Below are positions 1 to 64,000 of a stretch of 64,000 bases of DNA, piece by piece; position 1 is the stretch's first letter, and every line of letters starts with the position of its first letter. This DNA is from Candidatus Omnitrophota bacterium (lineage in GTDB: Bacteria > Omnitrophota > Omnitrophia > Omnitrophales > JACROU01): assembly GCA_029261035.1 (NCBI GenBank), contig JAJDCD010000005.1, positions 95,677 through 159,676 of the forward strand, written 5' to 3'. The notes under the pieces were generated by a model that had not been told where the DNA came from, searched no databases, and saw nothing but the letters and a program-made list of their open reading frames with translations. Made by a program: the position numbers and the translations under genes.

Positions 1-1
1 T

Positions 2-808
2 GCCTTAAAGATTCCAATTACTCGACTCTTTCCTGTGCCGCCAGCAGCAAGAGAGTATTCAACTGGACTCACCATGGGAGAGCATTGTGAGTTGATGGTT
101 AAAGAATTTAAAATTGAACGAAAGCGTCAAGATGCATTTGCATTGGCGAGCCATCAAAATGCGGTAAAAGCTAGAGAAGTGATTGAGCCTCAGATCGTTG
201 ATGTATTGGGAGTTAAAAAGGATACGTTGATTCGAGATACAACTTCTATGGAAGCTTTGTCTGGTTTGAGACCAGCCTTTGATTCGAAAACAGGAAGCGT
301 TACTGCGGGGAACGCTTCTCCTTATACGGATGGTGCTGCAGCTCTTTTTGTTATTTCACCTGCGTTGGAATCTGAAGTGAAGCCCGATGCTTTTATGAGT
401 GATTTTGAGTATGTTGGATTTAATCCTGCGGATGGTCTTTTGATGGGACCTGGAAAAGCAATGTTACGTATATTACAAAGACAAAATTTGCGATGGAATG
501 ATTTGGATTATATCGAAGTTCATGAGGCATTTGCAGGACAAGTTCTTTGTAATGTGGAAGCGGTAAATTCCTCTGATTATAGAACTAATCAATATGGTGT
601 TTCATATGATGCGGGTAAATTAGATGAGTTGACAATTAACCCTTATGGGTCTTCTATTTCTTATGGACATCCATTTGGTGCTACGGGAGCACGAATGGTT
701 TCTCAGGCGATTGCGTATCTTGAGAAGAATAATAAGAGTAGGGCTTTGGTTTCGGCTTGTACGGCAGGGGGATTGGCGGGGGCGTGTTTAATTACGCGTG
801 AAGGTTAG
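2..808 (+). CDS. Thiolase (acetyl-CoA acyltransferase), 5'-truncated by window edge
   Basis: The reading frame is open from base 2, so the start lies upstream of the window and about the N-terminal third is missing, including the first catalytic Cys region. The visible part has the thiolase C-terminal signatures: a HEAFAG segment (family NEAFA), the GHPFGATGAR segment with the catalytic His, and ACTAGGLAG with the second catalytic Cys. Thiolases cleave 3-ketoacyl-CoA to acetyl-CoA in beta-oxidation. The opening residues and the YSTGLTMGEHCE segment resemble the beta subunit of the trifunctional enzyme (FadI/HADHB type), but the hydratase/dehydrogenase partner is not in view. An acyl-CoA dehydrogenase lies 1.2 kb downstream on the same strand, which supports a fatty-acid oxidation role. 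Confidence 0.9.
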   Translation, partial: ALKIPITRLFPVPPAAREYSTGLTMGEHCELMVKEFKIERKRQDAFALASHQNAVKAREVIEPQIVDVLGVKKDTLIRDTTSMEALSGLRPAFDSKTGSVTAGNASPYTDGAAALFVISPALESEVKPDAFMSDFEYVGFNPADGLLMGPGKAMLRILQRQNLRWNDLDYIEVHEAFAGQVLCNVEAVNSSDYRTNQYGVSYDAGKLDELTINPYGSSISYGHPFGATGARMVSQAIAYLEKNNKSRALVSACTAGGLAGACLITREG

Positions 809-830
809 GTTGGTATAAGAGTTGTTTTGG

Positions 831-1098
831 AGAGCCTGGGTAGTTTTCCGGCGCTCAGACAGCACAAAAGTAAAATGCACTTTTGTGAACTCGCGGCGGA
901 AAACTACCCAGGCTCTTTTCGAGCAAACACTTGTGGGCTGTTGGGGGTTGAAACAAGATGGGCGTCGAGCCCATATTGTTTCTTGGGTTTATTGTGTTTC
1001 GTTATTGTGTAAATAACGAAACGCGTTTTTGTTGTTAGGTGTTTATAAGAAATCAGGGATAAAGGCATTTGTTGCGTGGAATGGCTGGTTTAGGATTT
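831..1098. repeat. Structured dispersed repeat, copy 1 (three hairpins)
   Basis: This element fills most of the 331-base gap after the thiolase. Hairpin A spans 831-916 with perfect 20-bp arms (831-850 and 897-916), and an inner stem CACAAAAGT/ACTTTTGTG. Unpaired conserved tracts GCGCTCAGACA and AACTCGCGG lie between the stems. Hairpin B (950-982) pairs GAAACAA with TTGTTTC and GGGC with GCCC. Hairpin C (996-1022) is a perfect 11-bp inverted repeat around GTGTA. Homology to the copy at 11.7 kb continues to about 1098 (GGTTTAGGATTT). Short frames crossing it have no coding character. It may also terminate thiolase transcription. The family is not recognised. Confidence 0.8.
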
Positions 1099-1139
1099 AA
1101 ATTAAAGCTAAAAGCTATAGATTTTGAAGAGGAAAAGTT

Positions 1140-1925
1140 ATGGTGAAGATGGATAAGAAGACTATTGTTTGGTTGGAGAATCTTTTGTTGAGGAGTCGGA
1201 AGATTGCTTTGGGGTATTTTCAGAAGTCGATTAAGGTTTCTCGAAAAGCGGATCGATCTCCGGTTACTTTGGCGGATAAAGAGATTGAGAAGTTTTTAAG
1301 AAAGGAAATTGCGAAGAAGTTTCCTGATAATGGAATTTTGGGAGAGGAAACGGGTTTTTCTGGAAAGAATAAAAAAACATATTGGGTTATTGATCCTATT
1401 GATGGAACGCGTGCTTTTTCTAGAGGGTTGCCTTCATGGGGGATTTTGATTGCTAAAGTTGAAAACAGAAAAGTGGTTGTGGGTGCCTGCGATTTCCCAG
1501 TAATTCAAACGTCTATAATTGCCGTTCGTGGAAAAGGAGCCTACGAAAAAGTAGGGAATAAAAAAACAAAATTCAAAAATGCAAAGCCCATTAATTTTTT
1601 GAAAGATGCGGTTCTTTTTCATGGGGGAGCTTCTTTCTTTTTGAGCTCTAATTATGCTAAGCCTTTTCAGAAAGTAATGAAGCAGTGTTATTTGGAGAGA
1701 GCTTATGGGGATTGCTTTGCTTATCTATGGGTTTTAAGAGGTCAAGCAGATTTGGTGTTAGAGAAAGGGGTTAAAGAGTGGGATATGGCTCCTTTTTCTA
1801 TTTTTGCTTCAGAGACGGGACGTGTTTTAGTTGATTTTAAGGGAGTTTCTAATTTTAAAGGTCCTAATACGATCTTTGGTTCCCCGAAGTTGGTTAAACA
1901 AGTTGTTTCTTCCTTTAAGAAGTAG
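1140..1925 (+). CDS. Inositol monophosphatase family phosphatase (HisN/IMPase-like)
   Basis: A 261-residue soluble protein of normal length for the Mg2+-dependent IMPase family. Visible metal-site motifs are GEET (residues 69-71 area), WVIDPIDGT (85-90, with both metal-binding Asp) and WDMAP near residue 219. The GDCFAYLWVLRGQADLVLE stretch is more like the histidinol-phosphatase/IMPase-like branch than classical SuhB. It hydrolyses a phosphomonoester such as histidinol phosphate, inositol phosphate or PAP; the substrate cannot be fixed from sequence. AGAGG at about 1128-1132 precedes the ATG at 1140. A second in-frame ATG lies at 1149. It sits alone between two beta-oxidation genes, with repeat copy 1 upstream. 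Confidence 0.88.
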   Translation: MVKMDKKTIVWLENLLLRSRKIALGYFQKSIKVSRKADRSPVTLADKEIEKFLRKEIAKKFPDNGILGEETGFSGKNKKTYWVIDPIDGTRAFSRGLPSWGILIAKVENRKVVVGACDFPVIQTSIIAVRGKGAYEKVGNKKTKFKNAKPINFLKDAVLFHGGASFFLSSNYAKPFQKVMKQCYLERAYGDCFAYLWVLRGQADLVLEKGVKEWDMAPFSIFASETGRVLVDFKGVSNFKGPNTIFGSPKLVKQVVSSFKK

Positions 1926-2032
1926 CCTTGTTTTACTTGTATTCATCTCCAGTTTTAATTCTAAATTGCCGAAGAGAATATATGCGTTATACTTAGTTTA
2001 AACGGATTGTTTTAAACAAAAAAGAGGTTTTC

Positions 2033-3907
2033 ATGGACGACATCATTGATGAAAAGAAAATGGGTAAGGAAAAAGCTAAGTCTTTATCCGTAGCAGAACA
2101 AGCTCGAGAAACAGAATGGACTCTTCCAAGTTTTGTTCAACAACTTTTTAATGGAAATGTTCATTGGGAACATTTACTTCCTTTTGCACAACAAGATGAA
2201 GCAGATAAGAAAATAGGGGATGAATTTCTTTTACGCCTCGAACCTTTTCTTAAGGAAAATTTAGATCCTGATTTGATTGACCAGACAGGTGATATTACAG
2301 AAGAACAATTAAAAGGACTGGCAGATTTGGGTTTGTTTGGAATTAAGATCCCGAAAAAATACGGCGGTCTTGGTATGAGTAAGTTTAACTATAATCGTAT
2401 TGTGGGAATGGTAGCGAGTCATTGTGCTTCTACAGCTGTTTATTTATCAGCACATCAAAGCATTGGAGTTCCTCAACCTCTCCTTCTTTTCGGAACAGAA
2501 GAACAAAAACAAAAATACTTACCTCGTTTTGCAAAAGGAGAAATTTCTGCTTTTGCATTAACAGAGCCAAATGTGGGTTCGGATCCTGCTCAGATGAGCA
2601 CGATTGCAACTCCTATTGATGGTGGTGAGTCTTATTTAATTAACGGAGAAAAATTATGGTGCACGAATGGAACCCGTGCGGACGTTCTTATTGTAATGGC
2701 GCAAACACCTCCTAAAGTTGTGAACGGTAAAGAAAGAAAACAAATCACAGCATTTATAGTTGAGAAAACGATGCCTGGTTTTGAAATTTTACATCGATGT
2801 AGTTTTATGGGTTTGCATGGTATTCAGAATGGTTTATTGAAATTTACAGACGTTAAAGTACCTAAAGAAAATATTATCTGGGGTCTTGGGAAGGGGCTTA
2901 AGCTTGCGTTGACGACTTTGAATACAGGACGTTTAACGATACCTGCAGCAGCGACTGCTGTCGGGAGAGTTTGTTTGAAAGTTTCTAAAGATTGGTCCAA
3001 TGAACGTTGTCAGTGGGGATCTAAAATAGGGGAGCATGAAGCTGTAGCTTCAAAGCTTTCTTTTATGGCTTCAAACTTATTTACAATGGATAGTGTGAAT
3101 CAATTTACTTCTATAGCGGCAGATAAAGGAAATATGGATATTCGATTGGAAGCCGCAATTGCAAAGCTTTACTGTACGGAAGCGAGTTGGACGATTGCTG
3201 ATGAGACCGTTCAAATTCGTGGTGGTAGAGGTTACGAAAGTTCTCCTTCTTTAAAAGCTCGCGGCGAACTTGGGATTCCTGCAGAACGTATTTTGAGAGA
3301 CGCGCGTATTAATACGATTATTGAAGGAACCAGTGAGATTATGCGTTTGTTTATTTCTCGTGAGGCGATGGATGATCATGTTAGAAGAATAACGATGATT
3401 TTAAGTCCGAAACGAAGTTTAGTACAACGATTCATTTCTGTAATTAAGAGCACCTTTCATTATGCTTTATGGTATCCGAAACAATGGATTTACATAACTC
3501 GACTTGGGCATAGTTCCTTGGATCCAACACTCAAGAAACATCTTAAATATGTGGATAAAACGAGTCATAAATTAGCCAGAAACCTTTTTCATGTAATGGC
3601 GATCTATCAGCAAGGATTAGAAAAGAAGCAGCAGGTTTTATTTCGTCTTGTGGATATTGGAATGTATTTATTTACCATGGCTACAACCTGTGCCAATGCA
3701 CAGCGTTTGATGGAAGAGGACCCTGAAGGGGAAGGTTTAAAAGCTAAAAACCTAGCCGATCTTTATTGTCGAGAAGCTAAAAAGAAAATTAAAGCGCGTT
3801 TTACTTACCTTTTTGACAAAGATGATAAGTTTTCATATAAAATAGCCCAAGAAGTTTTGGATGGAAACTATGATTGGATGGAAAACGATATTATTCTTCC
3901 TTATTAA
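2033..3907 (+). CDS. Acyl-CoA dehydrogenase with C-terminal extension
   Basis: A 624-residue flavoprotein of the acyl-CoA dehydrogenase family, which forms the trans-2 double bond in the first step of beta-oxidation. The FAD/substrate loop ALTEPNVGSDPAQM and the KLWCTNG segment are typical. The catalytic base is Glu431 in IIEGTSEI (family IYEGT). About 155 residues follow the catalytic core, compared with roughly 380-residue short-chain enzymes. This matches the very-long-chain type, whose extra helical domain supports dimerisation and membrane contact. The first roughly 45 residues are a charged extension. It probably passes electrons to ETF, which is not in view. Orientation matches the thiolase. 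Confidence 0.93.
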   Translation: MDDIIDEKKMGKEKAKSLSVAEQARETEWTLPSFVQQLFNGNVHWEHLLPFAQQDEADKKIGDEFLLRLEPFLKENLDPDLIDQTGDITEEQLKGLADLGLFGIKIPKKYGGLGMSKFNYNRIVGMVASHCASTAVYLSAHQSIGVPQPLLLFGTEEQKQKYLPRFAKGEISAFALTEPNVGSDPAQMSTIATPIDGGESYLINGEKLWCTNGTRADVLIVMAQTPPKVVNGKERKQITAFIVEKTMPGFEILHRCSFMGLHGIQNGLLKFTDVKVPKENIIWGLGKGLKLALTTLNTGRLTIPAAATAVGRVCLKVSKDWSNERCQWGSKIGEHEAVASKLSFMASNLFTMDSVNQFTSIAADKGNMDIRLEAAIAKLYCTEASWTIADETVQIRGGRGYESSPSLKARGELGIPAERILRDARINTIIEGTSEIMRLFISREAMDDHVRRITMILSPKRSLVQRFISVIKSTFHYALWYPKQWIYITRLGHSSLDPTLKKHLKYVDKTSHKLARNLFHVMAIYQQGLEKKQQVLFRLVDIGMYLFTMATTCANAQRLMEEDPEGEGLKAKNLADLYCREAKKKIKARFTYLFDKDDKFSYKIAQEVLDGNYDWMENDIILPY

Positions 3908-3960
3908 TTTAAATCCTAAATAGAGCTTGGTTCGTAGTAAATATAAATTATCCAAGTTCT

Positions 3961-4041
3961 TGTCATCCTGAGAGGAATTAAAATTTCCTAACTCAGGATG
4001 TGTATTTAAAACTTCTAGATTCTTCTATATACTCAGAATAA
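3961..4041. repeat. Degenerate GTCATCCTGAG-type dispersed repeat
   Basis: The 173-base gap after the acyl-CoA dehydrogenase holds TGTCATCCTGAG with CTCAGGATG 30 bases later, forming a hairpin (about 3963-4000). A decayed mirrored end, ACTCAGAATAACA, follows. Such GTCATCCTGAG...CTCAGAATGAC units are common intergenic repeats in many bacterial genomes. It could also serve as a transcript end, although no T-run follows. Confidence 0.6.
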
Positions 4042-4081
4042 CATTTGAATACTAAAACCATTTGCTAATGAAAGAAACCGA

Positions 4082-5275
4082 GTGTCTGAATTTCTTACTT
4101 ATATCGCTTATTATTTTGCGGGGCTTGCTTTAAATCTAACTCCGTGTGTTTATCCTATGCTTTCGGTGACGGTTGCTTTGTTAGGGAAACAGGAAGAGGG
4201 TAGCAAGTTATCTAATCGTATCCTTAAGTCGAGTGTCTATGTTTTGGGAATGGCCACGATGTATAGTTCCTTAGGTGTTATCGCGGCATTAACAGGGGGA
4301 TTTTTTGGGGATTGGCTTAGCCATCGATGGGTTCTTTTAGGAATAGGCATTCTTATTTTTGCATTATCCTTAAGCCTTTTTGGTGTATATCAATTACAAG
4401 TACCAACAGGAATTCTTTCTAAATTAAATCAGAAAAGAGGTGTGGGTTTACTGGGGATTTTTCTTGCAGGACTTTTCGTGGGTATTTTTGCGGCTCCGTG
4501 TATTGGTCCTCCAGTTGCAGCTTTATTAGCTCTTGTGGGGACGATCCAAGATCCTTGGTATGGGTTCTTTTCTTTTTTTATTCTTTCGTTAGGGTTAGGA
4601 ACTCCTTATTGGTTTTTGGGAGTTTTTTCTAATTTGCTTTCAAAATTACCTAAATCAGGAATGTGGTTAGTATGGGTTGAGAGACTTTTTGGAATCTTGC
4701 TTTTAGGAACTGCTTTTTACTTTTTTACTTTGGCGTTCTTCTCTAAGTACATTTTTTGGGTGGTTCCTATGACACTTGTATTGGGGGGGCTTTATTTAGG
4801 TTTTGTGAATAAGAACGGCAATGAGATTCGTTTATTTCAGAGGTCGAAATGGATTGTGGGCATTATTGCTTTAGTGTTGGGTGGAACATTAATCGTTCAG
4901 GAATTAAATAAACCTCAATCCTTAGATTGGGAGCCTTATTCGGGAGCTACTTTCAGTATTTATAAAGAGAAAGGAGAGCCAATTATGGTCGACTTTTTTG
5001 CTGACTGGTGTGCTCCTTGTCATGAAATGGATCGATACACCTTTTCGAATCAAGAAGTTATTCGTAAGTTAGAGCCTTTCAAAAAGTTACGAGTGGATGT
5101 AACCCTTGTAGATTCACCTTCTTCAAAGGAATCTTTGTCGCGGTTTAATGTAACCGGAGTTCCTACATTGATTTTTTATAACTCTAAAGGGGAAGAGGTG
5201 AGTGAAGCTCGAACCATCGGGTTTTTGCCTCCGGATCCATTTCTAGAAAAAATCAAATCTGCTTTAGAATCTTAA
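4082..5275 (+). CDS. DsbD/CcdA-like thiol-disulfide interchange protein with C-terminal thioredoxin domain
   Basis: This 397-residue membrane protein carries reducing equivalents from cytoplasmic thioredoxin across the inner membrane. The N-terminal part has about eight membrane spans, with the redox Cys pair of the CcdA/DsbD family: Cys22 in NLTPCVYP and Cys140 in AAPCIGPP. The C-terminal about 110 residues form an exported thioredoxin domain with a WCAPC active site (Cys310/Cys313). The N-terminal periplasmic domain of classical DsbD is absent, so this is the shorter ScsB/CcdA-Trx form. The start is GTG at 4082 with only a weak purine-rich ribosome site. Likely tasks are cytochrome maturation or repair of exported disulfides. 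Confidence 0.9.
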   Translation: MSEFLTYIAYYFAGLALNLTPCVYPMLSVTVALLGKQEEGSKLSNRILKSSVYVLGMATMYSSLGVIAALTGGFFGDWLSHRWVLLGIGILIFALSLSLFGVYQLQVPTGILSKLNQKRGVGLLGIFLAGLFVGIFAAPCIGPPVAALLALVGTIQDPWYGFFSFFILSLGLGTPYWFLGVFSNLLSKLPKSGMWLVWVERLFGILLLGTAFYFFTLAFFSKYIFWVVPMTLVLGGLYLGFVNKNGNEIRLFQRSKWIVGIIALVLGGTLIVQELNKPQSLDWEPYSGATFSIYKEKGEPIMVDFFADWCAPCHEMDRYTFSNQEVIRKLEPFKKLRVDVTLVDSPSSKESLSRFNVTGVPTLIFYNSKGEEVSEARTIGFLPPDPFLEKIKSALES

Positions 5276-5332
5276 ACAGCTCAGATTTTAAGACTGTTAA
5301 AGTATTCAATTCTGCTGGTCGTTAAAAAAGAC

Positions 5333-6064
5333 ATGTCTAAAAAAGCCATTTTTTCATTTATTTTGTTCAGTTTTGTATGTTCCACTGCTTTTGCAGAGAA
5401 TATTCCATTGCAAAGAGCCGCCCATTCTTTGATTATGCCGCCAGCAGGACAGATGATGAATGGGGAATACGATAAAACAAAAACAAAGGTTATGATGGGT
5501 TCCAAATTTGCGTTGACGACAACAGCCATGGTTGTTGGGTTAACGGTTGGAGGCCCCGTTACTTGGATATTGCTAGGGCCTATTGCGGGAATTCATATTT
5601 GGAGTTCAATTGATGCTTATAGAAATGCAGATGGCAGCCCTTCTCCTCAAATGATTTTAATTGAAAATACATATGGGCAGTTATTAGACGCTGAAAAAAT
5701 ATTGGAACAATCTCGCATTGTAAGATTAGGTATTCGAGAAGCGGTTAAACAAAGTCAGGTATTGTCTTTACAGTTAAGTCCAGTAAATTCGGGTGGGGTG
5801 CCTGTATTGGTGCAGCAGCAAATTCAAGTAGAAAAGTGGTTAATCCTATCCAAGCAGCACCGACTTTTTGAAGAAGTTAAGATAGATGAAGTTCGAATCA
5901 CGACCATTGATGCAACGGACATGATGAGACAAGCTCAAAATATCGAGCAACAGTTATTAAAACATTCACGTTCTTTTTCTTTCAATTCTATGAGTGATCA
6001 ATTCTTAATTAGCGAAAAACCTTCTGAATTCCAGAATATTGCTGCTAATTTCGCATTGCTTTAA
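5333..6064 (+). CDS. Exported protein, DUF5683-like membrane segment, unknown function
   Basis: A 243-residue protein. Residues 1-21 form a signal peptide ending CSTAFA. Residues 30-100 read PPAGQMMNGEYDKTK, then two hydrophobic segments, then SSIDAYRNA. This resembles the small-membrane-protein family DUF5683 (P-G-x-GQ-x-YNG-x-Y...DAYRNA), though the match is from memory and loose. The remaining about 140 residues are polar and Gln-rich, probably helical, and I do not recognise them. It follows the DsbD-like gene by 57 bases and may be co-transcribed. Confidence 0.7.
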   Translation: MSKKAIFSFILFSFVCSTAFAENIPLQRAAHSLIMPPAGQMMNGEYDKTKTKVMMGSKFALTTTAMVVGLTVGGPVTWILLGPIAGIHIWSSIDAYRNADGSPSPQMILIENTYGQLLDAEKILEQSRIVRLGIREAVKQSQVLSLQLSPVNSGGVPVLVQQQIQVEKWLILSKQHRLFEEVKIDEVRITTIDATDMMRQAQNIEQQLLKHSRSFSFNSMSDQFLISEKPSEFQNIAANFALL

Positions 6065-6111
6065 TCTAGAGCACCCCTCAATTTCTTTACTTCATTACTC
6101 TTCATACTTTT

Positions 6112-6119
6112 GCTATAAT
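6112..6119 (+). promoter_or_regulatory. Extended -10 promoter element before glycogen phosphorylase
   Basis: TGCTATAAT (about 6111-6119) is a consensus extended -10 box eight bases before the phosphorylase ATG at 6128. The predicted transcript would start at or just before the start codon, so the mRNA may be nearly leaderless; no clear ribosome site is visible. No good -35 box is seen. Confidence 0.45.
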
Positions 6120-6127
6120 TCCCAGCT

Positions 6128-8143
6128 ATGAATGTACTTCAGGAGTTTTTAGAATTAGTTCCGGTAGAGAATTTTGAAGCTCAATATTCTAAGGATATTA
6201 CGGAGTCTTCCTTCTTTGAATATCCTCTCAAGCCTATTGTAGAGGCTGAGAAAAGGTTGATAGATTCGTCTCAGACTTCTATAGGTTATTTTTCTATGGA
6301 ATATGGCCTAGCACCGAGTATCTATCACACTCTGAATAGACAAGAACCTCTATCTTCCAGTAATAAATTCACACAGCATGGTGTCTTTTCAAATTTAAGG
6401 TCTATGGATACGTATTTTACGATTCGTATCGATAAGCGTCTGGATCTTCCTATTTATAGCGGAGGTTTGGGTGTCTTGGCTGGAGATACCTTGAAGAGTA
6501 CTGCGGACCTTAACATACCAATGGCAGCAGTAGGTATTTTGTGGAATAAAGGCTATTTTAAGCAAAACTTTTGGTTCAGGGATGGGCAACGGCCTCAAGA
6601 GATGCAATGGGACCCACAGACGTACCCAGGGCTAATTCCATTGAAAAACCGAATTGTAATAAAGTTTAAAAATGAAACCATCTTGTTGCGTCCCTGGAAG
6701 TATTATATCTATAGCTTTGATCGTAGTTTTGTAGTTCCTCTCATTCTTTTAGATTCAAACCTGCCAGACAATTCTGATTTTGGAAAAAAATTAACGGATC
6801 AGTTGTATCGGAGTGATGATGAAACTTGGAGACTGTTTCAGCGATTAATTCTAGGAAAAGGAGGGATTGGAATCTTTGAGGAAATGCAGTATCAACTGGA
6901 TCTGTTTCATCTGAACGAAGGACATGCAGCTTTTTCATTTATAGAAAGTTCTAAAGGGCATTCAGTTGAAAAAATAAAAGAGATATTTTCTAAATTTGCT
7001 TACACCTGCCATACTCCTGTTGCGGCAGGTCATGACCGTTTTCATGAGAGTGTTCTTGCGCCAGTTTTAGACGAGGAGGATTATAAACTCCTTTTCTCTT
7101 ATGGGAAAGATCCAGAGTATGAAGGGGTTGCCAACCTAACGACTTTTTCTTTGAATGCTGCGGAGAAGGTGAATGCGGTTTCTCATAAGCATGAAGAAGT
7201 CATGCATATGCAGTTTCCTAACTACTCTAAAAAAATAACTTCAATTACAAATGGGATCCACACCTACACTTGGTTGAGTGAGGCTTTTTCACGCTTGTTT
7301 GATCAATATGAAGACCGGATAGGTCCTTGGAAACAAGACCCTACCTGTTTGAAGAATGTGCTCAATTTAAAATCAGATCCTGCATTTAGAAAAGCTTTGT
7401 GGGATGCTCATCAAGAAAATAAAAAACATTTAACTTCTTTATTGGAAGTTTGGAAAGTAGATCCTAATATTTTAACTATTTCCTGGGCTAGACGCATCGC
7501 TGCTTATAAAAGACCTAGTTTGATTTTACAAGATGTTGATCGTTTGATGGAGATTGGAGCTAAATACGGGGGCATTCAAATTATCTTAGCAGGGAAGGCC
7601 CACCCTATGGATAATTTGGCCGAAACACATATCGATGAAATGCTTACGGCCATTGACTCTTTGGATAATAATAGAAAAAATGTTCGTGTTGTTATGTTTG
7701 AGAACTATGATACTTATTTCGGAAAGCTATTGTCTTCGAGTGTCGACGTTTGGTTGAATAATCCGTTGCCTCCATTTGAAGCTTCAGGTACGAGTGGAAT
7801 GAAAGCAATTTTAAATGGGGTTGTTCAGATGACTACGGTGGATGGTTGGGTCTGTGAAGTGACTCAAAATCCTATCGGTTGGTTTTTTGGTTACGAACAT
7901 AAAGGAGGCGATATCGGAAGCGAATCCGAATTGCGTTTAAATGAAGATTCAGTAAAGTTGTATGAAACAATAGAAAAAGCAGCAGATCTTTATTGCAAAA
8001 CAAATGTTAAGGGCGAGCTTCAGATAGAATCCACTTGGATTGATATGATGATCGAGTGCATCGCTGTTTCTGCTCACTTTAATACACATCGAATGGTTAA
8101 AGAGTACCAAGAGAAAATTTGGAAAGAAATGTTGAGCAAATAA
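6128..8143 (+). CDS. glgP: Alpha-glucan (glycogen/maltodextrin) phosphorylase, GT35
   Basis: A 671-residue phosphorylase that releases glucose 1-phosphate from glycogen or maltodextrin. Length and sequence fit the shorter archaeal/Thermotoga-type branch rather than the about 800-residue animal or E. coli enzymes. Seen motifs: GYFSMEYGLAPSIY and YSGGLGVLAGDTLKSTADL near the N-terminus, HLNEGHAAF, SWARRIAAYKRP, and the PLP site EASGTSGMKAILNG with the cofactor Lys at residue 559. The glucose 1-phosphate it makes is also the product and substrate of the mutase and pyrophosphorylase encoded in the second giant gene, a link of biochemistry only. It converges on the hydrolase gene with a 7-base gap. 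Confidence 0.95.
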   Translation: MNVLQEFLELVPVENFEAQYSKDITESSFFEYPLKPIVEAEKRLIDSSQTSIGYFSMEYGLAPSIYHTLNRQEPLSSSNKFTQHGVFSNLRSMDTYFTIRIDKRLDLPIYSGGLGVLAGDTLKSTADLNIPMAAVGILWNKGYFKQNFWFRDGQRPQEMQWDPQTYPGLIPLKNRIVIKFKNETILLRPWKYYIYSFDRSFVVPLILLDSNLPDNSDFGKKLTDQLYRSDDETWRLFQRLILGKGGIGIFEEMQYQLDLFHLNEGHAAFSFIESSKGHSVEKIKEIFSKFAYTCHTPVAAGHDRFHESVLAPVLDEEDYKLLFSYGKDPEYEGVANLTTFSLNAAEKVNAVSHKHEEVMHMQFPNYSKKITSITNGIHTYTWLSEAFSRLFDQYEDRIGPWKQDPTCLKNVLNLKSDPAFRKALWDAHQENKKHLTSLLEVWKVDPNILTISWARRIAAYKRPSLILQDVDRLMEIGAKYGGIQIILAGKAHPMDNLAETHIDEMLTAIDSLDNNRKNVRVVMFENYDTYFGKLLSSSVDVWLNNPLPPFEASGTSGMKAILNGVVQMTTVDGWVCEVTQNPIGWFFGYEHKGGDIGSESELRLNEDSVKLYETIEKAADLYCKTNVKGELQIESTWIDMMIECIAVSAHFNTHRMVKEYQEKIWKEMLSK

Positions 8144-8150
8144 TTATTTG

Positions 8151-8954
8151 TTAGACGTGGTTAAAAAAGTTTAAAGCGTTTTGAGTAACCCCTTCAGGGT
8201 AACCATCGTAATTGCTGTTATGTGTTCCTTCTTCAATTTCAAAAATTTCTTTTTTTTGTACTGTCAGTTCAAATAGCTTTTTACCCATCCATATGGGGCA
8301 AGTTGCATCTTTGCTTCCGTGAATAAAGAAGATTGGATTTTTGGATTGAGATACAAGGGAAGTGTTCTGAAACCTAAAAGCCTGGTAAATAAATTCAGGC
8401 ACAGAAAAGTAATGAATTTTGACCAAATCTTTTAATTCTGTAAAAGAACCTTCAAGAATGACTCCTTTTACGGATTCCTTTGATGATAGTTCTAATGCAG
8501 GGTAAGAACCAATGGATTCCCCATAAATCAATATTTGATTTCGATTAAGCCCTGTTTCTTCTAAATAGTTTAGTCCTGCTTTGGCATCTTCAACGAGATC
8601 TTTCCCTTCTTTGATTTTGCCTTGGCTTTTTCCGAACCCTCGGTAATCTACTAGAAGTAGAGATACACCGGCATCAACCCAACCTTTTGCCTTGTCTAAG
8701 CGATCTGAGATATTACCCGCATTTCCATGAAGGTAAAGGAGGGTGTATTTAGAATTGGGTGCCTGAATGTGCCAAGAGGAAAGGAGCGTACTATCAGAGC
8801 TCTTAAGGGTCACATCCTTAAATGTTAAACCATACTCCGTAGGAGTGGTTGGTAAATTTGAAGAAGGGTAAAAGAGAAGTTGTGTGATCATAAAGTATGC
8901 CGTAACTAGAAAAGTGAAATAACGTGTTAATGGATTAGCTAAAATAAAAAACAT
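8151..8954 (-). CDS. Membrane-anchored alpha/beta hydrolase (ABHD/Bem46-like)
   Basis: A 267-residue minus-strand serine hydrolase. A hydrophobic N-terminal segment (about residues 5-30) should anchor it to the membrane or act as a signal peptide. The fold is marked by LLYLHGNAGN (oxyanion strand-loop), DYRGFGKSQG, and the nucleophile elbow GESIG. The acid is in HGSKDATCP and the His in GTHNSNY. This matches the BAAT/Bem46/ABHD13-type esterases and peptidases of unknown substrate. The 162-base region to the next, divergent gene contains an inverted repeat. Confidence 0.88.
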   Translation of the reverse strand: MFFILANPLTRYFTFLVTAYFMITQLLFYPSSNLPTTPTEYGLTFKDVTLKSSDSTLLSSWHIQAPNSKYTLLYLHGNAGNISDRLDKAKGWVDAGVSLLLVDYRGFGKSQGKIKEGKDLVEDAKAGLNYLEETGLNRNQILIYGESIGSYPALELSSKESVKGVILEGSFTELKDLVKIHYFSVPEFIYQAFRFQNTSLVSQSKNPIFFIHGSKDATCPIWMGKKLFELTVQKKEIFEIEEGTHNSNYDGYPEGVTQNALNFFNHV

Positions 8955-9000
8955 ATTTCATTTTATAATTAATTTGAATAAGAGTAAAATAGAATAAACT

Positions 9001-9090
9001 AGCGCAGAGCGTTTAGCGGGGAGCGTATAGAGTCCCTTGGCCAAGAAACATTTTTGCAAAAGAATCCTATTCGCTAAACGCTCTATGCTG
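9001..9090. repeat. Inverted GCGTTTAGCG / CGCTAAACGC dispersed repeat
   Basis: CAGAGCGTTTAGCG (from about 9005) is mirrored by CGCTAAACGCTCT (about 9072-9084), around a spacer containing GAGCGTATAGAG. Related GCGTATAGCG / GCGTTTAGCG words recur at 60052-60086 and 61812-61846, flanking the fumarase gene. It lies between divergent genes, so a short noncoding repeat is more likely than a terminator. Confidence 0.6.
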
Positions 9091-9116
9091 TCCTCTAATA
9101 AGCAAAGGATGTCTAT

Positions 9117-10151
9117 ATGCCTAATTCTCCAAAATATCAGTACTGGATTGATGATTTTAATCGTTTGGTAATACAAAAAAAGTCTAAATCAGGGCGTTTG
9201 TTGGGGAAGTCAGAAGTGCTGAACGGACGTTTTGAGCTTACTCAAGAAAAGTATCTTCGTTTTAAACTTAAGACCCCTAGTGCCATTCTTCAAGATGTTC
9301 TTGTCCGATCCAATCAAACAACCCTCAATTTAAAAGGAAATTGGTCGCTCACATCAAGTCATAAGCTCAAATATAAGTTGCACCGATCTTTAGGAGAGCT
9401 TTTGTTCTCAACAGAATTAATTCAATATAACAAAAATAAATTTGTTTTTTCTGTGACTACGAAGGATAACCCAAAAACATTTTCCACCCGGTTATTTCAA
9501 TTTGATGGGTTTTGGCAAGTAGACAAGAATAATAGAATTGTTTTTACTACGATACATAGAAAATCAAAGAGAGACCGATTTCTTTTTCAAGGGTTATGGG
9601 AATTAAATCGAAATCATCAAATTATTTATCGTTACTCTTTGGAACAGCTTAAAGCAAGAAAGAAGAAAGAGCAAACGCTTATTCTTAAAGGGAGTTGGCG
9701 ATTTGTAAAAAAAGGTTTTCTGGATTATTCATTGAAAGGAGATGCTCAATCTCGATTTCGATTTCGAGCCCAGTTTACATCTCATAGCCATATTCGTAAG
9801 GATCGTTCTAAACTTGTATTTAAAGTAGGAGTGTTAGTTTTAGGAAGAAAAAAGAGAGCTTTGAAAACGATTGAGCTTTTTGGCCGAGTTGTATTTTACC
9901 AAAAGCTGACTTTAGGTTTTGAGATTGAATATGAAAGAGGTGTTTGGGAAGAGAGTAAATTTCACGTACTCTATAAGCCAAAGAAGGGAAGCGAAGTGAA
10001 GCTCGAGTTATTAAATGGGAGAGGGAAAAGTTTGGGGATTCAGATGGTTTTTTCACAACAACTATTGCAAGAGCGCGGAGATTTTTTTGTACAAGCAAAG
10101 AAACAGGGGAAAGAACAATCTGTTTTTACAGGAGTTCGAATTCCTTGGTGA
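9117..10151 (+). CDS. Unknown protein with repeated beta-strand (LKGxWxL) units
   Basis: I do not recognise a family for this 344-residue, very Lys/Arg/Phe-rich protein. It shows a recurring unit of roughly 45-60 residues that begins with a Gly-x-Trp strand pair: LKGNWSLTSSHKLKYKL, FDGFWQVDKNNRIVF, FQGLWELNRNHQIIYRY and LKGSWRFVKKGFLDYSL. Alternating hydrophobic/polar residues suggest an all-beta fold such as a long sheet or beta-barrel. There is no signal peptide. The strong positive charge suggests contact with nucleic acid or an anionic polymer, but that is only inference. The ATG at 9117 follows an AAAGGATG purine tract. Confidence 0.65.
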   Translation: MPNSPKYQYWIDDFNRLVIQKKSKSGRLLGKSEVLNGRFELTQEKYLRFKLKTPSAILQDVLVRSNQTTLNLKGNWSLTSSHKLKYKLHRSLGELLFSTELIQYNKNKFVFSVTTKDNPKTFSTRLFQFDGFWQVDKNNRIVFTTIHRKSKRDRFLFQGLWELNRNHQIIYRYSLEQLKARKKKEQTLILKGSWRFVKKGFLDYSLKGDAQSRFRFRAQFTSHSHIRKDRSKLVFKVGVLVLGRKKRALKTIELFGRVVFYQKLTLGFEIEYERGVWEESKFHVLYKPKKGSEVKLELLNGRGKSLGIQMVFSQQLLQERGDFFVQAKKQGKEQSVFTGVRIPW

Positions 10152-10212
10152 AGACAGAAGTCAGAGGTCGGAAGTTAGAAAAAATGAAAGCTTTTCTGTC
10201 ATCTGACTTCAG
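10150..10212. repeat. GAAGTCAGAGGTCGGAAGT-type inverted repeat
   Basis: GAAGACAGAAGTCAGAGGTC and the downstream TCATCTGACTTCAGT are partial inverted copies. The same words occur in opposite orientation at 61988-62020 (TCTGACTTCAGACCTCTGACC). It fills the gap between two genes. Confidence 0.55.
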
Positions 10213-10235
10213 TAGAAAACAACAAAGGAGAATTT

Positions 10236-10577
10236 ATGGATTGGAATCAAAAAAAGTGTAAGCCTTGTGAAGGAGGGGTTGAGCCTATTTCGATTGAGGA
10301 CGCTAAGAACCATGTGTCTGATTTGGACCAGTGGACACTTTCGGGAAATGGAAGTTCGATATCAAAGCAATTTTTAATGAAAAATTTTATATCTGCGATC
10401 GAATTGATAAATAGAATTGCCGCTGTCAGTGAGTTAGAAAACCATCATCCAGATATCCACTTAACTGGGTATAGAAACTTACAAATTGATTTATCCACGC
10501 ATGCCATCAGTGGATTGAGTGAAAATGACTTTATTTTGGCCTCAAAAATTGACCATATGCCTAAGGAGCTTAAATAG
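10236..10577 (+). CDS. phhB: 4a-hydroxytetrahydrobiopterin dehydratase (pterin-4a-carbinolamine dehydratase)
   Basis: A 113-residue protein of typical family length. It dehydrates the 4a-carbinolamine formed by aromatic amino-acid hydroxylases and so regenerates the pterin cofactor. The signature ENHHPDIHLTGYRNLQIDLSTHAISGLSENDFIL (about residues 69-102), split by the usual strand pattern, is unmistakable, including the catalytic His pair in HHPD. AAAGGAG lies just upstream of the ATG at 10236. No hydroxylase gene is in the window, so the partner is unknown. In bacteria lacking hydroxylases the family is also linked to molybdopterin metabolism. Confidence 0.92.
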   Translation: MDWNQKKCKPCEGGVEPISIEDAKNHVSDLDQWTLSGNGSSISKQFLMKNFISAIELINRIAAVSELENHHPDIHLTGYRNLQIDLSTHAISGLSENDFILASKIDHMPKELK

Positions 10578-10738
10578 ATACTTGTAAGTGTCTATGATAG
10601 AATAAGTTAAGATTAAATTAATCTATCTCTAGTGTTTGGAGATGTTAATTGTATATTAGAGTTGTAATTAGGGTATTCACGTGGTAATGTTGATGCTTAA
10701 CTTCGCTTCTTAAGAGGCGATTTGAGAGGAGATTTATT

Positions 10739-11644
10739 TTGTCTACAGCAGTTTCAGAACCGAAGAAAACAGTTAAAAATGACAGGGTTACGAGTATATC
10801 AGACTTGTTTCCAGCTAAGACGGAAAAGGAAATAAAACAACAGAAAATGGGCGCATGGGTTCGCGCTATTTGGATGATTTCAGCACATTTAGGTTGTATT
10901 GCTGGCTTCTTTTTCTTTTCGTGGAAAGCGGTTTTTGTAGGAGTTTTTATCTATTGGATTACAGGTGGTTTGGGTATTTGCTTAGGATTTCATCGTTTAT
11001 TAACACATCGTAGTTTCCAGTGTCCTAAGTGGTTTGAGTATTTCTTGACCGTGTGCGGCATTTTAGCTCTTCAGGGAAGTCAGGTTTATTGGGTCGCATC
11101 TCATAGAGCACATCATCTTTATTCAGATCAAGAGGGAGATCCTCATAGTCCGCGTAAGGGTTTTTGGTGGTCTCATTGCATGTGGCTTTTTGATACTAAA
11201 TGGCTTTCAACCGATGATTTATCTGCACGATTTGCCGGAGATTTATTAAAAGATCCAGGCCAACGTTTTATTGAGAAATTCCAATTGGTTCCTATTGTTT
11301 TATTAGGCATGGGATTGATTGCTCTTGGCTGGGAATACTTTGTTTGGGGTTTTGTAATTCGAATGGTTGTTTGTTATCACGGAACTTGGTTTGTGAACTC
11401 AGCTTCTCATATATGGGGTTATCAAAACTATGATTCTGGAGATGACTCAAAGAACTTGTGGTGGGTTGCGTTACTTAGTTTTGGTGAAGGGTGGCATAAC
11501 AATCATCATGCTTTTCAATCTTCTGCGCGTCATGGGTTAAGATGGTGGGAAGTAGATACGACATTTATCACGATTAAGTTTTTGAGCTTGTTGGGGCTTG
11601 CTAAGAATGTGCAGGTTCCTAAGGAAGTTGGAGCTACTTCGTAA
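10739..11644 (+). CDS. Acyl-CoA / fatty acid delta-9 desaturase
   Basis: A 301-residue integral-membrane di-iron desaturase. The three His boxes are present and spaced as in stearoyl-CoA desaturases: HRLLTH, HRAHH and HNNHH, followed by AFQSSARHGLRWWE. Hydrophobic spans flank the first box and separate the second and third. It introduces a cis double bond into acyl chains and so tunes membrane fluidity. The start is TTG at 10739: AGGAG at 10727-10731 is seven bases upstream and no ATG fits better. Confidence 0.93.
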   Translation: MSTAVSEPKKTVKNDRVTSISDLFPAKTEKEIKQQKMGAWVRAIWMISAHLGCIAGFFFFSWKAVFVGVFIYWITGGLGICLGFHRLLTHRSFQCPKWFEYFLTVCGILALQGSQVYWVASHRAHHLYSDQEGDPHSPRKGFWWSHCMWLFDTKWLSTDDLSARFAGDLLKDPGQRFIEKFQLVPIVLLGMGLIALGWEYFVWGFVIRMVVCYHGTWFVNSASHIWGYQNYDSGDDSKNLWWVALLSFGEGWHNNHHAFQSSARHGLRWWEVDTTFITIKFLSLLGLAKNVQVPKEVGATS

Positions 11645-11654
11645 TTCTTTTGTT

Positions 11655-11697
11655 TTAGTCTGCCTATCTTCCTGGTGGGTGGACTAAGGCTTTTTTC
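11655..11697 (+). terminator. Probable terminator after the desaturase
   Basis: TTAGTC pairs with GACTAA around a GC-rich inner stem (TGCC/GGTG), followed by AAGGCTTTTTT. Confidence 0.6.
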
Positions 11698-11741
11698 TAT
11701 TTTTTCTATTAAAATTTTGTTTGGGTTTTGAAGTTGGGTTG

Positions 11742-12012
11742 GAGAGCCTGGGAAATTTCTCGGCGCTCAGACATGCTCGGACTTTGTCCTGCGCAACTCG
11801 CGGCGAGAAATTTCCCAGGCTCTCATCAGTGATAAGTCTTTGGTTGGGTTGAGGGGGTTGAAACAAGATGGGCATCGAGCCCCTATTGTTTCTAGGGTTT
11901 AATGTGTTTCGTTATTGGGTAAATAACGAAACGCTTATTTGTTGTTAGTGATTTTAAGAGGTGATTGGGATAAAGGCGTATGGGCAATGATGGGTTGGTT
12001 TAGGATTTAGGA
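11742..12012. repeat. Structured dispersed repeat, copy 2
   Basis: This accounts for most of the 432-base gap between the convergent desaturase and permease genes. Hairpin A (11742-11824) has perfect 21-bp arms, and its stem sequence differs from copies 1 and 3 while staying fully paired. The inner stem is GGAC/GTCC closed by TGC/GCA. The conserved unpaired tracts GCGCTCAGACA and AACTCGCGG are kept. Hairpin B (11860-11892) and hairpin C (11906-11932) are near identical to copy 1; only the hairpin C centre changes (GGGTA for GTGTA). Similarity ends at GGTTTAGGATTT near 12010. A TAAAAGCTAATAACTAATAGC repeat then abuts the permease stop. Confidence 0.8.
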
Positions 12013-12076
12013 TCCGCTATAAGGCTGCGGATTCGCGTCGGGCGTCGAGGTTAAAAGCTAATAACTAATAGCCAGC

Positions 12077-13150
12077 TTACTTTGGGATGCTTAGGTATTC
12101 TTCTTGGTAGATTTTGATTAGGGCGAAGAAGAGGGCTAGGAGGACGGGGCCTAAGAAGATTCCGGTTAAGCCGTATAGGCGTAAGCCGCCTAAGATTCCT
12201 AAGAAAAGTAAGAGGATAGGCAGTTTTGTTTTTTCTCCTATCAAGTAAGGCTTTAGGAAGTTGTCTAACAAGCTGATGAAGAGAGTTCCTAGCACTAAAA
12301 GGATCACTGCTTTGGTGTAGGCACCTATAAAAAAGTAATAAATAACAAACGGAACCCATATAGCAGCGGCACCCGTAACAGGAATCATAGAAGATAAAAA
12401 GGTTAAGAAACCTAAGAATACAGGGATTGGAAGTCCGAGTAACCAATAAATCAAACAACCAAAACTTCCTTGAATAACAGCGGTAAAGACTTGTCCTCGA
12501 ACAACAGCAGAAAGTGTTTCGTTTAGTTTTAAAAACAAACCGTCTTTATTTTTGTCTTCCATAGGGATGAATTTTTTAATGGAATTTGCAAGTCTTTCTC
12601 CATTAAGAAAAAAGTAGAATACGAAGAAAATGACTAAGATTGTGTTCACGCCAATGATTAAAATATTCTTCGTGGTTTGAGCTAAAAAGTTGGTGGCGTA
12701 ATTTCCGATAAATTTGGAAACATTTAACATGTAAGTGGTGATGTTTTCTTGAAATTGATCGATGTTAAAAAATCGACTTTCAGTTAGGTTGAACCAATGG
12801 TAAGTCTTAATGCTTTCAATGATCTCACGAACTTTATCAACGGTAACTGTGGTGCTAACCCAGTCGTACATTTTAATCCCTTGAACAGCAACAGTGCTGA
12901 CAACGAGTCCTGCAAGAGGAAGGGTGACGCATAGTACAATTAAGGTTGTTATAAGAGCAGACAGAGTTTCTTTTCCCCTAGTCAGACGTTTGATCAAGTT
13001 GTGTAAGGGGAGGAACGCAAATGTTAAAATTGCGGCCCAAAACATTGCGGAGAAAAAGGGTGAGAAAATCAGGCCTAATTGATATAAAACAAATATCAAT
13101 AAGACGAAAAAGAAAATAGATATAATTTGTTGTCTGTTGAGTAGGCTCAT
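12077..13150 (-). CDS. AI-2E family (PerM-like) membrane permease
   Basis: A 357-residue minus-strand membrane protein. It starts with two N-terminal spans (FFFVLLIFVLYQLGLIFSPF, then WAAILTFAFLPLHNLI), followed by a span and a long extracytoplasmic segment (about residues 85-150). The C-terminal half has five to six spans, including the typical GxPIPVFLGFLTFLSSMIPVTGAAAIWVP and LKPYLIGEKTKLPILLLFLGILGGL segments. The family is variously linked to autoinducer-2 export, Na+/H+ antiport and general permease roles, so the substrate is unknown. It is divergent from the dienelactone hydrolase gene. Confidence 0.9.
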   Translation of the reverse strand: MSLLNRQQIISIFFFVLLIFVLYQLGLIFSPFFSAMFWAAILTFAFLPLHNLIKRLTRGKETLSALITTLIVLCVTLPLAGLVVSTVAVQGIKMYDWVSTTVTVDKVREIIESIKTYHWFNLTESRFFNIDQFQENITTYMLNVSKFIGNYATNFLAQTTKNILIIGVNTILVIFFVFYFFLNGERLANSIKKFIPMEDKNKDGLFLKLNETLSAVVRGQVFTAVIQGSFGCLIYWLLGLPIPVFLGFLTFLSSMIPVTGAAAIWVPFVIYYFFIGAYTKAVILLVLGTLFISLLDNFLKPYLIGEKTKLPILLLFLGILGGLRLYGLTGIFLGPVLLALFFALIKIYQEEYLSIPK

Positions 13151-13217
13151 AATTTGTTTTATCTTCTGTTATTTGAATGTTTTACTTATAATAGCGTCGA
13201 ATTTAATGGAGGCCAAT

Positions 13218-14018
13218 ATGCTTAATATTCGAGATTTTTTGACTAGATCTTTAGGTTTATTATTAATAGGGGCATTTTTTATGCCTATTTCAGTGGGGGT
13301 AGCAGGTCCAGAATCTAAGGATCATCCTTTTAATTTTGATGTTCCCACTCAATTTAATGGGGATATGATTGCTCTTATGGCAGGAAAAAAACTGTCTTTT
13401 GTTGCTTATGAAGCAAATCCTAAAGAGGATACAGGGAAAGCTATCTTGTTGATTCATGAATGGTGGGGCCTTAATGAGCATATTAAGTCTGTTGCCGATC
13501 AGCTTGCTGGTTTAGGTTATCATGCGTTGGCTATTGATCTTTATAACGAACAAGTGGCTTATGACCCTGCTGATGCGGATCAATATAGAAAGCAAGTTAA
13601 AGAGAGGGAAGCGAATAAAAAAATTACCGCAGCTCTCAGGTATTTATCTCTTACTTCTGACAAAGTAGCAACTATGGGCTGGTGTTTTGGGGGAGGCTGG
13701 TCTTTGAATGCGAGCTTAAATAATCCTAGCTTGGTAGATGCGACTATTATTTACTATGGAGCTTTGGTTACCGAGCCGGTTAAACTAAAGGCACTTAAAT
13801 CACCTGTTCTTGGAATTTTTGCAAAAAAAGATGCTTGGATTACTCCTGCTTGGGTGATGTCCTTCGAAACGGCTTTAAATGCCGCTGGGGTAGAGAACCA
13901 AATTTATTCTTACGATGCGGATCATGCTTTTGCAAACCCCAGCAATGATAGATATGATGAAGAAGCATATATTGATGCTTGGGATAAAACATTAACCTTT
14001 CTTAGAAAGTATTTGTAA
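13218..14018 (+). CDS. Exported dienelactone hydrolase family protein
   Basis: A 266-residue alpha/beta hydrolase. I place the start at ATG 13218, because GGAGG (13208-13212) lies just upstream and residues 1-30 then form a signal peptide (LLLIGAFFMPISVGVAG). A start at 13137 would overlap the divergent permease. Motifs: LLIHEWWGLNEHI, then the nucleophile Cys156 in GWCFGGGW, the acid in AKKDAW, and the His in DADHAFAN. These form the Cys-Asp-His triad of dienelactone hydrolases. Exported members usually have unknown ester substrates. A TATAAT box at 13187-13192 may be its -10. Confidence 0.88.
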   Translation: MLNIRDFLTRSLGLLLIGAFFMPISVGVAGPESKDHPFNFDVPTQFNGDMIALMAGKKLSFVAYEANPKEDTGKAILLIHEWWGLNEHIKSVADQLAGLGYHALAIDLYNEQVAYDPADADQYRKQVKEREANKKITAALRYLSLTSDKVATMGWCFGGGWSLNASLNNPSLVDATIIYYGALVTEPVKLKALKSPVLGIFAKKDAWITPAWVMSFETALNAAGVENQIYSYDADHAFANPSNDRYDEEAYIDAWDKTLTFLRKYL

Positions 14019-14112
14019 GAGACTTTGTCAGAGCCTCTCTGAAGGATTCTCAAAGAAGGGTTAAATTCAGTGGAGCCCTTTGGCTCACGCTCTTTACAAG
14101 TCTCTCTAACTA
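14016..14112. repeat. Imperfect inverted repeat, possible terminator
   Basis: GTAAGAGACTTTGT at the stop codon is mirrored by ACAAGTCTCTCTAAC about 80 bases later. The intervening bases form smaller stems. No T-run follows, so terminator function is uncertain. Confidence 0.4.
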
Positions 14113-14158
14113 ATGATACAATTCATGTCTTCATAACCGTGTGAAAGGGAGGAAATAA

Positions 14159-15118
14159 ATGAGAATTTTTGAAAATATTATAGAAACTATTGGAAATACC
14201 CCTCTAGTTCGATTGAATAAACTTGCTGAAGGTGTGGATGCAGAGATTTTATTGAAATTAGAGTTTTTCAATCCACTTTCTAGTGTAAAAGATCGAATTG
14301 GAAAAGCTATGATTGAGGCTGGTGAAAAGGCTGGAAAAATAAATAAAGATACGATTATTATTGAGCCTACGAGTGGGAATACAGGTATTGCTTTAGCTTT
14401 TATCTGTGCTTCTAAAGGGTATCGTTTAATCTTGACTATGCCTGAAACTATGTCTATGGAAAGAAGAACTCTTTTAAAACTTCTAGGAGCGGATCTCGTT
14501 TTGACTCCAGGCGCTGAAGGAATGAAGGGCGCTATCAGAAAATGTGAAGAGCTTGCAGCTCAAACACCTAATTCTTTTATACCGCAACAATTTAAAAATC
14601 TAGCAAATCCTGAAGTTCATCGTAACACAACAGCAGAAGAAATTTGGAATGACACAGATGGAAAAGTGGATATTCTTATTTCTGGTGTTGGAACTGGTGG
14701 AACGATTACAGGTGTGGGTGAAGCTATTAAGAAAAAGAAAAGTTCGTTTAAATGTATTGCTATTGAACCTGAGGATTCTCCTGTCTTATCTGGAGGGGCT
14801 CCTGGGCCACATAAGATTCAAGGGATAGGCGCTGGGTTTGTGCCTGACATTTTAGATGTGGACGTCATTGATGATATTATCAAAGTTTCGAACGATAATG
14901 CATTTCAAATGGCACGACGTCTTGCGAAAGAAGAAGGGGTGTTAGCTGGTATTTCTTCTGGAGCAGCTGTTTGGGCCGCTTTAGAAATAGCCAAAAAAGA
15001 TGAGAACAAAGGAAAGGTTATTGTCGTTATTATTCCTAGTACAGGAGAGCGTTACTTAAGTACAGCTCTTGCAGACGATGCGAGGCAAGAAGCAATGAAT
15101 TTGGAAGTATCAGCGTAA
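14159..15118 (+). CDS. cysK: Cysteine synthase A (O-acetylserine sulfhydrylase)
   Basis: A 319-residue PLP enzyme that makes cysteine from O-acetylserine and sulfide. The PLP Lys is Lys44 in SSVKDRIG. The substrate loop is [10 protein letters not shown] (71-76 core). The phosphate-binding loop [11 protein letters not shown] and the C-terminal STGERYLST are typical of CysK rather than cystathionine beta-synthase. AAAGGGAGG sits just ahead of the ATG at 14159. It looks monocistronic: a hairpin follows, and no serine acetyltransferase is in view. Confidence 0.96.
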
Positions 15119-15127
15119 TTTTAGGTT

Positions 15128-15161
15128 TTACGGGTGTTCGACTTTAAGTCCGACACCCGTT
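15128..15161 (+). terminator. Hairpin after cysK
   Basis: ACGGGTGT(T)CGACTT pairs with AAGTCCGACACCCGT in a GC-rich stem of about 13 bp. The T-run is poor, so termination may be weak. Confidence 0.5.
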
Positions 15162-15293
15162 AATCTATGTCTACAAACAAGGTTATTCTTTATCTTCAAA
15201 TAAAACGAAAGATTCTTTGAATAATTTATTTAGAGTTCAATCTACATATCTCACATTTAAATTTAATTTAAACAACTTAAAAGGAATCTCTTC

Positions 15294-16556
15294 ATGAGTG
15301 GGCAGATCCTAGTCGAGTTCATTATATTAGTTGTTTTACTTTTTTTTTCTGTCTTCACCTCTCTGGCAGAGACTGCTTTAATTTCTGTAAATAGAAATAA
15401 ACTCAAACAGAAAATCTCCCTGGGCTCAAAAAATGCTAAGAGAGCCATTAAAATCCTAGAGGCACCAGAAAAACTATTTGGTACAGTTTTAGTGATGAAT
15501 AATATTGCTAATTTGCTAGCAGCATCTTTGGCAACAGCAATTGCGTTTCAGTTTTTTAAAAATGACCAAGAAGCAGTTGCTATCGCAGCAATGTCTATCA
15601 CAACAGTTGTTATTATTGGAGAAGTTACCGCTAAAACAATAGCCGCTAAGCGACCTGTAGTTACTTCTCTTTTAGTTGTTTTTCCTATTCAAATTTTAAT
15701 AATAGTCTGCGCGCCTTTTGTTTGGATTTTTACTCTGATCACACGCCTTGTTTTGCGATTGTTTGGAATTCCAATTAAAGAAAATTCCTCCCTTTTAGCC
15801 GAGGAAGAAATTAAAGCTTTGATTCATATCGGTGAAGAAGAGGGTGATATTGAAATAGAAGAAGGTCAGATGTTGCGTAAGGTTTTTAATTTTGGAGACA
15901 TGACGGTACGGGAAGCAATGACGCCTTTATCCGATATGGTGGCGCTTGAGGCTTCTGTAGGCTATGAGGATATGATGGAGACTGTTGTTGATGCAGGTTG
16001 TTCTCGTTTACCCATTTATGATGGAGAGAAAGATAATATTGTTGGAGTTGTTCAAGTTAAGGACTTGCTAACTTTTTGGGAAAATCAGCAACTGATTATT
16101 TTGGAGGACGTAATGGATCCACCTTTGTTTGTTCCTTCGATCAAAAAGATTAGTGATTTATTGCAAGAGTTTCAAGCGGGTAAATCACATATGGCGATTG
16201 TGACAAACTTGGCAGGCAAAATCGTTGGGCTGATTACTTTAGAGGATATCATCGAGGAAATCGTGGGTGAGATTGAAGATGAGTATGATGCGCGTTTTAC
16301 GGATATAGAAAAAACCGGTAAAGATACCTATAAAACAAGTGGCTATTGCCTGATAGAAAAGGTAAACGAAGAGTTGAATGTAGAGCTCCCGGCAGCTGAT
16401 TTTGTGATGTTGAATGGGTATATTATCTCAGAACTGGGGCATGTTCCTAAAAGCGGAGAGACAATAGATTTAGGTTCTATTCAAGTAAGGATTCAAGAGG
16501 TGGATGGGCATCGAATTATTCAGTTAGAAATTAAAAAGAAAGAGGATGCGATTTAA
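15294..16556 (+). CDS. CNNM/CBS/CorC-HlyC domain membrane protein
   Basis: A 420-residue protein with the standard order of the CorB/HlyC/CNNM family. Residues 1-160 are a CNNM (DUF21) membrane domain with about four spans, containing LAETALISVNRNKL and MNNIANLLAAS. Residues about 195-320 hold a tandem CBS pair (MTVREAMTPLSDMVAL; SRLPIYDGEKDNIVGVVQVKDLL; GLITLEDIIEEIVGEIEDEYD). The last about 80 residues are a CorC/HlyC (transporter-associated) domain. The family is implicated in Mg2+/Co2+ transport, with CBS domains sensing adenosine nucleotides. The hemolysin name is historical. Confidence 0.92.
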   Translation: MSGQILVEFIILVVLLFFSVFTSLAETALISVNRNKLKQKISLGSKNAKRAIKILEAPEKLFGTVLVMNNIANLLAASLATAIAFQFFKNDQEAVAIAAMSITTVVIIGEVTAKTIAAKRPVVTSLLVVFPIQILIIVCAPFVWIFTLITRLVLRLFGIPIKENSSLLAEEEIKALIHIGEEEGDIEIEEGQMLRKVFNFGDMTVREAMTPLSDMVALEASVGYEDMMETVVDAGCSRLPIYDGEKDNIVGVVQVKDLLTFWENQQLIILEDVMDPPLFVPSIKKISDLLQEFQAGKSHMAIVTNLAGKIVGLITLEDIIEEIVGEIEDEYDARFTDIEKTGKDTYKTSGYCLIEKVNEELNVELPAADFVMLNGYIISELGHVPKSGETIDLGSIQVRIQEVDGHRIIQLEIKKKEDAI

Positions 16557-16575
16557 CACTGTATTCGTCTTCAGA

Positions 16576-16603
16576 TTGTTTTATTTCGTATTTTTGCTAT
16601 AAT
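16576..16603 (+). promoter_or_regulatory. Sigma-70-like promoter before the acidic repeat protein
   Basis: TTGTTT (16576-16581), a 16-base spacer, and extended -10 TGCTATAAT (16595-16603) lie 50 bases before the chosen start. It is the best complete promoter match I see in the window. The same TGCTATAAT occurs before glgP. Confidence 0.6.
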
Positions 16604-16653
16604 ACCGGCCCTATTTAAAGTTTAGTTTAATGATGAGAAAGGAAGTTATTTTT

Positions 16654-17145
16654 ATGGCAGACGAAGAAAAGAAAGAAGAAGAAAAATTAGAAGAAGCTCC
16701 AAAGGCTGAAGAAGCAAAAGAAGAAACAGTTCCGGCAGAGGAAGCTCCAAAAGCAGAGACTCCAAAAGTTGAGGAAGCTCCTAAGGCGGAAGAAGTAAAA
16801 GAAGCAGCGGCTCCAGCAGCAGCTCCTAAAGCGGAAGAAGCAAAAGAAGAAGCAGCTCCAGCAGCAGAAGCTCCAAAAGCGGAAGAAGTAAAAGAAGCAG
16901 CAGCTCCGGTAGCAGAGACTCCAAAAGCGGAAGAAGCAAAAGAAGCAGCAGCTCCAGCAGCAGAGGCTCCTAAAGCGGAAGAAGCTCCAGCAGAAGATGG
17001 TGAGCCAAAAAGAATTAAGTTAAACAACTTGTCATTAGAGGAAATTGAAAAGAAACTTAAAGAGTGTGAAGAGAAAATGGGTGGTTTGCATTCTCGATTT
17101 GCTCGGGAACTTTTAAAGCGTAAGGCGCAATTAACCCAAAGCTAA
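16654..17145 (+). CDS. Acidic Ala/Glu/Pro/Lys-rich tandem-repeat protein
   Basis: About 163 residues. The ATG at 16654 is favoured because AAAGGAAG is eight bases upstream and MADEEKKEEE follows; an upstream in-frame ATG at 16630 is less likely. Residues about 10-115 are tandem low-complexity units of roughly 20-25 residues (APKAEEAKEEAAPAAE variants), disordered and strongly acidic. The DNA is correspondingly repetitive and prone to copy-number change. The C-terminal about 45 residues (LNNLSLEEIEKKLKECEEKMGGLHSRFARELLKRKAQL) form an ordered, likely coiled-coil segment and are probably the functional part. I do not recognise a family. The minus-strand open frame here is an artefact of the repeat. 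Confidence 0.75.
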   Translation: MADEEKKEEEKLEEAPKAEEAKEETVPAEEAPKAETPKVEEAPKAEEVKEAAAPAAAPKAEEAKEEAAPAAEAPKAEEVKEAAAPVAETPKAEEAKEAAAPAAEAPKAEEAPAEDGEPKRIKLNNLSLEEIEKKLKECEEKMGGLHSRFARELLKRKAQLTQS

Positions 17146-17168
17146 TTTCTAAGTTTTACAAGGATGTA

Positions 17169-17213
17169 AGGCAGGTGTAATTCATCAAAGGATGGATTTA
17201 CCTGCCTTTTTTT
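17169..17213 (+). terminator. Intrinsic terminator after the acidic repeat protein
   Basis: AGGCAGGT(G)TAA pairs with TTACCTGCCT across a 20-base loop, followed by seven T residues. Confidence 0.85.
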
Positions 17214-17309
17214 ATTTATACAAACAAGTAATTAACGATTTTAAGCTAAGGAACTCCTCCTTTTTAGTCGATATTTCTATGTGACATATTCTAAGGAGCA
17301 ATGGGATAA

Positions 17310-18044
17310 ATGATTCGATTAAACAATATAGTAATGAACAGAATTCTTATTATTTTAATAAGTCTAATTATTGCGAGTTGTGCTTCAAGAGGTCCAACCT
17401 CTGACAGAGGAATTTACCATACTGTTACTAAAGGCCAGACTCTATGGCGTATTTCTCAAGCCTATAAAGTTTCCCTCAAAAAAGTGATGAAAGTAAATAA
17501 AATTGCGGATGCTTCAAAGATTGAACAGGGGCAAAAACTATTTATTCCAGGGGCAAAGAAGTTTATAGATGTGACACCCGCAAGTCGTTGGACACACATA
17601 GTAATTCATCACAGTGCAACTTTTAATGGAAATGCAGCTATATTTGATAAACAGCACAGGAAACGGGGCTTTTGGAATGGGTTGGGATATCACTTTGTTA
17701 TTGGTAATGGTTCTTCGCAGAGAAGGAATGGTCAGGTGGAAATAGGGCACCGTTGGGTGAATCAGATGGATGGGGCTCATTGTAATGCCATGGACATGAA
17801 TAAAATTGGAATAGGTATTTGTCTTGTAGGTAACTTTGATGAACAAAAACCATCAACAGATCAAATTAATTCTTTATCTTCTCTGGTATTACAGCTTAGA
17901 AAACAGTTTGGAATTTCTTCAAAAAATGTTATCCGACATAATCAAGTTCAGGGAAAAAACACTCATTGTCCTGGATCCAATTTTCCTTGGGGTAACTTCA
18001 AAGATAGAGTGGCAAGCGCTTCTAAAGGTGCTGCTCGAGCATAA
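17310..18044 (+). CDS. Lipoprotein N-acetylmuramoyl-L-alanine amidase with LysM domain
   Basis: This 244-residue peptidoglycan amidase has a lipobox (LIIASCAS, with Cys about residue 24), so it should be lipid-anchored. A LysM domain follows (about residues 36-80: YHTVTKGQTLWRISQAYKVSLKKVMKVNKI...GQKLFIPG). Then comes an amidase_2/PGRP-type catalytic domain (about 92-235) with Zn ligands in HIVIHHSAT and in NTHCPGSNFPW. It cleaves the bond between N-acetylmuramate and L-Ala in cell-wall turnover or recycling. AGGAG lies at 17294-17298. The ATG at 17310 or the in-frame ATG at 17334 could be the start, and both leave the lipobox intact. Confidence 0.9.
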   Translation: MIRLNNIVMNRILIILISLIIASCASRGPTSDRGIYHTVTKGQTLWRISQAYKVSLKKVMKVNKIADASKIEQGQKLFIPGAKKFIDVTPASRWTHIVIHHSATFNGNAAIFDKQHRKRGFWNGLGYHFVIGNGSSQRRNGQVEIGHRWVNQMDGAHCNAMDMNKIGIGICLVGNFDEQKPSTDQINSLSSLVLQLRKQFGISSKNVIRHNQVQGKNTHCPGSNFPWGNFKDRVASASKGAARA

Positions 18045-18249
18045 TCTCCAAAACTCCCATTTTTATCCCATAAATGTTTCTTTTTTGACTCTTCATCTAC
18101 ATTATTGTAGATAGACTTCTCTTAGCTTCACCTAAAACAGTCCTATAAATTATTTCTACCCCTCAATTTATGAATAAATTCTTGGCATGACTATTGCTAA
18201 TACTACTAGAACGGATCGAAACCTTTCATTTAATAAACAAGGAGGAAGA

Positions 18250-19575
18250 ATGTTGTTAAAGAAACTATTTAAATCTAATCTCTGGAAATGGGGTTTGTTT
18301 GGGATGTTGTTTTCTTTAGTCCCATTAACAAATCTATTTGCACAAGGGACGATTGACTCAGGGGATACTACTTTTATCCTTTTGTGTGCGGCTCTTGTTA
18401 TGTTGATGACCCCCGGCTTAGGGCTTTTTTATGCTGGGATGGTTAGAACCAAAAATGTTCTTAACATGATCATGAAGAGTTTTGTTATTCTTTGTGTTAT
18501 CAGTGTTCAATGGGTGCTTTGGGGATACACTTTAGCATTTGGACCTGATACGGGAATGGGCATTATTGGAAGTTTGGAATATTTTGGTCTTAATGGGGTA
18601 GGACAAGAACCAGGCCCTTATGCGGACAATATTCCTCATTATGTTTTTGTTGCATTTCAAGGTATGTTTGCAATTATTACTCCAGCTTTAATTACAGGAG
18701 CACTTGCTGAAAGAATGAAGTTTAGTGCATTGCTTCTTTTCTCAGTTTTATGGGCAACGTTAGTTTATGATCCACTTTGTCACTGGGTTTGGGGTGATAA
18801 CGGATTTCTTGGTTCTTTAGGAGCTTTGGATTTCGCTGGTGGAACCGTGGTTCATATCAGTTCTGGTATTTCTGCGTTAGCTGCATGTATTTTGATTGGT
18901 AAAAGAAAAGGTTATGGTTCTGAAGATATGTCACCACATAATTTAACCATGACAATTTTGGGGACGGCATTACTTTGGTTTGGTTGGTTTGGATTTAATG
19001 CAGGAAGTGCTTTAGCTGCAGATGGTTTAGCTGCGAATGCATTTATCGTAACCAATACCGCTGCCGCTGCCGCTGCTCTTTCTTGGATGTTTACAGAGTG
19101 GTTTATTAAAGGAAAGCCAACTGCGTTGGGTGTTGTTTCCGGTGCTGTTGCTGGTCTTGTAGCAATTACTCCAGCAGCTGGTTTTGTTGGACCTTTGGCT
19201 TCTATTGCTTTAGGAGCTATTGCCGGTATCGTTTGTTACCTTGCTGTTCTTCTTAAAGTTAAAGCTTTTGGTTATGATGATTCTTTGGATGTGTTTGGCA
19301 TTCATGGAATTGGTGGTTTAACAGGGGCTTTATTAACAGGTATTCTTGCTTCTGCAGCAGTAAATCCAGGAGCTGGAGATGGTCTTCTTAACGGAAATCC
19401 AGGTCAATTTGTAAATCAATTAATTGCTTGTGGCGTTACAGTTGTATATGCGTTCATTATGACTGCGATTATTTTGAAAGTAGTTGATTTGATCGTTGGC
19501 GTCCGTGTGAAGTCTGAAGATGAAGAAACAGGTTTAGACTTAACACAACATGGTGAATCTGGATACAATTTGTAA
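18250..19575 (+). CDS. amtB: Ammonium transporter
   Basis: A 441-residue channel of the Amt/Mep/Rh family. The start is ATG 18250, because AAGGAGGAAGA immediately precedes it; the frame extends further upstream but without a ribosome site. Residues 1-33 form a signal peptide ([12 protein letters not shown]), as in other bacterial Amt proteins, leaving 11 spans. Conserved signatures: [31 protein letters not shown], and [16 protein letters not shown], which hold the pore His pair. The C-terminal tail ([27 protein letters not shown]) is the regulatory tail contacted by GlnK. The PII gene follows at once, the classical arrangement under nitrogen control. Confidence 0.96.
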
Positions 19576-19597
19576 TTTTTCATAGGAGGAAAACTAA

Positions 19598-19933
19598 ATG
19601 AAGAAAGTTGAAGCAATTATTCGCCCAAGCACTTTGCAAAAAGTATTAGATGCTTTGTCAGCTTCTGGGTACCCAGGGTTAACAGTAGCTGAAGTAAAAG
19701 GGCATGGAAAACAAAAAGGTATTACGGAAGAGTATCGTGGTCAATCACATGAAGGTTTCTTGCACAAAATTAAATTAGAAACTGTGGTTACAGACGATCA
19801 AGTAGATACTTTGGTTGAAACAATTACGAACGCAGCAAAAACAGGTCAAATCGGAGACGGTAAGATTTTTGTTTCTGATGTAGGGGAAGCTGTTCGTATT
19901 CGTACCGGAGAAAAAGGTAACGACGCAATATAG
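19598..19933 (+). CDS. glnK: Nitrogen regulatory protein P-II (GlnK/GlnB family) lacking Tyr51
   Basis: A 111-residue PII signal protein, 22 bases after amtB and preceded by AGGAGG. PII trimers sense ATP/ADP and 2-oxoglutarate and block AmtB when nitrogen is sufficient. The B-loop TGQIGDGKIFV and C-loop RIRTGE are conserved. The T-loop, EEYRGQSHEGFLHK (residues 45-57), is unusual: position 51 is His where enterobacterial proteins have the uridylylated Tyr, and the loop is one residue shorter. Regulation by GlnD uridylylation is therefore unlikely, leaving metabolite binding as the input. Confidence 0.95.
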   Translation: MKKVEAIIRPSTLQKVLDALSASGYPGLTVAEVKGHGKQKGITEEYRGQSHEGFLHKIKLETVVTDDQVDTLVETITNAAKTGQIGDGKIFVSDVGEAVRIRTGEKGNDAI

Positions 19934-19996
19934 TAAAAAGTGCGGTCCAGAGCCTGGGTAGAATTAGATCTTTTGATTTTGCCTGGGCTTCATTTT

Positions 19997-20040
19997 AAAA
20001 CAAAAAGCCAGATCTTAATTGATCTGGCTTTTTTGTTTTA
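19997..20040 (+). terminator. Intrinsic terminator of amtB-glnK
   Basis: AAAGCCAGATC pairs with GATCTGGCTTT around TTAATT, with an A-tract before and TTTTTTGTTTTA after. It could act in both directions. A GCCTGGGTAG...GCCTGGGC direct repeat precedes it at 19951-19988. Confidence 0.9.
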
Positions 20041-20045
20041 AAAGG

Positions 20046-20128
20046 CTTTTGGTTCTTAGCTTTTAGTAGAGTTTAATTCAAAAATTTTTTTCAACCAAAA
20101 GCTAAGAGCTAGTAGCCAAAGACTATAG
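20046..20128. repeat. AGCTTTTAGC / AGCTAAGAGC inverted repeat
   Basis: TTTTGGTTCTTAGCTTTTAG is mirrored by CCAAAAGCTAAGAGCTAGTAG. The same AGCTAAAAGC words occur singly at 1104-1122 and 12052-12073, so this looks like another dispersed intergenic repeat family. Confidence 0.5.
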
Positions 20129-20207
20129 ATATAGGAAGTCTTGCTATTTTACTCAAAATTTGAAAGAATACTCTTTTAACATTAACTCTTAACAAGTTTT
20201 AGGTGCT

Positions 20208-21584
20208 ATGAGTCAAAAATCTTCTCGGGATCTTGTTCATCGTTTAAGTCAGTACGCTCATCGCCTTACATATCAGCAGTTGCCTCAGAATGTCATTCAT
20301 CAAGCCAAAATTAGAGTTATTGATTCGCTTTGCTGTGCTTTGGCTACTGTCAAAACTAAACCAGCGCGTATTCTCCGAAAAACTGCTTTAAAAAACGCAT
20401 TAAATTCAAAGGGGGCTACTTTAATAGGAACCAAGCAAAAAGTATTTGCTCCTATGGCAGCGTTCTATAATGGATCCTTGATTCGATATTGGGATTATAA
20501 CGACACCTACTTATCTAAAGAACCAGCGCATCCAAGTGATAATTTGGGGGCATTAATTTCTGCAGCGGAGCTTATGAAATCAACGGGTAAAGATTTTATT
20601 ACCGCGATGGTTTTGTCTTATGAAATTCAGTGTCGATTATGTGACGCTCAGAGTTTGAGAACTAAGGGCTGGGATCATGTGACTTACGGAGCTTTATCGG
20701 CTTCGTTGGGAGTTGGGAAGCTGATGAAGCTAACTGAGGCAGAGTTGTCTCATGCCGTTTCCATGACAACGGTTTCTGGTGTGGCTCTAAGGCAAACACG
20801 TGTGGGGGAAATTTCTTATTGGAAAGCTTCTGCTTTTGCGCAAGTTTCTCGGAATGCTTTATTTTCTGCTTTGTTAGCTAAAGAGGGTATGACGGGCCCG
20901 AGCTCTATTATCAGTGGGGAGAAAGGATTTGAAAAAGGAGTTTCAGGGCCTTTGAACATAAAGGCTCTTGGAGGCCGTAATCATCCATTTAAAATTTTAG
21001 AAACGTATTTAAAATATTATCCTGTTGAATATCATAGCCAAGCGGCTGTCCAGGCAGCATTGGAATTAAGAAAACAGATTGCTAGCATCGATTTAATCCA
21101 AAAAATCAACATTACAACTTATGATGTAGCCATTGAAATTATTGTGAAAGATCCAGAAAAATGGAAGCCTAAGGAAAGAGAAACGGCGGATCATAGTTTG
21201 CCTTTTGCAGTTGCTCGCAGTTTGTTGGATGGAAAAATGACGCTTAAGCAGTATTCGGATAAAAAAATTTCTGATCCTAAAGTTCTAAAATTGATGAAGA
21301 AGATTAAAATTAAAGAGAGTTCTTCTATGACACAGAAATATCCGAAAAGTTTACCTTGTCGTATAGAGATTCAGCTTCGGGGAGGAAGAAAGGTTTCTTC
21401 TGAAGTTATTTTCCCCAAAGGACATTACAGGAATCCATTAACAGATGATGAAGTGAATCAAAAATTTATTCAATTAACACAAAAACATCTTTCTTCAGAT
21501 AATCAGAAGAAAATTTTAGACCAGTTGTGGAATTTAGAGAAATTAAAACATTGGGATGAATTATTGAAACTGATGGTGGTTTAA
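20208..21584 (+). CDS. prpD: MmgE/PrpD family 2-methylcitrate dehydratase
   Basis: A 458-residue protein of the MmgE/PrpD family, which dehydrates 2-methylcitrate to 2-methyl-cis-aconitate without an iron-sulfur cluster. Family features: DSLCCALATV near the N-terminus, then WDYNDTYLSKEPAHPSDNLGALISAAE (substrate loop), and KYYPVEYHSQAAVQAALELR. It is two bases ahead of prpB and close to a methylcitrate synthase, so the assignment to propionate (methylcitrate) metabolism rests on both sequence and context. Confidence 0.93.
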   Translation: MSQKSSRDLVHRLSQYAHRLTYQQLPQNVIHQAKIRVIDSLCCALATVKTKPARILRKTALKNALNSKGATLIGTKQKVFAPMAAFYNGSLIRYWDYNDTYLSKEPAHPSDNLGALISAAELMKSTGKDFITAMVLSYEIQCRLCDAQSLRTKGWDHVTYGALSASLGVGKLMKLTEAELSHAVSMTTVSGVALRQTRVGEISYWKASAFAQVSRNALFSALLAKEGMTGPSSIISGEKGFEKGVSGPLNIKALGGRNHPFKILETYLKYYPVEYHSQAAVQAALELRKQIASIDLIQKINITTYDVAIEIIVKDPEKWKPKERETADHSLPFAVARSLLDGKMTLKQYSDKKISDPKVLKLMKKIKIKESSSMTQKYPKSLPCRIEIQLRGGRKVSSEVIFPKGHYRNPLTDDEVNQKFIQLTQKHLSSDNQKKILDQLWNLEKLKHWDELLKLMVV

Positions 21585-21586
21585 TT

Positions 21587-22429
21587 ATGAAAAAAAGTAA
21601 AGCAAACCTAAGAACCTTAATTAATTCTGGGAAGACGCTTTGTTTTCCTGGAGCTTTTAATGCTGCTGTAGCTTTGCAGATTCAACAAGCAGGTTTTCCT
21701 GGGGTGTATGTTTCGGGTGCTGGAATTTCGAATGGTTTGGCGGGGTTGCCTGATATTGAACTTGTAACTCGAAAGGAAATGATTTGGGCGAATCAATTTA
21801 TTACGTCTCGTGTTGAAATACCTGTTTTCTCAGATGCGGATACGGGATATGGAGGGCCTTTGCAAGTAGCTAAAACGGTTGAGCAATTTGAGAGTATTGG
21901 AGTTTCTGCGATTCATTTAGAGGATCAAAAGACCCCGAAACGATGTGGTCATCTTGAAGGGAAAAAATTGATATCTCCAGAAGCCATGTGCCGTAAAATC
22001 AGAGTTGCTGTAAAAGCGCGAAAAAGCCGTAATTTTTTAATCGTGGCTCGTACGGACTCCAGGGGAGTTGAAGGGTTTGAGGCGTGTCTGACTCGAATCA
22101 AAGCCTATATCAAAGCGGGTGCAGATGCTATTTTTCCAGAAGCGTTGCATTCTATTGAAGAATTTAAGCAAGTTCGGAAGCTTTTCCAGATCCCTCTTGT
22201 AGCTAATATGACCGAATTTGGTAAAACTCCTTATATTTCTATTAGACAGTTTCAAAAGCTTGAGTATAATATCGTACTATTTCCTTTGAGTATCTTTCGA
22301 CTCACTATGGGGCGTTCTCAGGTTTTTTTGAAGGATTTGGCTAAAAAAGGAACTCAGGTAGATTATTTACAGAAAATGCAGACTCGGGAAGAACTTTACG
22401 ATTTATTACAATATTCAGACTATCAGTAG
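21587..22429 (+). CDS. prpB: 2-methylisocitrate lyase
   Basis: This 280-residue PEP mutase/isocitrate-lyase family enzyme splits 2-methylisocitrate to pyruvate and succinate. Metal-site residues are in FSDADTGYGGP (Asp83, Asp85). The catalytic loop is KRCGHLEGK with Cys120 (classical KKCGHR). LVARTDSR and the adjacent GADAIFPEAL are also typical. The ATG starts two bases after the prpD stop, so translational coupling is likely. PrpB is favoured over plain isocitrate lyase by the short length and the prpD/prpC neighbours. Confidence 0.94.
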   Translation: MKKSKANLRTLINSGKTLCFPGAFNAAVALQIQQAGFPGVYVSGAGISNGLAGLPDIELVTRKEMIWANQFITSRVEIPVFSDADTGYGGPLQVAKTVEQFESIGVSAIHLEDQKTPKRCGHLEGKKLISPEAMCRKIRVAVKARKSRNFLIVARTDSRGVEGFEACLTRIKAYIKAGADAIFPEALHSIEEFKQVRKLFQIPLVANMTEFGKTPYISIRQFQKLEYNIVLFPLSIFRLTMGRSQVFLKDLAKKGTQVDYLQKMQTREELYDLLQYSDYQ

Positions 22430-22449
22430 ATAAAAGACGGGTAAATACA

Positions 22450-23586
22450 ATGAGTGAAAAAACATCAACAAAATCAACGGGGTTGGAAGGTATCGTTGCT
22501 GGACAATCTATTATTTCTCAAGTGGATCCGACAGGGGACAAATTAACTTATTGTGGATACGATGCTCATGAATTAGCAGATAAATCTTGCTATGAGGAAG
22601 TTGCTTATTTACTCATTATGGGACGTCTTCCATCTCAATCAGAGTTGGAACAGTTTAAGTCTCAGCTAGTAAAGGAAAGAAAGGTTGAAGAGCCTGTTAG
22701 AAAATTATTCACTCAGCTAACACCCGATTCTCATCCAATGGATCGATTAAGAACAGTTGTGTCTTTCAGTTCGATGTTTGATCCTGACAATGGGGATAAT
22801 TCTTATGAAGCCAATATTCGTAAAGCAATTCGTTTGGTAGCAAAAATGCCTGCTTTTGTTGCGGGTAGCTTTTTGATTCCTGAAGGAAAAGAATTGTTGG
22901 AATCTAACCCAGAATTTTCACATGCTAAGTATTTTCTTCATTTGCTGACGGGAAAAGAACCGGATGACTTTTTTGTAAAAGTTTTTGATGCATCTCTTAT
23001 TTTGTATGCTGAACATGGATTTAATGCATCCACGTTTGCGGGGCGTGTCACAATGGGAACGCAATCAGACATTTATTCGGGAGTAACATCCTCGATAGGC
23101 ACTTTAAAAGGACCTTTGCATGGTGGAGCCAATGAAAAGGCAATGGAAATGCTTCTTGAAATCGGAGAGCCTTCAAAAGCCGAAAGTTGGGTCAGAGAGG
23201 CTTTGGCTCAAAAAAAGAAAATTATGGGCTTTGGTCACCGGGTATATAAGACGCAAGATTCAAGAGCGCCTTTATTAAAAGAGTTAAACAAAAAATTATC
23301 AGAGCACTTAGGAAATACACGCTGGTACGAAATTGGAGATACGGTAGAACGTATATTGAAAGAAGAAAAGAAATTATTTCCTAATGTAGATTTCCCTTGC
23401 GCCTCTTTGTATTACTTATTGGGTTTACCTATTCAAGTTTATACTCCTATTTTTGCAGCTGCCAGAACAGCAGGGTGGTGTGCTCACGATATTGAACAAT
23501 CCGAAAACAATCGACTCATTCGACCTCAGTGTGATTATGTGGGGGAAAGTAATCTACAATACACTCCGATTGATGAAAGAAAATAA
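22450..23586 (+). CDS. prpC: 2-methylcitrate / citrate synthase
   Basis: A 378-residue citrate-synthase family enzyme. It condenses propionyl-CoA (or acetyl-CoA) with oxaloacetate. Catalytic motifs: HGFNAST (first His), the GPLHGGANEKAMEML loop, GFGHRVYK (second His) and an FPCASLYYLLG stretch before the final Arg-rich segment. It has the short Gram-positive/methylcitrate-type length without the N-terminal extension of type II enzymes. It is the third gene of prpDBC. Because no other citrate synthase is visible here, it could serve both reactions. Confidence 0.92.
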   Translation: MSEKTSTKSTGLEGIVAGQSIISQVDPTGDKLTYCGYDAHELADKSCYEEVAYLLIMGRLPSQSELEQFKSQLVKERKVEEPVRKLFTQLTPDSHPMDRLRTVVSFSSMFDPDNGDNSYEANIRKAIRLVAKMPAFVAGSFLIPEGKELLESNPEFSHAKYFLHLLTGKEPDDFFVKVFDASLILYAEHGFNASTFAGRVTMGTQSDIYSGVTSSIGTLKGPLHGGANEKAMEMLLEIGEPSKAESWVREALAQKKKIMGFGHRVYKTQDSRAPLLKELNKKLSEHLGNTRWYEIGDTVERILKEEKKLFPNVDFPCASLYYLLGLPIQVYTPIFAAARTAGWCAHDIEQSENNRLIRPQCDYVGESNLQYTPIDERK

Positions 23587-23603
23587 ATAGAACTCTTTTT
23601 CTT

Positions 23604-24320
23604 ATGCAAAAAATCAAAATATTTCCTATTTTTATTTTTTCATTGATGACCCTATTTTTATTTTCAGGGGCTTCACTTTTTAAGAACAAAGCTTCTTCTG
23701 AATCTTACGAGCCTCTAAAAATTGCAATCTTACCTATTGGCCATATGCCTGGAAAACCTTTGACAGTGCCTATGGGGAAAAATCTTGTTGATAAAATTGT
23801 AAACTCTACACAAGGGGATAATTTTATAAGTGAAGCGATTTTTAAATCTACAGAAACCGCCAAAGACCCTACTTATGTTGAAAAACAGATATATATATTT
23901 ATTGGTCGGATGCTTAAAAAACAAAGCTGGTTTGTTGTAAGTCCTGTTGATGTTTTTGCGGAGTTTAATTCATTAGGTTACTTGAGAAATAACATTGATT
24001 TTAAGGAATTGAATGAGCAACTTCATGCAGATAGATACCTAAGTGTGAACATTGATTACTGGGATGGGGAAGATTATGATAAAGAAGGGTTTATGTATGT
24101 GGGTTATACCGCACAGCTTTTAGATTCCAAAGGGCAGTTGATGTGGGGGCGGAAAAAAGAAAAAGAATTATACCGAATCAAAGAAGATCAAGAGGATGTT
24201 AATTCTTTCGTTAAAGAGTATTATGAGGAGCTGATACGAAAAATTGCTAAAGATATAATTTATAAATTTCCTAAAGTAGAAAAAAAGATTGTCAAAAAAG
24301 AGGTTGTGATTAATGACTAA
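23604..24320 (+). CDS. Exported protein of unknown function
   Basis: A 238-residue protein with an N-terminal hydrophobic segment (IFPIFIFSLMTLFLFSGASLF), probably a signal peptide or anchor; there is no lipobox Cys. The mature part begins LKIAILPIGHMPGK, alternates alpha and beta, and ends in a Lys-rich tail. The AILP start followed by a 'GRMLKKQSWFVVSP...' and a 'LHADRYLSVNI' stretch recalls bacterial outer-membrane assembly lipoproteins that sum up a promoter-like name only (LpoB/CsgG-type folds), but I would not assign it. It overlaps the next gene by eight bases and so is co-translated with it. Confidence 0.65.
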   Translation: MQKIKIFPIFIFSLMTLFLFSGASLFKNKASSESYEPLKIAILPIGHMPGKPLTVPMGKNLVDKIVNSTQGDNFISEAIFKSTETAKDPTYVEKQIYIFIGRMLKKQSWFVVSPVDVFAEFNSLGYLRNNIDFKELNEQLHADRYLSVNIDYWDGEDYDKEGFMYVGYTAQLLDSKGQLMWGRKKEKELYRIKEDQEDVNSFVKEYYEELIRKIAKDIIYKFPKVEKKIVKKEVVIND

Positions 24321-24999
24321 AATAGTTAGAGAACATAAGCACTCTCATGATCACCATGATGAAAGTAAGGATTTAGTTCCTGCCTTAAAGAAGGAAGTTT
24401 TAGAGCATTTACCCTTTACCCTAATAGGAATGGTTTTTGGGCTAGTGTTGGTTTTTGTTGGTTCCTTTGGATTCAAGATCATTTTATCTGAAGAAGCTTT
24501 TCATTTTTCGCATTTTCTACACATTTTTTTTAGTGCCGCTGCGGCGGCGGCTTTGATGACATTTTATGAGTCGAGTTATGCTCGCTCGGTTATTGTTGGG
24601 ATGTTGAGCGCAATATTTCTTTGTACCTTGTCTGATACCCTGATTCCTTATTGGGGAGCAATGCTTTTGGGTAAGGAGCCAGAGTTTCATCTTTGTGGCC
24701 TAGAGCACCCTATGATGACGCTCTTGATTGCTTTGTTAGGGACAAACCTAGGTCTTGTTTGGCTTAAAGGGTTTGAACACTGTTCTCGATGGAATCATTT
24801 ATTTCATATTTTTATATCTTCAGCTGCTTCCGGAATTTATTTATTTTCATTTTCAAGTCAGATATTTATTTCAGAAATTTTAGGGGTCCTAGTTATTTTA
24901 TTTATTTCGATCTTTTTACCGTGTCTCGTTAGTGATGTAATTATCCCAATGTTTCTAGTTCACCCCAGTTTTTTCATTAAAAAGATTTTTAAACGCTAA
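24313..24999 (+). CDS. Polytopic membrane protein with His-rich N-terminus, unknown function
   Basis: A 228-residue protein with about six membrane spans. The N-terminal tail HKHSHDHHDESKD is a likely metal-binding stretch (Zn, Ni or similar), and further conserved-looking His, Cys and Glu occur in LLGKEPEFHLCGLEHPMM. It overlaps the upstream exported protein by eight bases, so the two probably work as a pair. A metal-transport or sensing role is inference. I recognise no family. Confidence 0.65.
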   Translation: MTKIVREHKHSHDHHDESKDLVPALKKEVLEHLPFTLIGMVFGLVLVFVGSFGFKIILSEEAFHFSHFLHIFFSAAAAAALMTFYESSYARSVIVGMLSAIFLCTLSDTLIPYWGAMLLGKEPEFHLCGLEHPMMTLLIALLGTNLGLVWLKGFEHCSRWNHLFHIFISSAASGIYLFSFSSQIFISEILGVLVILFISIFLPCLVSDVIIPMFLVHPSFFIKKIFKR

Positions 25000-25013
25000 A
25001 TCTAAGATTGCTG

Positions 25014-25116
25014 TAATTGTGAAGTGCCAACTAAGGAGCTGAATCAATCTCAGGCAAATGGAATTTAATTTTCTAGAGATTGCCGAGCTTCACATGTCTA
25101 ATTGCTCGCAATGACA
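25014..25116. repeat. Degenerate GATTGC...CGCAATGACA repeat
   Basis: AGATTGCTGTAATTGTGAAG at one end and GCCGAGCTTCACATG...ATTGCTCGCAATGACAAG at the other resemble the common bacterial GATTGCTTCG/TCGCAATGAC intergenic repeat. Both ends are decayed. Confidence 0.4.
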
Positions 25117-25126
25117 AGAGGTTTTT

Positions 25127-25462
25127 ATGAATTTAAAAAATTATAAAAAACATATTTTTGTTTGTACGGGATCTAAATGCGCTCCTGAAATTTCTCCAGA
25201 TATTTATCAAAAGCTCAAACAGAAGTTAGAAGAAAAAAGTTTGAGTAAAGTTGAGGGGGGAGTGATGAGAAGTCAGTCTTCTTGTTTAGGGGTGTGTCAG
25301 GGAGGGCCTTTATTGGTTGTTTACCCAGAAGCTGTCTGGTACGATCAGGTCTCTGAAGAGGATTTAGACCGTATTATTGATGAGCATCTTGTCCAAGATA
25401 AGCCTGTAAAAGACTTAATTTTCCATAAAAATCAATATTCCTGCAAAAAACCTTCAGATTAG
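25127..25462 (+). CDS. Thioredoxin-like [2Fe-2S] ferredoxin
   Basis: A 111-residue protein of the thioredoxin-like 2Fe-2S ferredoxin family, an electron carrier. Candidate cluster Cys residues are Cys13 and Cys18 (HIFVCTGSKCAPE) and Cys53 and Cys57 (SSCLGVCQGGPLLVVYPEAVWY). The CLGVCQ-GP-VVYP-WY signature is diagnostic of the family. No redox partner is adjacent. AGAGG precedes the ATG at 25127. It sits alone before the first giant gene. Confidence 0.9.
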   Translation: MNLKNYKKHIFVCTGSKCAPEISPDIYQKLKQKLEEKSLSKVEGGVMRSQSSCLGVCQGGPLLVVYPEAVWYDQVSEEDLDRIIDEHLVQDKPVKDLIFHKNQYSCKKPSD

Positions 25463-25718
25463 AATGAGTTTTAGCTCTATTTCTGCAGTTTGACATCCTA
25501 CTTAAATCGTTTACTCTTATAGATATAGGAATGTAATAAAAAACTTATTAAATATATTAAAAATACATTGAATATTCCATATTTTGTGGTATATTTTTAC
25601 CTTCATCACCATATAGCTCACGGACTTAGAGATGCTCGCTTATTTACATGGAGGAGGTGATAAGGTGTTTTAGCTCACCAGCTAAAGCAAAAACCACTCA
25701 ATAGTTAGGATATCGTTA
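25463..25718 (+). promoter_or_regulatory. Leader region of giant gene 1
   Basis: No coding sequence is visible in 256 bases. The region is very AT-rich to about 25600. A strong unused ribosome-like tract GGAGGAGGTGATAAGG lies at about 25651-25666, followed by GGTGTTTTAGCTCACC, which can pair into a short hairpin. A weak TTAGGA site eight bases before ATG 25719 appears to be the actual ribosome site. Confidence 0.35.
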
Positions 25719-28700
25719 ATGACGTTAAAGTCTTTTCAAAAATCTCAGATTTTTGTTCGTTCTATAAGTATGCTAGTTCTGTCTGTCTTTTTGTTAGACT
25801 CTACGGTACAGGCCAGTCAGCTTAGTGTTCTTTCTCAGCAAGCTCCTTTAATTGTTGCTCCCAAGTATTTAAAATTACCTAATATTATTCCATCAGCAGA
25901 AGTAGCTCAGGTGGACGATTACTTCCTAAATGATTTATCTCACAAACCTATTCTTTATTTAATTCAAGATGCTCATGAGAGCTTAGACGCTCAGAAAAAT
26001 ATATATCAACTTTTAAAAATGTTAGTTCAAGAACGCGGAGTAAAAAAGGTTTATTTTGAGGGGGGAGCTACAGAATTAGATAAATCTTTTTATCAGTTTT
26101 CCAATAAGCCAAAGTTAAATCAAGATGTCTGGGAAGCCTTATTTGAATCAGGAGAGATGAATGGTGTTGAGTTTTACTCTACACAAGCGCCTGAGTATGT
26201 TCGTTTTTTAGGTGTTGAAGATGAATCATTGTATTTTGAAAATGTTTATGCCTTGAAAAAGGTATTTGATCTTCAAGATTTAACAAAAGAAAGATTAAAT
26301 GAGGTAGAGCGGAAAATAGAGAATCTTAAGGGGGTTCATTTAACCGGAGACTTGAAAAAAGTTTGGGATCTTCAGCAAAGCTTCGATAAAAAGCATATTG
26401 ATTTATTTCAGTATGCAAACGAAGTGAGTCGTTGGACTGAGAAAGAGTTGCGTCTGGATATGTCTCAGGTTAGAAATCAGGATGCATGGCCTCAGTTGGT
26501 TCGTTTACAGCAAATCCGTATTTTAGAACAAGGAATACAACAATCTCAAAAGGCCTTGCGCGTAGAGCTTCAATTGATTCAAGAAAGAAATAGAGGGGAA
26601 GTATTCCAACCATTTTCATTTTTATGGAACCCACAACAGCATGCTTTAGCTCAAGGGCATTTGAGATGGTATTTTGAAAAGTGTCTAGATCTCTTGAAAA
26701 AAAATAATCAATCTTTTAGTAAAGATTATCCACACCTAGAAAGCTGGATTGGTTTTCATATACTTAAAGATGAAATAAAAGCTTCAGATTTATTTAACGA
26801 GATTCAAGTATTGACGAATAAAGTTATTGAAAATATAGAAGTTTCCAATAACAGCAAATCTTTTTTGAGTTGGCTTCAGAAATGGAATTTATTTCAGAAA
26901 TTAATCTTGGTTAAACTAAATAAAGAAGAGTGGCTTCAGATTTTAAATCAAGAAGAAGCGTATGACCCTGTTAAACTATTAAATAATCCAGAATACTTCC
27001 AAGAACCTATTGAGAGTCTGGATATACTTCATCAACTTTATCAAGAATCCCTTCAGAATTACCATTGTGTTACCCAAAGAGATCAGACTCTTTTTAATAA
27101 GATGATTCAAGACATTACTGCAAGTCCATCAGATTCCGTTTTGGTCATGGGAGGTTTTCATTCAGACGCCGTAAAAGCCTTGTTGAAACAAGAAAGGCAA
27201 AGCTTTGTTGTTTTTAATCCTGGAATTAAAGACTTGTCTCATACATTAGATTACAAATCCTTAATGACAAGAAACTCTATAAGTTCAATGAAGGAAGTTT
27301 CCCGAGATCAGGTAGCGGTTCCTTATGAAGCGGCATTTGGTGCAGATTCAAAAAATATCATTCCTTACCAAGAAGCTGTTCGTCAGCAAGCTCAGATTGC
27401 CTTGGCCGCAAGTTTAGGAAAAGTGAAGCATGGTGATGAGCCCTGGTTATCCGCTTTTGTTGCCATTGAATCCTTGATTGATGAGAATGATGTGATTTTT
27501 AGACTTGTATTTGAAGACGAATTTACAACGGAATTCCTCAAAGAAACATTAAGAAATATTTCAGACTCTTCACAAAGAAGGCTTCAAATTGATTCTGCTC
27601 ATTTACTCAAAACATTTCTTATAACTACTTATGAAGAAAACCATGATATCCTTGCCCCCAATTTCAGAGAATGGCTAGAGGAATTCAAAGGTTTGGCGAA
27701 TGAACTTTATTCTAGAATTATGGAAATTTCAGATGCAGAGAATATTGCGGGCTTCTTAGAGAAAGGGCTCTTAAGTCAATATGACTCTAAGGGCACAACG
27801 ACTGATATTGCAAAATTTAATGGGATTATGGATTTGGCAGGTATTGTTCAGGGAATGAATTCTCCTGTTAGAGATATTTATTCAGCAAGTCGTATAACAA
27901 ATTTACTTTCTCCAGAAGTTCTTTTCTCTCATTCTGTAGTTCAAGGTCTGGATTTTGTTCAAGATGGAGAAGAGGTTGTAATCTATCATGAAGAAATTGA
28001 TGATGAAGACGGAAATATTTTATTTTTTATTTTTATTATTGATCAAACAATAGAACAAGGGGATGTTAAATCTACCCAAAGACGTGATTTCTTAATGAGC
28101 ACCGTAACGGGTGATGTAATTCCTCTTGCTGTGGGGCACGAGGATATTTTCTGGACAGAAGAAGATCAGTTACTACATGTCTTATATCCTCCGAATTTGG
28201 AAATTACTTATGACGTATTTTTGAAGCTGGATGATGGTGGGTTCGAGCCATTAAAGGCGCCTTATACAGCAAATAGTTTGGGGGCTTCAGCAGAGGATGG
28301 ATCTGATCTTTCAAAGCAAGAGCGACTTAAACTACGACGTAATACTTTAAAATCTGTTTTAGACGATTTGATTGAGGATAAGACCTTTGTTACTTCATGG
28401 GGATTAGTTGGTGTTTTAGTGGAAAGAATTCTGGAGAAAGAACCTCGTTTAGCACAATTTGTGAATCGAAAACTTATTACAAATGACTTAAAGAAACCTG
28501 GAATTAAAGATAAATATACTAATTTAAGGAAGTTAATTAACAAAAGAAAGGAGTCTTTGTCTGTTGCTGATATATCCTTAAAGACCAATACCATTACAGA
28601 TGTGCGAAGAGCCTTGATGAAGCAGATTCTTTCCGAAATTGAAGCATCAAATGCTGGGTTAGCAGTAGGAGATCAAGTTAAGTTAACCTCTCATCAACTC

Positions 28701-31700
28701 TTAGAAATGATGATTCAGAGAAAGCCTGAGTTAAAAGAAAAAATACGTTTAGATGCAACTCAAAATGATATTGCAAGAGGGATTATAAAAAGCTCAGCGC
28801 TATTGACGTATAAGAAACAACCTAAAATTAAAGAAGGTTTTGATTACACAGCTGTAGCCACAATGAAACAGATATTAGATGAATGGGGAGAGTTGCCAGC
28901 TAAAGGAGAAGAGTTATTAGAGCGATTATGGATGATTCAACCAAAAGGACTTAGCAATAAGATTGAAATTCCTGCCTTCTATGAATTGGTAGAAAACATA
29001 CCGTATATCTATTTTCATCCTAATTATACTGCTAGGAGATATCGCACGGATAGCAGGAGTATAAATGACTTAAGAAGGACGATACGTAGATTGCTTAATT
29101 CGAATAAGGTTTTAACTCCTTTTCAAGTTTGGGAGCAATTGAAGAAGAAATCTAAATTTAGAGACTTGTTTTATGTTGATTTCAATCGTGCTTTTCAGGA
29201 AGAAGCTTTTCCAGGTCAATTTGAAGAAATGACTCGAGAGCAAGCTGTTAATGAAATGGTGAGGTGGATACTAAATAGAGGTGTTTTTCAATATAGAATG
29301 ACGGACCTTCATCAATCGCTTGAAACTGTTTTTGGTATGAAAATTACTCTTAAAGAGGTTCGGAAAGCTGTTCAAACAAATCAAGAGCTTTACTACCATA
29401 AAAGATTTGATGCTGGTAGAGAAAGAAGAGAGCTAATTAAAACAATTCTAGTGGATTCTGAAGATATCTGGTCTATTTCTTATAGTGCGCTTTTTACATT
29501 GTTGACAACGGATTTATTTGATGAGGAAGGTCTTCTTAGCAGGCTTTCTTTTAAAAAGCTAACAAAAAAACAATTGAATTTAGATTTAGAGATATTGGGA
29601 ATAGACGATACGAACTCAAGATTGACTTATGTGGATTCTGGAACTGTAAAACCTTTTGATTATGCAGAGACTAGGGTCTTTGTAGAGGATGTGCTCACTA
29701 TATTAAACGGAAACAGAAACTTAGAGTTGCAGCAAATTTTCAAAAAACTTCGAAGAGAGTTTCCTCGCAATGAAATTTATCAAAGGTTGACACTCCAAAC
29801 ATTTAGAAGAGAGTTCACCAACTCTCCTCAACTAGTGCTGCATCGTAGATATTTACTGCCAAGAGTCAAATATAAGCAAGATCGAACTTTACGTAGAGAG
29901 CTTTTAAGGGTGCTTGATGAGTATCCTCGATTGTCTCGATATGGTCTTTGGTCTCGTTTACGTCAAAGAAAAGGTTTTGAAAATATTCCTTACTATAGAA
30001 TTAGACCTTTTTTTGAGTCTGGGAGTGTAGATGATTTAGAAATTGTAGAGCATAAGAGATTTGGTAATGAGAATGAACGAGGATATATCCGAACTTTTGT
30101 GATTTGGATTTTGGATAATGTACCAGTGAAACGAAAGGTTGTTGTAGGAGATATTCAACAAGCTTTACTTTATGGTTTTGATATTAATGTAACTAGAGAG
30201 TTAATTCGGGGTTCAATTTTTCATTCAAGAGACGGATTGCATTCAGATAATAGGATGGATATAGATCAAGAAAGAAAAGAAATTTTAATTGATTATTTTT
30301 CAGATTATAACCTGCAGACAATTTCATTAAGCCAATTACAATCTGATCTAAGAGGATTGGCTCAATACCTTGATTTTAGCGATGAAGTTATTTTAGCGGA
30401 TCTTGAAGCTGTTGGGCTTCTGGACAGAGTTACGCTTGAAACGGCAACTTTGACGACTGATGGGTCAGAGGTCACTGTGACAGATCCTTTAGATAGTTCT
30501 GGTAATACAGTAAGAACTTTAGGGGCTGCTCCAGAAATTGAGTTAGGAGAGGGGGGTAGCGAAACTCGATTTAGAGTTCGGGATTTAGTTTTAGAAGGAA
30601 AAAGAGAACGGCCAGATACAGCCAGTCATTTTGGGTATGCTCGCATGAATGACGAAGTGATTTCTGCTAGAAGAAGAGAGATGATGAGAATATTAAATGA
30701 AGCGCAAGAGCTTGAAGTCCCAATTGGACCTAGAGAATTGTGGGATTCATTAAGAAGTAGGCCTGGTTTTGAACTTTCTACACTGGCAACTGTATTTTAT
30801 GATTTAAAACGTATTCCGGAATTGGGTAATCATCCTGGAAGGAGAAGGGTAGATCGTTTAACTCTCCAAGAGCATGATGATTCTGATGAGAGCTTAATGA
30901 GAAAATTAACAGATAGAGTTATGTCTGAAATCACAAGTTGGAATTTGTTTAGAAGCAATGAAGACAAGCTCTTTCTGACCCCTGAAGAATTATATGATGT
31001 TATTATTGAAGCTCATAACTCTTTGGCAGAACGTTTAGGTCTAGAGCAATTTGTTGCATTTATTTCGGAGGAAAATATTAACTACCAATATCTTGTCGAG
31101 AGAAAAAGTTTTTCTGAATTAGAAACTCGTTACCAGGTTCTAGCGGTTACTTTATTGGTAGACTATTTAAATGAAGAAGGGACCTCACCGGCTAGTATTG
31201 AAGAGCACTTTTTAAAGTTAAAGTCCATTGATCCAGATTTGTTTTCGAGCATTGAAAGCGCATCATTTTTCTCTATTTGGGCTCAGTTCCCACAGCTTAA
31301 TTATCATCCTAAAATACAAGGGAATAATCGATCTCAATTGGGATTAGATGAAATAGAGCTTCGGCAATTACAATATAGAATTTCAGGTCGCCTTAATGCT
31401 GCTGAACGACCTTTGACATCTCTAGATTTGCAACAGGCGCTACGAATTGTTAATGGGATGGAAATTGAATTGTCAGAACTGCAAGAAGAACTGCGTTCTC
31501 CTGAAAATAGAACGAACTTCTTTGAGCATCCAAATTTTGATTCTGGTTATGAACAAAGATTAATGCTTGCTGAAGTGTGGGCAGGTGCTGATGGAATTAT
31601 GTCTGAGCTTGAATTGTATGAGGAATTCTTTCAACGTTTTGGAATGTTACTTACTTTTCCAGAGTTTGAGAACCTTCTTGAAGTAAATAGTGATTTGTTT

Positions 31701-34700
31701 ATTGATTACAGACAAATTGCTAGCTCTGGTAAGGCAAGGGTGCTACGCATTATGACAAAGGTTTTGGACTATTCAGAACGTTCTCTAACTTATAGAGATC
31801 TTCAAGCAATTCTTAAAGAAAAATTCAGTATTTATTTGGTACCAGCGTATCTTTATAACATCATTACAGAGAAAAATTCATTATCTTATTCTATTGTGAA
31901 CCATCCAAAATATACTTTCCTTTCAGTGGGTCAACAAGAAGAAACTCACAAAGACGAAGTCTTTCAAGGGTTTTTAGGTCGCAGGGTGTATGAAGCCCTT
32001 TTCGTTACCAATACACGAATTACTACAATTGCTGATATCAGGGAATTGATTAAGCGAGGATATGTCGTTGGAGAAAGGTCGGATGAAGAAGTAGATCAAG
32101 CAATTAAGAATTATATTAATCAATCTATTTTGTTTAGGAATGGACAAGGCCAATTTATAGGCCATTCGAACTTACTCGTTGATCTTGATTTTGTTGAACC
32201 AACTCGCCCTGGATATGATCAAACCATAACAGAGGCCGAAGTGGATCTGAGATTTGTGAATGAAGAGGTTGTTGAAGTAGTTACACAGGGACCTTCTGAA
32301 GTTAGAAAGATAAAACAAGCAGAAAAAACTAAGCTTGTTGTAGCTGGTATTTTGGCCATACTGAATGAGGTAGCGGAAGAACAAAAGTATAAGCATGCTG
32401 TAGAAAAAAGATTACTTAATGCTAATGATATTGCCGCTCTTTTAAAAGAACGTTCCCCTGAGCTTTTGCCATCTACGCGAACCCGAAATAATGAAATTTT
32501 TCATTATATTTATTCAAATGAGTCTCTTTATCATCATCCAATGTATGTTAGGCCTTTGAGATCTGGAGAAATTCTAACTGCGGCAGTATCTATTTTAGAG
32601 AAAAGTGAAAAAAAATTAGGCTCTTTTGATTTGTGGTTGGAATTAAGAGATTCTCCAGCTCTTCAAAATATTTCTTTTCGGGACTTTAAAAGAGCTATGA
32701 AAAACAGGGATGATCAATTTGATTTGTTTGAAAATTTCAAACCTTTAAGTGAGTCAGATGAATTAGAAAATGCTTTGCTTTTTATGGATGAATTGACTGC
32801 AAATAAAGATTTTTTAGAAATAAAAGGAATGTTAAGAAACTTCTTTGATATTGACGCTACACCGGAGTCGATAGTTCGACTGTTAGGGCAAGGTATTGAA
32901 ATAGATATTGATAACGCATTGAAACAAAGATATTTTGAGGACTTTATTTCTTTTCAAGTAGGTGGCGGGTATGGGTTAACTTTTGTCGGGGTTTTGAAAG
33001 CTTTGGAAGAAAGTTATGGTTGGGAATTGAGAGAAGAAGAATTGATCAACGTTATTCAAACAAGTTCTAATTTAAGTGTATATAAATATTTCTCGCCACG
33101 ACTGATTGTTGCTATAGAAGCTAAAAGAATACTAGATAGGTCGGATAGAAAGATTACTATTGAAGAAATTCATCAACGGATGAAAGAGCGACTTCCTGAT
33201 GTCAAAAGTATTCATAATGATAATGCTTTAAGCCTTTTAGACTTTATGATGGAAAGAGACCTTGTTGGTTTATATCACCACCCAAAATTTAAGTCGAAGG
33301 ATTCTGTAACTATAGAGAAACTGTGGGAAGAATTTAACCAATTAAATATTTCAGAAATTACAGGAAGTGATTCTGTAAGCATATCCAAGACAAATAAGGA
33401 TAGAGTTTTGATTGTTACATCTTATAGTCCAAAGCAAGTAAGACAACGTACTATTTTAGAGGAGTTAGATATTAAATACAACCAGCCTATTCCTGAAAAT
33501 GCTTGGACTGGATTAAGAAGAGATATGACGGCGGCAGAAGTATTGAGTGCTATAAAAGAAAAATTTGGAGTTGTTGTTTCCCCCGCAGAATTTAGAAGAA
33601 TAGCTCTTAGAAAATCTGGTAGTACATCTGACCTGTTAGCGCATACGCGTTATATGGGTTACATCAACGAAAGAAGGTTAAGGATTAAACAGGTTTTAGA
33701 CAGGAAAAAAGTAACTCGATTTAGGCTTATGCCTAGTGATATTGCGAGAGAAATTTTAGATGAGTTTCAGATATCTGCAACTACAACAGATATTATGAAG
33801 GATTTGATTGTTATTGATGGTGGATCTTATATTCATCATCCAAATTTTCTACATCAGAGAGAAGTAGTTCAAGCCAAGAAAGATGCTGTAAGAGAGTTGT
33901 TGATAGAAATAGCCAATGGAAGAGATGCTGTAGATGTTAAATTTAGTACTCTTATACCAAAGCTGAAAAATCTATATGGTTTTGAGGTGGCTCTTCGAAG
34001 TTTGGAAAAGATTTTTAGAGATAGTAAAAATTACTATGATTTTAGAATTAGTCGTCAACAAGGAGATATGACGGCTCATATTCAAAAGTTTAAAACTGAT
34101 GAGCCTCAAGCGCAACCAACGAAGCCGACTGTTGAAAGAGCGGAAGCATCTAGTTTGGGTGCAGCAATTAACCGAGATGATGTAATTCGTTTTGAAGAAA
34201 GTTACGATGTGACTTTGGAAAGTGTTTTAGATATTATTTCGGCAACACGGGAAGTATTGGGGCCTGATTTAAGAGACTACTTTCCTTATATTTACAAACA
34301 AATGTTAGCAGCACTTGAAAAAGAATCTGAGGTGCAAGTGCCTGCTTTGGTTGTTGCAGGGGAGGTAAGTCCTGAAGCGGTGCTGGTGCAAGTTAAATCA
34401 AATACAACGTTTGTTATTTACTATCAAGACGAAAGTTATCCAGAGCAAATTGCTGTTGTAGCAGAAGAATTGATTCAATCAGGATTGATTGCCAGAGAAG
34501 ATATAGATTCTCATATTCATTTGGTTTCTTTAAGTGATTTAGGTATTACAGAGCTTGAATTTTATGAACAATTATTTGATGGAGAAAAACTAACAGGTAA
34601 GAACCTTGCGCGCATTGCAAATGACGCGGGTATTTACAAATTAAGAGAGCATACAGTATGGTTAGATTCCTCAGAGCGCATTCAAACTGTGATGGAAGAT

Positions 34701-34955
34701 ATGCTTGTCCCTTTTGGTCTACCATTTGAAGCAGAGCGCCGGGATTCTCTTTTAAAAGAGAATCGTGCTTACTATGACATGATTAAATTGACTTTGGCCT
34801 CTGCTTTATCTAGAAATCCTAACGCTTTAGTTGAACGGGGATATGTCATCTTTAAAAATAACCGCTACCAAATGACTGACTCCTTCATCGCTTCATACCT
34901 CGAAGGAATCTTGACCCAAGAACGAGTACAAGACCTCATTGCCAGCATGGCATAA
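25719..34955 (+). CDS. Giant exported modular protein 1 (3078 aa), unknown function
   Basis: No overall family is recognised. Residues 1-32 form a signal peptide (LVLSVFLLDSTVQAS). Residues about 75-562 form an N-terminal domain shared with the next two giant genes: QDAHESLDAQ (His86), EGG (114-116) and GGFH (His481). AASLG (563-567) ends it. A second unknown segment follows to ANSLG (851-855). Residues about 860-2805 are about 25 degenerate units of roughly 70 residues, most fitting a pattern of helix, ILxxxxRxLTxxELWExL, FxxA and HPxF, which looks like a winged-helix or all-helical tandem fold. ASSLG (2810-2814) precedes a C-terminal domain (2815-3078, ending ASMA) homologous to that of giant 3. 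The uninterrupted frame and uniform codon use show it is intact. Confidence 0.85.
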   Translation: MTLKSFQKSQIFVRSISMLVLSVFLLDSTVQASQLSVLSQQAPLIVAPKYLKLPNIIPSAEVAQVDDYFLNDLSHKPILYLIQDAHESLDAQKNIYQLLKMLVQERGVKKVYFEGGATELDKSFYQFSNKPKLNQDVWEALFESGEMNGVEFYSTQAPEYVRFLGVEDESLYFENVYALKKVFDLQDLTKERLNEVERKIENLKGVHLTGDLKKVWDLQQSFDKKHIDLFQYANEVSRWTEKELRLDMSQVRNQDAWPQLVRLQQIRILEQGIQQSQKALRVELQLIQERNRGEVFQPFSFLWNPQQHALAQGHLRWYFEKCLDLLKKNNQSFSKDYPHLESWIGFHILKDEIKASDLFNEIQVLTNKVIENIEVSNNSKSFLSWLQKWNLFQKLILVKLNKEEWLQILNQEEAYDPVKLLNNPEYFQEPIESLDILHQLYQESLQNYHCVTQRDQTLFNKMIQDITASPSDSVLVMGGFHSDAVKALLKQERQSFVVFNPGIKDLSHTLDYKSLMTRNSISSMKEVSRDQVAVPYEAAFGADSKNIIPYQEAVRQQAQIALAASLGKVKHGDEPWLSAFVAIESLIDENDVIFRLVFEDEFTTEFLKETLRNISDSSQRRLQIDSAHLLKTFLITTYEENHDILAPNFREWLEEFKGLANELYSRIMEISDAENIAGFLEKGLLSQYDSKGTTTDIAKFNGIMDLAGIVQGMNSPVRDIYSASRITNLLSPEVLFSHSVVQGLDFVQDGEEVVIYHEEIDDEDGNILFFIFIIDQTIEQGDVKSTQRRDFLMSTVTGDVIPLAVGHEDIFWTEEDQLLHVLYPPNLEITYDVFLKLDDGGFEPLKAPYTANSLGASAEDGSDLSKQERLKLRRNTLKSVLDDLIEDKTFVTSWGLVGVLVERILEKEPRLAQFVNRKLITNDLKKPGIKDKYTNLRKLINKRKESLSVADISLKTNTITDVRRALMKQILSEIEASNAGLAVGDQVKLTSHQLLEMMIQRKPELKEKIRLDATQNDIARGIIKSSALLTYKKQPKIKEGFDYTAVATMKQILDEWGELPAKGEELLERLWMIQPKGLSNKIEIPAFYELVENIPYIYFHPNYTARRYRTDSRSINDLRRTIRRLLNSNKVLTPFQVWEQLKKKSKFRDLFYVDFNRAFQEEAFPGQFEEMTREQAVNEMVRWILNRGVFQYRMTDLHQSLETVFGMKITLKEVRKAVQTNQELYYHKRFDAGRERRELIKTILVDSEDIWSISYSALFTLLTTDLFDEEGLLSRLSFKKLTKKQLNLDLEILGIDDTNSRLTYVDSGTVKPFDYAETRVFVEDVLTILNGNRNLELQQIFKKLRREFPRNEIYQRLTLQTFRREFTNSPQLVLHRRYLLPRVKYKQDRTLRRELLRVLDEYPRLSRYGLWSRLRQRKGFENIPYYRIRPFFESGSVDDLEIVEHKRFGNENERGYIRTFVIWILDNVPVKRKVVVGDIQQALLYGFDINVTRELIRGSIFHSRDGLHSDNRMDIDQERKEILIDYFSDYNLQTISLSQLQSDLRGLAQYLDFSDEVILADLEAVGLLDRVTLETATLTTDGSEVTVTDPLDSSGNTVRTLGAAPEIELGEGGSETRFRVRDLVLEGKRERPDTASHFGYARMNDEVISARRREMMRILNEAQELEVPIGPRELWDSLRSRPGFELSTLATVFYDLKRIPELGNHPGRRRVDRLTLQEHDDSDESLMRKLTDRVMSEITSWNLFRSNEDKLFLTPEELYDVIIEAHNSLAERLGLEQFVAFISEENINYQYLVERKSFSELETRYQVLAVTLLVDYLNEEGTSPASIEEHFLKLKSIDPDLFSSIESASFFSIWAQFPQLNYHPKIQGNNRSQLGLDEIELRQLQYRISGRLNAAERPLTSLDLQQALRIVNGMEIELSELQEELRSPENRTNFFEHPNFDSGYEQRLMLAEVWAGADGIMSELELYEEFFQRFGMLLTFPEFENLLEVNSDLFIDYRQIASSGKARVLRIMTKVLDYSERSLTYRDLQAILKEKFSIYLVPAYLYNIITEKNSLSYSIVNHPKYTFLSVGQQEETHKDEVFQGFLGRRVYEALFVTNTRITTIADIRELIKRGYVVGERSDEEVDQAIKNYINQSILFRNGQGQFIGHSNLLVDLDFVEPTRPGYDQTITEAEVDLRFVNEEVVEVVTQGPSEVRKIKQAEKTKLVVAGILAILNEVAEEQKYKHAVEKRLLNANDIAALLKERSPELLPSTRTRNNEIFHYIYSNESLYHHPMYVRPLRSGEILTAAVSILEKSEKKLGSFDLWLELRDSPALQNISFRDFKRAMKNRDDQFDLFENFKPLSESDELENALLFMDELTANKDFLEIKGMLRNFFDIDATPESIVRLLGQGIEIDIDNALKQRYFEDFISFQVGGGYGLTFVGVLKALEESYGWELREEELINVIQTSSNLSVYKYFSPRLIVAIEAKRILDRSDRKITIEEIHQRMKERLPDVKSIHNDNALSLLDFMMERDLVGLYHHPKFKSKDSVTIEKLWEEFNQLNISEITGSDSVSISKTNKDRVLIVTSYSPKQVRQRTILEELDIKYNQPIPENAWTGLRRDMTAAEVLSAIKEKFGVVVSPAEFRRIALRKSGSTSDLLAHTRYMGYINERRLRIKQVLDRKKVTRFRLMPSDIAREILDEFQISATTTDIMKDLIVIDGGSYIHHPNFLHQREVVQAKKDAVRELLIEIANGRDAVDVKFSTLIPKLKNLYGFEVALRSLEKIFRDSKNYYDFRISRQQGDMTAHIQKFKTDEPQAQPTKPTVERAEASSLGAAINRDDVIRFEESYDVTLESVLDIISATREVLGPDLRDYFPYIYKQMLAALEKESEVQVPALVVAGEVSPEAVLVQVKSNTTFVIYYQDESYPEQIAVVAEELIQSGLIAREDIDSHIHLVSLSDLGITELEFYEQLFDGEKLTGKNLARIANDAGIYKLREHTVWLDSSERIQTVMEDMLVPFGLPFEAERRDSLLKENRAYYDMIKLTLASALSRNPNALVERGYVIFKNNRYQMTDSFIASYLEGILTQERVQDLIASMA
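28284..34145 (+). repeat. Tandem ~70-residue helical repeats of giant protein 1
   Basis: By eye I count about 25 units. Better-conserved ones end in a His-Pro pair: YFHPNY, LGNHPGR, NYHPKI, FEHPNF, VNHPKY, YHHPMY, YHHPKF and IHHPNF. Each starts with a basic helix (for example RRTIRRLLNSNKVLTPFQVWEQL). DNA identity between units is low, so the expansion is old. The fold is inferred, not identified. Confidence 0.6.
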
Positions 34956-35470
34956 CGACAAAATACGCAGGTTCGTCATGCGCTACAAATAGGCGTGTCC
35001 GGCAAACGTCAGCATCTATCTTTTTTTAATAATAGATTACCACAGCAAAAAAGTTTCTTATTTAAAGTCTATTTCCACTCATTTGGGTCCGGGCCCGAAC
35101 GACTAAGGAAATTCTGTCATCTTTGAGCCTAAGCGAAGGATGACAAGATTTTTTCCAAACAGGCCCGGGCCTCTTTTTTTCGAAAAAAGTAGGCCCGGGC
35201 CTGTTTACGTATTTACGGTTAGGTAAAAAAGGGCATATTTGACTTAAATTGTTTATTTATATCTATTTAAATTTCAGAATCTTAAAATTCCTTCATTTTT
35301 TTCGATTTTCCTCATAATTAGTACTTGAAATATAAAGTCTATAGGGTAGAATTACGTCTAAATTATCCTTTGTTAAAGTATTAAAAAAATATAATTTTTC
35401 TCAAAGGTTCTCACATTAGCTTAAAGGAGTAAGCGAATATAATACGACAACAAAGAAAGGGACCGCTCCC
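34956..35470. other. Intergenic region between giants 1 and 2
   Basis: A 515-base gap without a convincing gene. It holds a GTCATC...GATGAC hairpin with a T-run (about 35115-35154, possible terminator), GGGTCCGGGCCCGAAC near 35085-35100, the 50-base palindrome at 35157-35206, and an AT-rich stretch to the ribosome site of giant 2. TCAAAGGTT...ATTAGCT at about 35401-35422 recurs in the leader of giant 3. Confidence 0.6.
35157..35206. repeat. GC-rich palindrome upstream of giant gene 2
   Basis: AAACAGGCCCGGGCCT and AGGCCCGGGCCTGTTT are perfect inverted arms around CTTTTTTTCGAAAAAAG, which is itself nearly palindromic. Each arm contains GGCCCGGGCC, a palindrome on its own. A near-identical copy lies at 41282-41333, so the pair brackets giant gene 2. 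It may be a bidirectional terminator. Confidence 0.75.
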
Positions 35471-38400
35471 ATGACGCTTTTGATACGTTTTAAGCAGGCC
35501 GTAACCTATTTTGTTTTAGTTTCATTTTTCTTCTCATTTCTTCCAACAAATTCTTATGCAGATGGTGCAACCATTGGTACAATAAACAGCCTTATGACCA
35601 CCAATCAATCTATGACACCAACACAACTCAAATTAAGCGAAGTAGCCATCCCTAATAAGATAGGTGTTATTGAATATACCTTCAAGGGGAACTCTGCGCC
35701 TTTATTTTATATTCAGGATGCTCATAATTCATTAGAAGCTCAAAAAAACATAGCGGCTTTAATTAGTCTTTTGGTGCAAGAGTACGGTGTTAAGACTGTT
35801 TTGGTTGAGGGAGTTGAAGGTAAGGTAAATCTGGACACTTATTTTCAATTTTCAGATTCTAATGTTAAGGAAAAAGTTTCAGACTATTTTCTGGAACACC
35901 TTCGTCTGAGCGGAGCTCAATATGCTCATATTAATCGAACCCAAGATTTTGATCTTATTGGAATTGATCATTTTAAAACATATAAGAAAAATCTTTCAGC
36001 CTATGAAAAAGCTGCAAAAAACCGAGAAGTCATTCAGCAAGACTTGGCTCGAATTTCTAAAGTTCTTAAGTCTTTAGGGGATCGTTTCTATTCTAAAGAA
36101 ATTAAGGAATGGTTAAAGTTAAAGTTAAGAGTGGAAGATAAAAAGCTTTCGATGGGGGATTACCTGTTTCGTTCGATGAAAATGGGCGATTTTCAATTAG
36201 AACAATTTCCAAATTTGAAATTAATTTCAACATACCTCAAACAAGATCAATTATCTAAAGAAGAAGCAAGCCTTTTAGACAAACAATTGAAACAATTGGA
36301 TTCGGATGTTTTTTTTAATGAATTGAATCAATTTGAAGAGGCTTTAATTAATCAGTTTTTGACGGACGCTACAGCTAAACAAGTATTAAGATATCAACGT
36401 ATCGTTGATTTGTTAAATAAACTGAACCTGATTTCAGTAACACCGGAAGAGTATTTATTGTTGAAAGAAGAGTTGAAAGAATTTAACTCTGAAGTTCTGG
36501 CTAAATTTTTAGCTGCCCATTTAAAGAAAACAATTTTAGTAAAAAAAGAATGGGAAAAGCTAATCAAGAACTCCCTTGAGTTTTATGAGTTGGCTCGCGA
36601 AAGGGATGTTTTCTTCAAAAGACAACTTGAAGCAATTAACACCCCTTCAATTTTGGTTACAGGAGGTTTTCATAAAGAGCCTGTGACTAACTTCTTGAAA
36701 AAGAATAAAATTTCTCATGCTGTTTTGGCACCTCAAATTAGTCGTATCAATAAGAAGTATCAAGAACGATATGATTTCTTAATGTCTGGTCAGTATTATG
36801 ACTTTGAAACATCTTTTATCAAACAAGACCCTGCCGTACAAGCAGCTCAGCAGCAAACCTTAGCTTCATTTGCTCGAGATGGGCGGAATGTTCAAGGGAT
36901 TGTGAATGAAGCGATTATTCAGTTGTTTCCTAATTCCCAAGAGGCTCGTGCTGCTAGTTTAGGAAATGATAATGCTCTAAAAATTGAACAAGCTTTGAGT
37001 CAGGGAGATATTACAACCGGAACCATGCAGTATCTTTATGAGTGGTTGAAGCTTCCTGGAGACTTAACTATTCAAGGGACAAATGTATTAGCACGTATTC
37101 AGACATTGATAGATGGTAAAAATTGGAAAGAGCTTAATGATGCTTTTTTTCAAGAAGTAAAACCAGGAACGGCAGGTGTTCGTGGAGAGTTGGGGATCGG
37201 AAGTAATCGAATTAATGTGGTAACCATTGGTAAGTTTGTAGAAGGTCATGCTCGCCACTTGGAAGCTGTGTGGGCTGGTAAGGTTGAAGGAAAAGAGATT
37301 GATACAAACAAGACAGAAAAGGCTGTAATTTTAGCTTATGATCCTAGAGAAGGTTCTTATGACGCCCAAGCTAAAGGGCCAGGTTATTTAGTTAAAATGG
37401 CTGCTGCCATTTATGCAGCGCATGGATTTAAAGTTTACGTGTTTGATGGTCCTGCACCAACGCCAGAGTTGTCCTTTGCAGTTCAAAAGCTGGGGGCATT
37501 AGCAGGTGCTGTATTTACAGCAAGCCATAATCCTAAAACGGATAATGGGTTTAAACCTTATGACGAAACAGGTCAGCAACTTTTAGGCCCAGATGCTGAA
37601 GGTCTAAATCAATATGTGGCTGAGATAAAACAGTTTTCTGATGTGAAAAAAGCATCTTATGATGAAGCTCTTGAGAAAGGGCAGGTTGAAATTGTAGGGC
37701 CTACCATTGATGAACAATATGTAAGTGAGTTGCTTCAGTATGGTGTGCACATTAAAGCTGATGGTAAATATGACCTAGAACACATTAATACAGATATTAC
37801 TGTTGGATTTTCTCCTTTGCATGGTACAGCGGGAAGAACAGTTCCTGCTTTATTAGCAGAAAGAGGAATTTCTGCAGAAAATATTTTTAATGTTGAAAGC
37901 CAATTAAAACCTGATGGAACATTTCCAACAGCAGCAAAGCCCAATCCAGAAGAGGATGCGGCGTTAGATTTGTTAAAACAATTGGCAGTTGAAAAGAAAG
38001 TTGATGTAGCAGCAGCCAACGATCCTGATGCAGATAGGGTTGCTGTTTTGGTTCCAACCAGTGATGCTAAAGAAGAGTATTTTCTTCTAAACGGGAATCT
38101 ACAAATGGCAGTGATTGCGGATTATTTACTGAACCAACTTTCTAAAAAAGGAACTTTACCTAAAAATTCTGTTTTTTGGAAATCTTTGGTGAGCTCAGAT
38201 CTTATGATGAAAATAGCAGAAGCTTTTGATATTCCAACTGTAGAATCCCGAGTTGGTTTTAAATTTGCCGGGGATAAAATGAAGGAATACGAAAAACTAG
38301 CCGTTGCTCAATTGTTATTAAATGATGAAGAAGAATTTGTTGCTATTAAAACAAAAGTTGAAAACGACGGGTACAAGAGTCTAAATCGATCCGAAAGAGA

Positions 38401-41194
38401 ATTGATTCTTTCTCGTTTCTCTCAAGTTCTATTGTTTGGTGGAGAAGAATCTTATGGGGCTAATCGTGGGGATATTGTTCGAGATAAAGATGGTCCTGCT
38501 ATGATTGATATGTTTGTTGAAATTGTTGGACGGTATAAAAAACAAGGAACAACTGTTTATGATCGTCTTTTTGGAGCTAAAGGCATTTTTGATACCTATG
38601 GGTATTATCGTGAAACTTTAGGTTCTTACAAGACGCAAGGAGCTGAAGGAAATGCAATTAAACAAGCGATTATGACAGAGTTTGCATCCAATCCTCCAGC
38701 AGAAGTTGCGGGAAAGAAAGTTGTGGCTGTGTTAGATTTTGCAGAGCAGACAGCTAAATTACCTAAAGGAACACTTCTTTTTGATGGGGAATATAAAAGC
38801 GAAACTACTCCAGGTAAGTTTGAACTTGAAAATGAGTATGAAGTACATACGTTTAATGACTTGAATGGTAAAAATGTGGGGAGAGAAGGATTTGTGGAGT
38901 TGATTTTTGAAGATGGTTCCCGTGTCATTGTAAGACCTTCAGGGACAGAACCAAAAATTAAATTTTATGCCCTTGGAAGAGGAGAATATTCTGATCGTGA
39001 GGCAGTTGATGTATTTATCTCTGCCGCACAAACGGAATTAGCAGAAATTGCAACCAAAGTTGCAGATAGTTTTAATGCGGCTTCTCTAGGAGCGTATTCG
39101 GAAGCTGAATTGGAAAAAGGGAAGGCTTATTATGAAGGAAGGTTGGATACAACCCCTATTTCTCGACCATGGAGACCTAGCATTGATGCTGACGTTGATG
39201 CTATCTTTAAGATGGATACTGCTGAAAGGTTAGAATACATTGCTTTGGCGGTTGAATCTCTCATTAAGGGGAAGGGTGTTATAGGAACTCTTGCTGCAGG
39301 TGCTAGTTCTCGTATGCCAACTTCTGAGGCTCCTGAAGAAGTTAAAGAATTGATTCAAGGTAGGGAGATTAAGTCTAAAGCTGCTGTTCCAGTAGGTGTT
39401 CTTGATGGACAGGTTTATACTTTTTTAGGAGCTTTCCTAAAAAATATTGAGCGTCTTCAAAATCAAATTTCTGATTTAGCACGTTCTGATGTTAGACCTT
39501 CTGTTTTGATTTTATCTAATCAAGATTATAGGGAAGAGCTTCAGACGGAGTTGGATAGAGAAAGTCGTTATGGTTTAGATGAGAGTCAATTTGTGGTTTT
39601 TAATCAGGAGTTAGGCAACCAATATGTTGCTACTCCAGAGCATGTCAGAAATCTATATGAATCTGGAAAAATTGATAAAGCTAGATACGATCAAGCAATA
39701 GAAATTTCTGAGAATGTTCAAAAGAGATTGTCTGATGGCAGTATTGAGGCGGTAATTTTGGAGGGGGAACAAACTCCTTTAGGTCATGGTGAGTTTTTTC
39801 ATCAATTAATTTCTAGCGGGACATTTTTGCAGCTCGTAGATAAAGGGCATGAATGGATAAGTGTTCGTAATATTGATAATGCAGCGGCCACTTTTGATGA
39901 AGACTGGCTAGTTACTTTGGGTCTTTTTATAAAAAAAGGATTGGCGATGCAGCCTGAGGTATCTCCGCGAAGCCCAGGACAAAAAGGTGGAAGTTTGATT
40001 GTTACTACAGATAACGGAAATCATCGATTGGCTGAAGATCCTGAGATTGCTGCAAAGGGCTCAGAAACCAATTTGCAAAAGGATTATATTGGAGAGACTT
40101 CTTATTGGTTTAATGATGCTGTTGCGATTATTGGAACTCAATTTGTTGTTGATATTTATAAATCTCCTAACCAGTCTAGTGAGGAATTTCTAAATGAACT
40201 TCGTGCTAACGCAGAAAACCCAACTGTGCTTGAAGCAATAGCTGAAAGAGGGAGAAGTAAATTTCCAACGCTCATGGACCCTAAACCAGCGAAAGAAAGT
40301 GACGCAATATCACTAAAGATTGAAACGAATATGTGGCAGTCTACAGGTGTTGGTAGTGGTGCTGTTAGAGTAGAAGCTGTTGGAGTAACTGCAGTAAAGA
40401 ATATAGAGCAAGGTTTTGCTGATTTGCCTCTTGAAGATCAGCGGCAGAAGGTTAGAGAATTAAGAATGTTAGCAACAAAGCAATGGGGGAATCCGGAAGA
40501 TCCTCAAGTTGAAACTTATTATGGAAATAAGCCTTACATAGAACTAATTTTGGAACACATTGCAACTTCTCAATTTATTCCAGAAGGTTTAGATCTGTCA
40601 AAAGCTTCAAGTTTGGGTGTGATGACCAAGGAAAAAAGACTATCATTACTGGAGTCAGCATTTAATGATTATGCTGCTCTCTTGGATCAACCAGCACCGG
40701 TTGTTCTTTCGTTAGACGATGTGCTTAACTTTTCAGATACGGTGGCTAAAGAGGTTCAAGTTCTTCTCTTAGAAGGAAAGATAAAGGTTCTTTTAACAGG
40801 GGTGACTGATCGCTCATTAGTTCCAGATGTTTTTAATCAGGAATCTCAAAATGTAGAAATTATTTCAGATGCTATTAGCGCAAACGATGTATCTAAATAC
40901 AGTGGTTTCTTAGGAAAGGGAAAAGTGGTTCACTTATCTCAATCTTTAGATTCTCCTGAAACGATAGCCTCTCGTTTGGGTGACGCAAAAGACCGCTTTG
41001 TTTTCGTGAAACAACCAGAAAAACAAAACGGAGTATTAAGCGCCGCGCTTCTTTTCGCATCAGGTTCTATTGAATACAAAGAAGCATTCAGACAAGACGC
41101 TTCTGGTTTCTACGTTCCAACAGCCATAGGTCGTCTCATGATGAATTTATTCCAAGAATATGTAGCGCAAACGATTATCGAGTCTGCAGCCTAA
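35471..41194 (+). CDS. Giant exported modular protein 2 (1907 aa): N-terminal domain + phosphohexomutase + UDP-sugar pyrophosphorylase
   Basis: Residues 1-30 are a signal peptide (VLVSFFFSFLPTNSYA). Residues about 75-493 are the N-terminal domain shared by the three giants, with QDAHNSLEAQ (His85), EG (113-114) and GGFH (His401). AASLG (494-498) is followed by a phosphohexomutase (to about 1202). AASLG (1203-1207) is followed by a UDPGP-family pyrophosphorylase (to about 1711). ASSLG (1712-1716) precedes a 191-residue C-terminal domain, possibly a distant relative of those in giants 1 and 3. Both enzymes keep their catalytic motifs, so they look active. AAAGGGA lies eight bases before the ATG. 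The export signal on two normally cytoplasmic enzymes is the oddity. Confidence 0.88.
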   Translation: MTLLIRFKQAVTYFVLVSFFFSFLPTNSYADGATIGTINSLMTTNQSMTPTQLKLSEVAIPNKIGVIEYTFKGNSAPLFYIQDAHNSLEAQKNIAALISLLVQEYGVKTVLVEGVEGKVNLDTYFQFSDSNVKEKVSDYFLEHLRLSGAQYAHINRTQDFDLIGIDHFKTYKKNLSAYEKAAKNREVIQQDLARISKVLKSLGDRFYSKEIKEWLKLKLRVEDKKLSMGDYLFRSMKMGDFQLEQFPNLKLISTYLKQDQLSKEEASLLDKQLKQLDSDVFFNELNQFEEALINQFLTDATAKQVLRYQRIVDLLNKLNLISVTPEEYLLLKEELKEFNSEVLAKFLAAHLKKTILVKKEWEKLIKNSLEFYELARERDVFFKRQLEAINTPSILVTGGFHKEPVTNFLKKNKISHAVLAPQISRINKKYQERYDFLMSGQYYDFETSFIKQDPAVQAAQQQTLASFARDGRNVQGIVNEAIIQLFPNSQEARAASLGNDNALKIEQALSQGDITTGTMQYLYEWLKLPGDLTIQGTNVLARIQTLIDGKNWKELNDAFFQEVKPGTAGVRGELGIGSNRINVVTIGKFVEGHARHLEAVWAGKVEGKEIDTNKTEKAVILAYDPREGSYDAQAKGPGYLVKMAAAIYAAHGFKVYVFDGPAPTPELSFAVQKLGALAGAVFTASHNPKTDNGFKPYDETGQQLLGPDAEGLNQYVAEIKQFSDVKKASYDEALEKGQVEIVGPTIDEQYVSELLQYGVHIKADGKYDLEHINTDITVGFSPLHGTAGRTVPALLAERGISAENIFNVESQLKPDGTFPTAAKPNPEEDAALDLLKQLAVEKKVDVAAANDPDADRVAVLVPTSDAKEEYFLLNGNLQMAVIADYLLNQLSKKGTLPKNSVFWKSLVSSDLMMKIAEAFDIPTVESRVGFKFAGDKMKEYEKLAVAQLLLNDEEEFVAIKTKVENDGYKSLNRSERELILSRFSQVLLFGGEESYGANRGDIVRDKDGPAMIDMFVEIVGRYKKQGTTVYDRLFGAKGIFDTYGYYRETLGSYKTQGAEGNAIKQAIMTEFASNPPAEVAGKKVVAVLDFAEQTAKLPKGTLLFDGEYKSETTPGKFELENEYEVHTFNDLNGKNVGREGFVELIFEDGSRVIVRPSGTEPKIKFYALGRGEYSDREAVDVFISAAQTELAEIATKVADSFNAASLGAYSEAELEKGKAYYEGRLDTTPISRPWRPSIDADVDAIFKMDTAERLEYIALAVESLIKGKGVIGTLAAGASSRMPTSEAPEEVKELIQGREIKSKAAVPVGVLDGQVYTFLGAFLKNIERLQNQISDLARSDVRPSVLILSNQDYREELQTELDRESRYGLDESQFVVFNQELGNQYVATPEHVRNLYESGKIDKARYDQAIEISENVQKRLSDGSIEAVILEGEQTPLGHGEFFHQLISSGTFLQLVDKGHEWISVRNIDNAAATFDEDWLVTLGLFIKKGLAMQPEVSPRSPGQKGGSLIVTTDNGNHRLAEDPEIAAKGSETNLQKDYIGETSYWFNDAVAIIGTQFVVDIYKSPNQSSEEFLNELRANAENPTVLEAIAERGRSKFPTLMDPKPAKESDAISLKIETNMWQSTGVGSGAVRVEAVGVTAVKNIEQGFADLPLEDQRQKVRELRMLATKQWGNPEDPQVETYYGNKPYIELILEHIATSQFIPEGLDLSKASSLGVMTKEKRLSLLESAFNDYAALLDQPAPVVLSLDDVLNFSDTVAKEVQVLLLEGKIKVLLTGVTDRSLVPDVFNQESQNVEIISDAISANDVSKYSGFLGKGKVVHLSQSLDSPETIASRLGDAKDRFVFVKQPEKQNGVLSAALLFASGSIEYKEAFRQDASGFYVPTAIGRLMMNLFQEYVAQTIIESAA
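36965..39076 (+). other. Phosphoglucomutase/phosphomannomutase domain within giant 2
   Basis: Residues 499-1202 of giant 2. All four family motifs are intact: PGTAGVRG near 565 (entry loop), the phosphoserine loop TASHNP with Ser685, the Mg2+ loop NDPDADR (850-856), the sugar loop GGEESYG (990-996) and the phosphate loop RPSGTEPK (1155-1161). Such enzymes interconvert hexose 6- and 1-phosphates. Glucose or mannose specificity cannot be read off. The length fits the longer PGM2-like branch. Confidence 0.93.
39092..40603 (+). other. UDPGP-family nucleotidyltransferase domain within giant 2
   Basis: Residues 1208-1711 of giant 2. The nucleotide loop is GTLAAGASSRM (1272-1282), with a following KAAVPV. 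The uridine/sugar segments PLGHGEF (1436-1442), NIDN (1467-1470) and ETNMW (1618-1622) match the UTP-glucose-1-phosphate uridylyltransferase / UDP-sugar / UDP-GlcNAc pyrophosphorylase superfamily. The reaction joins a sugar 1-phosphate to UTP, the step after the mutase domain. Exact sugar specificity is not resolved. Confidence 0.85.
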
Positions 41195-41213
41195 TCTCGA
41201 TTTCGTTCAAAAT

Positions 41214-41245
41214 GGGCCAGGTCCTTCGGGAGCCTGGCCTTTTTT
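41214..41245 (+). terminator. Intrinsic terminator after giant 2
   Basis: GGCCAGG pairs with CCTGGCC around TCCTTCGGGAG, followed by TTTTTTT. It sits 20 bases after the stop codon. Confidence 0.9.
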
Positions 41246-41281
41246 GTCTCCACCTCATTCCACATCATCCCTTTTATCCTC

Positions 41282-41333
41282 AAAACAGGCCCGGGCCTCT
41301 TTTTTGCGAAAAAAGCAGGCCCGGGCCTGTTTT
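41282..41333. repeat. GC-rich palindrome downstream of giant gene 2
   Basis: AAAACAGGCCCGGGCCT and AGGCCCGGGCCTGTTTT are perfect arms around CTTTTTTGCGAAAAAAGC. It differs from the 35157-35206 copy at only a few central bases. The rest of the 314-base gap (41195-41508) holds the terminator, this palindrome, TCAAAGGTT...ATTAGCT (41371-41391) and a TATAAT box at 41410-41415, which may belong to the promoter of giant 3. Confidence 0.75.
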
Positions 41334-41508
41334 AAGAATTTTGAGAAAAAACTCTGTAACTTGTTTATTTTCAAAGGTTTAAAAATTAGCTCTTTAGTTG
41401 CAATTCTTTTATAATAGGGTACACTTCTACCTTATTCTTAGGTAATTCCTTTGTTGTAACTTTAGGTTCTGGAGACTTAAATCAAGGGAGTTCTATACCC
41501 TGAATAAA

Positions 41509-44500
41509 GTGTCTTTTAGAAAGGTTTTTGCTTATTTAATGGGATTTTTGTTGGCACAAAAATATAGGTGTTTAGTAAGGTTTATATCCATAAACTTGGC
41601 TTTTATCTTTTTGTTGAATACGGTTGTTGAAGCAGCTCCGTTGATGCAACATGTGATGACTCCGTCTGTCTTATCCCAATCTGCTATTAATTCTTTTTCT
41701 CAACCTCCTTATCTTCCTTTAAGCCCAATTCAAATCAATTCCCAGATAGGTTCTGTTCAAGAGAGCTATTTACCCGTAACAAAAAAAGATTCTCCACAAG
41801 TTTACTTAATTCAAGATGCTCATGAGAGTTTGGATGCTCAAGAGAATATTAAGAATATTTTAGAAAAACTTGTTCTAGAGGAAGGTGTGGATACCCTTCT
41901 TTTTGAAGGTGGAAGTCTTGATTTTAATTCAAGTATTTATCAATTCTCTTCTGATATGGAAATAAATCATCGAATGTGGAAAGAGTTGTTTCGTCAAGGG
42001 CACTTGAGCGGGGTGGAGCTTTTTGCTTTAAATCAAAGTGGTTCCGTTCGATTGAAAGGAATTGAAGATGAATCTATTTATTTTAAAAATCTCAAAACAA
42101 TTTTAGATACAAATCGACTTTATAAAAAATCTCAAGATGAGATATTGAGAATAGATCAGCAATATACAATAAAGAAACAAAAAACTTTTTCTGAGCCTTT
42201 AAGAAAATTAATAAAAGAAAGAGATGATTTTAGAAAAAACAAAAACAATTTTAATCCATATATGCTCTTTTTGATGAAAGAAGCTAAAAAGCGTATAAAC
42301 CTGGATTTGTCTCAAGCTAAATACCAAAAGCAATACCCTCAACTTGTGCGTTATTCGAAAATTTCTCAATTTGAAAAAAAGATAAAAGAAAATAGGGATG
42401 AAGTGGAGAAGCAACGTATAGAGCTTTTAGAGTTAACTCAGAATAAGGTGGCTAAGAGTTTGACTAAAGAAAGCTTTCTATTTCTTTTTAATCCAGAGCA
42501 ACATTATTTAGCTCGAGATCAGTTGCGTTGGTATTTTGAGTCTTGGTGCGAATGGGCTCAGGCAGAAAATATTGATGTTCAGTTGTACTCTCATTTTATA
42601 AATTGGATGGCTTATCATATTCTTAAAAATGAAATGAAAGGCCCTCAGCTTTTTGATGAATTACAGACTATTGAAATCTTGTTGTTGAAGAATTTGAATC
42701 TATCAGAAGAAGAACGGAAGTTGTTGGCCGAAGAGGATGGGTGGAATTTATGGAATAAGCTCGTTTCTTTAAAGCTCACAAGAGAGGAGTATGAGCGACT
42801 TAGAGATACAAATCCTAAGAATGATTTAAAGGGTTTGAATTTGTTAACCCAAAAAGCCCTTGAAAACTATGAATGGGTGATCAAAAGAGATGCTGTTTTG
42901 TCAGAAAAAGCAATTGAAGCAATAAATTTAAGTAAGTCTAGTCGAGTTGCTGTCGTTACGGGGGGGTTCCATTCTTACTTTTTAACCCAGAAACTTAAAG
43001 AAGAAAAAAAGAGTTATGTTTTAATTGCACCCCGTATTTCCCAATTAGAGCGTTCTTTGAATTATAAGGATCGAATTCAACAATTATTTTCTTCGACAAC
43101 AGCATTGGATATTCCAGGAGCTCTTTTGAGCGATCTCTCCAAACAACGTTTGCTTGTAGCTGCAAGATCTTTGGGAATCCAAGGGGCTAAGAAAAAGGAT
43201 CTTCCAAGAAAGAGTGGGGCTCAGAGAGAAGATGAAATTTTTAGAACTCATATTTCTGTGCCTATGCCAGAAATAGAACAGATGCTTTCCTTTCCAGGAA
43301 GAATCCAACCATCAATGCAAAATGCTTTGAATGAAACAATCAAGCTGATTGTAACGCTGTTTGAAGATGCTTTAATTTCTGTTAATAGAAATGAAGTAGA
43401 AAATTTAAAGCGATTTCAAAAATACCCAGGAGGAATTTTTTATAATCATTTAACGGATGAGCTTAGAGGTGCTATTTCAAATTCTTTGGACTCAACTTTG
43501 GAGCGCTATCGACGAGAGGGTATTAGTAGGGAGTTTATTCATATTGTATTTCGAGTTTATAAGGACCAAGAAAGTAATTATTTTATTGATGTTATTGACG
43601 AAGGTGTTGGGGAAACAGCAATTAACAAGACGAATGTTAAACGTTATTCCGGAGAACGGTATTTAGGAAAGAGAGGAGTTGATCGAGGGAAATCTCTAGA
43701 AAGTCAAGTGATGGGTGTTTTTGATGCTCAGCTTTTTGAACGAGAAGATGCTCAAGGTGCTGTTTTAGAAATAAAACTCAGCCAGAGAAAAGTCCTTAAT
43801 CATTTTAAGGAATCAATGGAGGGTTTAAACCTTAGAAGGGTTAGTAAATACATGGATTCGTATGGGCAGAGTTTGGGTAGGACTAAAGAAGCTTACAATA
43901 TGCGAATAAATGGTAACCAAGTAAATATACTTGACGCCATGATGGAAGGAGAGTTTAAAACAACTTGGCTCACAAGTTTTAAACCTGAAGCATTGCCTAA
44001 ACTAAAATTACCAGATAAAAAAGAATCGTATTCATTAGATGAGGCTTTTATTGTTTTTAGGCAATTAAAGGGAAGTCGATCGTTAACTAAATCTGCATTT
44101 AGTGCATGGGTAAAAAAGGTTTTGAGTCGTAGAGCGAGTTCAAGGATATCTAGAGAATTGCTATCTAATTTGGTGAATACGTTTAGTCTTAGTGAAGCCC
44201 GTACTCATTTAGGTGGAGATATGGTAACTGTAAGAGAAAAAGCTAAGAAAGCAGGTGCTATTTCTGTAGAACATCGCATGTTTATTTCAAGGGATTGGGT
44301 TGATCGACAAAGAATTTATCGCTATCAATTGGTTCCGGTTCATTTGCTAGCAAAAGTAATGGGTGTGAGTAAGAAAGTTCTATTATCTTATTTGGAAGAG
44401 CCTAAGAAAAGATTCGGGGACTACTTGTGGGAAGAAGACCTCTTAAAGAAGAAGTCTTTGTTAGAAGTATCAGCAGAGGGAACTAAATATCATATGGATG

Positions 44501-47500
44501 GGGCTGGTAAAGCATTAATGGTTAGTTTGGTGACAGCGTATCAAGTTATTTCAATTTATAGAAAATCATTACGAAACAAAAAGGAGTCTTACTCTGTTGA
44601 TGAATTGGCAGGATTACTTGGAGTGACAAAAAACATTCTTGCTCAGGCTATTAAGTCTGGTGAGATTGCAGTGATCCACCTTCCTTTTTTAGGTCCAGAA
44701 CCTAGAATTTCGATTGTAGATTCAGAGGGAATTCTAAATATTTTTTCAAAAGTAGTAAAAAATTATTCTAAAGTTCTTCGTCCTTATACAAAAAAGAAAA
44801 TCTCATCTTGGAGAGAATTGATGGCTGTTGTTTCTGGGTGGGAAACAACCAACTCTTTAAAGGAAAAATGGGGCTTTAAATCTCATAATGGAATTCATCA
44901 GATGATGAGTAGGGGTAAAATTAAAGGGTTTCATATTGTGCACCCTTTAACAGAACAAGGGGTTTGGTATTTTCCTCCTGAAGAAGTAGGTCGAGTTGAT
45001 GATTTGGAAGAGATGAAACTAGCCAAGGTTTTGAAGATGGTGAACAAAGGAAGTCGTGCAAAAATTAAGACACGAAGTGAGTTGGAAAAGGTGCTGCACT
45101 CTTACTTTTCTTTAGAAAAACTTGAAAAGCGATGGTCTGTTTCTAATCGAAGTTTGAAAGGAATGATTCAAAGAGGAACGTTAGAGGCAGTTCGATTAGA
45201 TTTTATTGGGGAACAAAAGAGAGGGTATTTGGTTTCTCCTAAAGAGGTGAAGAGAATTGAGGGATTGGAACAAAAAAAATTAAAAAAAATTAAGAGATTT
45301 GTTTCTAAGTTTTCATCTCAAACAATTAAAACAATTGGTAAGTTAAGAAAAGTTACGCAGAATTGGATTAAACCAACAACACTTGATGAAAGACTAGGGA
45401 TTAGAGGGGGTACAGTTCGGCAAGCTATTGATAATGGGTTGATTCAAGCTGTACGCATGGATTTAATTGCATTTGGTGGTGATAAGTCCGCATATTTAAT
45501 TCCAACAGCAGAGATTAAAAGATTGGAAGGAAAAGTTAAAGCTCTAGCTAGAGATATCTCAGCTTTTTCAAAGAGTAAACCTAAAACAATTCAGGATATT
45601 AAAACAGCAACTAGAGAGTGGTTGAGAATTGAAGATTTAGCTAAGGAATTTGATGTTTCATTCGAAACCATTTTTGCGTTAGTGCGATCGGGTGAAATAA
45701 CAGCGTTTAAATTAGATTTAATTGGTTTAGGGGCATCTAAAGCTCCGTACGTGATTCCTCCAGAAGAAGTATCGAGAATTCGTGAGGAGCAGAATGAGAA
45801 AAAAAGAAAAGTGCTTTCTTTTGTGGAGCAGTATGAAAATGTTTCTTCTGAAGATGAAATAACGGTAATGAGGTTAAAAGATATTACGAGTCGTTGGGTC
45901 AAGTTAAGGCAATTTAAGACAGAGTTTGGTGTTCATTTGGCTACAGCGTTTAATTATGTAAGGCAGGGAAAAGTTAATGCAGTTCAAATGGATTTGTTGG
46001 GTTATGGAGGAAAGAAAGCATTTTACTTAATCCCACCTCAAGAAATTGAAAGAATTCGCCAAGAAGATAAACTTAAACTGACTCAAATAATTGATTTTGT
46101 TAGAACGTATATTAGTTCTAAAAGAAGAGTTAAGACATGGGAGGATGTTCAACAAGTTACAAATAGCTGGTTAAAGATTGAGGATTTAGTCAAAGCTGCT
46201 TCTGTTAAATTTGCGACAGCTTCAAGGTGGGTTAAAACAGGCAAGGTAAAAGGCATTAAAATTAAACTGATAGGGAAGAATAACACAAATGGTTATTACA
46301 TCATTCCACCTCAAGAGATAGATAGGGTTAAAAAAGAAAGAATGGATCGGAATAATCTAGCGTCTAGTTTAGGCCAGGAATCTACTGCTGTAGTTGATGT
46401 TCTATATCAAAAGTATCGATTTCTTTTACCTAAAAGTGTTCAGAAACAATTTAATTATGAGTTGGTGGCAGGGTGGTATGAAGTTGTTTCATCTGATACA
46501 ACTGTACTTCCGATGAAAATATTTGATTTTATTCAAAAAGTATATTCTTTATTAAGTCCCAATGAAGTAAATCAAGTAGCTGTTTTATTAGCGGACTTTC
46601 AAAAAGAGATTACAGAAATTTTGACGGCAGATGAGTCACTGGAACCGTCTGAAGAAGAAAAAGCACCTCAAGAAGTAGAGTTGGTAAAAGCAGTGGCGTT
46701 ACAAAAGCTTGTGGAGAAAAGACCTTTAGTAGATGAGATCTGGGAAGGAGACAAAAAAGCTCGGATCTCAATGGATCCTGTGTTTTGGGGTGTTCTGCAT
46801 TCCGATGAAAAGAAAGAATGGTTAAAGAAAATAAAGAAAATCCTTACCCGCAATTACTCTTCATTGAAAAAGGGGTTAGATTATGAAGAGCCTATTGGAG
46901 GCGGAAAAAAATTTAGGTCTCTAAAGTTAGGTTTGGTAGACGCGCCGCTAGTGCTTTCCCACGGGGTTAAAATTCATGCTATGCAACTCAAAGGAGTTGT
47001 TTTTGATTCTGGAAATATAACAGATGTTTTTAATATGCATCACGCTAAAAGAGAGTGGGGGCAGAAGCTCCCAGATGCTCCTGTCGTACAACCTATTTAT
47101 CATGAAGATGGAACTATCAGTTACATCCCTCGACAGTGGTCTCCTAAGGGCGGAATGGTATTAGATGAGGCTAAAAGAGAATTTGAGATGCATCGTTATT
47201 TTATGAAAAGTGGAATGCCTGTAAATTACCCCCTTGCTTATGGAGAGTTTTTGGGTGAAAAGGAACCATTAGGCAGAAAAATAGGATTTGTTTTATTAGG
47301 TCAAAGATTTCAACAAAACTATCGTTTCCATGATGTGCTGAACCGAATTTTGAATGCGAGGTATGTAGTGCCTATACAGGAGCTTTCAAAAGAGGGTAAA
47401 ACACCAGAAGAGATCGAGAGTTTATTTAGAGAAACCGAATTAGAGTTATTGGCCAACATTCAATCACATGGTCACTTGCTTCGCACGATTCATACTCCTA

Positions 47501-50500
47501 TGGTCCAAGAAGAGGAACGGTGGGAGGGGGCTTTTCATGGAAATTTACATCCAGCAAATGTGAGTGTGGATCCTGATTATTTTCTAAATATTCATGATTT
47601 AACCCATGCATACAACAAAGAAGAAGTAAGTTCATTGAAAGAGCAATTTGCAAGACAGTTACTTGATTTTGATGCTGCTTTATCGAGAACTCTAGAAGAT
47701 AAAGTTTTCATGGACTCGCAGTTACAAGACTTTCATGTAAGGAAAGGGTTGCCTGTTTCTTGGAAGGGTATGGAGTATGTGAAAACTTTTCTTCTTGGCT
47801 ATTTTTATGATTTTCCACCAGAAGTTATTGAAAAAGTGGCTAGAACCATGGTTATGGAGATAGAGGGACACCCCATAACTCGCACCAACAATATTATACA
47901 AAAACTAGGAGTGACTCGACTTCCTGCTTATCAACATCCAGACTTTATTTTCGATCTGATGCGGTATGTTGTTGGAATTAAAAAAGATGGAACACCTCTT
48001 TTAGAAGAAGAAAAAGAATCTGCTAAGAAAGAAATAGAACAAAAAATTCTTGCCTCCAGTTTAGGTCGTACTAAAGATCATTTTAATATGACCTTCGAAG
48101 GACATGCTTTTAATATTTTAGATGAAATGAAGAAGGGCAATTTTAGTATGAAGTGGATTTTGAATTTTAAACCAGAACCGCTTACTAGGATACAGGTGCC
48201 GGATAAAAGTGTTTATGTGAGTCGAAAAACCGTTTTAGAAGCAGCAAAAAGAAAAAGATTTGGCTTACCTTTAAGTGCTAAACGGTTAGAACAGTTACTG
48301 AAAGCAGGTGCAATTAAGCAGAATGAGAAAGGGGAGTTGAGTCGTTATGATGCTGAGTCTTTTATAAATGCTTATAGTTTGAGAGAAACGGCTGAGCTTA
48401 CAGGTCTAAATAGAGATCGATTGTCAGGCTTATCAGGCAGTAAAGACCGTATGGTTGTTGTGCAGGGAAACTATTATGTTTTCCATGATTGGATTGAAGA
48501 AATGCGGGCACGGCATCATCGCCTTGTGCCTGTTTCTCTTTTATCTGAAATGCTGAACCTAACCCATTCAACATTTCTGTCTAATCTCCGGAATCCCAAA
48601 AAATTCTTACGTCCTCATCTATTAAGGCAGTTATTCGATGATAGAAAAAATCTGTTAGAGTCTCGATTTACAGGAGAAGAGTACCACTATTTTGGAGATC
48701 ATTCTCCAACGTTGTCTGTGGATATTTTAACGGCATGGAGTATCTTTCAATTACTTCAAAGGGTTCCTAATATGGAAACGGCCAGTACGGTGGATGAATT
48801 ATCTAAAAAACTTTATGTTAATAGAGTTTTTGTGTCAAAAGCTATCGAAGAAGATCGGGTTGAAGCTACTTTGGTTAGGGGTATGCGCAAAGGAGGTCCT
48901 GTTTATTTAATTGATGAAGAGGAGGTAAGGCGCATAGAAAAAGAATTTAACCAAAAATTAAAATTATTAATAAAGGAAGTTAAAGCTTATGTTGATTCAA
49001 AGGTCCCTTTAAAAACATGGGAAGATATTCAAGAAGTTGTCAAAAATTGGGATACAACAGAAACATTAAAAGAACGATGGAATTTTAAAAGTATTAGTGG
49101 TATTCATGAAATGATGAGAAGGGAAGTTTTGAAGGGTGTTAATGTTGTAAACCCCTTATCCACAGTAGGTGTGAATTATTTTCCTCCACAGGAAGTTGAG
49201 AAATTAGATAAAAGAGATAGAAATAAGCTTGATGAAATCTTGGAATTTATTAACAGATATAGAGGGTCTCCCATTACAACTCGTGCTGAGATTGATGCAG
49301 CTGTAAGTAAATGGAGCACTCCTACTTATTTATCTAAAGTGACTGGAATACCAAGGCAAACAATGACCCGAAGAGTAAAGAAGGGTGCTGTCAAAGGTGT
49401 TCTGTTAGATCTTATTGGTTTTAAAAAGAAATTCATGGTTCCTCCTTCTGAAGCCCAAAAATTTATTCAAGCAAACTCAAAAATAAGTAAAGCCTCAAGT
49501 TTAGGAAGATCTAAAGATCATTTTGATGCCACAGTCCTAGGAGAAGAAGTGAATTTGCTTGATGCCATGAAAGAGGGCGCGTTTAAAGTCCAATGGTTTT
49601 TTAGTTTTAAGACTAAGAAGCTTCCTCGAGTTGAAATTCCAAAAAAACAAAAATATCTTACTAAAAAAGAAGTGTTACAGTTAGTATCTCAAGTAAAAGG
49701 AAAAAGAAGAATTGGTCCTTTGCGTTTGAATCAATTAATTGAGAAAGAATATATCAAAAGAGATTCTAATGGAAACTTAAATCGAGAGGATGTGTTGTTT
49801 TTTCTAAATGCATTTTCATTAAATGAAGCGGCAGCATTCATTGGGGTAAACCCAGACAGGCTCGGTAAAATTGCCTTAGAAAATGGATCGGTGAAATATG
49901 GTAAAGAGTATTTTGTTCCATATCAATGGGTTGAGCTATTAAGAGCCAATTTTCACGATCTTGTTCCTATTCGAATTTTAGCAGAAATGTTAGATATGGA
50001 ATTTTGGAACCTGGTAAATAAATTAAGAAGCCCTTCAAATTATTTTTCCGAAGATATTATAAAAGAGTTTTTCCCTTATCAAGAGACTTTAATTGATAAA
50101 AGAATTACAGGAGAAGAGTATCACTTTATCAATGGTAACAATGTTTTGGCTGTTGATTTGGCTACGGCATGGATGCTGTTTGTCATATTTAGAATGTTTC
50201 CAAATCCCAAGAAAGCGGCCACATTGACTTCGTTGGCTAATAAACTTTCTGTGAACAAAACATTGGTATCTACAGCGGTGAAGGAAGGTCGAATTAAAGC
50301 GACTCTCGTTTCTGTCTTAAAAAAGGGAGTTCCGTCCTACTTGGTTGATGAAGAAGAGTTTGACAGAGTTATTAAGGAATACAGTAAGAAGCTGAAAGAC
50401 CTTAAAGCTTTGTTAGTTCCATATCTGCGAGGTAAACAACTGAAGACGTGGCAAGATATTCAGGAAGTGGTTCAAGGTTGGGATACTGCAGAATCTTTAA

Positions 50501-53500
50501 AAGAGAAATGGGGATTTAATCAGGTTGATAGAATCCACAGAATGGTGAAAAGGGGCCTATTAAAGGGAGTTCATGTTGTGAACCCTCTATCGGTACATGG
50601 GAAGTGGTACTTTCCACCTTCTGAAGTGGAAAAGGTAGATGTTGTAGATCGAGAAAAACTGCAAGAAGCTTTGGGTTTTGTTAATCGCTATAGAAAAAGG
50701 AAAATACGAACTCGAGAAGCGTTAATCAAATCTCTAAAGAGATGGAGTTCGCCAGTTAAGTTAAGTAAATCAACAGGAATCCCTCGTCAGACCATGACGC
50801 GCTTGGTGAGAGATGGGTATGTGGAACATGTAAAGCTAGATATATTAGGACAACGGTCTCGTTATGTTATTCCTCCAGAAGCTGCTAAGAGATTTATAGA
50901 CGAGTTGAATGAAAAAATTATTACCTTTTCAGATAAACACTTATCTCCTTATGGTCAAGGTGCTAGAACATATAAACAACTAAAAAAATTGCTTAATAGA
51001 TGGTATACGATTTCTGAATTAAGTAAAACAACAGGAATTAACCAAGAAGAAATTGCCTGGAAAGTTGAAATCGGTGAATTAAACTCTGTCAATTTTGATT
51101 TCACTCCTCTTCAAGGGAGGATATACATCCCACCTCAAGAAGCAGAGAAATTAATTCAATCTTCAAGCGTGTCTGCTAATAGTTTAGGTGTTGCAAAAGA
51201 GCACTTTGATATTTTTGTTAATGGGAAGAAAGTAAATTTGATTGATGCGATGGTTGATGGGTCATTTCGTCCAGAATGGATAAGTCGTTTTGTCCCTAAA
51301 TCTTTACATGAAGTAAGCTTAAAAAATGTTGCTCCATCGATTACTTTTGAAAGAGCTGAAGAGTTATCAAAAAGATTGGGGCAAAGAGTTATTACTGTTT
51401 ACATGCTTTCCGAATTACAAGAGGCGGGTATTATAAGTAAAGAGTTTGAAGGAATGATTTCAAAAGAAGATCTTCAGTTTTTAATTAATTCCAGAAAATT
51501 GGGGGAAGCGGCACGGCTTGTAGAGCTTAATGAGGCTGATGTGTGGATGTTTGCTTCCAAACATGGAGCAAAAAGGTTGCGTAGAGAGTATTTCGTTCCT
51601 TTGGAGTGGATAGAAGAAGTTATGCTTAGAAAGCACCATTTGATTCCAGTTCAGTTATTAGTTGATGAGTTGGGTGTGAACTATGCATCTTTTGTGGATC
51701 GTTTAAAGAACCCAAGAAAGCATTTCTCCAAAATTATAGCTGAGGGCTATTTGGAAGGGAGAGACTCATTGCTAGAACCTTCTCTTAGAGGCAGTCTTGT
51801 TCATGGAAATTATCAAAATTTTATGATTGATTTGTCCCTAGCGTGGAAAGTAGTTCGATTAATTAAGGAAAAATCACTGTCCGACGGATACATCACTTCG
51901 GATGTGTTAGCAGAAAGAATAGGCGTTGATGTTAATGTCATTCTTTTAGGGATTAGAAATGAACTGATCAAGGTTAAAGAGATTTCTGATATTGCTGGTA
52001 GTGGCAAGTACCATTATGCCATTTCTGAGGATGAAGCAGAAAGAATAGAAAAATTATTTAGTGCTCAGTTGGCTGTATATCAACAGACTTTGGAAGAAAG
52101 TGGTTTTATAAAAAGAAAGTTAAACGGATGGAAAGATTTAAAGAAATTTATTCAGTCATGGCTTGGAACGGAACAGTTGAGACAGCGTTGGGGTTTTACG
52201 GGAAATCAAGCAATTATGCAGATGTACCAAAGAGGGAGTGTTTGGGGATTAGAACTAGCACATCCACTGTCAAGAACAGCAAAAGTCTTATTTCCATTGA
52301 AGGAAATTAGGAGCATTGAGAGAAAGGAAAAAATCAAATTCGAACTTATTGCTAAATTTATTTCTGAACATGTTGGAGTAGAGGTGAATGAAAAAGCAGA
52401 AATGTCAGATGTTTTTGAAGATTGGTATACCGTAAATGATTTACTGAAAGCCACAGGCTATAGTCGGAAAAAGGTTATGAGACAAATAAATAACGGGAAT
52501 ATCCCCTCAATCAAAATAGATCTACTAGCTATGCAAAGCCGTATTGTAATTCCACCCACTGTAGCTCAGCTGTGGATTGGACAACAACAAAAACCACCTT
52601 CGACAGCCTCCAGCTTAGGTAGAACAACAGAAGATTTTAATATTACTGTGAATGGAACTCCTGTGAATTTACTGGATGCGATGATGGAAGGAACATTTCA
52701 AATATCTTATTTACTGCAACTATATCAACCTATGAAAAGACAAGGTCATGCTCCTAAGAAAGCTTACTACTCCATTGATGAAGTGCTTGAAATCTTTAAA
52801 GAGAAGGGCAGAGGCCCTATAAGGAAGTTACATATAAATGAGTTTGTGACAATGAAAAGAAGAAAAAAAGAGGATAAGAGAATTAGGCATGAAGAGCTTC
52901 TCTGGTTGCTGAATACGGTACCTTTAAAAGAAGTTACCAAGTCTTTAGTTGGTCAACATTCGGATTTAAGAGAAAGGGCATTAGAGGGCGGTGCTGTTTT
53001 AGTTAAAGATAGAATGTTTGTTCCTGTTGCATGGCTTTCCCAACAGCAAGAAAAACAGGCTAATTTGGTTTCTGTGGGTTTATTAGCGAAAGTTATGGGT
53101 GTTTATCGCACTAAGCTATTTAAGTATATATTGGATCCACAAGGGATGTTTGGAGAGGCTATTTTTAATCAATATTTTCAAGACAAAGAATCGTTGTTGG
53201 AATTGTCTCAAAACGGAACAGTTTTTCATGGAACACAAAAGGCACGAATGATTACACTAGAGACAGCTTGGGCAATTGTAAGAATTTATAAAATCTCATT
53301 AGAGAGAGCGAAAGGCTCTATTGGTATTGTAGCGTTAGGCGAAGAGTTGGGTAGAGATCGTTACTTTGTTGACAAAATTATTAGAAGAGGAGAAATAGAT
53401 GCTTCGTTTATTCCTTTAGTAAGTGACGGCAAATATAAAGACAGAATAGTAGCTTCAGAACTTGAAAGAATTAGGGCTTTATACCGTAGATCATTAGCAA

Positions 53501-56500
53501 GTTATTCAGATGTACTTAAAAAATATGGGGTTGGTCCATTTAAAACATGGAGTGAGCTAGAAGAGTTTTTTGAATCATGGTATACCGCTGATGATGTAAG
53601 GCGTAGATTTGGTTTTAAAATCAAACGAAGTGTTTATGATATGTCTGAACGTGGAGTCTTGACCGGTATTCATGTAGCATCCCCTCTGATGCCACAAGGC
53701 CAAATTCGTTTTTTTCCAGTAGAAGTTGATAATCTTTTTAATAAAGACTTAGAGAGAGTTAATGAGATTTTGGTATTTATTAATCGCTTCAGAAAGCGTC
53801 CTATAGGAAATAAATCTCAAATACAAAGAGCAATTCGCGATTGGTATAAACTGCCTCAGTTAGAAAAAAAATGGGCTGTCTCAGATGGAACTTTGTTAGA
53901 TTCAATTAACAAAGGGAGCTTAGAAGCTATTAATATTGGCTTGATAGGAATGAAAGAACAAGGCTACTGGGTTCCAAGGCAAGAAGTACAGCGAATTGAA
54001 AAAGAACAGAAAAAAAGAAGAGAAGAGATTCTGAAATTTGTTTCTCAATATACAGATGAATCGATTAATACTACAAAACAACTTAAAAAAGCAACTCGTA
54101 AATGGTTCGCTGTTGAAGGAGCTGCAAAGAGGTTGGGGGTAAAGAAATCTCTGATAAAAAGTATGATTAAACGAAAAACCATTAGAAGTGTGAAGATGGA
54201 TTTGCTTGGTTATGGAGGGGGTAATACGTTGATGATGATCCCTCCTCAAGAGATAGGAAGAATCGAAAGGGAAGAAAAAGAAAAGTTAGATAGAATTATA
54301 GCTGATATTTCTCAATTTACTGAGAAACCTTTAATGACAGTAGAAGATGTTTTGAGAGCAACTCAAAGTTGGGTTAAAGCAGAAGAGTTTGCTAAAGAAT
54401 TTGGTGTGAATACGGCCCATGTTTTAGCTTTAATTAGATCTAATAAAATTCGTGCAGTTGAAATGAATTTATTGAAAGTTCGTGGAAATAAAATGTTTTA
54501 TTTGATTCCTCTTTCTGAAGTGGAGCGTTTTAAATTAGATCAAAAAAATCAGCTTGCTGAAATTATTCCACAAGTACGTGAATATACGGATGCCGAGATT
54601 GACACTATTGAAGGTTTGAAAAAAGCAACATTAGATTGGAGCAGTACGGGGGACTTTTCAAGAGAGTTTGGTTTTCCTGCAGCATCAGTGACTCGTATGA
54701 TTAAGGCTAACAATATTAAGGCTATACGATTTGATTTGTTTGGATTTGGAGGAAAAAATAGATTGTATTTAATTCCCCCACAAGAAGTTGCCAGTATAAG
54801 GCAAGAACAAGAAAGGAGATTTAAAGAGGTTCAGAATTACTTGCTTCATAATTTTAATATCGAAATTATGACATTGACTGATTTAGAAGAAGTAACTCAA
54901 GATTGGTTAGGGAAGGAAGATGTTAGGAGAGCTTTAAAAATAAGTCAGGCAACATTTTATTCTCATGTGAAGGATAGAAAAGTTAAATCCGTATTTATTG
55001 ACTTGTTGGGCTACAAAAGAAGAGCTGGTTATTATGTGTCTCCATATGAAGTGGAAAGGTGGGGGGGAGAGAGTTTAGATGAAGGGGCTTCAAAAAGGAA
55101 AGGTGAAAATATAAAATTAAAAGCAAAAAAAATTAAATCTAAAGCTTCTAGTTTGGGTAGAGAGATAGCGCTTTTGGTTGCGGAAGAGTATCCTTATAAT
55201 CAGTTGGTGCTTATACTTGATCGTGTAGACAGTTCATCTGATTATGCTGAGTTTGAGATTCGTTCTAAGAAACAAAAAATTGGAGAAGGAAGTTTTTTTA
55301 AGGGAGATGATCATTGGAATTTAGTCCACTTTGAATTGGGTTCGGAGTATAACTACCAGGAGGAAGGTAAGGAGGTTATAAAGTGGTTTGCTCGATACCT
55401 TCAGAATATGTTTCCAGGGAGTAGAAACCCTTTAAGGTTTGGTTGGGTGTATAACCCTGAAATGTTGAGTTTGGCTCACTCTGTTTTTGAACCAGACTCC
55501 ATGGAAATAATTTTTAAAAAACCTGGACCGTGGTATTCCATGGCTGATCCTAGTTTTAACTTGTTTTACTCTGCAGGTCCTTTACGTATTTATGATGATG
55601 TCCCTCTTTCTACAAAAGAAATTAAAGTTATTAAACAAGGGAGTTTTTACGTTCCTGTGAGCTATCCTCAAGAGGTGAAAAATGTCGTAGTAAGCAAATA
55701 TCACGTATCAGCACGATATAAAAGTACAGGTAACTTATTGAGAAAGATTCAGTTTGAGAGACCCTTTTCTATTAAAGGAAAGATACGGAAATCTCTATTG
55801 TCTTCCGCACGTTCTCTAGGGGATGAGCAGGATGAGTATGGATTAACTCGAAAGCAAAAAGAAGCAGTGCATCATTTCTTGTTTCCTAAAGACTTATCAG
55901 GTGAAGCAATATTAAAACAGGTTTTGATGTTACTTATCCCATATATCCTTTTAGGGGGATTGGTGGCTGCTGTGATGAGTCGTGAGAAAAAGTCAGATAA
56001 TCAAGCGGTTCCTCAATCAACATCAGAAGGGAAAAGTTTAGGTGGGACACGGCCTTTGTCTGCGGTAGATTATTTTGCTCAACTGGAACAAGAGCTGTCT
56101 GAAGCTTGGCAAGCTTGGGATCATCAAAGCTCGATGATGGATATGGGTTTTGTCGAATCTGCTTTAGAGCAAAAAACAAATTATTACGCATTGATGGGTC
56201 TTATAGCAAATTCGTTTATGCATTTTTCAACTCCTACATCAAAATTAGAAGAAGATGACGTAGTTCTTTATATTGCGCCAAATCAAAATGGTAACACAGG
56301 TATTTACCGTGTTTTAAGTGTATCTGGAATGCAAGTTCAACTGATGAATGTAGCAAACAAAACAATTTTAGTAGCGGAGACGAAGAAAATAAGAAGGATT
56401 GATTTATCAAAACCTAGAATTATGTCTCAGGTTGAAGAAATGCTTACAGAGTCTAGCTCTGCGAACAAAGAAAGCATTCGTTTAACGGTTAAAGGAGAGT

Positions 56501-59172
56501 CTAAGAAGCTTTATACCTTTTCTAATTCTTACAATAATGGCCTGTTTGCTAGTGTGGTTGCTATGAGGGAGATGGATTTGGTTCCTGACCAAGCTCTTCA
56601 ATCTTTATTTAGAAGTCAGATGGAAGCGCAAGGCATTGATGCTGATTTAACCCAAGGAGAGTGGGTTTTGATTTTTGCGAATAAAAATCCAGATGAGCCT
56701 TTGGATTGGGGGCAGGTTCACCCAATAAGTATCAGGTGGATGAATCGTAATGGAAAGGGTCCTCATTCTTTTGATATTTCATTCTTGCGAAATATGCCAT
56801 TGGAAAAAGTGTTTGGAGACTTTACTTCTTACTCATACAAAATATCAGAACAGCTAGGGTTGAGAAATGTAAAAAATTTTGATGAAGGCTCTCGGTTAGG
56901 AACGATGGTGTATCAAAATTTTAATTATCAAGATTTTGTTCGTAGCATTTCTTTTGATTATCAATTATTTCCAGTAGAAGCAGCTAGTTTAGGTGGGATA
57001 GACGGGCATAGAGTTAGAAGCTTTATTATTAAAAAGGGCGAAGAGGAGGCTTTGCTCCTTTATTTAGAGGAACCTTTTTCTGAGAAAATTAATATGGAGT
57101 TAGCTCTTCAAATAATAATGGGACGTATATTATTTGAGGATGAAGAAATGAAGTTAAGTTATCAATACCTTGCGAGGGATTATAGAGTTTCAGAACAAGA
57201 GGTTCGGAATCTTGAAAATATTTTATATACGTATTTTTTAAATAGCATTTATTTTGGAGGTTTATTGAGACTTGTTAAAAACTCTAAGATGGATCAAGTT
57301 AAAGAGGCTCCTATACTGCATTTGAATATACCTCAACAGATGGTGAGAGTTTTAAGTTTGTTGATTTCTGATAAACAGGATGGCGAACAAGGGTTGCCGA
57401 CTATTGGGGCTTTATTAACAAGAGACCCTAATCGTATTAGAGATGTTTTTGAAAGGGAAGAGCTCAATTTTGATATCTTGATTAATAGATTGAAGCAGTT
57501 AGATTTGGAATTTCAGATGAAACTACAGTCAAAAGTTAGCGCTCAAAAGAAAAGAAAACCTAAACCAACCAAGATTCATAGAGAAGCACGTAAACAAGTG
57601 GCTCAGTTATTCTTAAAGCCAGAAGGTTATCGTTGGAGTGAGTCCAAGCGATCATTTGATGAGTTGGAAGGGCTTAATCTGGGGCCGTTGACAAAAAGAG
57701 GTATGCTTTATCTGAATCCAAGACCTAATTATAATTTGATCCTTTCTTTGTTGGATAAAGAAGAAGCGGGCTGGGAACTAAGTGTTGTTAGAAGTGAAGT
57801 TTTATCGAATAGGCTTATTTTGACTGTTCAGCTTAGTCATTCTGAGAGTGGTAAAATAATGATCAGAGACATTAGATTAGTTCCGAGCAAGAAAATGTTA
57901 AGAGGATTGGGCGCGGATAATAGAAAAGAATTTTGGATTTACTGGGGGATAGAAAGAGGGCCTGTTGCCATTGAGGTTCGTGGTTCTGCTAAGAATGCTC
58001 ATAATGTTAAAGCAACTTCAGGAAGAGAAGTGAAGTTAAATACTTTAACTCGGAACGAGTTATTAAGACAGTCAATTGAAATATTGGATTTAACAAGTTT
58101 ATCAGAAGTTCGATTAAGACAAGCTTGGCATAACCTTTCCAGCAATGATGTGAATGGTAAAAGTAAATTGTTAGAAATGAAGGTTGGAGATTTAGTCAAT
58201 TTGAAAAAAGATGATTTCCGCAGCGTTATCGGAGGGTATATTGCATTTAGACAAGCAAAAAGAAAACTGGAAAAATTAGGTCTGAGTTTAGCCGATAGTT
58301 TGGGGGCTTTGTTTAAAGATCAGTATGGAGTCTCAGAAGATATAGTTTTAAAAGTGGTAAAAATGACAGGGGATGTGATAGGACTTGATTTGAAAGTTTA
58401 TTTCCCTCATTTTTATAACGAGTTATTAAAGAAAATTCAGAATAAAGATATCAGTGCGGTGAACCGTTTGTTAGTTCAGTTGGGAGATGATCCTAAACTG
58501 AATGATTTGCTTAGCTATTTGGATCGAGGGCAAACACCTATTCTTGTAACTTCGGAATTATCTCCAAGAGCTTTGATTCTTCAATTGATGTCGGAGTCTG
58601 TGGTTATTGTTGATTACAAAGATGAAGCTTATAAACAACAATTTGACAGGCTCTTATCTGAAGCTATTCTTAAGCAAGGTTTAACGAAAGAAGAAACAAG
58701 GGCTATAAAAGATCGAGCTTATTTTATTCGTCGCTCTAAAGAGTCTAAAAGACAAGATATGTTAACTCAGCTATTTAAAGGAGAGAGGGTTTCAACCGAT
58801 AGAGGGTTGTTGAGCCTTTCTCGAATGGCGCATGATTTAGGTGTTGATGTTCGTGGGCTCCGTCGAAAAGTTGTCTGGATGGAGGACAATCAGATGATCG
58901 ATGAAATATTAGAACGGCTTATCGTGGGTTTTGGTTTGCCTATGGTTATCGATCCGGGGCGTGTACAGGATAATGAACAACGAGATTTTGTTGATACTCT
59001 TAGATTGTCGGTTGCATCTTGGCTGTCTCTAGATCCGGAATTCTTGGTTAAAAAAGGCTATGCTAGCTTTAAAGATGATCGTTTCGTTATTACAGAACAT
59101 TTCTTTGAGTCTTTCCTGAATGACCAATTGCTGAAAGAGAAAGTGAATCGATTGCTCGCCACTATGGCTTAG
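41509..59172 (+). CDS. Giant exported modular protein 3 (5887 aa), HTH-repeat rich, unknown function
   Basis: One intact frame of 17.7 kb. The start is uncertain: GTG 41509 lies 18 bases after AAGGGAG, an in-frame CTG at 41500 is better spaced, and ATG 41539 is possible. Residues about 24-42 are a signal or anchor segment (INLAFIFLLNTVVEA). Residues about 95-551 are the shared N-terminal domain (QDAHESLDAQ, His105; EGG; GGFH, His488). Twelve [AGY]-x-SLG motifs divide the rest. In order: GHKL-like (about 560-780), large module 1, kinase-like domain (about 1623-2181), modules 2-5, an unknown beta-rich domain (4551-4766), a membrane segment (about 4799-4823), two unknown domains (4846-5157, 5163-5594), and the C-terminal domain (5600-5887) shared with giant 1. 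No known function. Confidence 0.85.
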   Translation: MSFRKVFAYLMGFLLAQKYRCLVRFISINLAFIFLLNTVVEAAPLMQHVMTPSVLSQSAINSFSQPPYLPLSPIQINSQIGSVQESYLPVTKKDSPQVYLIQDAHESLDAQENIKNILEKLVLEEGVDTLLFEGGSLDFNSSIYQFSSDMEINHRMWKELFRQGHLSGVELFALNQSGSVRLKGIEDESIYFKNLKTILDTNRLYKKSQDEILRIDQQYTIKKQKTFSEPLRKLIKERDDFRKNKNNFNPYMLFLMKEAKKRINLDLSQAKYQKQYPQLVRYSKISQFEKKIKENRDEVEKQRIELLELTQNKVAKSLTKESFLFLFNPEQHYLARDQLRWYFESWCEWAQAENIDVQLYSHFINWMAYHILKNEMKGPQLFDELQTIEILLLKNLNLSEEERKLLAEEDGWNLWNKLVSLKLTREEYERLRDTNPKNDLKGLNLLTQKALENYEWVIKRDAVLSEKAIEAINLSKSSRVAVVTGGFHSYFLTQKLKEEKKSYVLIAPRISQLERSLNYKDRIQQLFSSTTALDIPGALLSDLSKQRLLVAARSLGIQGAKKKDLPRKSGAQREDEIFRTHISVPMPEIEQMLSFPGRIQPSMQNALNETIKLIVTLFEDALISVNRNEVENLKRFQKYPGGIFYNHLTDELRGAISNSLDSTLERYRREGISREFIHIVFRVYKDQESNYFIDVIDEGVGETAINKTNVKRYSGERYLGKRGVDRGKSLESQVMGVFDAQLFEREDAQGAVLEIKLSQRKVLNHFKESMEGLNLRRVSKYMDSYGQSLGRTKEAYNMRINGNQVNILDAMMEGEFKTTWLTSFKPEALPKLKLPDKKESYSLDEAFIVFRQLKGSRSLTKSAFSAWVKKVLSRRASSRISRELLSNLVNTFSLSEARTHLGGDMVTVREKAKKAGAISVEHRMFISRDWVDRQRIYRYQLVPVHLLAKVMGVSKKVLLSYLEEPKKRFGDYLWEEDLLKKKSLLEVSAEGTKYHMDGAGKALMVSLVTAYQVISIYRKSLRNKKESYSVDELAGLLGVTKNILAQAIKSGEIAVIHLPFLGPEPRISIVDSEGILNIFSKVVKNYSKVLRPYTKKKISSWRELMAVVSGWETTNSLKEKWGFKSHNGIHQMMSRGKIKGFHIVHPLTEQGVWYFPPEEVGRVDDLEEMKLAKVLKMVNKGSRAKIKTRSELEKVLHSYFSLEKLEKRWSVSNRSLKGMIQRGTLEAVRLDFIGEQKRGYLVSPKEVKRIEGLEQKKLKKIKRFVSKFSSQTIKTIGKLRKVTQNWIKPTTLDERLGIRGGTVRQAIDNGLIQAVRMDLIAFGGDKSAYLIPTAEIKRLEGKVKALARDISAFSKSKPKTIQDIKTATREWLRIEDLAKEFDVSFETIFALVRSGEITAFKLDLIGLGASKAPYVIPPEEVSRIREEQNEKKRKVLSFVEQYENVSSEDEITVMRLKDITSRWVKLRQFKTEFGVHLATAFNYVRQGKVNAVQMDLLGYGGKKAFYLIPPQEIERIRQEDKLKLTQIIDFVRTYISSKRRVKTWEDVQQVTNSWLKIEDLVKAASVKFATASRWVKTGKVKGIKIKLIGKNNTNGYYIIPPQEIDRVKKERMDRNNLASSLGQESTAVVDVLYQKYRFLLPKSVQKQFNYELVAGWYEVVSSDTTVLPMKIFDFIQKVYSLLSPNEVNQVAVLLADFQKEITEILTADESLEPSEEEKAPQEVELVKAVALQKLVEKRPLVDEIWEGDKKARISMDPVFWGVLHSDEKKEWLKKIKKILTRNYSSLKKGLDYEEPIGGGKKFRSLKLGLVDAPLVLSHGVKIHAMQLKGVVFDSGNITDVFNMHHAKREWGQKLPDAPVVQPIYHEDGTISYIPRQWSPKGGMVLDEAKREFEMHRYFMKSGMPVNYPLAYGEFLGEKEPLGRKIGFVLLGQRFQQNYRFHDVLNRILNARYVVPIQELSKEGKTPEEIESLFRETELELLANIQSHGHLLRTIHTPMVQEEERWEGAFHGNLHPANVSVDPDYFLNIHDLTHAYNKEEVSSLKEQFARQLLDFDAALSRTLEDKVFMDSQLQDFHVRKGLPVSWKGMEYVKTFLLGYFYDFPPEVIEKVARTMVMEIEGHPITRTNNIIQKLGVTRLPAYQHPDFIFDLMRYVVGIKKDGTPLLEEEKESAKKEIEQKILASSLGRTKDHFNMTFEGHAFNILDEMKKGNFSMKWILNFKPEPLTRIQVPDKSVYVSRKTVLEAAKRKRFGLPLSAKRLEQLLKAGAIKQNEKGELSRYDAESFINAYSLRETAELTGLNRDRLSGLSGSKDRMVVVQGNYYVFHDWIEEMRARHHRLVPVSLLSEMLNLTHSTFLSNLRNPKKFLRPHLLRQLFDDRKNLLESRFTGEEYHYFGDHSPTLSVDILTAWSIFQLLQRVPNMETASTVDELSKKLYVNRVFVSKAIEEDRVEATLVRGMRKGGPVYLIDEEEVRRIEKEFNQKLKLLIKEVKAYVDSKVPLKTWEDIQEVVKNWDTTETLKERWNFKSISGIHEMMRREVLKGVNVVNPLSTVGVNYFPPQEVEKLDKRDRNKLDEILEFINRYRGSPITTRAEIDAAVSKWSTPTYLSKVTGIPRQTMTRRVKKGAVKGVLLDLIGFKKKFMVPPSEAQKFIQANSKISKASSLGRSKDHFDATVLGEEVNLLDAMKEGAFKVQWFFSFKTKKLPRVEIPKKQKYLTKKEVLQLVSQVKGKRRIGPLRLNQLIEKEYIKRDSNGNLNREDVLFFLNAFSLNEAAAFIGVNPDRLGKIALENGSVKYGKEYFVPYQWVELLRANFHDLVPIRILAEMLDMEFWNLVNKLRSPSNYFSEDIIKEFFPYQETLIDKRITGEEYHFINGNNVLAVDLATAWMLFVIFRMFPNPKKAATLTSLANKLSVNKTLVSTAVKEGRIKATLVSVLKKGVPSYLVDEEEFDRVIKEYSKKLKDLKALLVPYLRGKQLKTWQDIQEVVQGWDTAESLKEKWGFNQVDRIHRMVKRGLLKGVHVVNPLSVHGKWYFPPSEVEKVDVVDREKLQEALGFVNRYRKRKIRTREALIKSLKRWSSPVKLSKSTGIPRQTMTRLVRDGYVEHVKLDILGQRSRYVIPPEAAKRFIDELNEKIITFSDKHLSPYGQGARTYKQLKKLLNRWYTISELSKTTGINQEEIAWKVEIGELNSVNFDFTPLQGRIYIPPQEAEKLIQSSSVSANSLGVAKEHFDIFVNGKKVNLIDAMVDGSFRPEWISRFVPKSLHEVSLKNVAPSITFERAEELSKRLGQRVITVYMLSELQEAGIISKEFEGMISKEDLQFLINSRKLGEAARLVELNEADVWMFASKHGAKRLRREYFVPLEWIEEVMLRKHHLIPVQLLVDELGVNYASFVDRLKNPRKHFSKIIAEGYLEGRDSLLEPSLRGSLVHGNYQNFMIDLSLAWKVVRLIKEKSLSDGYITSDVLAERIGVDVNVILLGIRNELIKVKEISDIAGSGKYHYAISEDEAERIEKLFSAQLAVYQQTLEESGFIKRKLNGWKDLKKFIQSWLGTEQLRQRWGFTGNQAIMQMYQRGSVWGLELAHPLSRTAKVLFPLKEIRSIERKEKIKFELIAKFISEHVGVEVNEKAEMSDVFEDWYTVNDLLKATGYSRKKVMRQINNGNIPSIKIDLLAMQSRIVIPPTVAQLWIGQQQKPPSTASSLGRTTEDFNITVNGTPVNLLDAMMEGTFQISYLLQLYQPMKRQGHAPKKAYYSIDEVLEIFKEKGRGPIRKLHINEFVTMKRRKKEDKRIRHEELLWLLNTVPLKEVTKSLVGQHSDLRERALEGGAVLVKDRMFVPVAWLSQQQEKQANLVSVGLLAKVMGVYRTKLFKYILDPQGMFGEAIFNQYFQDKESLLELSQNGTVFHGTQKARMITLETAWAIVRIYKISLERAKGSIGIVALGEELGRDRYFVDKIIRRGEIDASFIPLVSDGKYKDRIVASELERIRALYRRSLASYSDVLKKYGVGPFKTWSELEEFFESWYTADDVRRRFGFKIKRSVYDMSERGVLTGIHVASPLMPQGQIRFFPVEVDNLFNKDLERVNEILVFINRFRKRPIGNKSQIQRAIRDWYKLPQLEKKWAVSDGTLLDSINKGSLEAINIGLIGMKEQGYWVPRQEVQRIEKEQKKRREEILKFVSQYTDESINTTKQLKKATRKWFAVEGAAKRLGVKKSLIKSMIKRKTIRSVKMDLLGYGGGNTLMMIPPQEIGRIEREEKEKLDRIIADISQFTEKPLMTVEDVLRATQSWVKAEEFAKEFGVNTAHVLALIRSNKIRAVEMNLLKVRGNKMFYLIPLSEVERFKLDQKNQLAEIIPQVREYTDAEIDTIEGLKKATLDWSSTGDFSREFGFPAASVTRMIKANNIKAIRFDLFGFGGKNRLYLIPPQEVASIRQEQERRFKEVQNYLLHNFNIEIMTLTDLEEVTQDWLGKEDVRRALKISQATFYSHVKDRKVKSVFIDLLGYKRRAGYYVSPYEVERWGGESLDEGASKRKGENIKLKAKKIKSKASSLGREIALLVAEEYPYNQLVLILDRVDSSSDYAEFEIRSKKQKIGEGSFFKGDDHWNLVHFELGSEYNYQEEGKEVIKWFARYLQNMFPGSRNPLRFGWVYNPEMLSLAHSVFEPDSMEIIFKKPGPWYSMADPSFNLFYSAGPLRIYDDVPLSTKEIKVIKQGSFYVPVSYPQEVKNVVVSKYHVSARYKSTGNLLRKIQFERPFSIKGKIRKSLLSSARSLGDEQDEYGLTRKQKEAVHHFLFPKDLSGEAILKQVLMLLIPYILLGGLVAAVMSREKKSDNQAVPQSTSEGKSLGGTRPLSAVDYFAQLEQELSEAWQAWDHQSSMMDMGFVESALEQKTNYYALMGLIANSFMHFSTPTSKLEEDDVVLYIAPNQNGNTGIYRVLSVSGMQVQLMNVANKTILVAETKKIRRIDLSKPRIMSQVEEMLTESSSANKESIRLTVKGESKKLYTFSNSYNNGLFASVVAMREMDLVPDQALQSLFRSQMEAQGIDADLTQGEWVLIFANKNPDEPLDWGQVHPISIRWMNRNGKGPHSFDISFLRNMPLEKVFGDFTSYSYKISEQLGLRNVKNFDEGSRLGTMVYQNFNYQDFVRSISFDYQLFPVEAASLGGIDGHRVRSFIIKKGEEEALLLYLEEPFSEKINMELALQIIMGRILFEDEEMKLSYQYLARDYRVSEQEVRNLENILYTYFLNSIYFGGLLRLVKNSKMDQVKEAPILHLNIPQQMVRVLSLLISDKQDGEQGLPTIGALLTRDPNRIRDVFEREELNFDILINRLKQLDLEFQMKLQSKVSAQKKRKPKPTKIHREARKQVAQLFLKPEGYRWSESKRSFDELEGLNLGPLTKRGMLYLNPRPNYNLILSLLDKEEAGWELSVVRSEVLSNRLILTVQLSHSESGKIMIRDIRLVPSKKMLRGLGADNRKEFWIYWGIERGPVAIEVRGSAKNAHNVKATSGREVKLNTLTRNELLRQSIEILDLTSLSEVRLRQAWHNLSSNDVNGKSKLLEMKVGDLVNLKKDDFRSVIGGYIAFRQAKRKLEKLGLSLADSLGALFKDQYGVSEDIVLKVVKMTGDVIGLDLKVYFPHFYNELLKKIQNKDISAVNRLLVQLGDDPKLNDLLSYLDRGQTPILVTSELSPRALILQLMSESVVIVDYKDEAYKQQFDRLLSEAILKQGLTKEETRAIKDRAYFIRRSKESKRQDMLTQLFKGERVSTDRGLLSLSRMAHDLGVDVRGLRRKVVWMEDNQMIDEILERLIVGFGLPMVIDPGRVQDNEQRDFVDTLRLSVASWLSLDPEFLVKKGYASFKDDRFVITEHFFESFLNDQLLKEKVNRLLATMA
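43207..43860 (+). other. GHKL ATPase-like domain in giant 3 (tentative)
   Basis: Residues about 567-784. The order DELRGAISNSLDS (N-box-like), FIDVIDEGVGE (DxGxG-like G1), GKRGVDRGKSLESQVMGVF (G2-like) and GAVLEIKLSQRK (final strands, like GTxFxixLP) follows the Bergerat ATPase plan of histidine kinases and MutL/Hsp90. Several glycines are missing, so it may be degenerate. There is no His-phosphotransfer domain. Confidence 0.4.
43879..46359 (+). repeat. Giant 3 large module 1 (six C-terminal HTH units)
   Basis: Residues 791-1617. It opens with the module hallmark N-x-LDAMMEGEF...W...F-P-E and continues with SLSEARTHLGG, LVPVHLLAKVMGV, then T-AYQV and SVDELAGLLGVTKNILAQAIKSGEI. It ends with six roughly 80-residue units, each W-x(5)-L-x(5)-GV-x(3)-T-x(6)-G-x-I-x-AV-x-x-DLIG...YLIPPQEVxRI. 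That plan matches excisionase/MerR-type (HTH_17) winged helices. Confidence 0.7.
46375..48051 (+). other. Kinase-like (APH/ABC1-type) domain in giant 3
   Basis: Residues 1623-2181, between ASSLG motifs. FHGNLHPANVSVD (His2010-Asp2021) and NIHDLTHA (Asp2030) match the catalytic loop HGDLHPGN and the metal Asp of aminoglycoside-phosphotransferase/ABC1-like kinases. The catalytic Asp is replaced by Asn2012, so it may be a pseudokinase. The preceding LLRTIHTP and the REFEMHRYFMKSGMPVNYPLAYG stretch fit an N-lobe/linker in this fold. Confidence 0.5.
48067..49491 (+). repeat. Giant 3 large module 2 (two C-terminal HTH units)
   Basis: Residues 2187-2661, between ASSLG (2182-2186) and ASSLG (2662-2666). 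Opens RTKDHFNMTFEGHAFNILDEMKKG; contains TGEEYHYFGD, TAWSIFQLL and two W...GI-x(2)-QTMTRRV type units ending IPP/VPP-SEA. Confidence 0.7.
49507..51174 (+). repeat. Giant 3 large module 3 (three C-terminal HTH units)
   Basis: Residues 2667-3222. Opens RSKDHFDATVLGEEVNLLDAMKEG; TGEEYHFINGN and DLATAWMLF are shared with module 2. Modules 2 and 3 are the most alike pair, suggesting a recent duplication. Ends at ANSLG (3223-3227). Confidence 0.7.
51190..52605 (+). repeat. Giant 3 large module 4 (two C-terminal HTH units)
   Basis: Residues 3228-3699. Opens VAKEHFDIFVNGKKVNLIDAMVDG; ends at ASSLG (3700-3704). The most divergent of the five modules, but LIPVQLLVDELGV, DLSLAWKVVRLI and the closing IVIPPTVAQ are recognisable. 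Confidence 0.65.
52621..55143 (+). repeat. Giant 3 large module 5 (six C-terminal HTH units)
   Basis: Residues 3705-4545. Opens RTTEDFNITVNGTPVNLLDAMMEG, closest to module 1, and like module 1 carries six C-terminal units, so modules 1 and 5 probably share an ancestor. Ends at ASSLG (4546-4550). Confidence 0.7.
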
Positions 59173-59193
59173 AATAGCTATTAGTTAAAGCAT

Positions 59194-59289
59194 TGTCATC
59201 CCCGCGAAGGCGGGGATCCAGATTCTTCCAGATAAAATAGCAATACTTCAGCTGTCATGGATTCCCGATACAAGATTTCGGGAATGACA
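59194..59289. repeat. GTCATCCCCGC / CGGGAATGAC dispersed repeat
   Basis: TTGTCATCCCCGCGAAGGCGGGGATCC forms a hairpin at one end, and GGATTCCCGATACAAGATTTCGGGAATGACA at the other. Related units lie at 59945-60031 and 61869-61973, three within 2.8 kb around the DJ-1 and fumarase genes. Confidence 0.75.
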
Positions 59290-59381
59290 GTGAAATCATT
59301 ATCCTTCTAAGATTAGGCTTGTTCCGTTATAATAATAGTTCAAATTCGTAGGGATGATAGTTAAGAGAGGTAATAGAATAT

Positions 59382-59930
59382 ATGAAAAGAGTTTTAGTTC
59401 CGATTGCAGATGGTTTTGAGGAAATTGAAGCCATTACGATTGTGGATATTCTTAGGCGTGCTGGATTGAGAGTCTTTTTTTCTTCCTTGAAACAAGGGGA
59501 AGTTAGAGGATCTCGAAGGATTCGTGTGATTCCAGATCTGTTTATGAATGAAGCTGTTTACCAAGAGTGGGATGCCATCATTGTACCTGGTGGTAAGCAG
59601 AGTGTAGATTCTCTGCGTAAAGATCCGCGCTTGATGAATTTGATTCGGAAGTTGAATGAGCAAGGAAAGTTGATCGGCGGTATTTGTGCGGCTCCTTATG
59701 CTCTTAGAGACGCGGGTGTTTTTGGAGATAAAAAAATGACAACGTATCCTACTTTTGAGGATGAGTTTAAAGATTGCCAATTTGTAAACGAACCCGTGGT
59801 TTATGATCAAAATGTAGTTACGAGCCAATCTCCGGGAACAGCATTGGAGTTTTCTCTTAAATTGGTCGAAATACTAGTGAGTAAGGAAATGTCTGATCGT
59901 CTTCGCGATTTATCGAATATTGTGAGTTGA
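59382..59930 (+). CDS. DJ-1/PfpI (YajL-like) family protein
   Basis: A 182-residue protein of normal DJ-1 superfamily length. The N-terminus MKRVLVPIADGFEEIEAITIVDILRRAG, the acid Glu of GFEEIE, and the nucleophile elbow GGICAAPYAL (Cys102) match the YajL/DJ-1 branch, implicated in oxidative-stress protection and reported deglycase/glyoxalase activity. A PGG loop (IIVPGGKQSV) is also present. TATAAT at 59328-59333 may be a -10 element, and AGAGAGG lies before the ATG. It is framed by dispersed repeats on both sides. Confidence 0.92.
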   Translation: MKRVLVPIADGFEEIEAITIVDILRRAGLRVFFSSLKQGEVRGSRRIRVIPDLFMNEAVYQEWDAIIVPGGKQSVDSLRKDPRLMNLIRKLNEQGKLIGGICAAPYALRDAGVFGDKKMTTYPTFEDEFKDCQFVNEPVVYDQNVVTSQSPGTALEFSLKLVEILVSKEMSDRLRDLSNIVS

Positions 59931-59944
59931 GTGGTAAGAAATAA

Positions 59945-60031
59945 TGTCATTCCCGAATTCTTTTGTCGGGAATCCATAATTATTATTAATTAAAACAACT
60001 AGATTCCCGACTATAACATTCGGGAATGACA
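59945..60031. repeat. GTCATTCCCGA / TCGGGAATGAC dispersed repeat
   Basis: TGTCATTCCCGAATTC...GTCGGGAATCC and GATTCCCGAC...CATTCGGGAATGACA are mirrored halves of the same repeat family as 59194-59289. Confidence 0.75.
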
Positions 60032-60051
60032 ATTTATCTTTGTGGCAGATG

Positions 60052-60086
60052 AACCCTATCCGCTAAAAGCCCTTCGCTATACGCCG
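60052..60086. repeat. GCTAAAAGC...GCTATACGC repeat upstream of fumarase
   Basis: ATCCGCTAAAAGCCCTTCGCTATACGCC is the inverted counterpart of the GCGTATAGCGAACAGCGTTTAGCG block at 61812-61846, so the pair brackets the fumarase gene. A copy of the same words lies at 9001-9090. Confidence 0.6.
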
Positions 60087-60157
60087 TGACACCACGAGGG
60101 TGTATGGCAGCCCTGAACCCTTGTGGTTCATGGGCGCTAGTAAACAAAGGATTGCTC

Positions 60158-61804
60158 ATGTCTTCATTTAAGTACCAACCGATGTATCCCGTTTCAAAGG
60201 ATACAACTTCGTATCGTCTTATATCCAAAGATTTTATTTCTGTTGAAGAATTTTCTGGAAAGAAAGTTTTAAAAGTAGATCCTTCTGCTTTGAAGTTGCT
60301 TGCTAAAGTAGCGATGGAAGATGTTTCTTTCTTTTTGCGTACCGAGCACCTCCAGAAGGTTGCTCATATCTTGGAAGATCCAGAAGCAACAGACAATGAT
60401 CGTTTTGTTGCTGCAACTTTACTTAAAAATTCAGCGATTGCCTCTCAAGGACAACTTCCCACCTGTCAAGATACCGGAACGAATATCGTTGTGGCCAAGA
60501 AGGGGGAGCAGGTTTGGACCGGAGTAGATGATAGTGAGGTTCTCTCTGAAGGGATGTTTGAAACATTTCAGGAAAAGAATTTACGCTACTCTCAGATGGC
60601 TCCTTTAAATATGTTTGAAGAGAAAAATACCGGAACGAATTTACCAGCTCAAATAGAAATTTATTCTACCCCAGGCATGGAGTACCACTTTTTATTTCTT
60701 GCTAAAGGTGGAGGGTCTGCAAATAAAACATTTCTTTATCAAGAAACCAGGGCTCTTTTAAATGAACAGACCTTAACCAAATTTTTATGCGAAAAGTTAT
60801 TTTCTTTAGGAACGGCAGCATGTCCTCCTTATCATATCGCAATTGTCATTGGAGGAACTTCGGCAGAAGCAAACCTAAAGACCGTAAAACTAGCTTCGGC
60901 AGGAGATTTGGATGGATTGCCAACTTCGGGCTCAGAACAAGGCCATGCGTTTAGAGATACGGAATGGGAAGAGAAGGTTAATCTTTTAGCCCAAAAGACG
61001 GGTATTGGAGCTCAATTTGGAGGGAAGTATTTGGCGCATGATATTAAAGTGATTCGTTTACCACGTCATGCAGCATCTTGTCCTGTAGGCATAGGTGTCA
61101 GTTGTAGTGCGGATAGAAATATCAAGGCCAAGATAACAACGGACGGAATTTTCCTAGAAGAATTAGACAAAAACCCAGAACGCTTTGTTCCGGATGAATC
61201 CAAATTTATTGAATCGAGTCCTGTAAAGGTTGATCTAAACAAACCTATGTCTGAAATTTTAAAAGACCTTTCTCAATATCCGATTAAAACTCGATTAAGT
61301 TTATCGGGAACGTTGATTGTGGCTCGTGATATTGCACATGCACGAATTAAAGAAATGTTAGACTCAGGAAAACCCATGCCGGATTATTTTAAAAACCATC
61401 CTATTTATTATGCAGGTCCTGCGAAAACTCCTGAAGGAATGCCTACCGGTAGTTTTGGCCCAACAACAGCGGGTCGAATGGATTCTTACGTAGGCGAATT
61501 TATGGGGCAGGGAGGATCTTTTATTACTCTCGCTAAAGGAAATCGTTCTTATCAAGTGACGGAAGCATGTAAAAAGTATGGGGGCTTTTATTTGGGTTCT
61601 ATTGGAGGTCCTGCGGCGATATTAGCGAAGGAGAATATTAAGAGTGTTGAAATTGTTGATTTTGAGGAGTTAGGAATGGAAGCGGTTCGTAAGATTGAAG
61701 TGGAGAATTTTCCTGCCTTTATTGTGGTGGATGATAAAGGGAACAATTTCTTTGATAGCCTTGATAGTGATTTACCTTCTAAAATAAAAGAGAATGACGA
61801 GTAA
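60158..61804 (+). CDS. Fumarate hydratase class I (iron-sulfur)
   Basis: A 548-residue [4Fe-4S] fumarase of the FumA/FumB type, which hydrates fumarate to malate in the TCA cycle. ATG 60158 with AAAGGA upstream is chosen. The in-frame extension to 60086 runs through repeat sequence and is not credible. Visible motifs: [18 protein letters not shown] (first cluster Cys), [66 protein letters not shown], and [25 protein letters not shown]. Length and order match the single-chain enzyme rather than the split alpha/beta form. Confidence 0.95.
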
Positions 61805-62053
61805 ATTTTGCTAGCGTATAGCGAACAGCGTTTAGCGTATAGAACCCCTTTTTCAAAAAAACAATAAATTGTCATCCCGCACTCGATGCGGGATCCAGGG
61901 TCTTTATTTGAAAGTATATTAGGAGCTTTTAGTGCTTCAAAGACACTGGATCCCCGATCAAGTCGGGGATGACAAAAAGACGCTTTTTCTGACTTCAGAC
62001 CTCTGACCTCCGTCTTCAGTAATTCCTTGACTCACAGCCCGACTTTTTATATA
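61805..62053. other. Repeat-filled intergenic region
   Basis: Three repeats in tandem: GCGTATAGCG/GCGTTTAGCG (61812-61846), GTCATCCCGC...GGGGATGACA (61869-61973, both ends hairpin-forming), and TCTGACTTCAGACCTCTGACC (61988-62020, inverted relative to 10150-10212). No gene is visible. The riboswitch follows. Confidence 0.7.
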
Positions 62054-62185
62054 CTTCTTCACCTTATCTCATTTGGAGCGATTGAGGGAACAGGCCCTGT
62101 GAAATCGCGGCAACCAGTCTCAAGTTTATCTAGAGATGTTTAGGTGCTAAATCCTGCCTACTTCGGAATATAGGAGGTGGGGAAG
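62054..62185 (+). promoter_or_regulatory. SAM-I (S-box) riboswitch aptamer
   Basis: The conserved S-box core is present: GAGGGAACAGGCCCTGTGAAATC, split by GGCAACCAG, and GGTGCTAAATCCTGCC. P1 is formed by CTTCTTCACCT (62054-62064) and AGGTGGGGAAG (62175-62185), with G-U pairs. The P1 3' strand GGTGGGGAAGA can instead pair with TCTTCCTCCACC in the following terminator. The arrangement gives an off-switch: SAM binding would stabilise P1 and so the terminator, lowering expression of the downstream genes. Confidence 0.9.
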
Positions 62186-62203
62186 ATGGGAGCCCTTTTT
62201 TAG

Positions 62204-62235
62204 AGCCTCTTCCTCCACCGGAAGAGGCTTTTTTT
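62204..62235 (+). terminator. Riboswitch-controlled intrinsic terminator
   Basis: AGCCTCTTCC pairs with GGAAGAGGCT around TCCACC, followed by seven T residues. Its 5' arm is the antiterminator partner of the riboswitch P1 3' strand. GTGACAGTGACTGTCACC follows at 62236-62253 and reuses the GTGACTGTCACC word found in repeat copy 3. Confidence 0.9.
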
Positions 62236-62281
62236 GTGACAGTGACTGTCACCAAACGAATGTTTTGCGGAGGAAAAGAAA

Positions 62282-63535
62282 TTGAGTTTTGTACGCGGGT
62301 TAAAATGTAGAGAATGTAATAGAGAATATGAAACACAGCCTATCTATGTGTGTGAGTATTGTTTTGGATCTTTAGAGGTTGATTATGATTATGAAGGTAT
62401 CTCGAAAGTAATTTCTAAAGAGAAAATACAAGCAGGTCCACCTAGTTTGTGGCGTTATAAAGAACTTCTTCCTCTGGATGGTGAACCTACCGTTGGTTTT
62501 ACTTCTGGTTATACTCCTTTAATCAAAGCGGATAATTTGGCCAAAGTTTTGGGTGTTAAAGAGCTGTATATTAAAGACGACTCTGCATGTCATCCAACAC
62601 TTTCGTTTAAGGATCGTGTGGTTGCTGTTGCTCTTTCCAAAGCAAAAGAGTTTGGTTTTGATACGGTAGCTTGTGCGTCTACAGGCAATTTGGCAAATTC
62701 GGTTTCTTCTCAGGCAGCTTGGGCTGGCTTGAAACGGTACGTATTTATTCCTTCTGATTTAGAGTTAGCTAAAGTGATAGGGTCTTTGGTTTACGAACCT
62801 AACTTAGTAGCGGTTAAAGGGAATTACGACGAAGTAAATCGTTTGTGTGCAGAGATTGCCAGTAAATATAATTGGGCATTCGTAAATATTAATATCCGTC
62901 CATTTTATGCAGAAGGTTCTAAGTCGTTTGGGTACGAAATTGCTGAACAGTTGGGATGGAAGACGCCAAAGCATGTTATTTCTCCAGCAGCAGGAGGAAG
63001 TTTGATTAATAAAATTTGGAAGTCCTTTAAAGAATTTGAAAAATTAGGGTTGGTTGATGCTGTAGACACGAAAATGTATTGTGCTCAGGCAGAAGGTTGT
63101 TCTCCAATATCTACCATGATTATGAATAAAGCAGAAGTAATGAAACCTGTGAAGCCCCATACCATAGCTAAGAGTTTAGCTATTGGGAATCCAGCAGATG
63201 GCTACTATGCGAAGGATGTTTGTTTGGGTAGTGGTGGTGGAGCTCAAGTAGCAAGCGATCAAGAAATTGTTGATGCAATTAAGTTATTAGCTTCTACAGA
63301 AGGTGTCTTTACTGAAACCGCAGGCGGGGTTACTTTGGCTTGCGCAAAAAAACTGATAGAAGATGGAACGATTCCTAAAGATGAGTCTATCGTCGTTTGT
63401 ATTACAGGACAAGGACTGAAGACTCAAGAAGCTGTTCAGCATCATTTAGCAAAACCTCATGTTATAGATGCTTCTTTAGCTTCTTTTGAAGAAAGAGTGG
63501 ATTTTCCAGATAAAAAAGTTGAAGCAAAAGCATAA
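62282..63535 (+). CDS. thrC: Threonine synthase
   Basis: A 417-residue fold-type II PLP enzyme that makes threonine from O-phosphohomoserine. A zinc-ribbon-like N-terminus (Cys9, Cys12, Cys24, Cys27) precedes the catalytic domain. The PLP Lys is Lys110 in LSFKDR, with CASTGNLANS as the PLP phosphate-side loop and AAGGSL as a second glycine loop. The start is TTG 62282: GGAGG (62269-62273) is eight bases upstream. A SAM riboswitch controls it, unusual for a plain threonine enzyme and pointing to a methionine-related transcription unit. Confidence 0.9.
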   Translation: MSFVRGLKCRECNREYETQPIYVCEYCFGSLEVDYDYEGISKVISKEKIQAGPPSLWRYKELLPLDGEPTVGFTSGYTPLIKADNLAKVLGVKELYIKDDSACHPTLSFKDRVVAVALSKAKEFGFDTVACASTGNLANSVSSQAAWAGLKRYVFIPSDLELAKVIGSLVYEPNLVAVKGNYDEVNRLCAEIASKYNWAFVNINIRPFYAEGSKSFGYEIAEQLGWKTPKHVISPAAGGSLINKIWKSFKEFEKLGLVDAVDTKMYCAQAEGCSPISTMIMNKAEVMKPVKPHTIAKSLAIGNPADGYYAKDVCLGSGGGAQVASDQEIVDAIKLLASTEGVFTETAGGVTLACAKKLIEDGTIPKDESIVVCITGQGLKTQEAVQHHLAKPHVIDASLASFEERVDFPDKKVEAKA

Positions 63536-63562
63536 TATTTTTAATATATAAGGAGAAAAAAT

Positions 63563-63838
63563 ATGTCCGTTAAAGTTAGAATTCCTACACCATTACAGAA
63601 GTTAACAGGAGATCAAGCTATTGTTGAAGTAGACGCAAATAACATTGATGGTCTTTTAAACGGTTTAGAGCAAACTCATCCTGGAATTAAGGAAAGAATT
63701 TGTGATGAATCAGGAAAAGTGCGTCGATTTGTTAATGTTTATTTGAATGAAGAAGATATTCGTTTCCTTCAAAAGGAAGAGACTCCGGTTAAGGATGGGG
63801 ATGAGGTTTCTATTGTACCTGCTATTGCTGGGGGTTGA
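63563..63838 (+). CDS. ThiS/MoaD-like sulfur-carrier protein
   Basis: A 91-residue beta-grasp ubiquitin-like carrier. The C-terminus is IVPAIAGG, with the Gly-Gly that is activated and thiocarboxylated in this family. [15 protein letters not shown] and [12 protein letters not shown]...[11 protein letters not shown] are typical strands. It is 27 bases after thrC, with AAGGAGAAAAA before ATG, so it shares the SAM-riboswitch transcript. This supports a homocysteine-synthesis sulfur carrier (HcyS-like) over molybdopterin or thiamine roles. The remaining partners would lie beyond the window. Confidence 0.88.
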
Positions 63839-63856
63839 AGTTAGAAGTTGGGATGA

Positions 63857-64000
63857 GGTCAGAGAATGTTCTCCGGCGCTCAGACAGCACAAAAGTGACT
63901 GTCACCTAGGGTGACTGTCACTTTTGTGAACTCGCGGCGGAGAACATTCTCTGGCCTTTTAAGTTATGGACTTTGGTGGGGTGTGTAGAGGTTGAAAACA
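63857..64000. repeat. Structured dispersed repeat, copy 3 (cut by window end)
   Basis: Hairpin A has 19-bp arms (63857-63875 and 63938-63956, one G-U pair) whose sequence is unlike that of copies 1 and 2. The inner stem is extended by two GTGACTGTCACC units around TAG. The GCGCTCAGACA and AACTCGCGG tracts are conserved. A TTTT after the right arm could add terminator function for thrC-carrier. The GTTGAAA... start of hairpin B is visible at the window end. Confidence 0.8.

Follow-up and report, generated by a model that had tools for sequence, protein, structure and literature searches.

The 64,000-nt window analysed here (the whole stretch of contig JAJDCD010000005.1, positions 95,677 to 159,676, of the Candidatus Omnitrophota bacterium assembly GCA_029261035.1) contains three consecutive giant open reading frames of 3078, 1907 and 5887 codons. 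A first-pass annotation of the sequence had proposed that the three proteins are one family of cargo-carrying polyproteins rather than unrelated giants, with a signal peptide, a homologous N-terminal domain, an A-x-SLG motif at the end of that domain and again before a C-terminal domain, and only the middle differing. To determine if this is so, we re-examined the ORFs, their domains and their motifs. The features identified were as follows, with residue numbers in brackets.

25719..34955 (+), giant 1, 3078 aa, exported polyprotein-like
25719..25817 (+), giant 1 signal-peptide-like N-terminus (hydropathy heuristic)
25851..27308 (+), giant 1 N-domain, TIKI/Ere/ChaN-like (H86, E114, H481)
27405..27419 (+), separator AASLG (563)
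28269..28283 (+), separator ANSLG (851)
34146..34160 (+), separator ASSLG (2810)
34149..34952 (+), giant 1 C-domain, ending IASMA-COOH, homologous to that of giant 3
35471..41194 (+), giant 2, 1907 aa
35603..36820 (+), giant 2 N-domain (H85, E113, H401)
36950..36964 (+), separator AASLG (494)
37160..38980 (+), phosphoglucomutase/phosphomannomutase cargo (564-1170) with TASHNP, NDPDADR, GGEESYG and RPSGTEP intact
39077..39091 (+), separator AASLG (1203)
39770..40057 (+), UDPGP (UTP-sugar-1-P uridylyltransferase) hit within cargo 1204-1712
40604..40618 (+), separator ASSLG (1712)
40607..41191 (+), giant 2 C-domain, ending IIESAA-COOH, predicted Rossmann-like alpha/beta with a long terminal helix
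41509..59172 (+), giant 3, 5887 aa
41701..43128 (+), giant 3 N-domain (H105, E133, H488)
43162..43176 (+), separator ARSLG (552)
43864..43878 (+), separator GQSLG (786)
46360..46374 (+), separator ASSLG (1618)
48052..48066 (+), separator ASSLG (2182), opening a repeated HTH module
49492..49506 (+), separator ASSLG (2662), opening a repeated HTH module
51175..51189 (+), separator ANSLG (3223), opening a repeated HTH module
52606..52620 (+), separator ASSLG (3700), opening a repeated HTH module
55144..55158 (+), separator ASSLG (4546)
55807..55821 (+), separator ARSLG (4767)
56029..56043 (+), separator GKSLG (4841)
56980..56994 (+), separator AASLG (5158)
58291..58305 (+), separator ADSLG (5595)
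58294..59169 (+), giant 3 C-domain, ending LLATMA-COOH

The QDAHxSLxAQ and GGFH histidines lie exactly where the first-pass annotation had placed them (86/481, 85/401 and 105/488), as do its A-x-SLG motifs. The N-domains are homologous by blastp (giants 1 and 3, 3e-82; giants 2 and 3, 3e-19; giants 1 and 2, 4e-16). The C-domains of giants 1 and 3 are also homologous (2e-42), while that of giant 2 shows no BLAST similarity to them. The giants hold 18 [AG]-x-SLG motifs, more than had been listed, whereas A-x-SLG alone is expected about 0.28 times in shuffled sequence. The proposed middle modules (helical repeats, metabolic enzymes and HTH modules) were confirmed in part: PGM and UDPGP were found in giant 2 and HTH_17 arrays in giant 3, but giant 1 has no Pfam hit. 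Five homologous modules of giant 3 each begin at a separator.

To examine how widespread the family is, a profile of the three N-domains was searched against the 2.70-Mb genome. About 45 N-domain genes were found, in open frames of 503 to 16,199 codons, and together they encode 139,549 aa, about 15.5% of the genome. Members of 16,198 aa and 8,065 aa fall within the size class of Omnitrophota giant ORFs (over 20 kb). All 45 begin with a signal-peptide-like segment by a hydropathy heuristic, compared to 3 of 16 other ORFs of the window. Two pieces at contig ends, L094 (end of C16) and L210 (end of C3), overlap in 47 identical residues and are probably one giant of about 3,856 aa split by the assembly. 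The N-domain was found in 54 of 58 related genomes, including a 24,618-aa open frame in the relative G001, part of which reads as N (G001:C1:54500-74300, L178). In a collection with named records, 43 of 44 were Omnitrophota. The idea of a single family is therefore far stronger than the three window genes alone indicated.

Across the family in this genome there are 161 A-x-SLG motifs against 4.1 expected, plus 48 G-x-SLG, giving 209 separators, while permuted tripeptides sit at background. Information is confined to [SVAIT]-E-[AG]-x-S-L-G-[AV], and nothing is conserved further out. We infer that the small residues at -3 and -1 before the presumed cut resemble signal-peptidase preferences. The motif is almost absent from the N-domain body (1 in 19,972 aa). 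It first appears a median 133 aa after GGFH and last appears a median 262 aa before the C-terminus, and its flanks are hydrophilic and linker-like. Dividing the chains at the motif gives 254 segments, most of ordinary protein size. Some giants, however, have few separators over long stretches: one member (L098) has 1 in 5516 aa, and the 16,198-aa protein (L085-L087, G000:C26:18700-67922, where G000 is this genome), whose N-domain groups with those of other lineages, has 8.

Pfam searches identified complete, mostly cytoplasmic-type proteins between the separators. In one member (L061), isocitrate lyase with malate synthase is followed by GTP-PEPCK and then glutamate dehydrogenase, with KKCGH and the P-loop APSASGKTN intact. 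Other members carry PPDK, ARMT1-like, macro, NUDIX, histidine phosphatase, UDP-glucose/GDP-mannose dehydrogenases, five protein kinases, histidine kinases, exonuclease, WD40, LRR, TPR, HTH arrays and inositol monophosphatase, although many members remain without any annotated cargo. The cargo enzymes tested are divergent second copies. PEPCK exists as a standard 596-aa protein (541 bits) besides the cargo copy (303 bits), and PGM likewise. Isocitrate lyase is found in this genome only as cargo, apart from a 289-codon frame matching part of the family. Within the window, genes at 20208-23586 look by eye like a methylcitrate-cycle cluster, of which only the middle one has a hit (ICL family).

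A feature not noticed in the first-pass annotation is the C-terminus. Of 43 complete members, 33 end in Ala-Ala (P about 1e-69 against the family's own AA-dipeptide frequency) and 41 end in Ala, whereas none of 27 ordinary ORFs of the window ends in AA. The consensus is roughly A-Q-R-x-[IV]-A-Q-A-A-COOH at the end of a long helix. Relatives also end in AA or SA, and this is the feature shared most widely across lineages. The C-domain is a divergent set whose relatedness across clusters is only partly shown by iterative search. It is predicted to be Rossmann-like at moderate confidence, and a fold search gave only generic Rossmann-like matches, none with E at or below 0.001.

We next examined whether other genomes use the same separator. 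In other families the same architecture carries R-[SA]-E-[VLM]-R, for example 31 R.EVR against 0.42 expected in the Baikal genome, or GFGA, with 10 against 0.05 in the protein L114 and also [A]GFG in the relative G003. The first such motif again falls just after the N-domain in many genomes sampled. The two main kinds are mutually exclusive: this genome has 209 SLG and 0 R[SA]E[VLMAI]R in 139,549 aa, while the relative G021 has 2 and 82 in 54,159 aa. Shared cargo confirms the exchange, as PGM is flanked by SLG in the relative G002 and by RSExR in G011, and a UDP-sugar dehydrogenase begins 9 aa after RSExR in G021. Several families (f4, f6, f10 and f14) show no clear separator. One f4 genome (G014, L174) has 9 [AG]xSLG in a 5372-aa protein that also has long internal repeats, and these may be repeat-borne or an independent SLG lineage. 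The SLG motif is specific to this family of genomes. The same N-domain does occur in genomes with no SLG-linked modules, formally the outcome that the first-pass annotation had taken as refuting its reading (there, the N-domain found alone in such genomes), but it does so for a reason that supports the idea.

The separator follows the genome and not the gene tree. N-domain trees interleave SLG and RSExR members, and starred branches force at least 4-5 changes of label. Giant 2 and another member of this genome, L084, sit inside a 31-member set otherwise from non-SLG genomes, and L061 (SLG) pairs with L196 of G021 (RSE) with 96% support. These are quick trees with several long branches, so single joins are unsure, and it is the interleaving as a whole that matters. 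All copies in one genome carry that genome's separator, from which we infer a shared recognition factor acting in trans. This is supported by two SLG proteins with a signal peptide and a C-terminal AA that lack the N-domain, L214 (1373 aa; C26:134342 (+)) and L211 (612 aa; C18:333637 (-)), which also show that the N-domain is not obligatory. L211 is the minimal case, consisting of signal peptide, SLG, inositol monophosphatase, SLG and a C-domain ending in AA.

To investigate the nature of the N-domain, the giant 2 domain was modelled with AlphaFold2 (pLDDT 95). Its meaningful structural neighbours were ChaN (VIA Z 8.6), Bcr135-type (8.2), EreC (7.4) and HopBA1 (7.4), but many unrelated helical proteins scored Z 5-7, so these values alone would not settle the fold. 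The top two Foldseek hits were Ere-like with E of only 0.02-0.03, a BFVD search gave only weak hits with E above 0.001, and a search of the N-domain profile against PDB gave only chance hits. No window protein has a Pfam match above threshold in this domain. PF04187 (ChaN) was hit by 9 of 78 members (best 1.6e-5) and TIGR00261 (traB) by 2 (best 1.3e-6). The active-site residues H, E, R and GG.H are invariant in 49/49, with the first acidic position D/E in 45/49. The H-to-E spacing of 28 in the three window giants equals that of the TIKI endopeptidase RRSP (H3902/E3930) and of Bcr135 (H85/E113) (PMC6254334). The N-domain is probably an active hydrolase of the TIKI/TraB/Ere/ChaN superfamily, very divergent, with a large helical insert and used as the leader of the chains.

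Collectively, the most likely interpretation, although no cleavage has been observed and no protease identified, is that the giants are exported polyproteins. After Sec-type export the chain would be cut at the separators, here [SVAIT]-E-[AG]-x-S-L-G and in other families R-S-E-[VLM]-R or [SA]-G-F-G-A, by one protease shared by all polyproteins of the cell and acting in trans, releasing the individual cargo proteins. The C-terminal Ala-Ala may serve as the recognition tag for the intact chain. The inference on destination is weaker. Signal peptides, nucleotide-dependent enzymes, eukaryote-like domains and published signs of host dependence in Omnitrophota (PMC10066038) favour action outside the cell's own cytoplasm, most likely in a host or prey cell, but rest on no demonstrated secretion route, and an internal compartment or the organism's own envelope is not excluded. 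An ATP/ADP translocase homologue in this genome and in 28 of 58 relatives points the same way. The hit (PF03219; G000:C24:46342-47313) lies inside a 912-aa frame, longer than the usual carrier, as in many relatives. More tentatively, the organism may run a genome-scale polyprotein programme of about 50 exported chains, one sixth of its genome, delivering a parallel set of metabolic and signalling enzymes to another cell or compartment, with the whole five-residue code having switched in concert between lineages.

An alternative, which we consider unlikely, is that the TIKI-like N-domain is itself the separator protease and cuts its own chain or its siblings. The invariant active site, the fold neighbours and the fact that TIKI enzymes can be sequence-specific endopeptidases (PMC6254334) are consistent with this. 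However, since N-domains of SLG and RSExR genomes interleave in the trees, specificity would have had to switch in parallel in many copies. SLG proteins without any N-domain also exist, though these could be cut in trans by a sibling. One stand-alone N-domain is present (L079, 496 aa; G000:C16:405808-407157), with no separator and no AA end, and by reading a trypsin/HtrA-like protease gene lies convergently next to it. Of four candidate stand-alone N-domains from relatives, three (G029, G019 and G002) stop at contig ends and the fourth (G033) ends at masked bases, so no conserved trans-acting form was shown. Somewhat less likely still, the giants may stay intact, with the separator as a docking or binding motif (assembly, chaperone or translocon pausing signal) between modules of a long surface protein. 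A short linear motif in hydrophilic linkers would give the same sequence pattern, and published views treat giant Omnitrophota proteins as intact adhesins or coats (PMC10066038). Against this, the cargo is complete soluble enzymes that need no tethering, and a single-cargo protein still has both separators. A chance motif is rejected by the counts, and a DNA-level recombination seam is very unlikely: serine is AGT at 62% of sites against 24%, suggesting that most separators descend by copying during module duplication, but leucine and glycine codons are near background, the SLG triplet has 57 distinct DNA versions, and the exclusion of one motif by another and the concerted switch need protein-level selection.

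Giant genes in uncultured bacteria have had no accepted function, and whether such proteins are ever cut into smaller ones has been posed as an open question (PMC11573180; PMC12057145). Very long ORFs with few annotated domains and a suggested host-dependent lifestyle are known from Omnitrophota (Seymour et al. 2023, PMC10066038), where they are treated as poorly conserved, mostly adhesin- or coat-like intact proteins. None of the papers searched, which did not include bioRxiv preprints, describes shared separators, a concerted switch of separators or the C-terminal Ala-Ala. If the separators are cut sites, which is not shown, this would be, to our knowledge, the first genome-wide polyprotein strategy in a bacterium, and many giant 'adhesins' would really be packages of small proteins. 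MARTX toxins are also exported chains whose several effector modules are released by proteolysis, and one known module is a TIKI-family endopeptidase (PMC6254334). In the chains scanned here, which did not cover every residue of every member, no cysteine protease domain or RTX repeats were seen. There are dozens of loci per genome with metabolic cargo and uniform lineage-specific separators, and the TIKI domain is at the N-terminus of nearly all. Viral polyproteins likewise place many complete proteins in one ORF with a recurrent short site between them, whereas the present chains are cellular, come from many loci and carry signal peptides with enzyme and signalling cargo. Polymorphic toxins are long exported modular proteins with variable parts (PMC3482391). 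There the C-terminus varies, while here the N- and C-terminal parts are constant and the middle varies.
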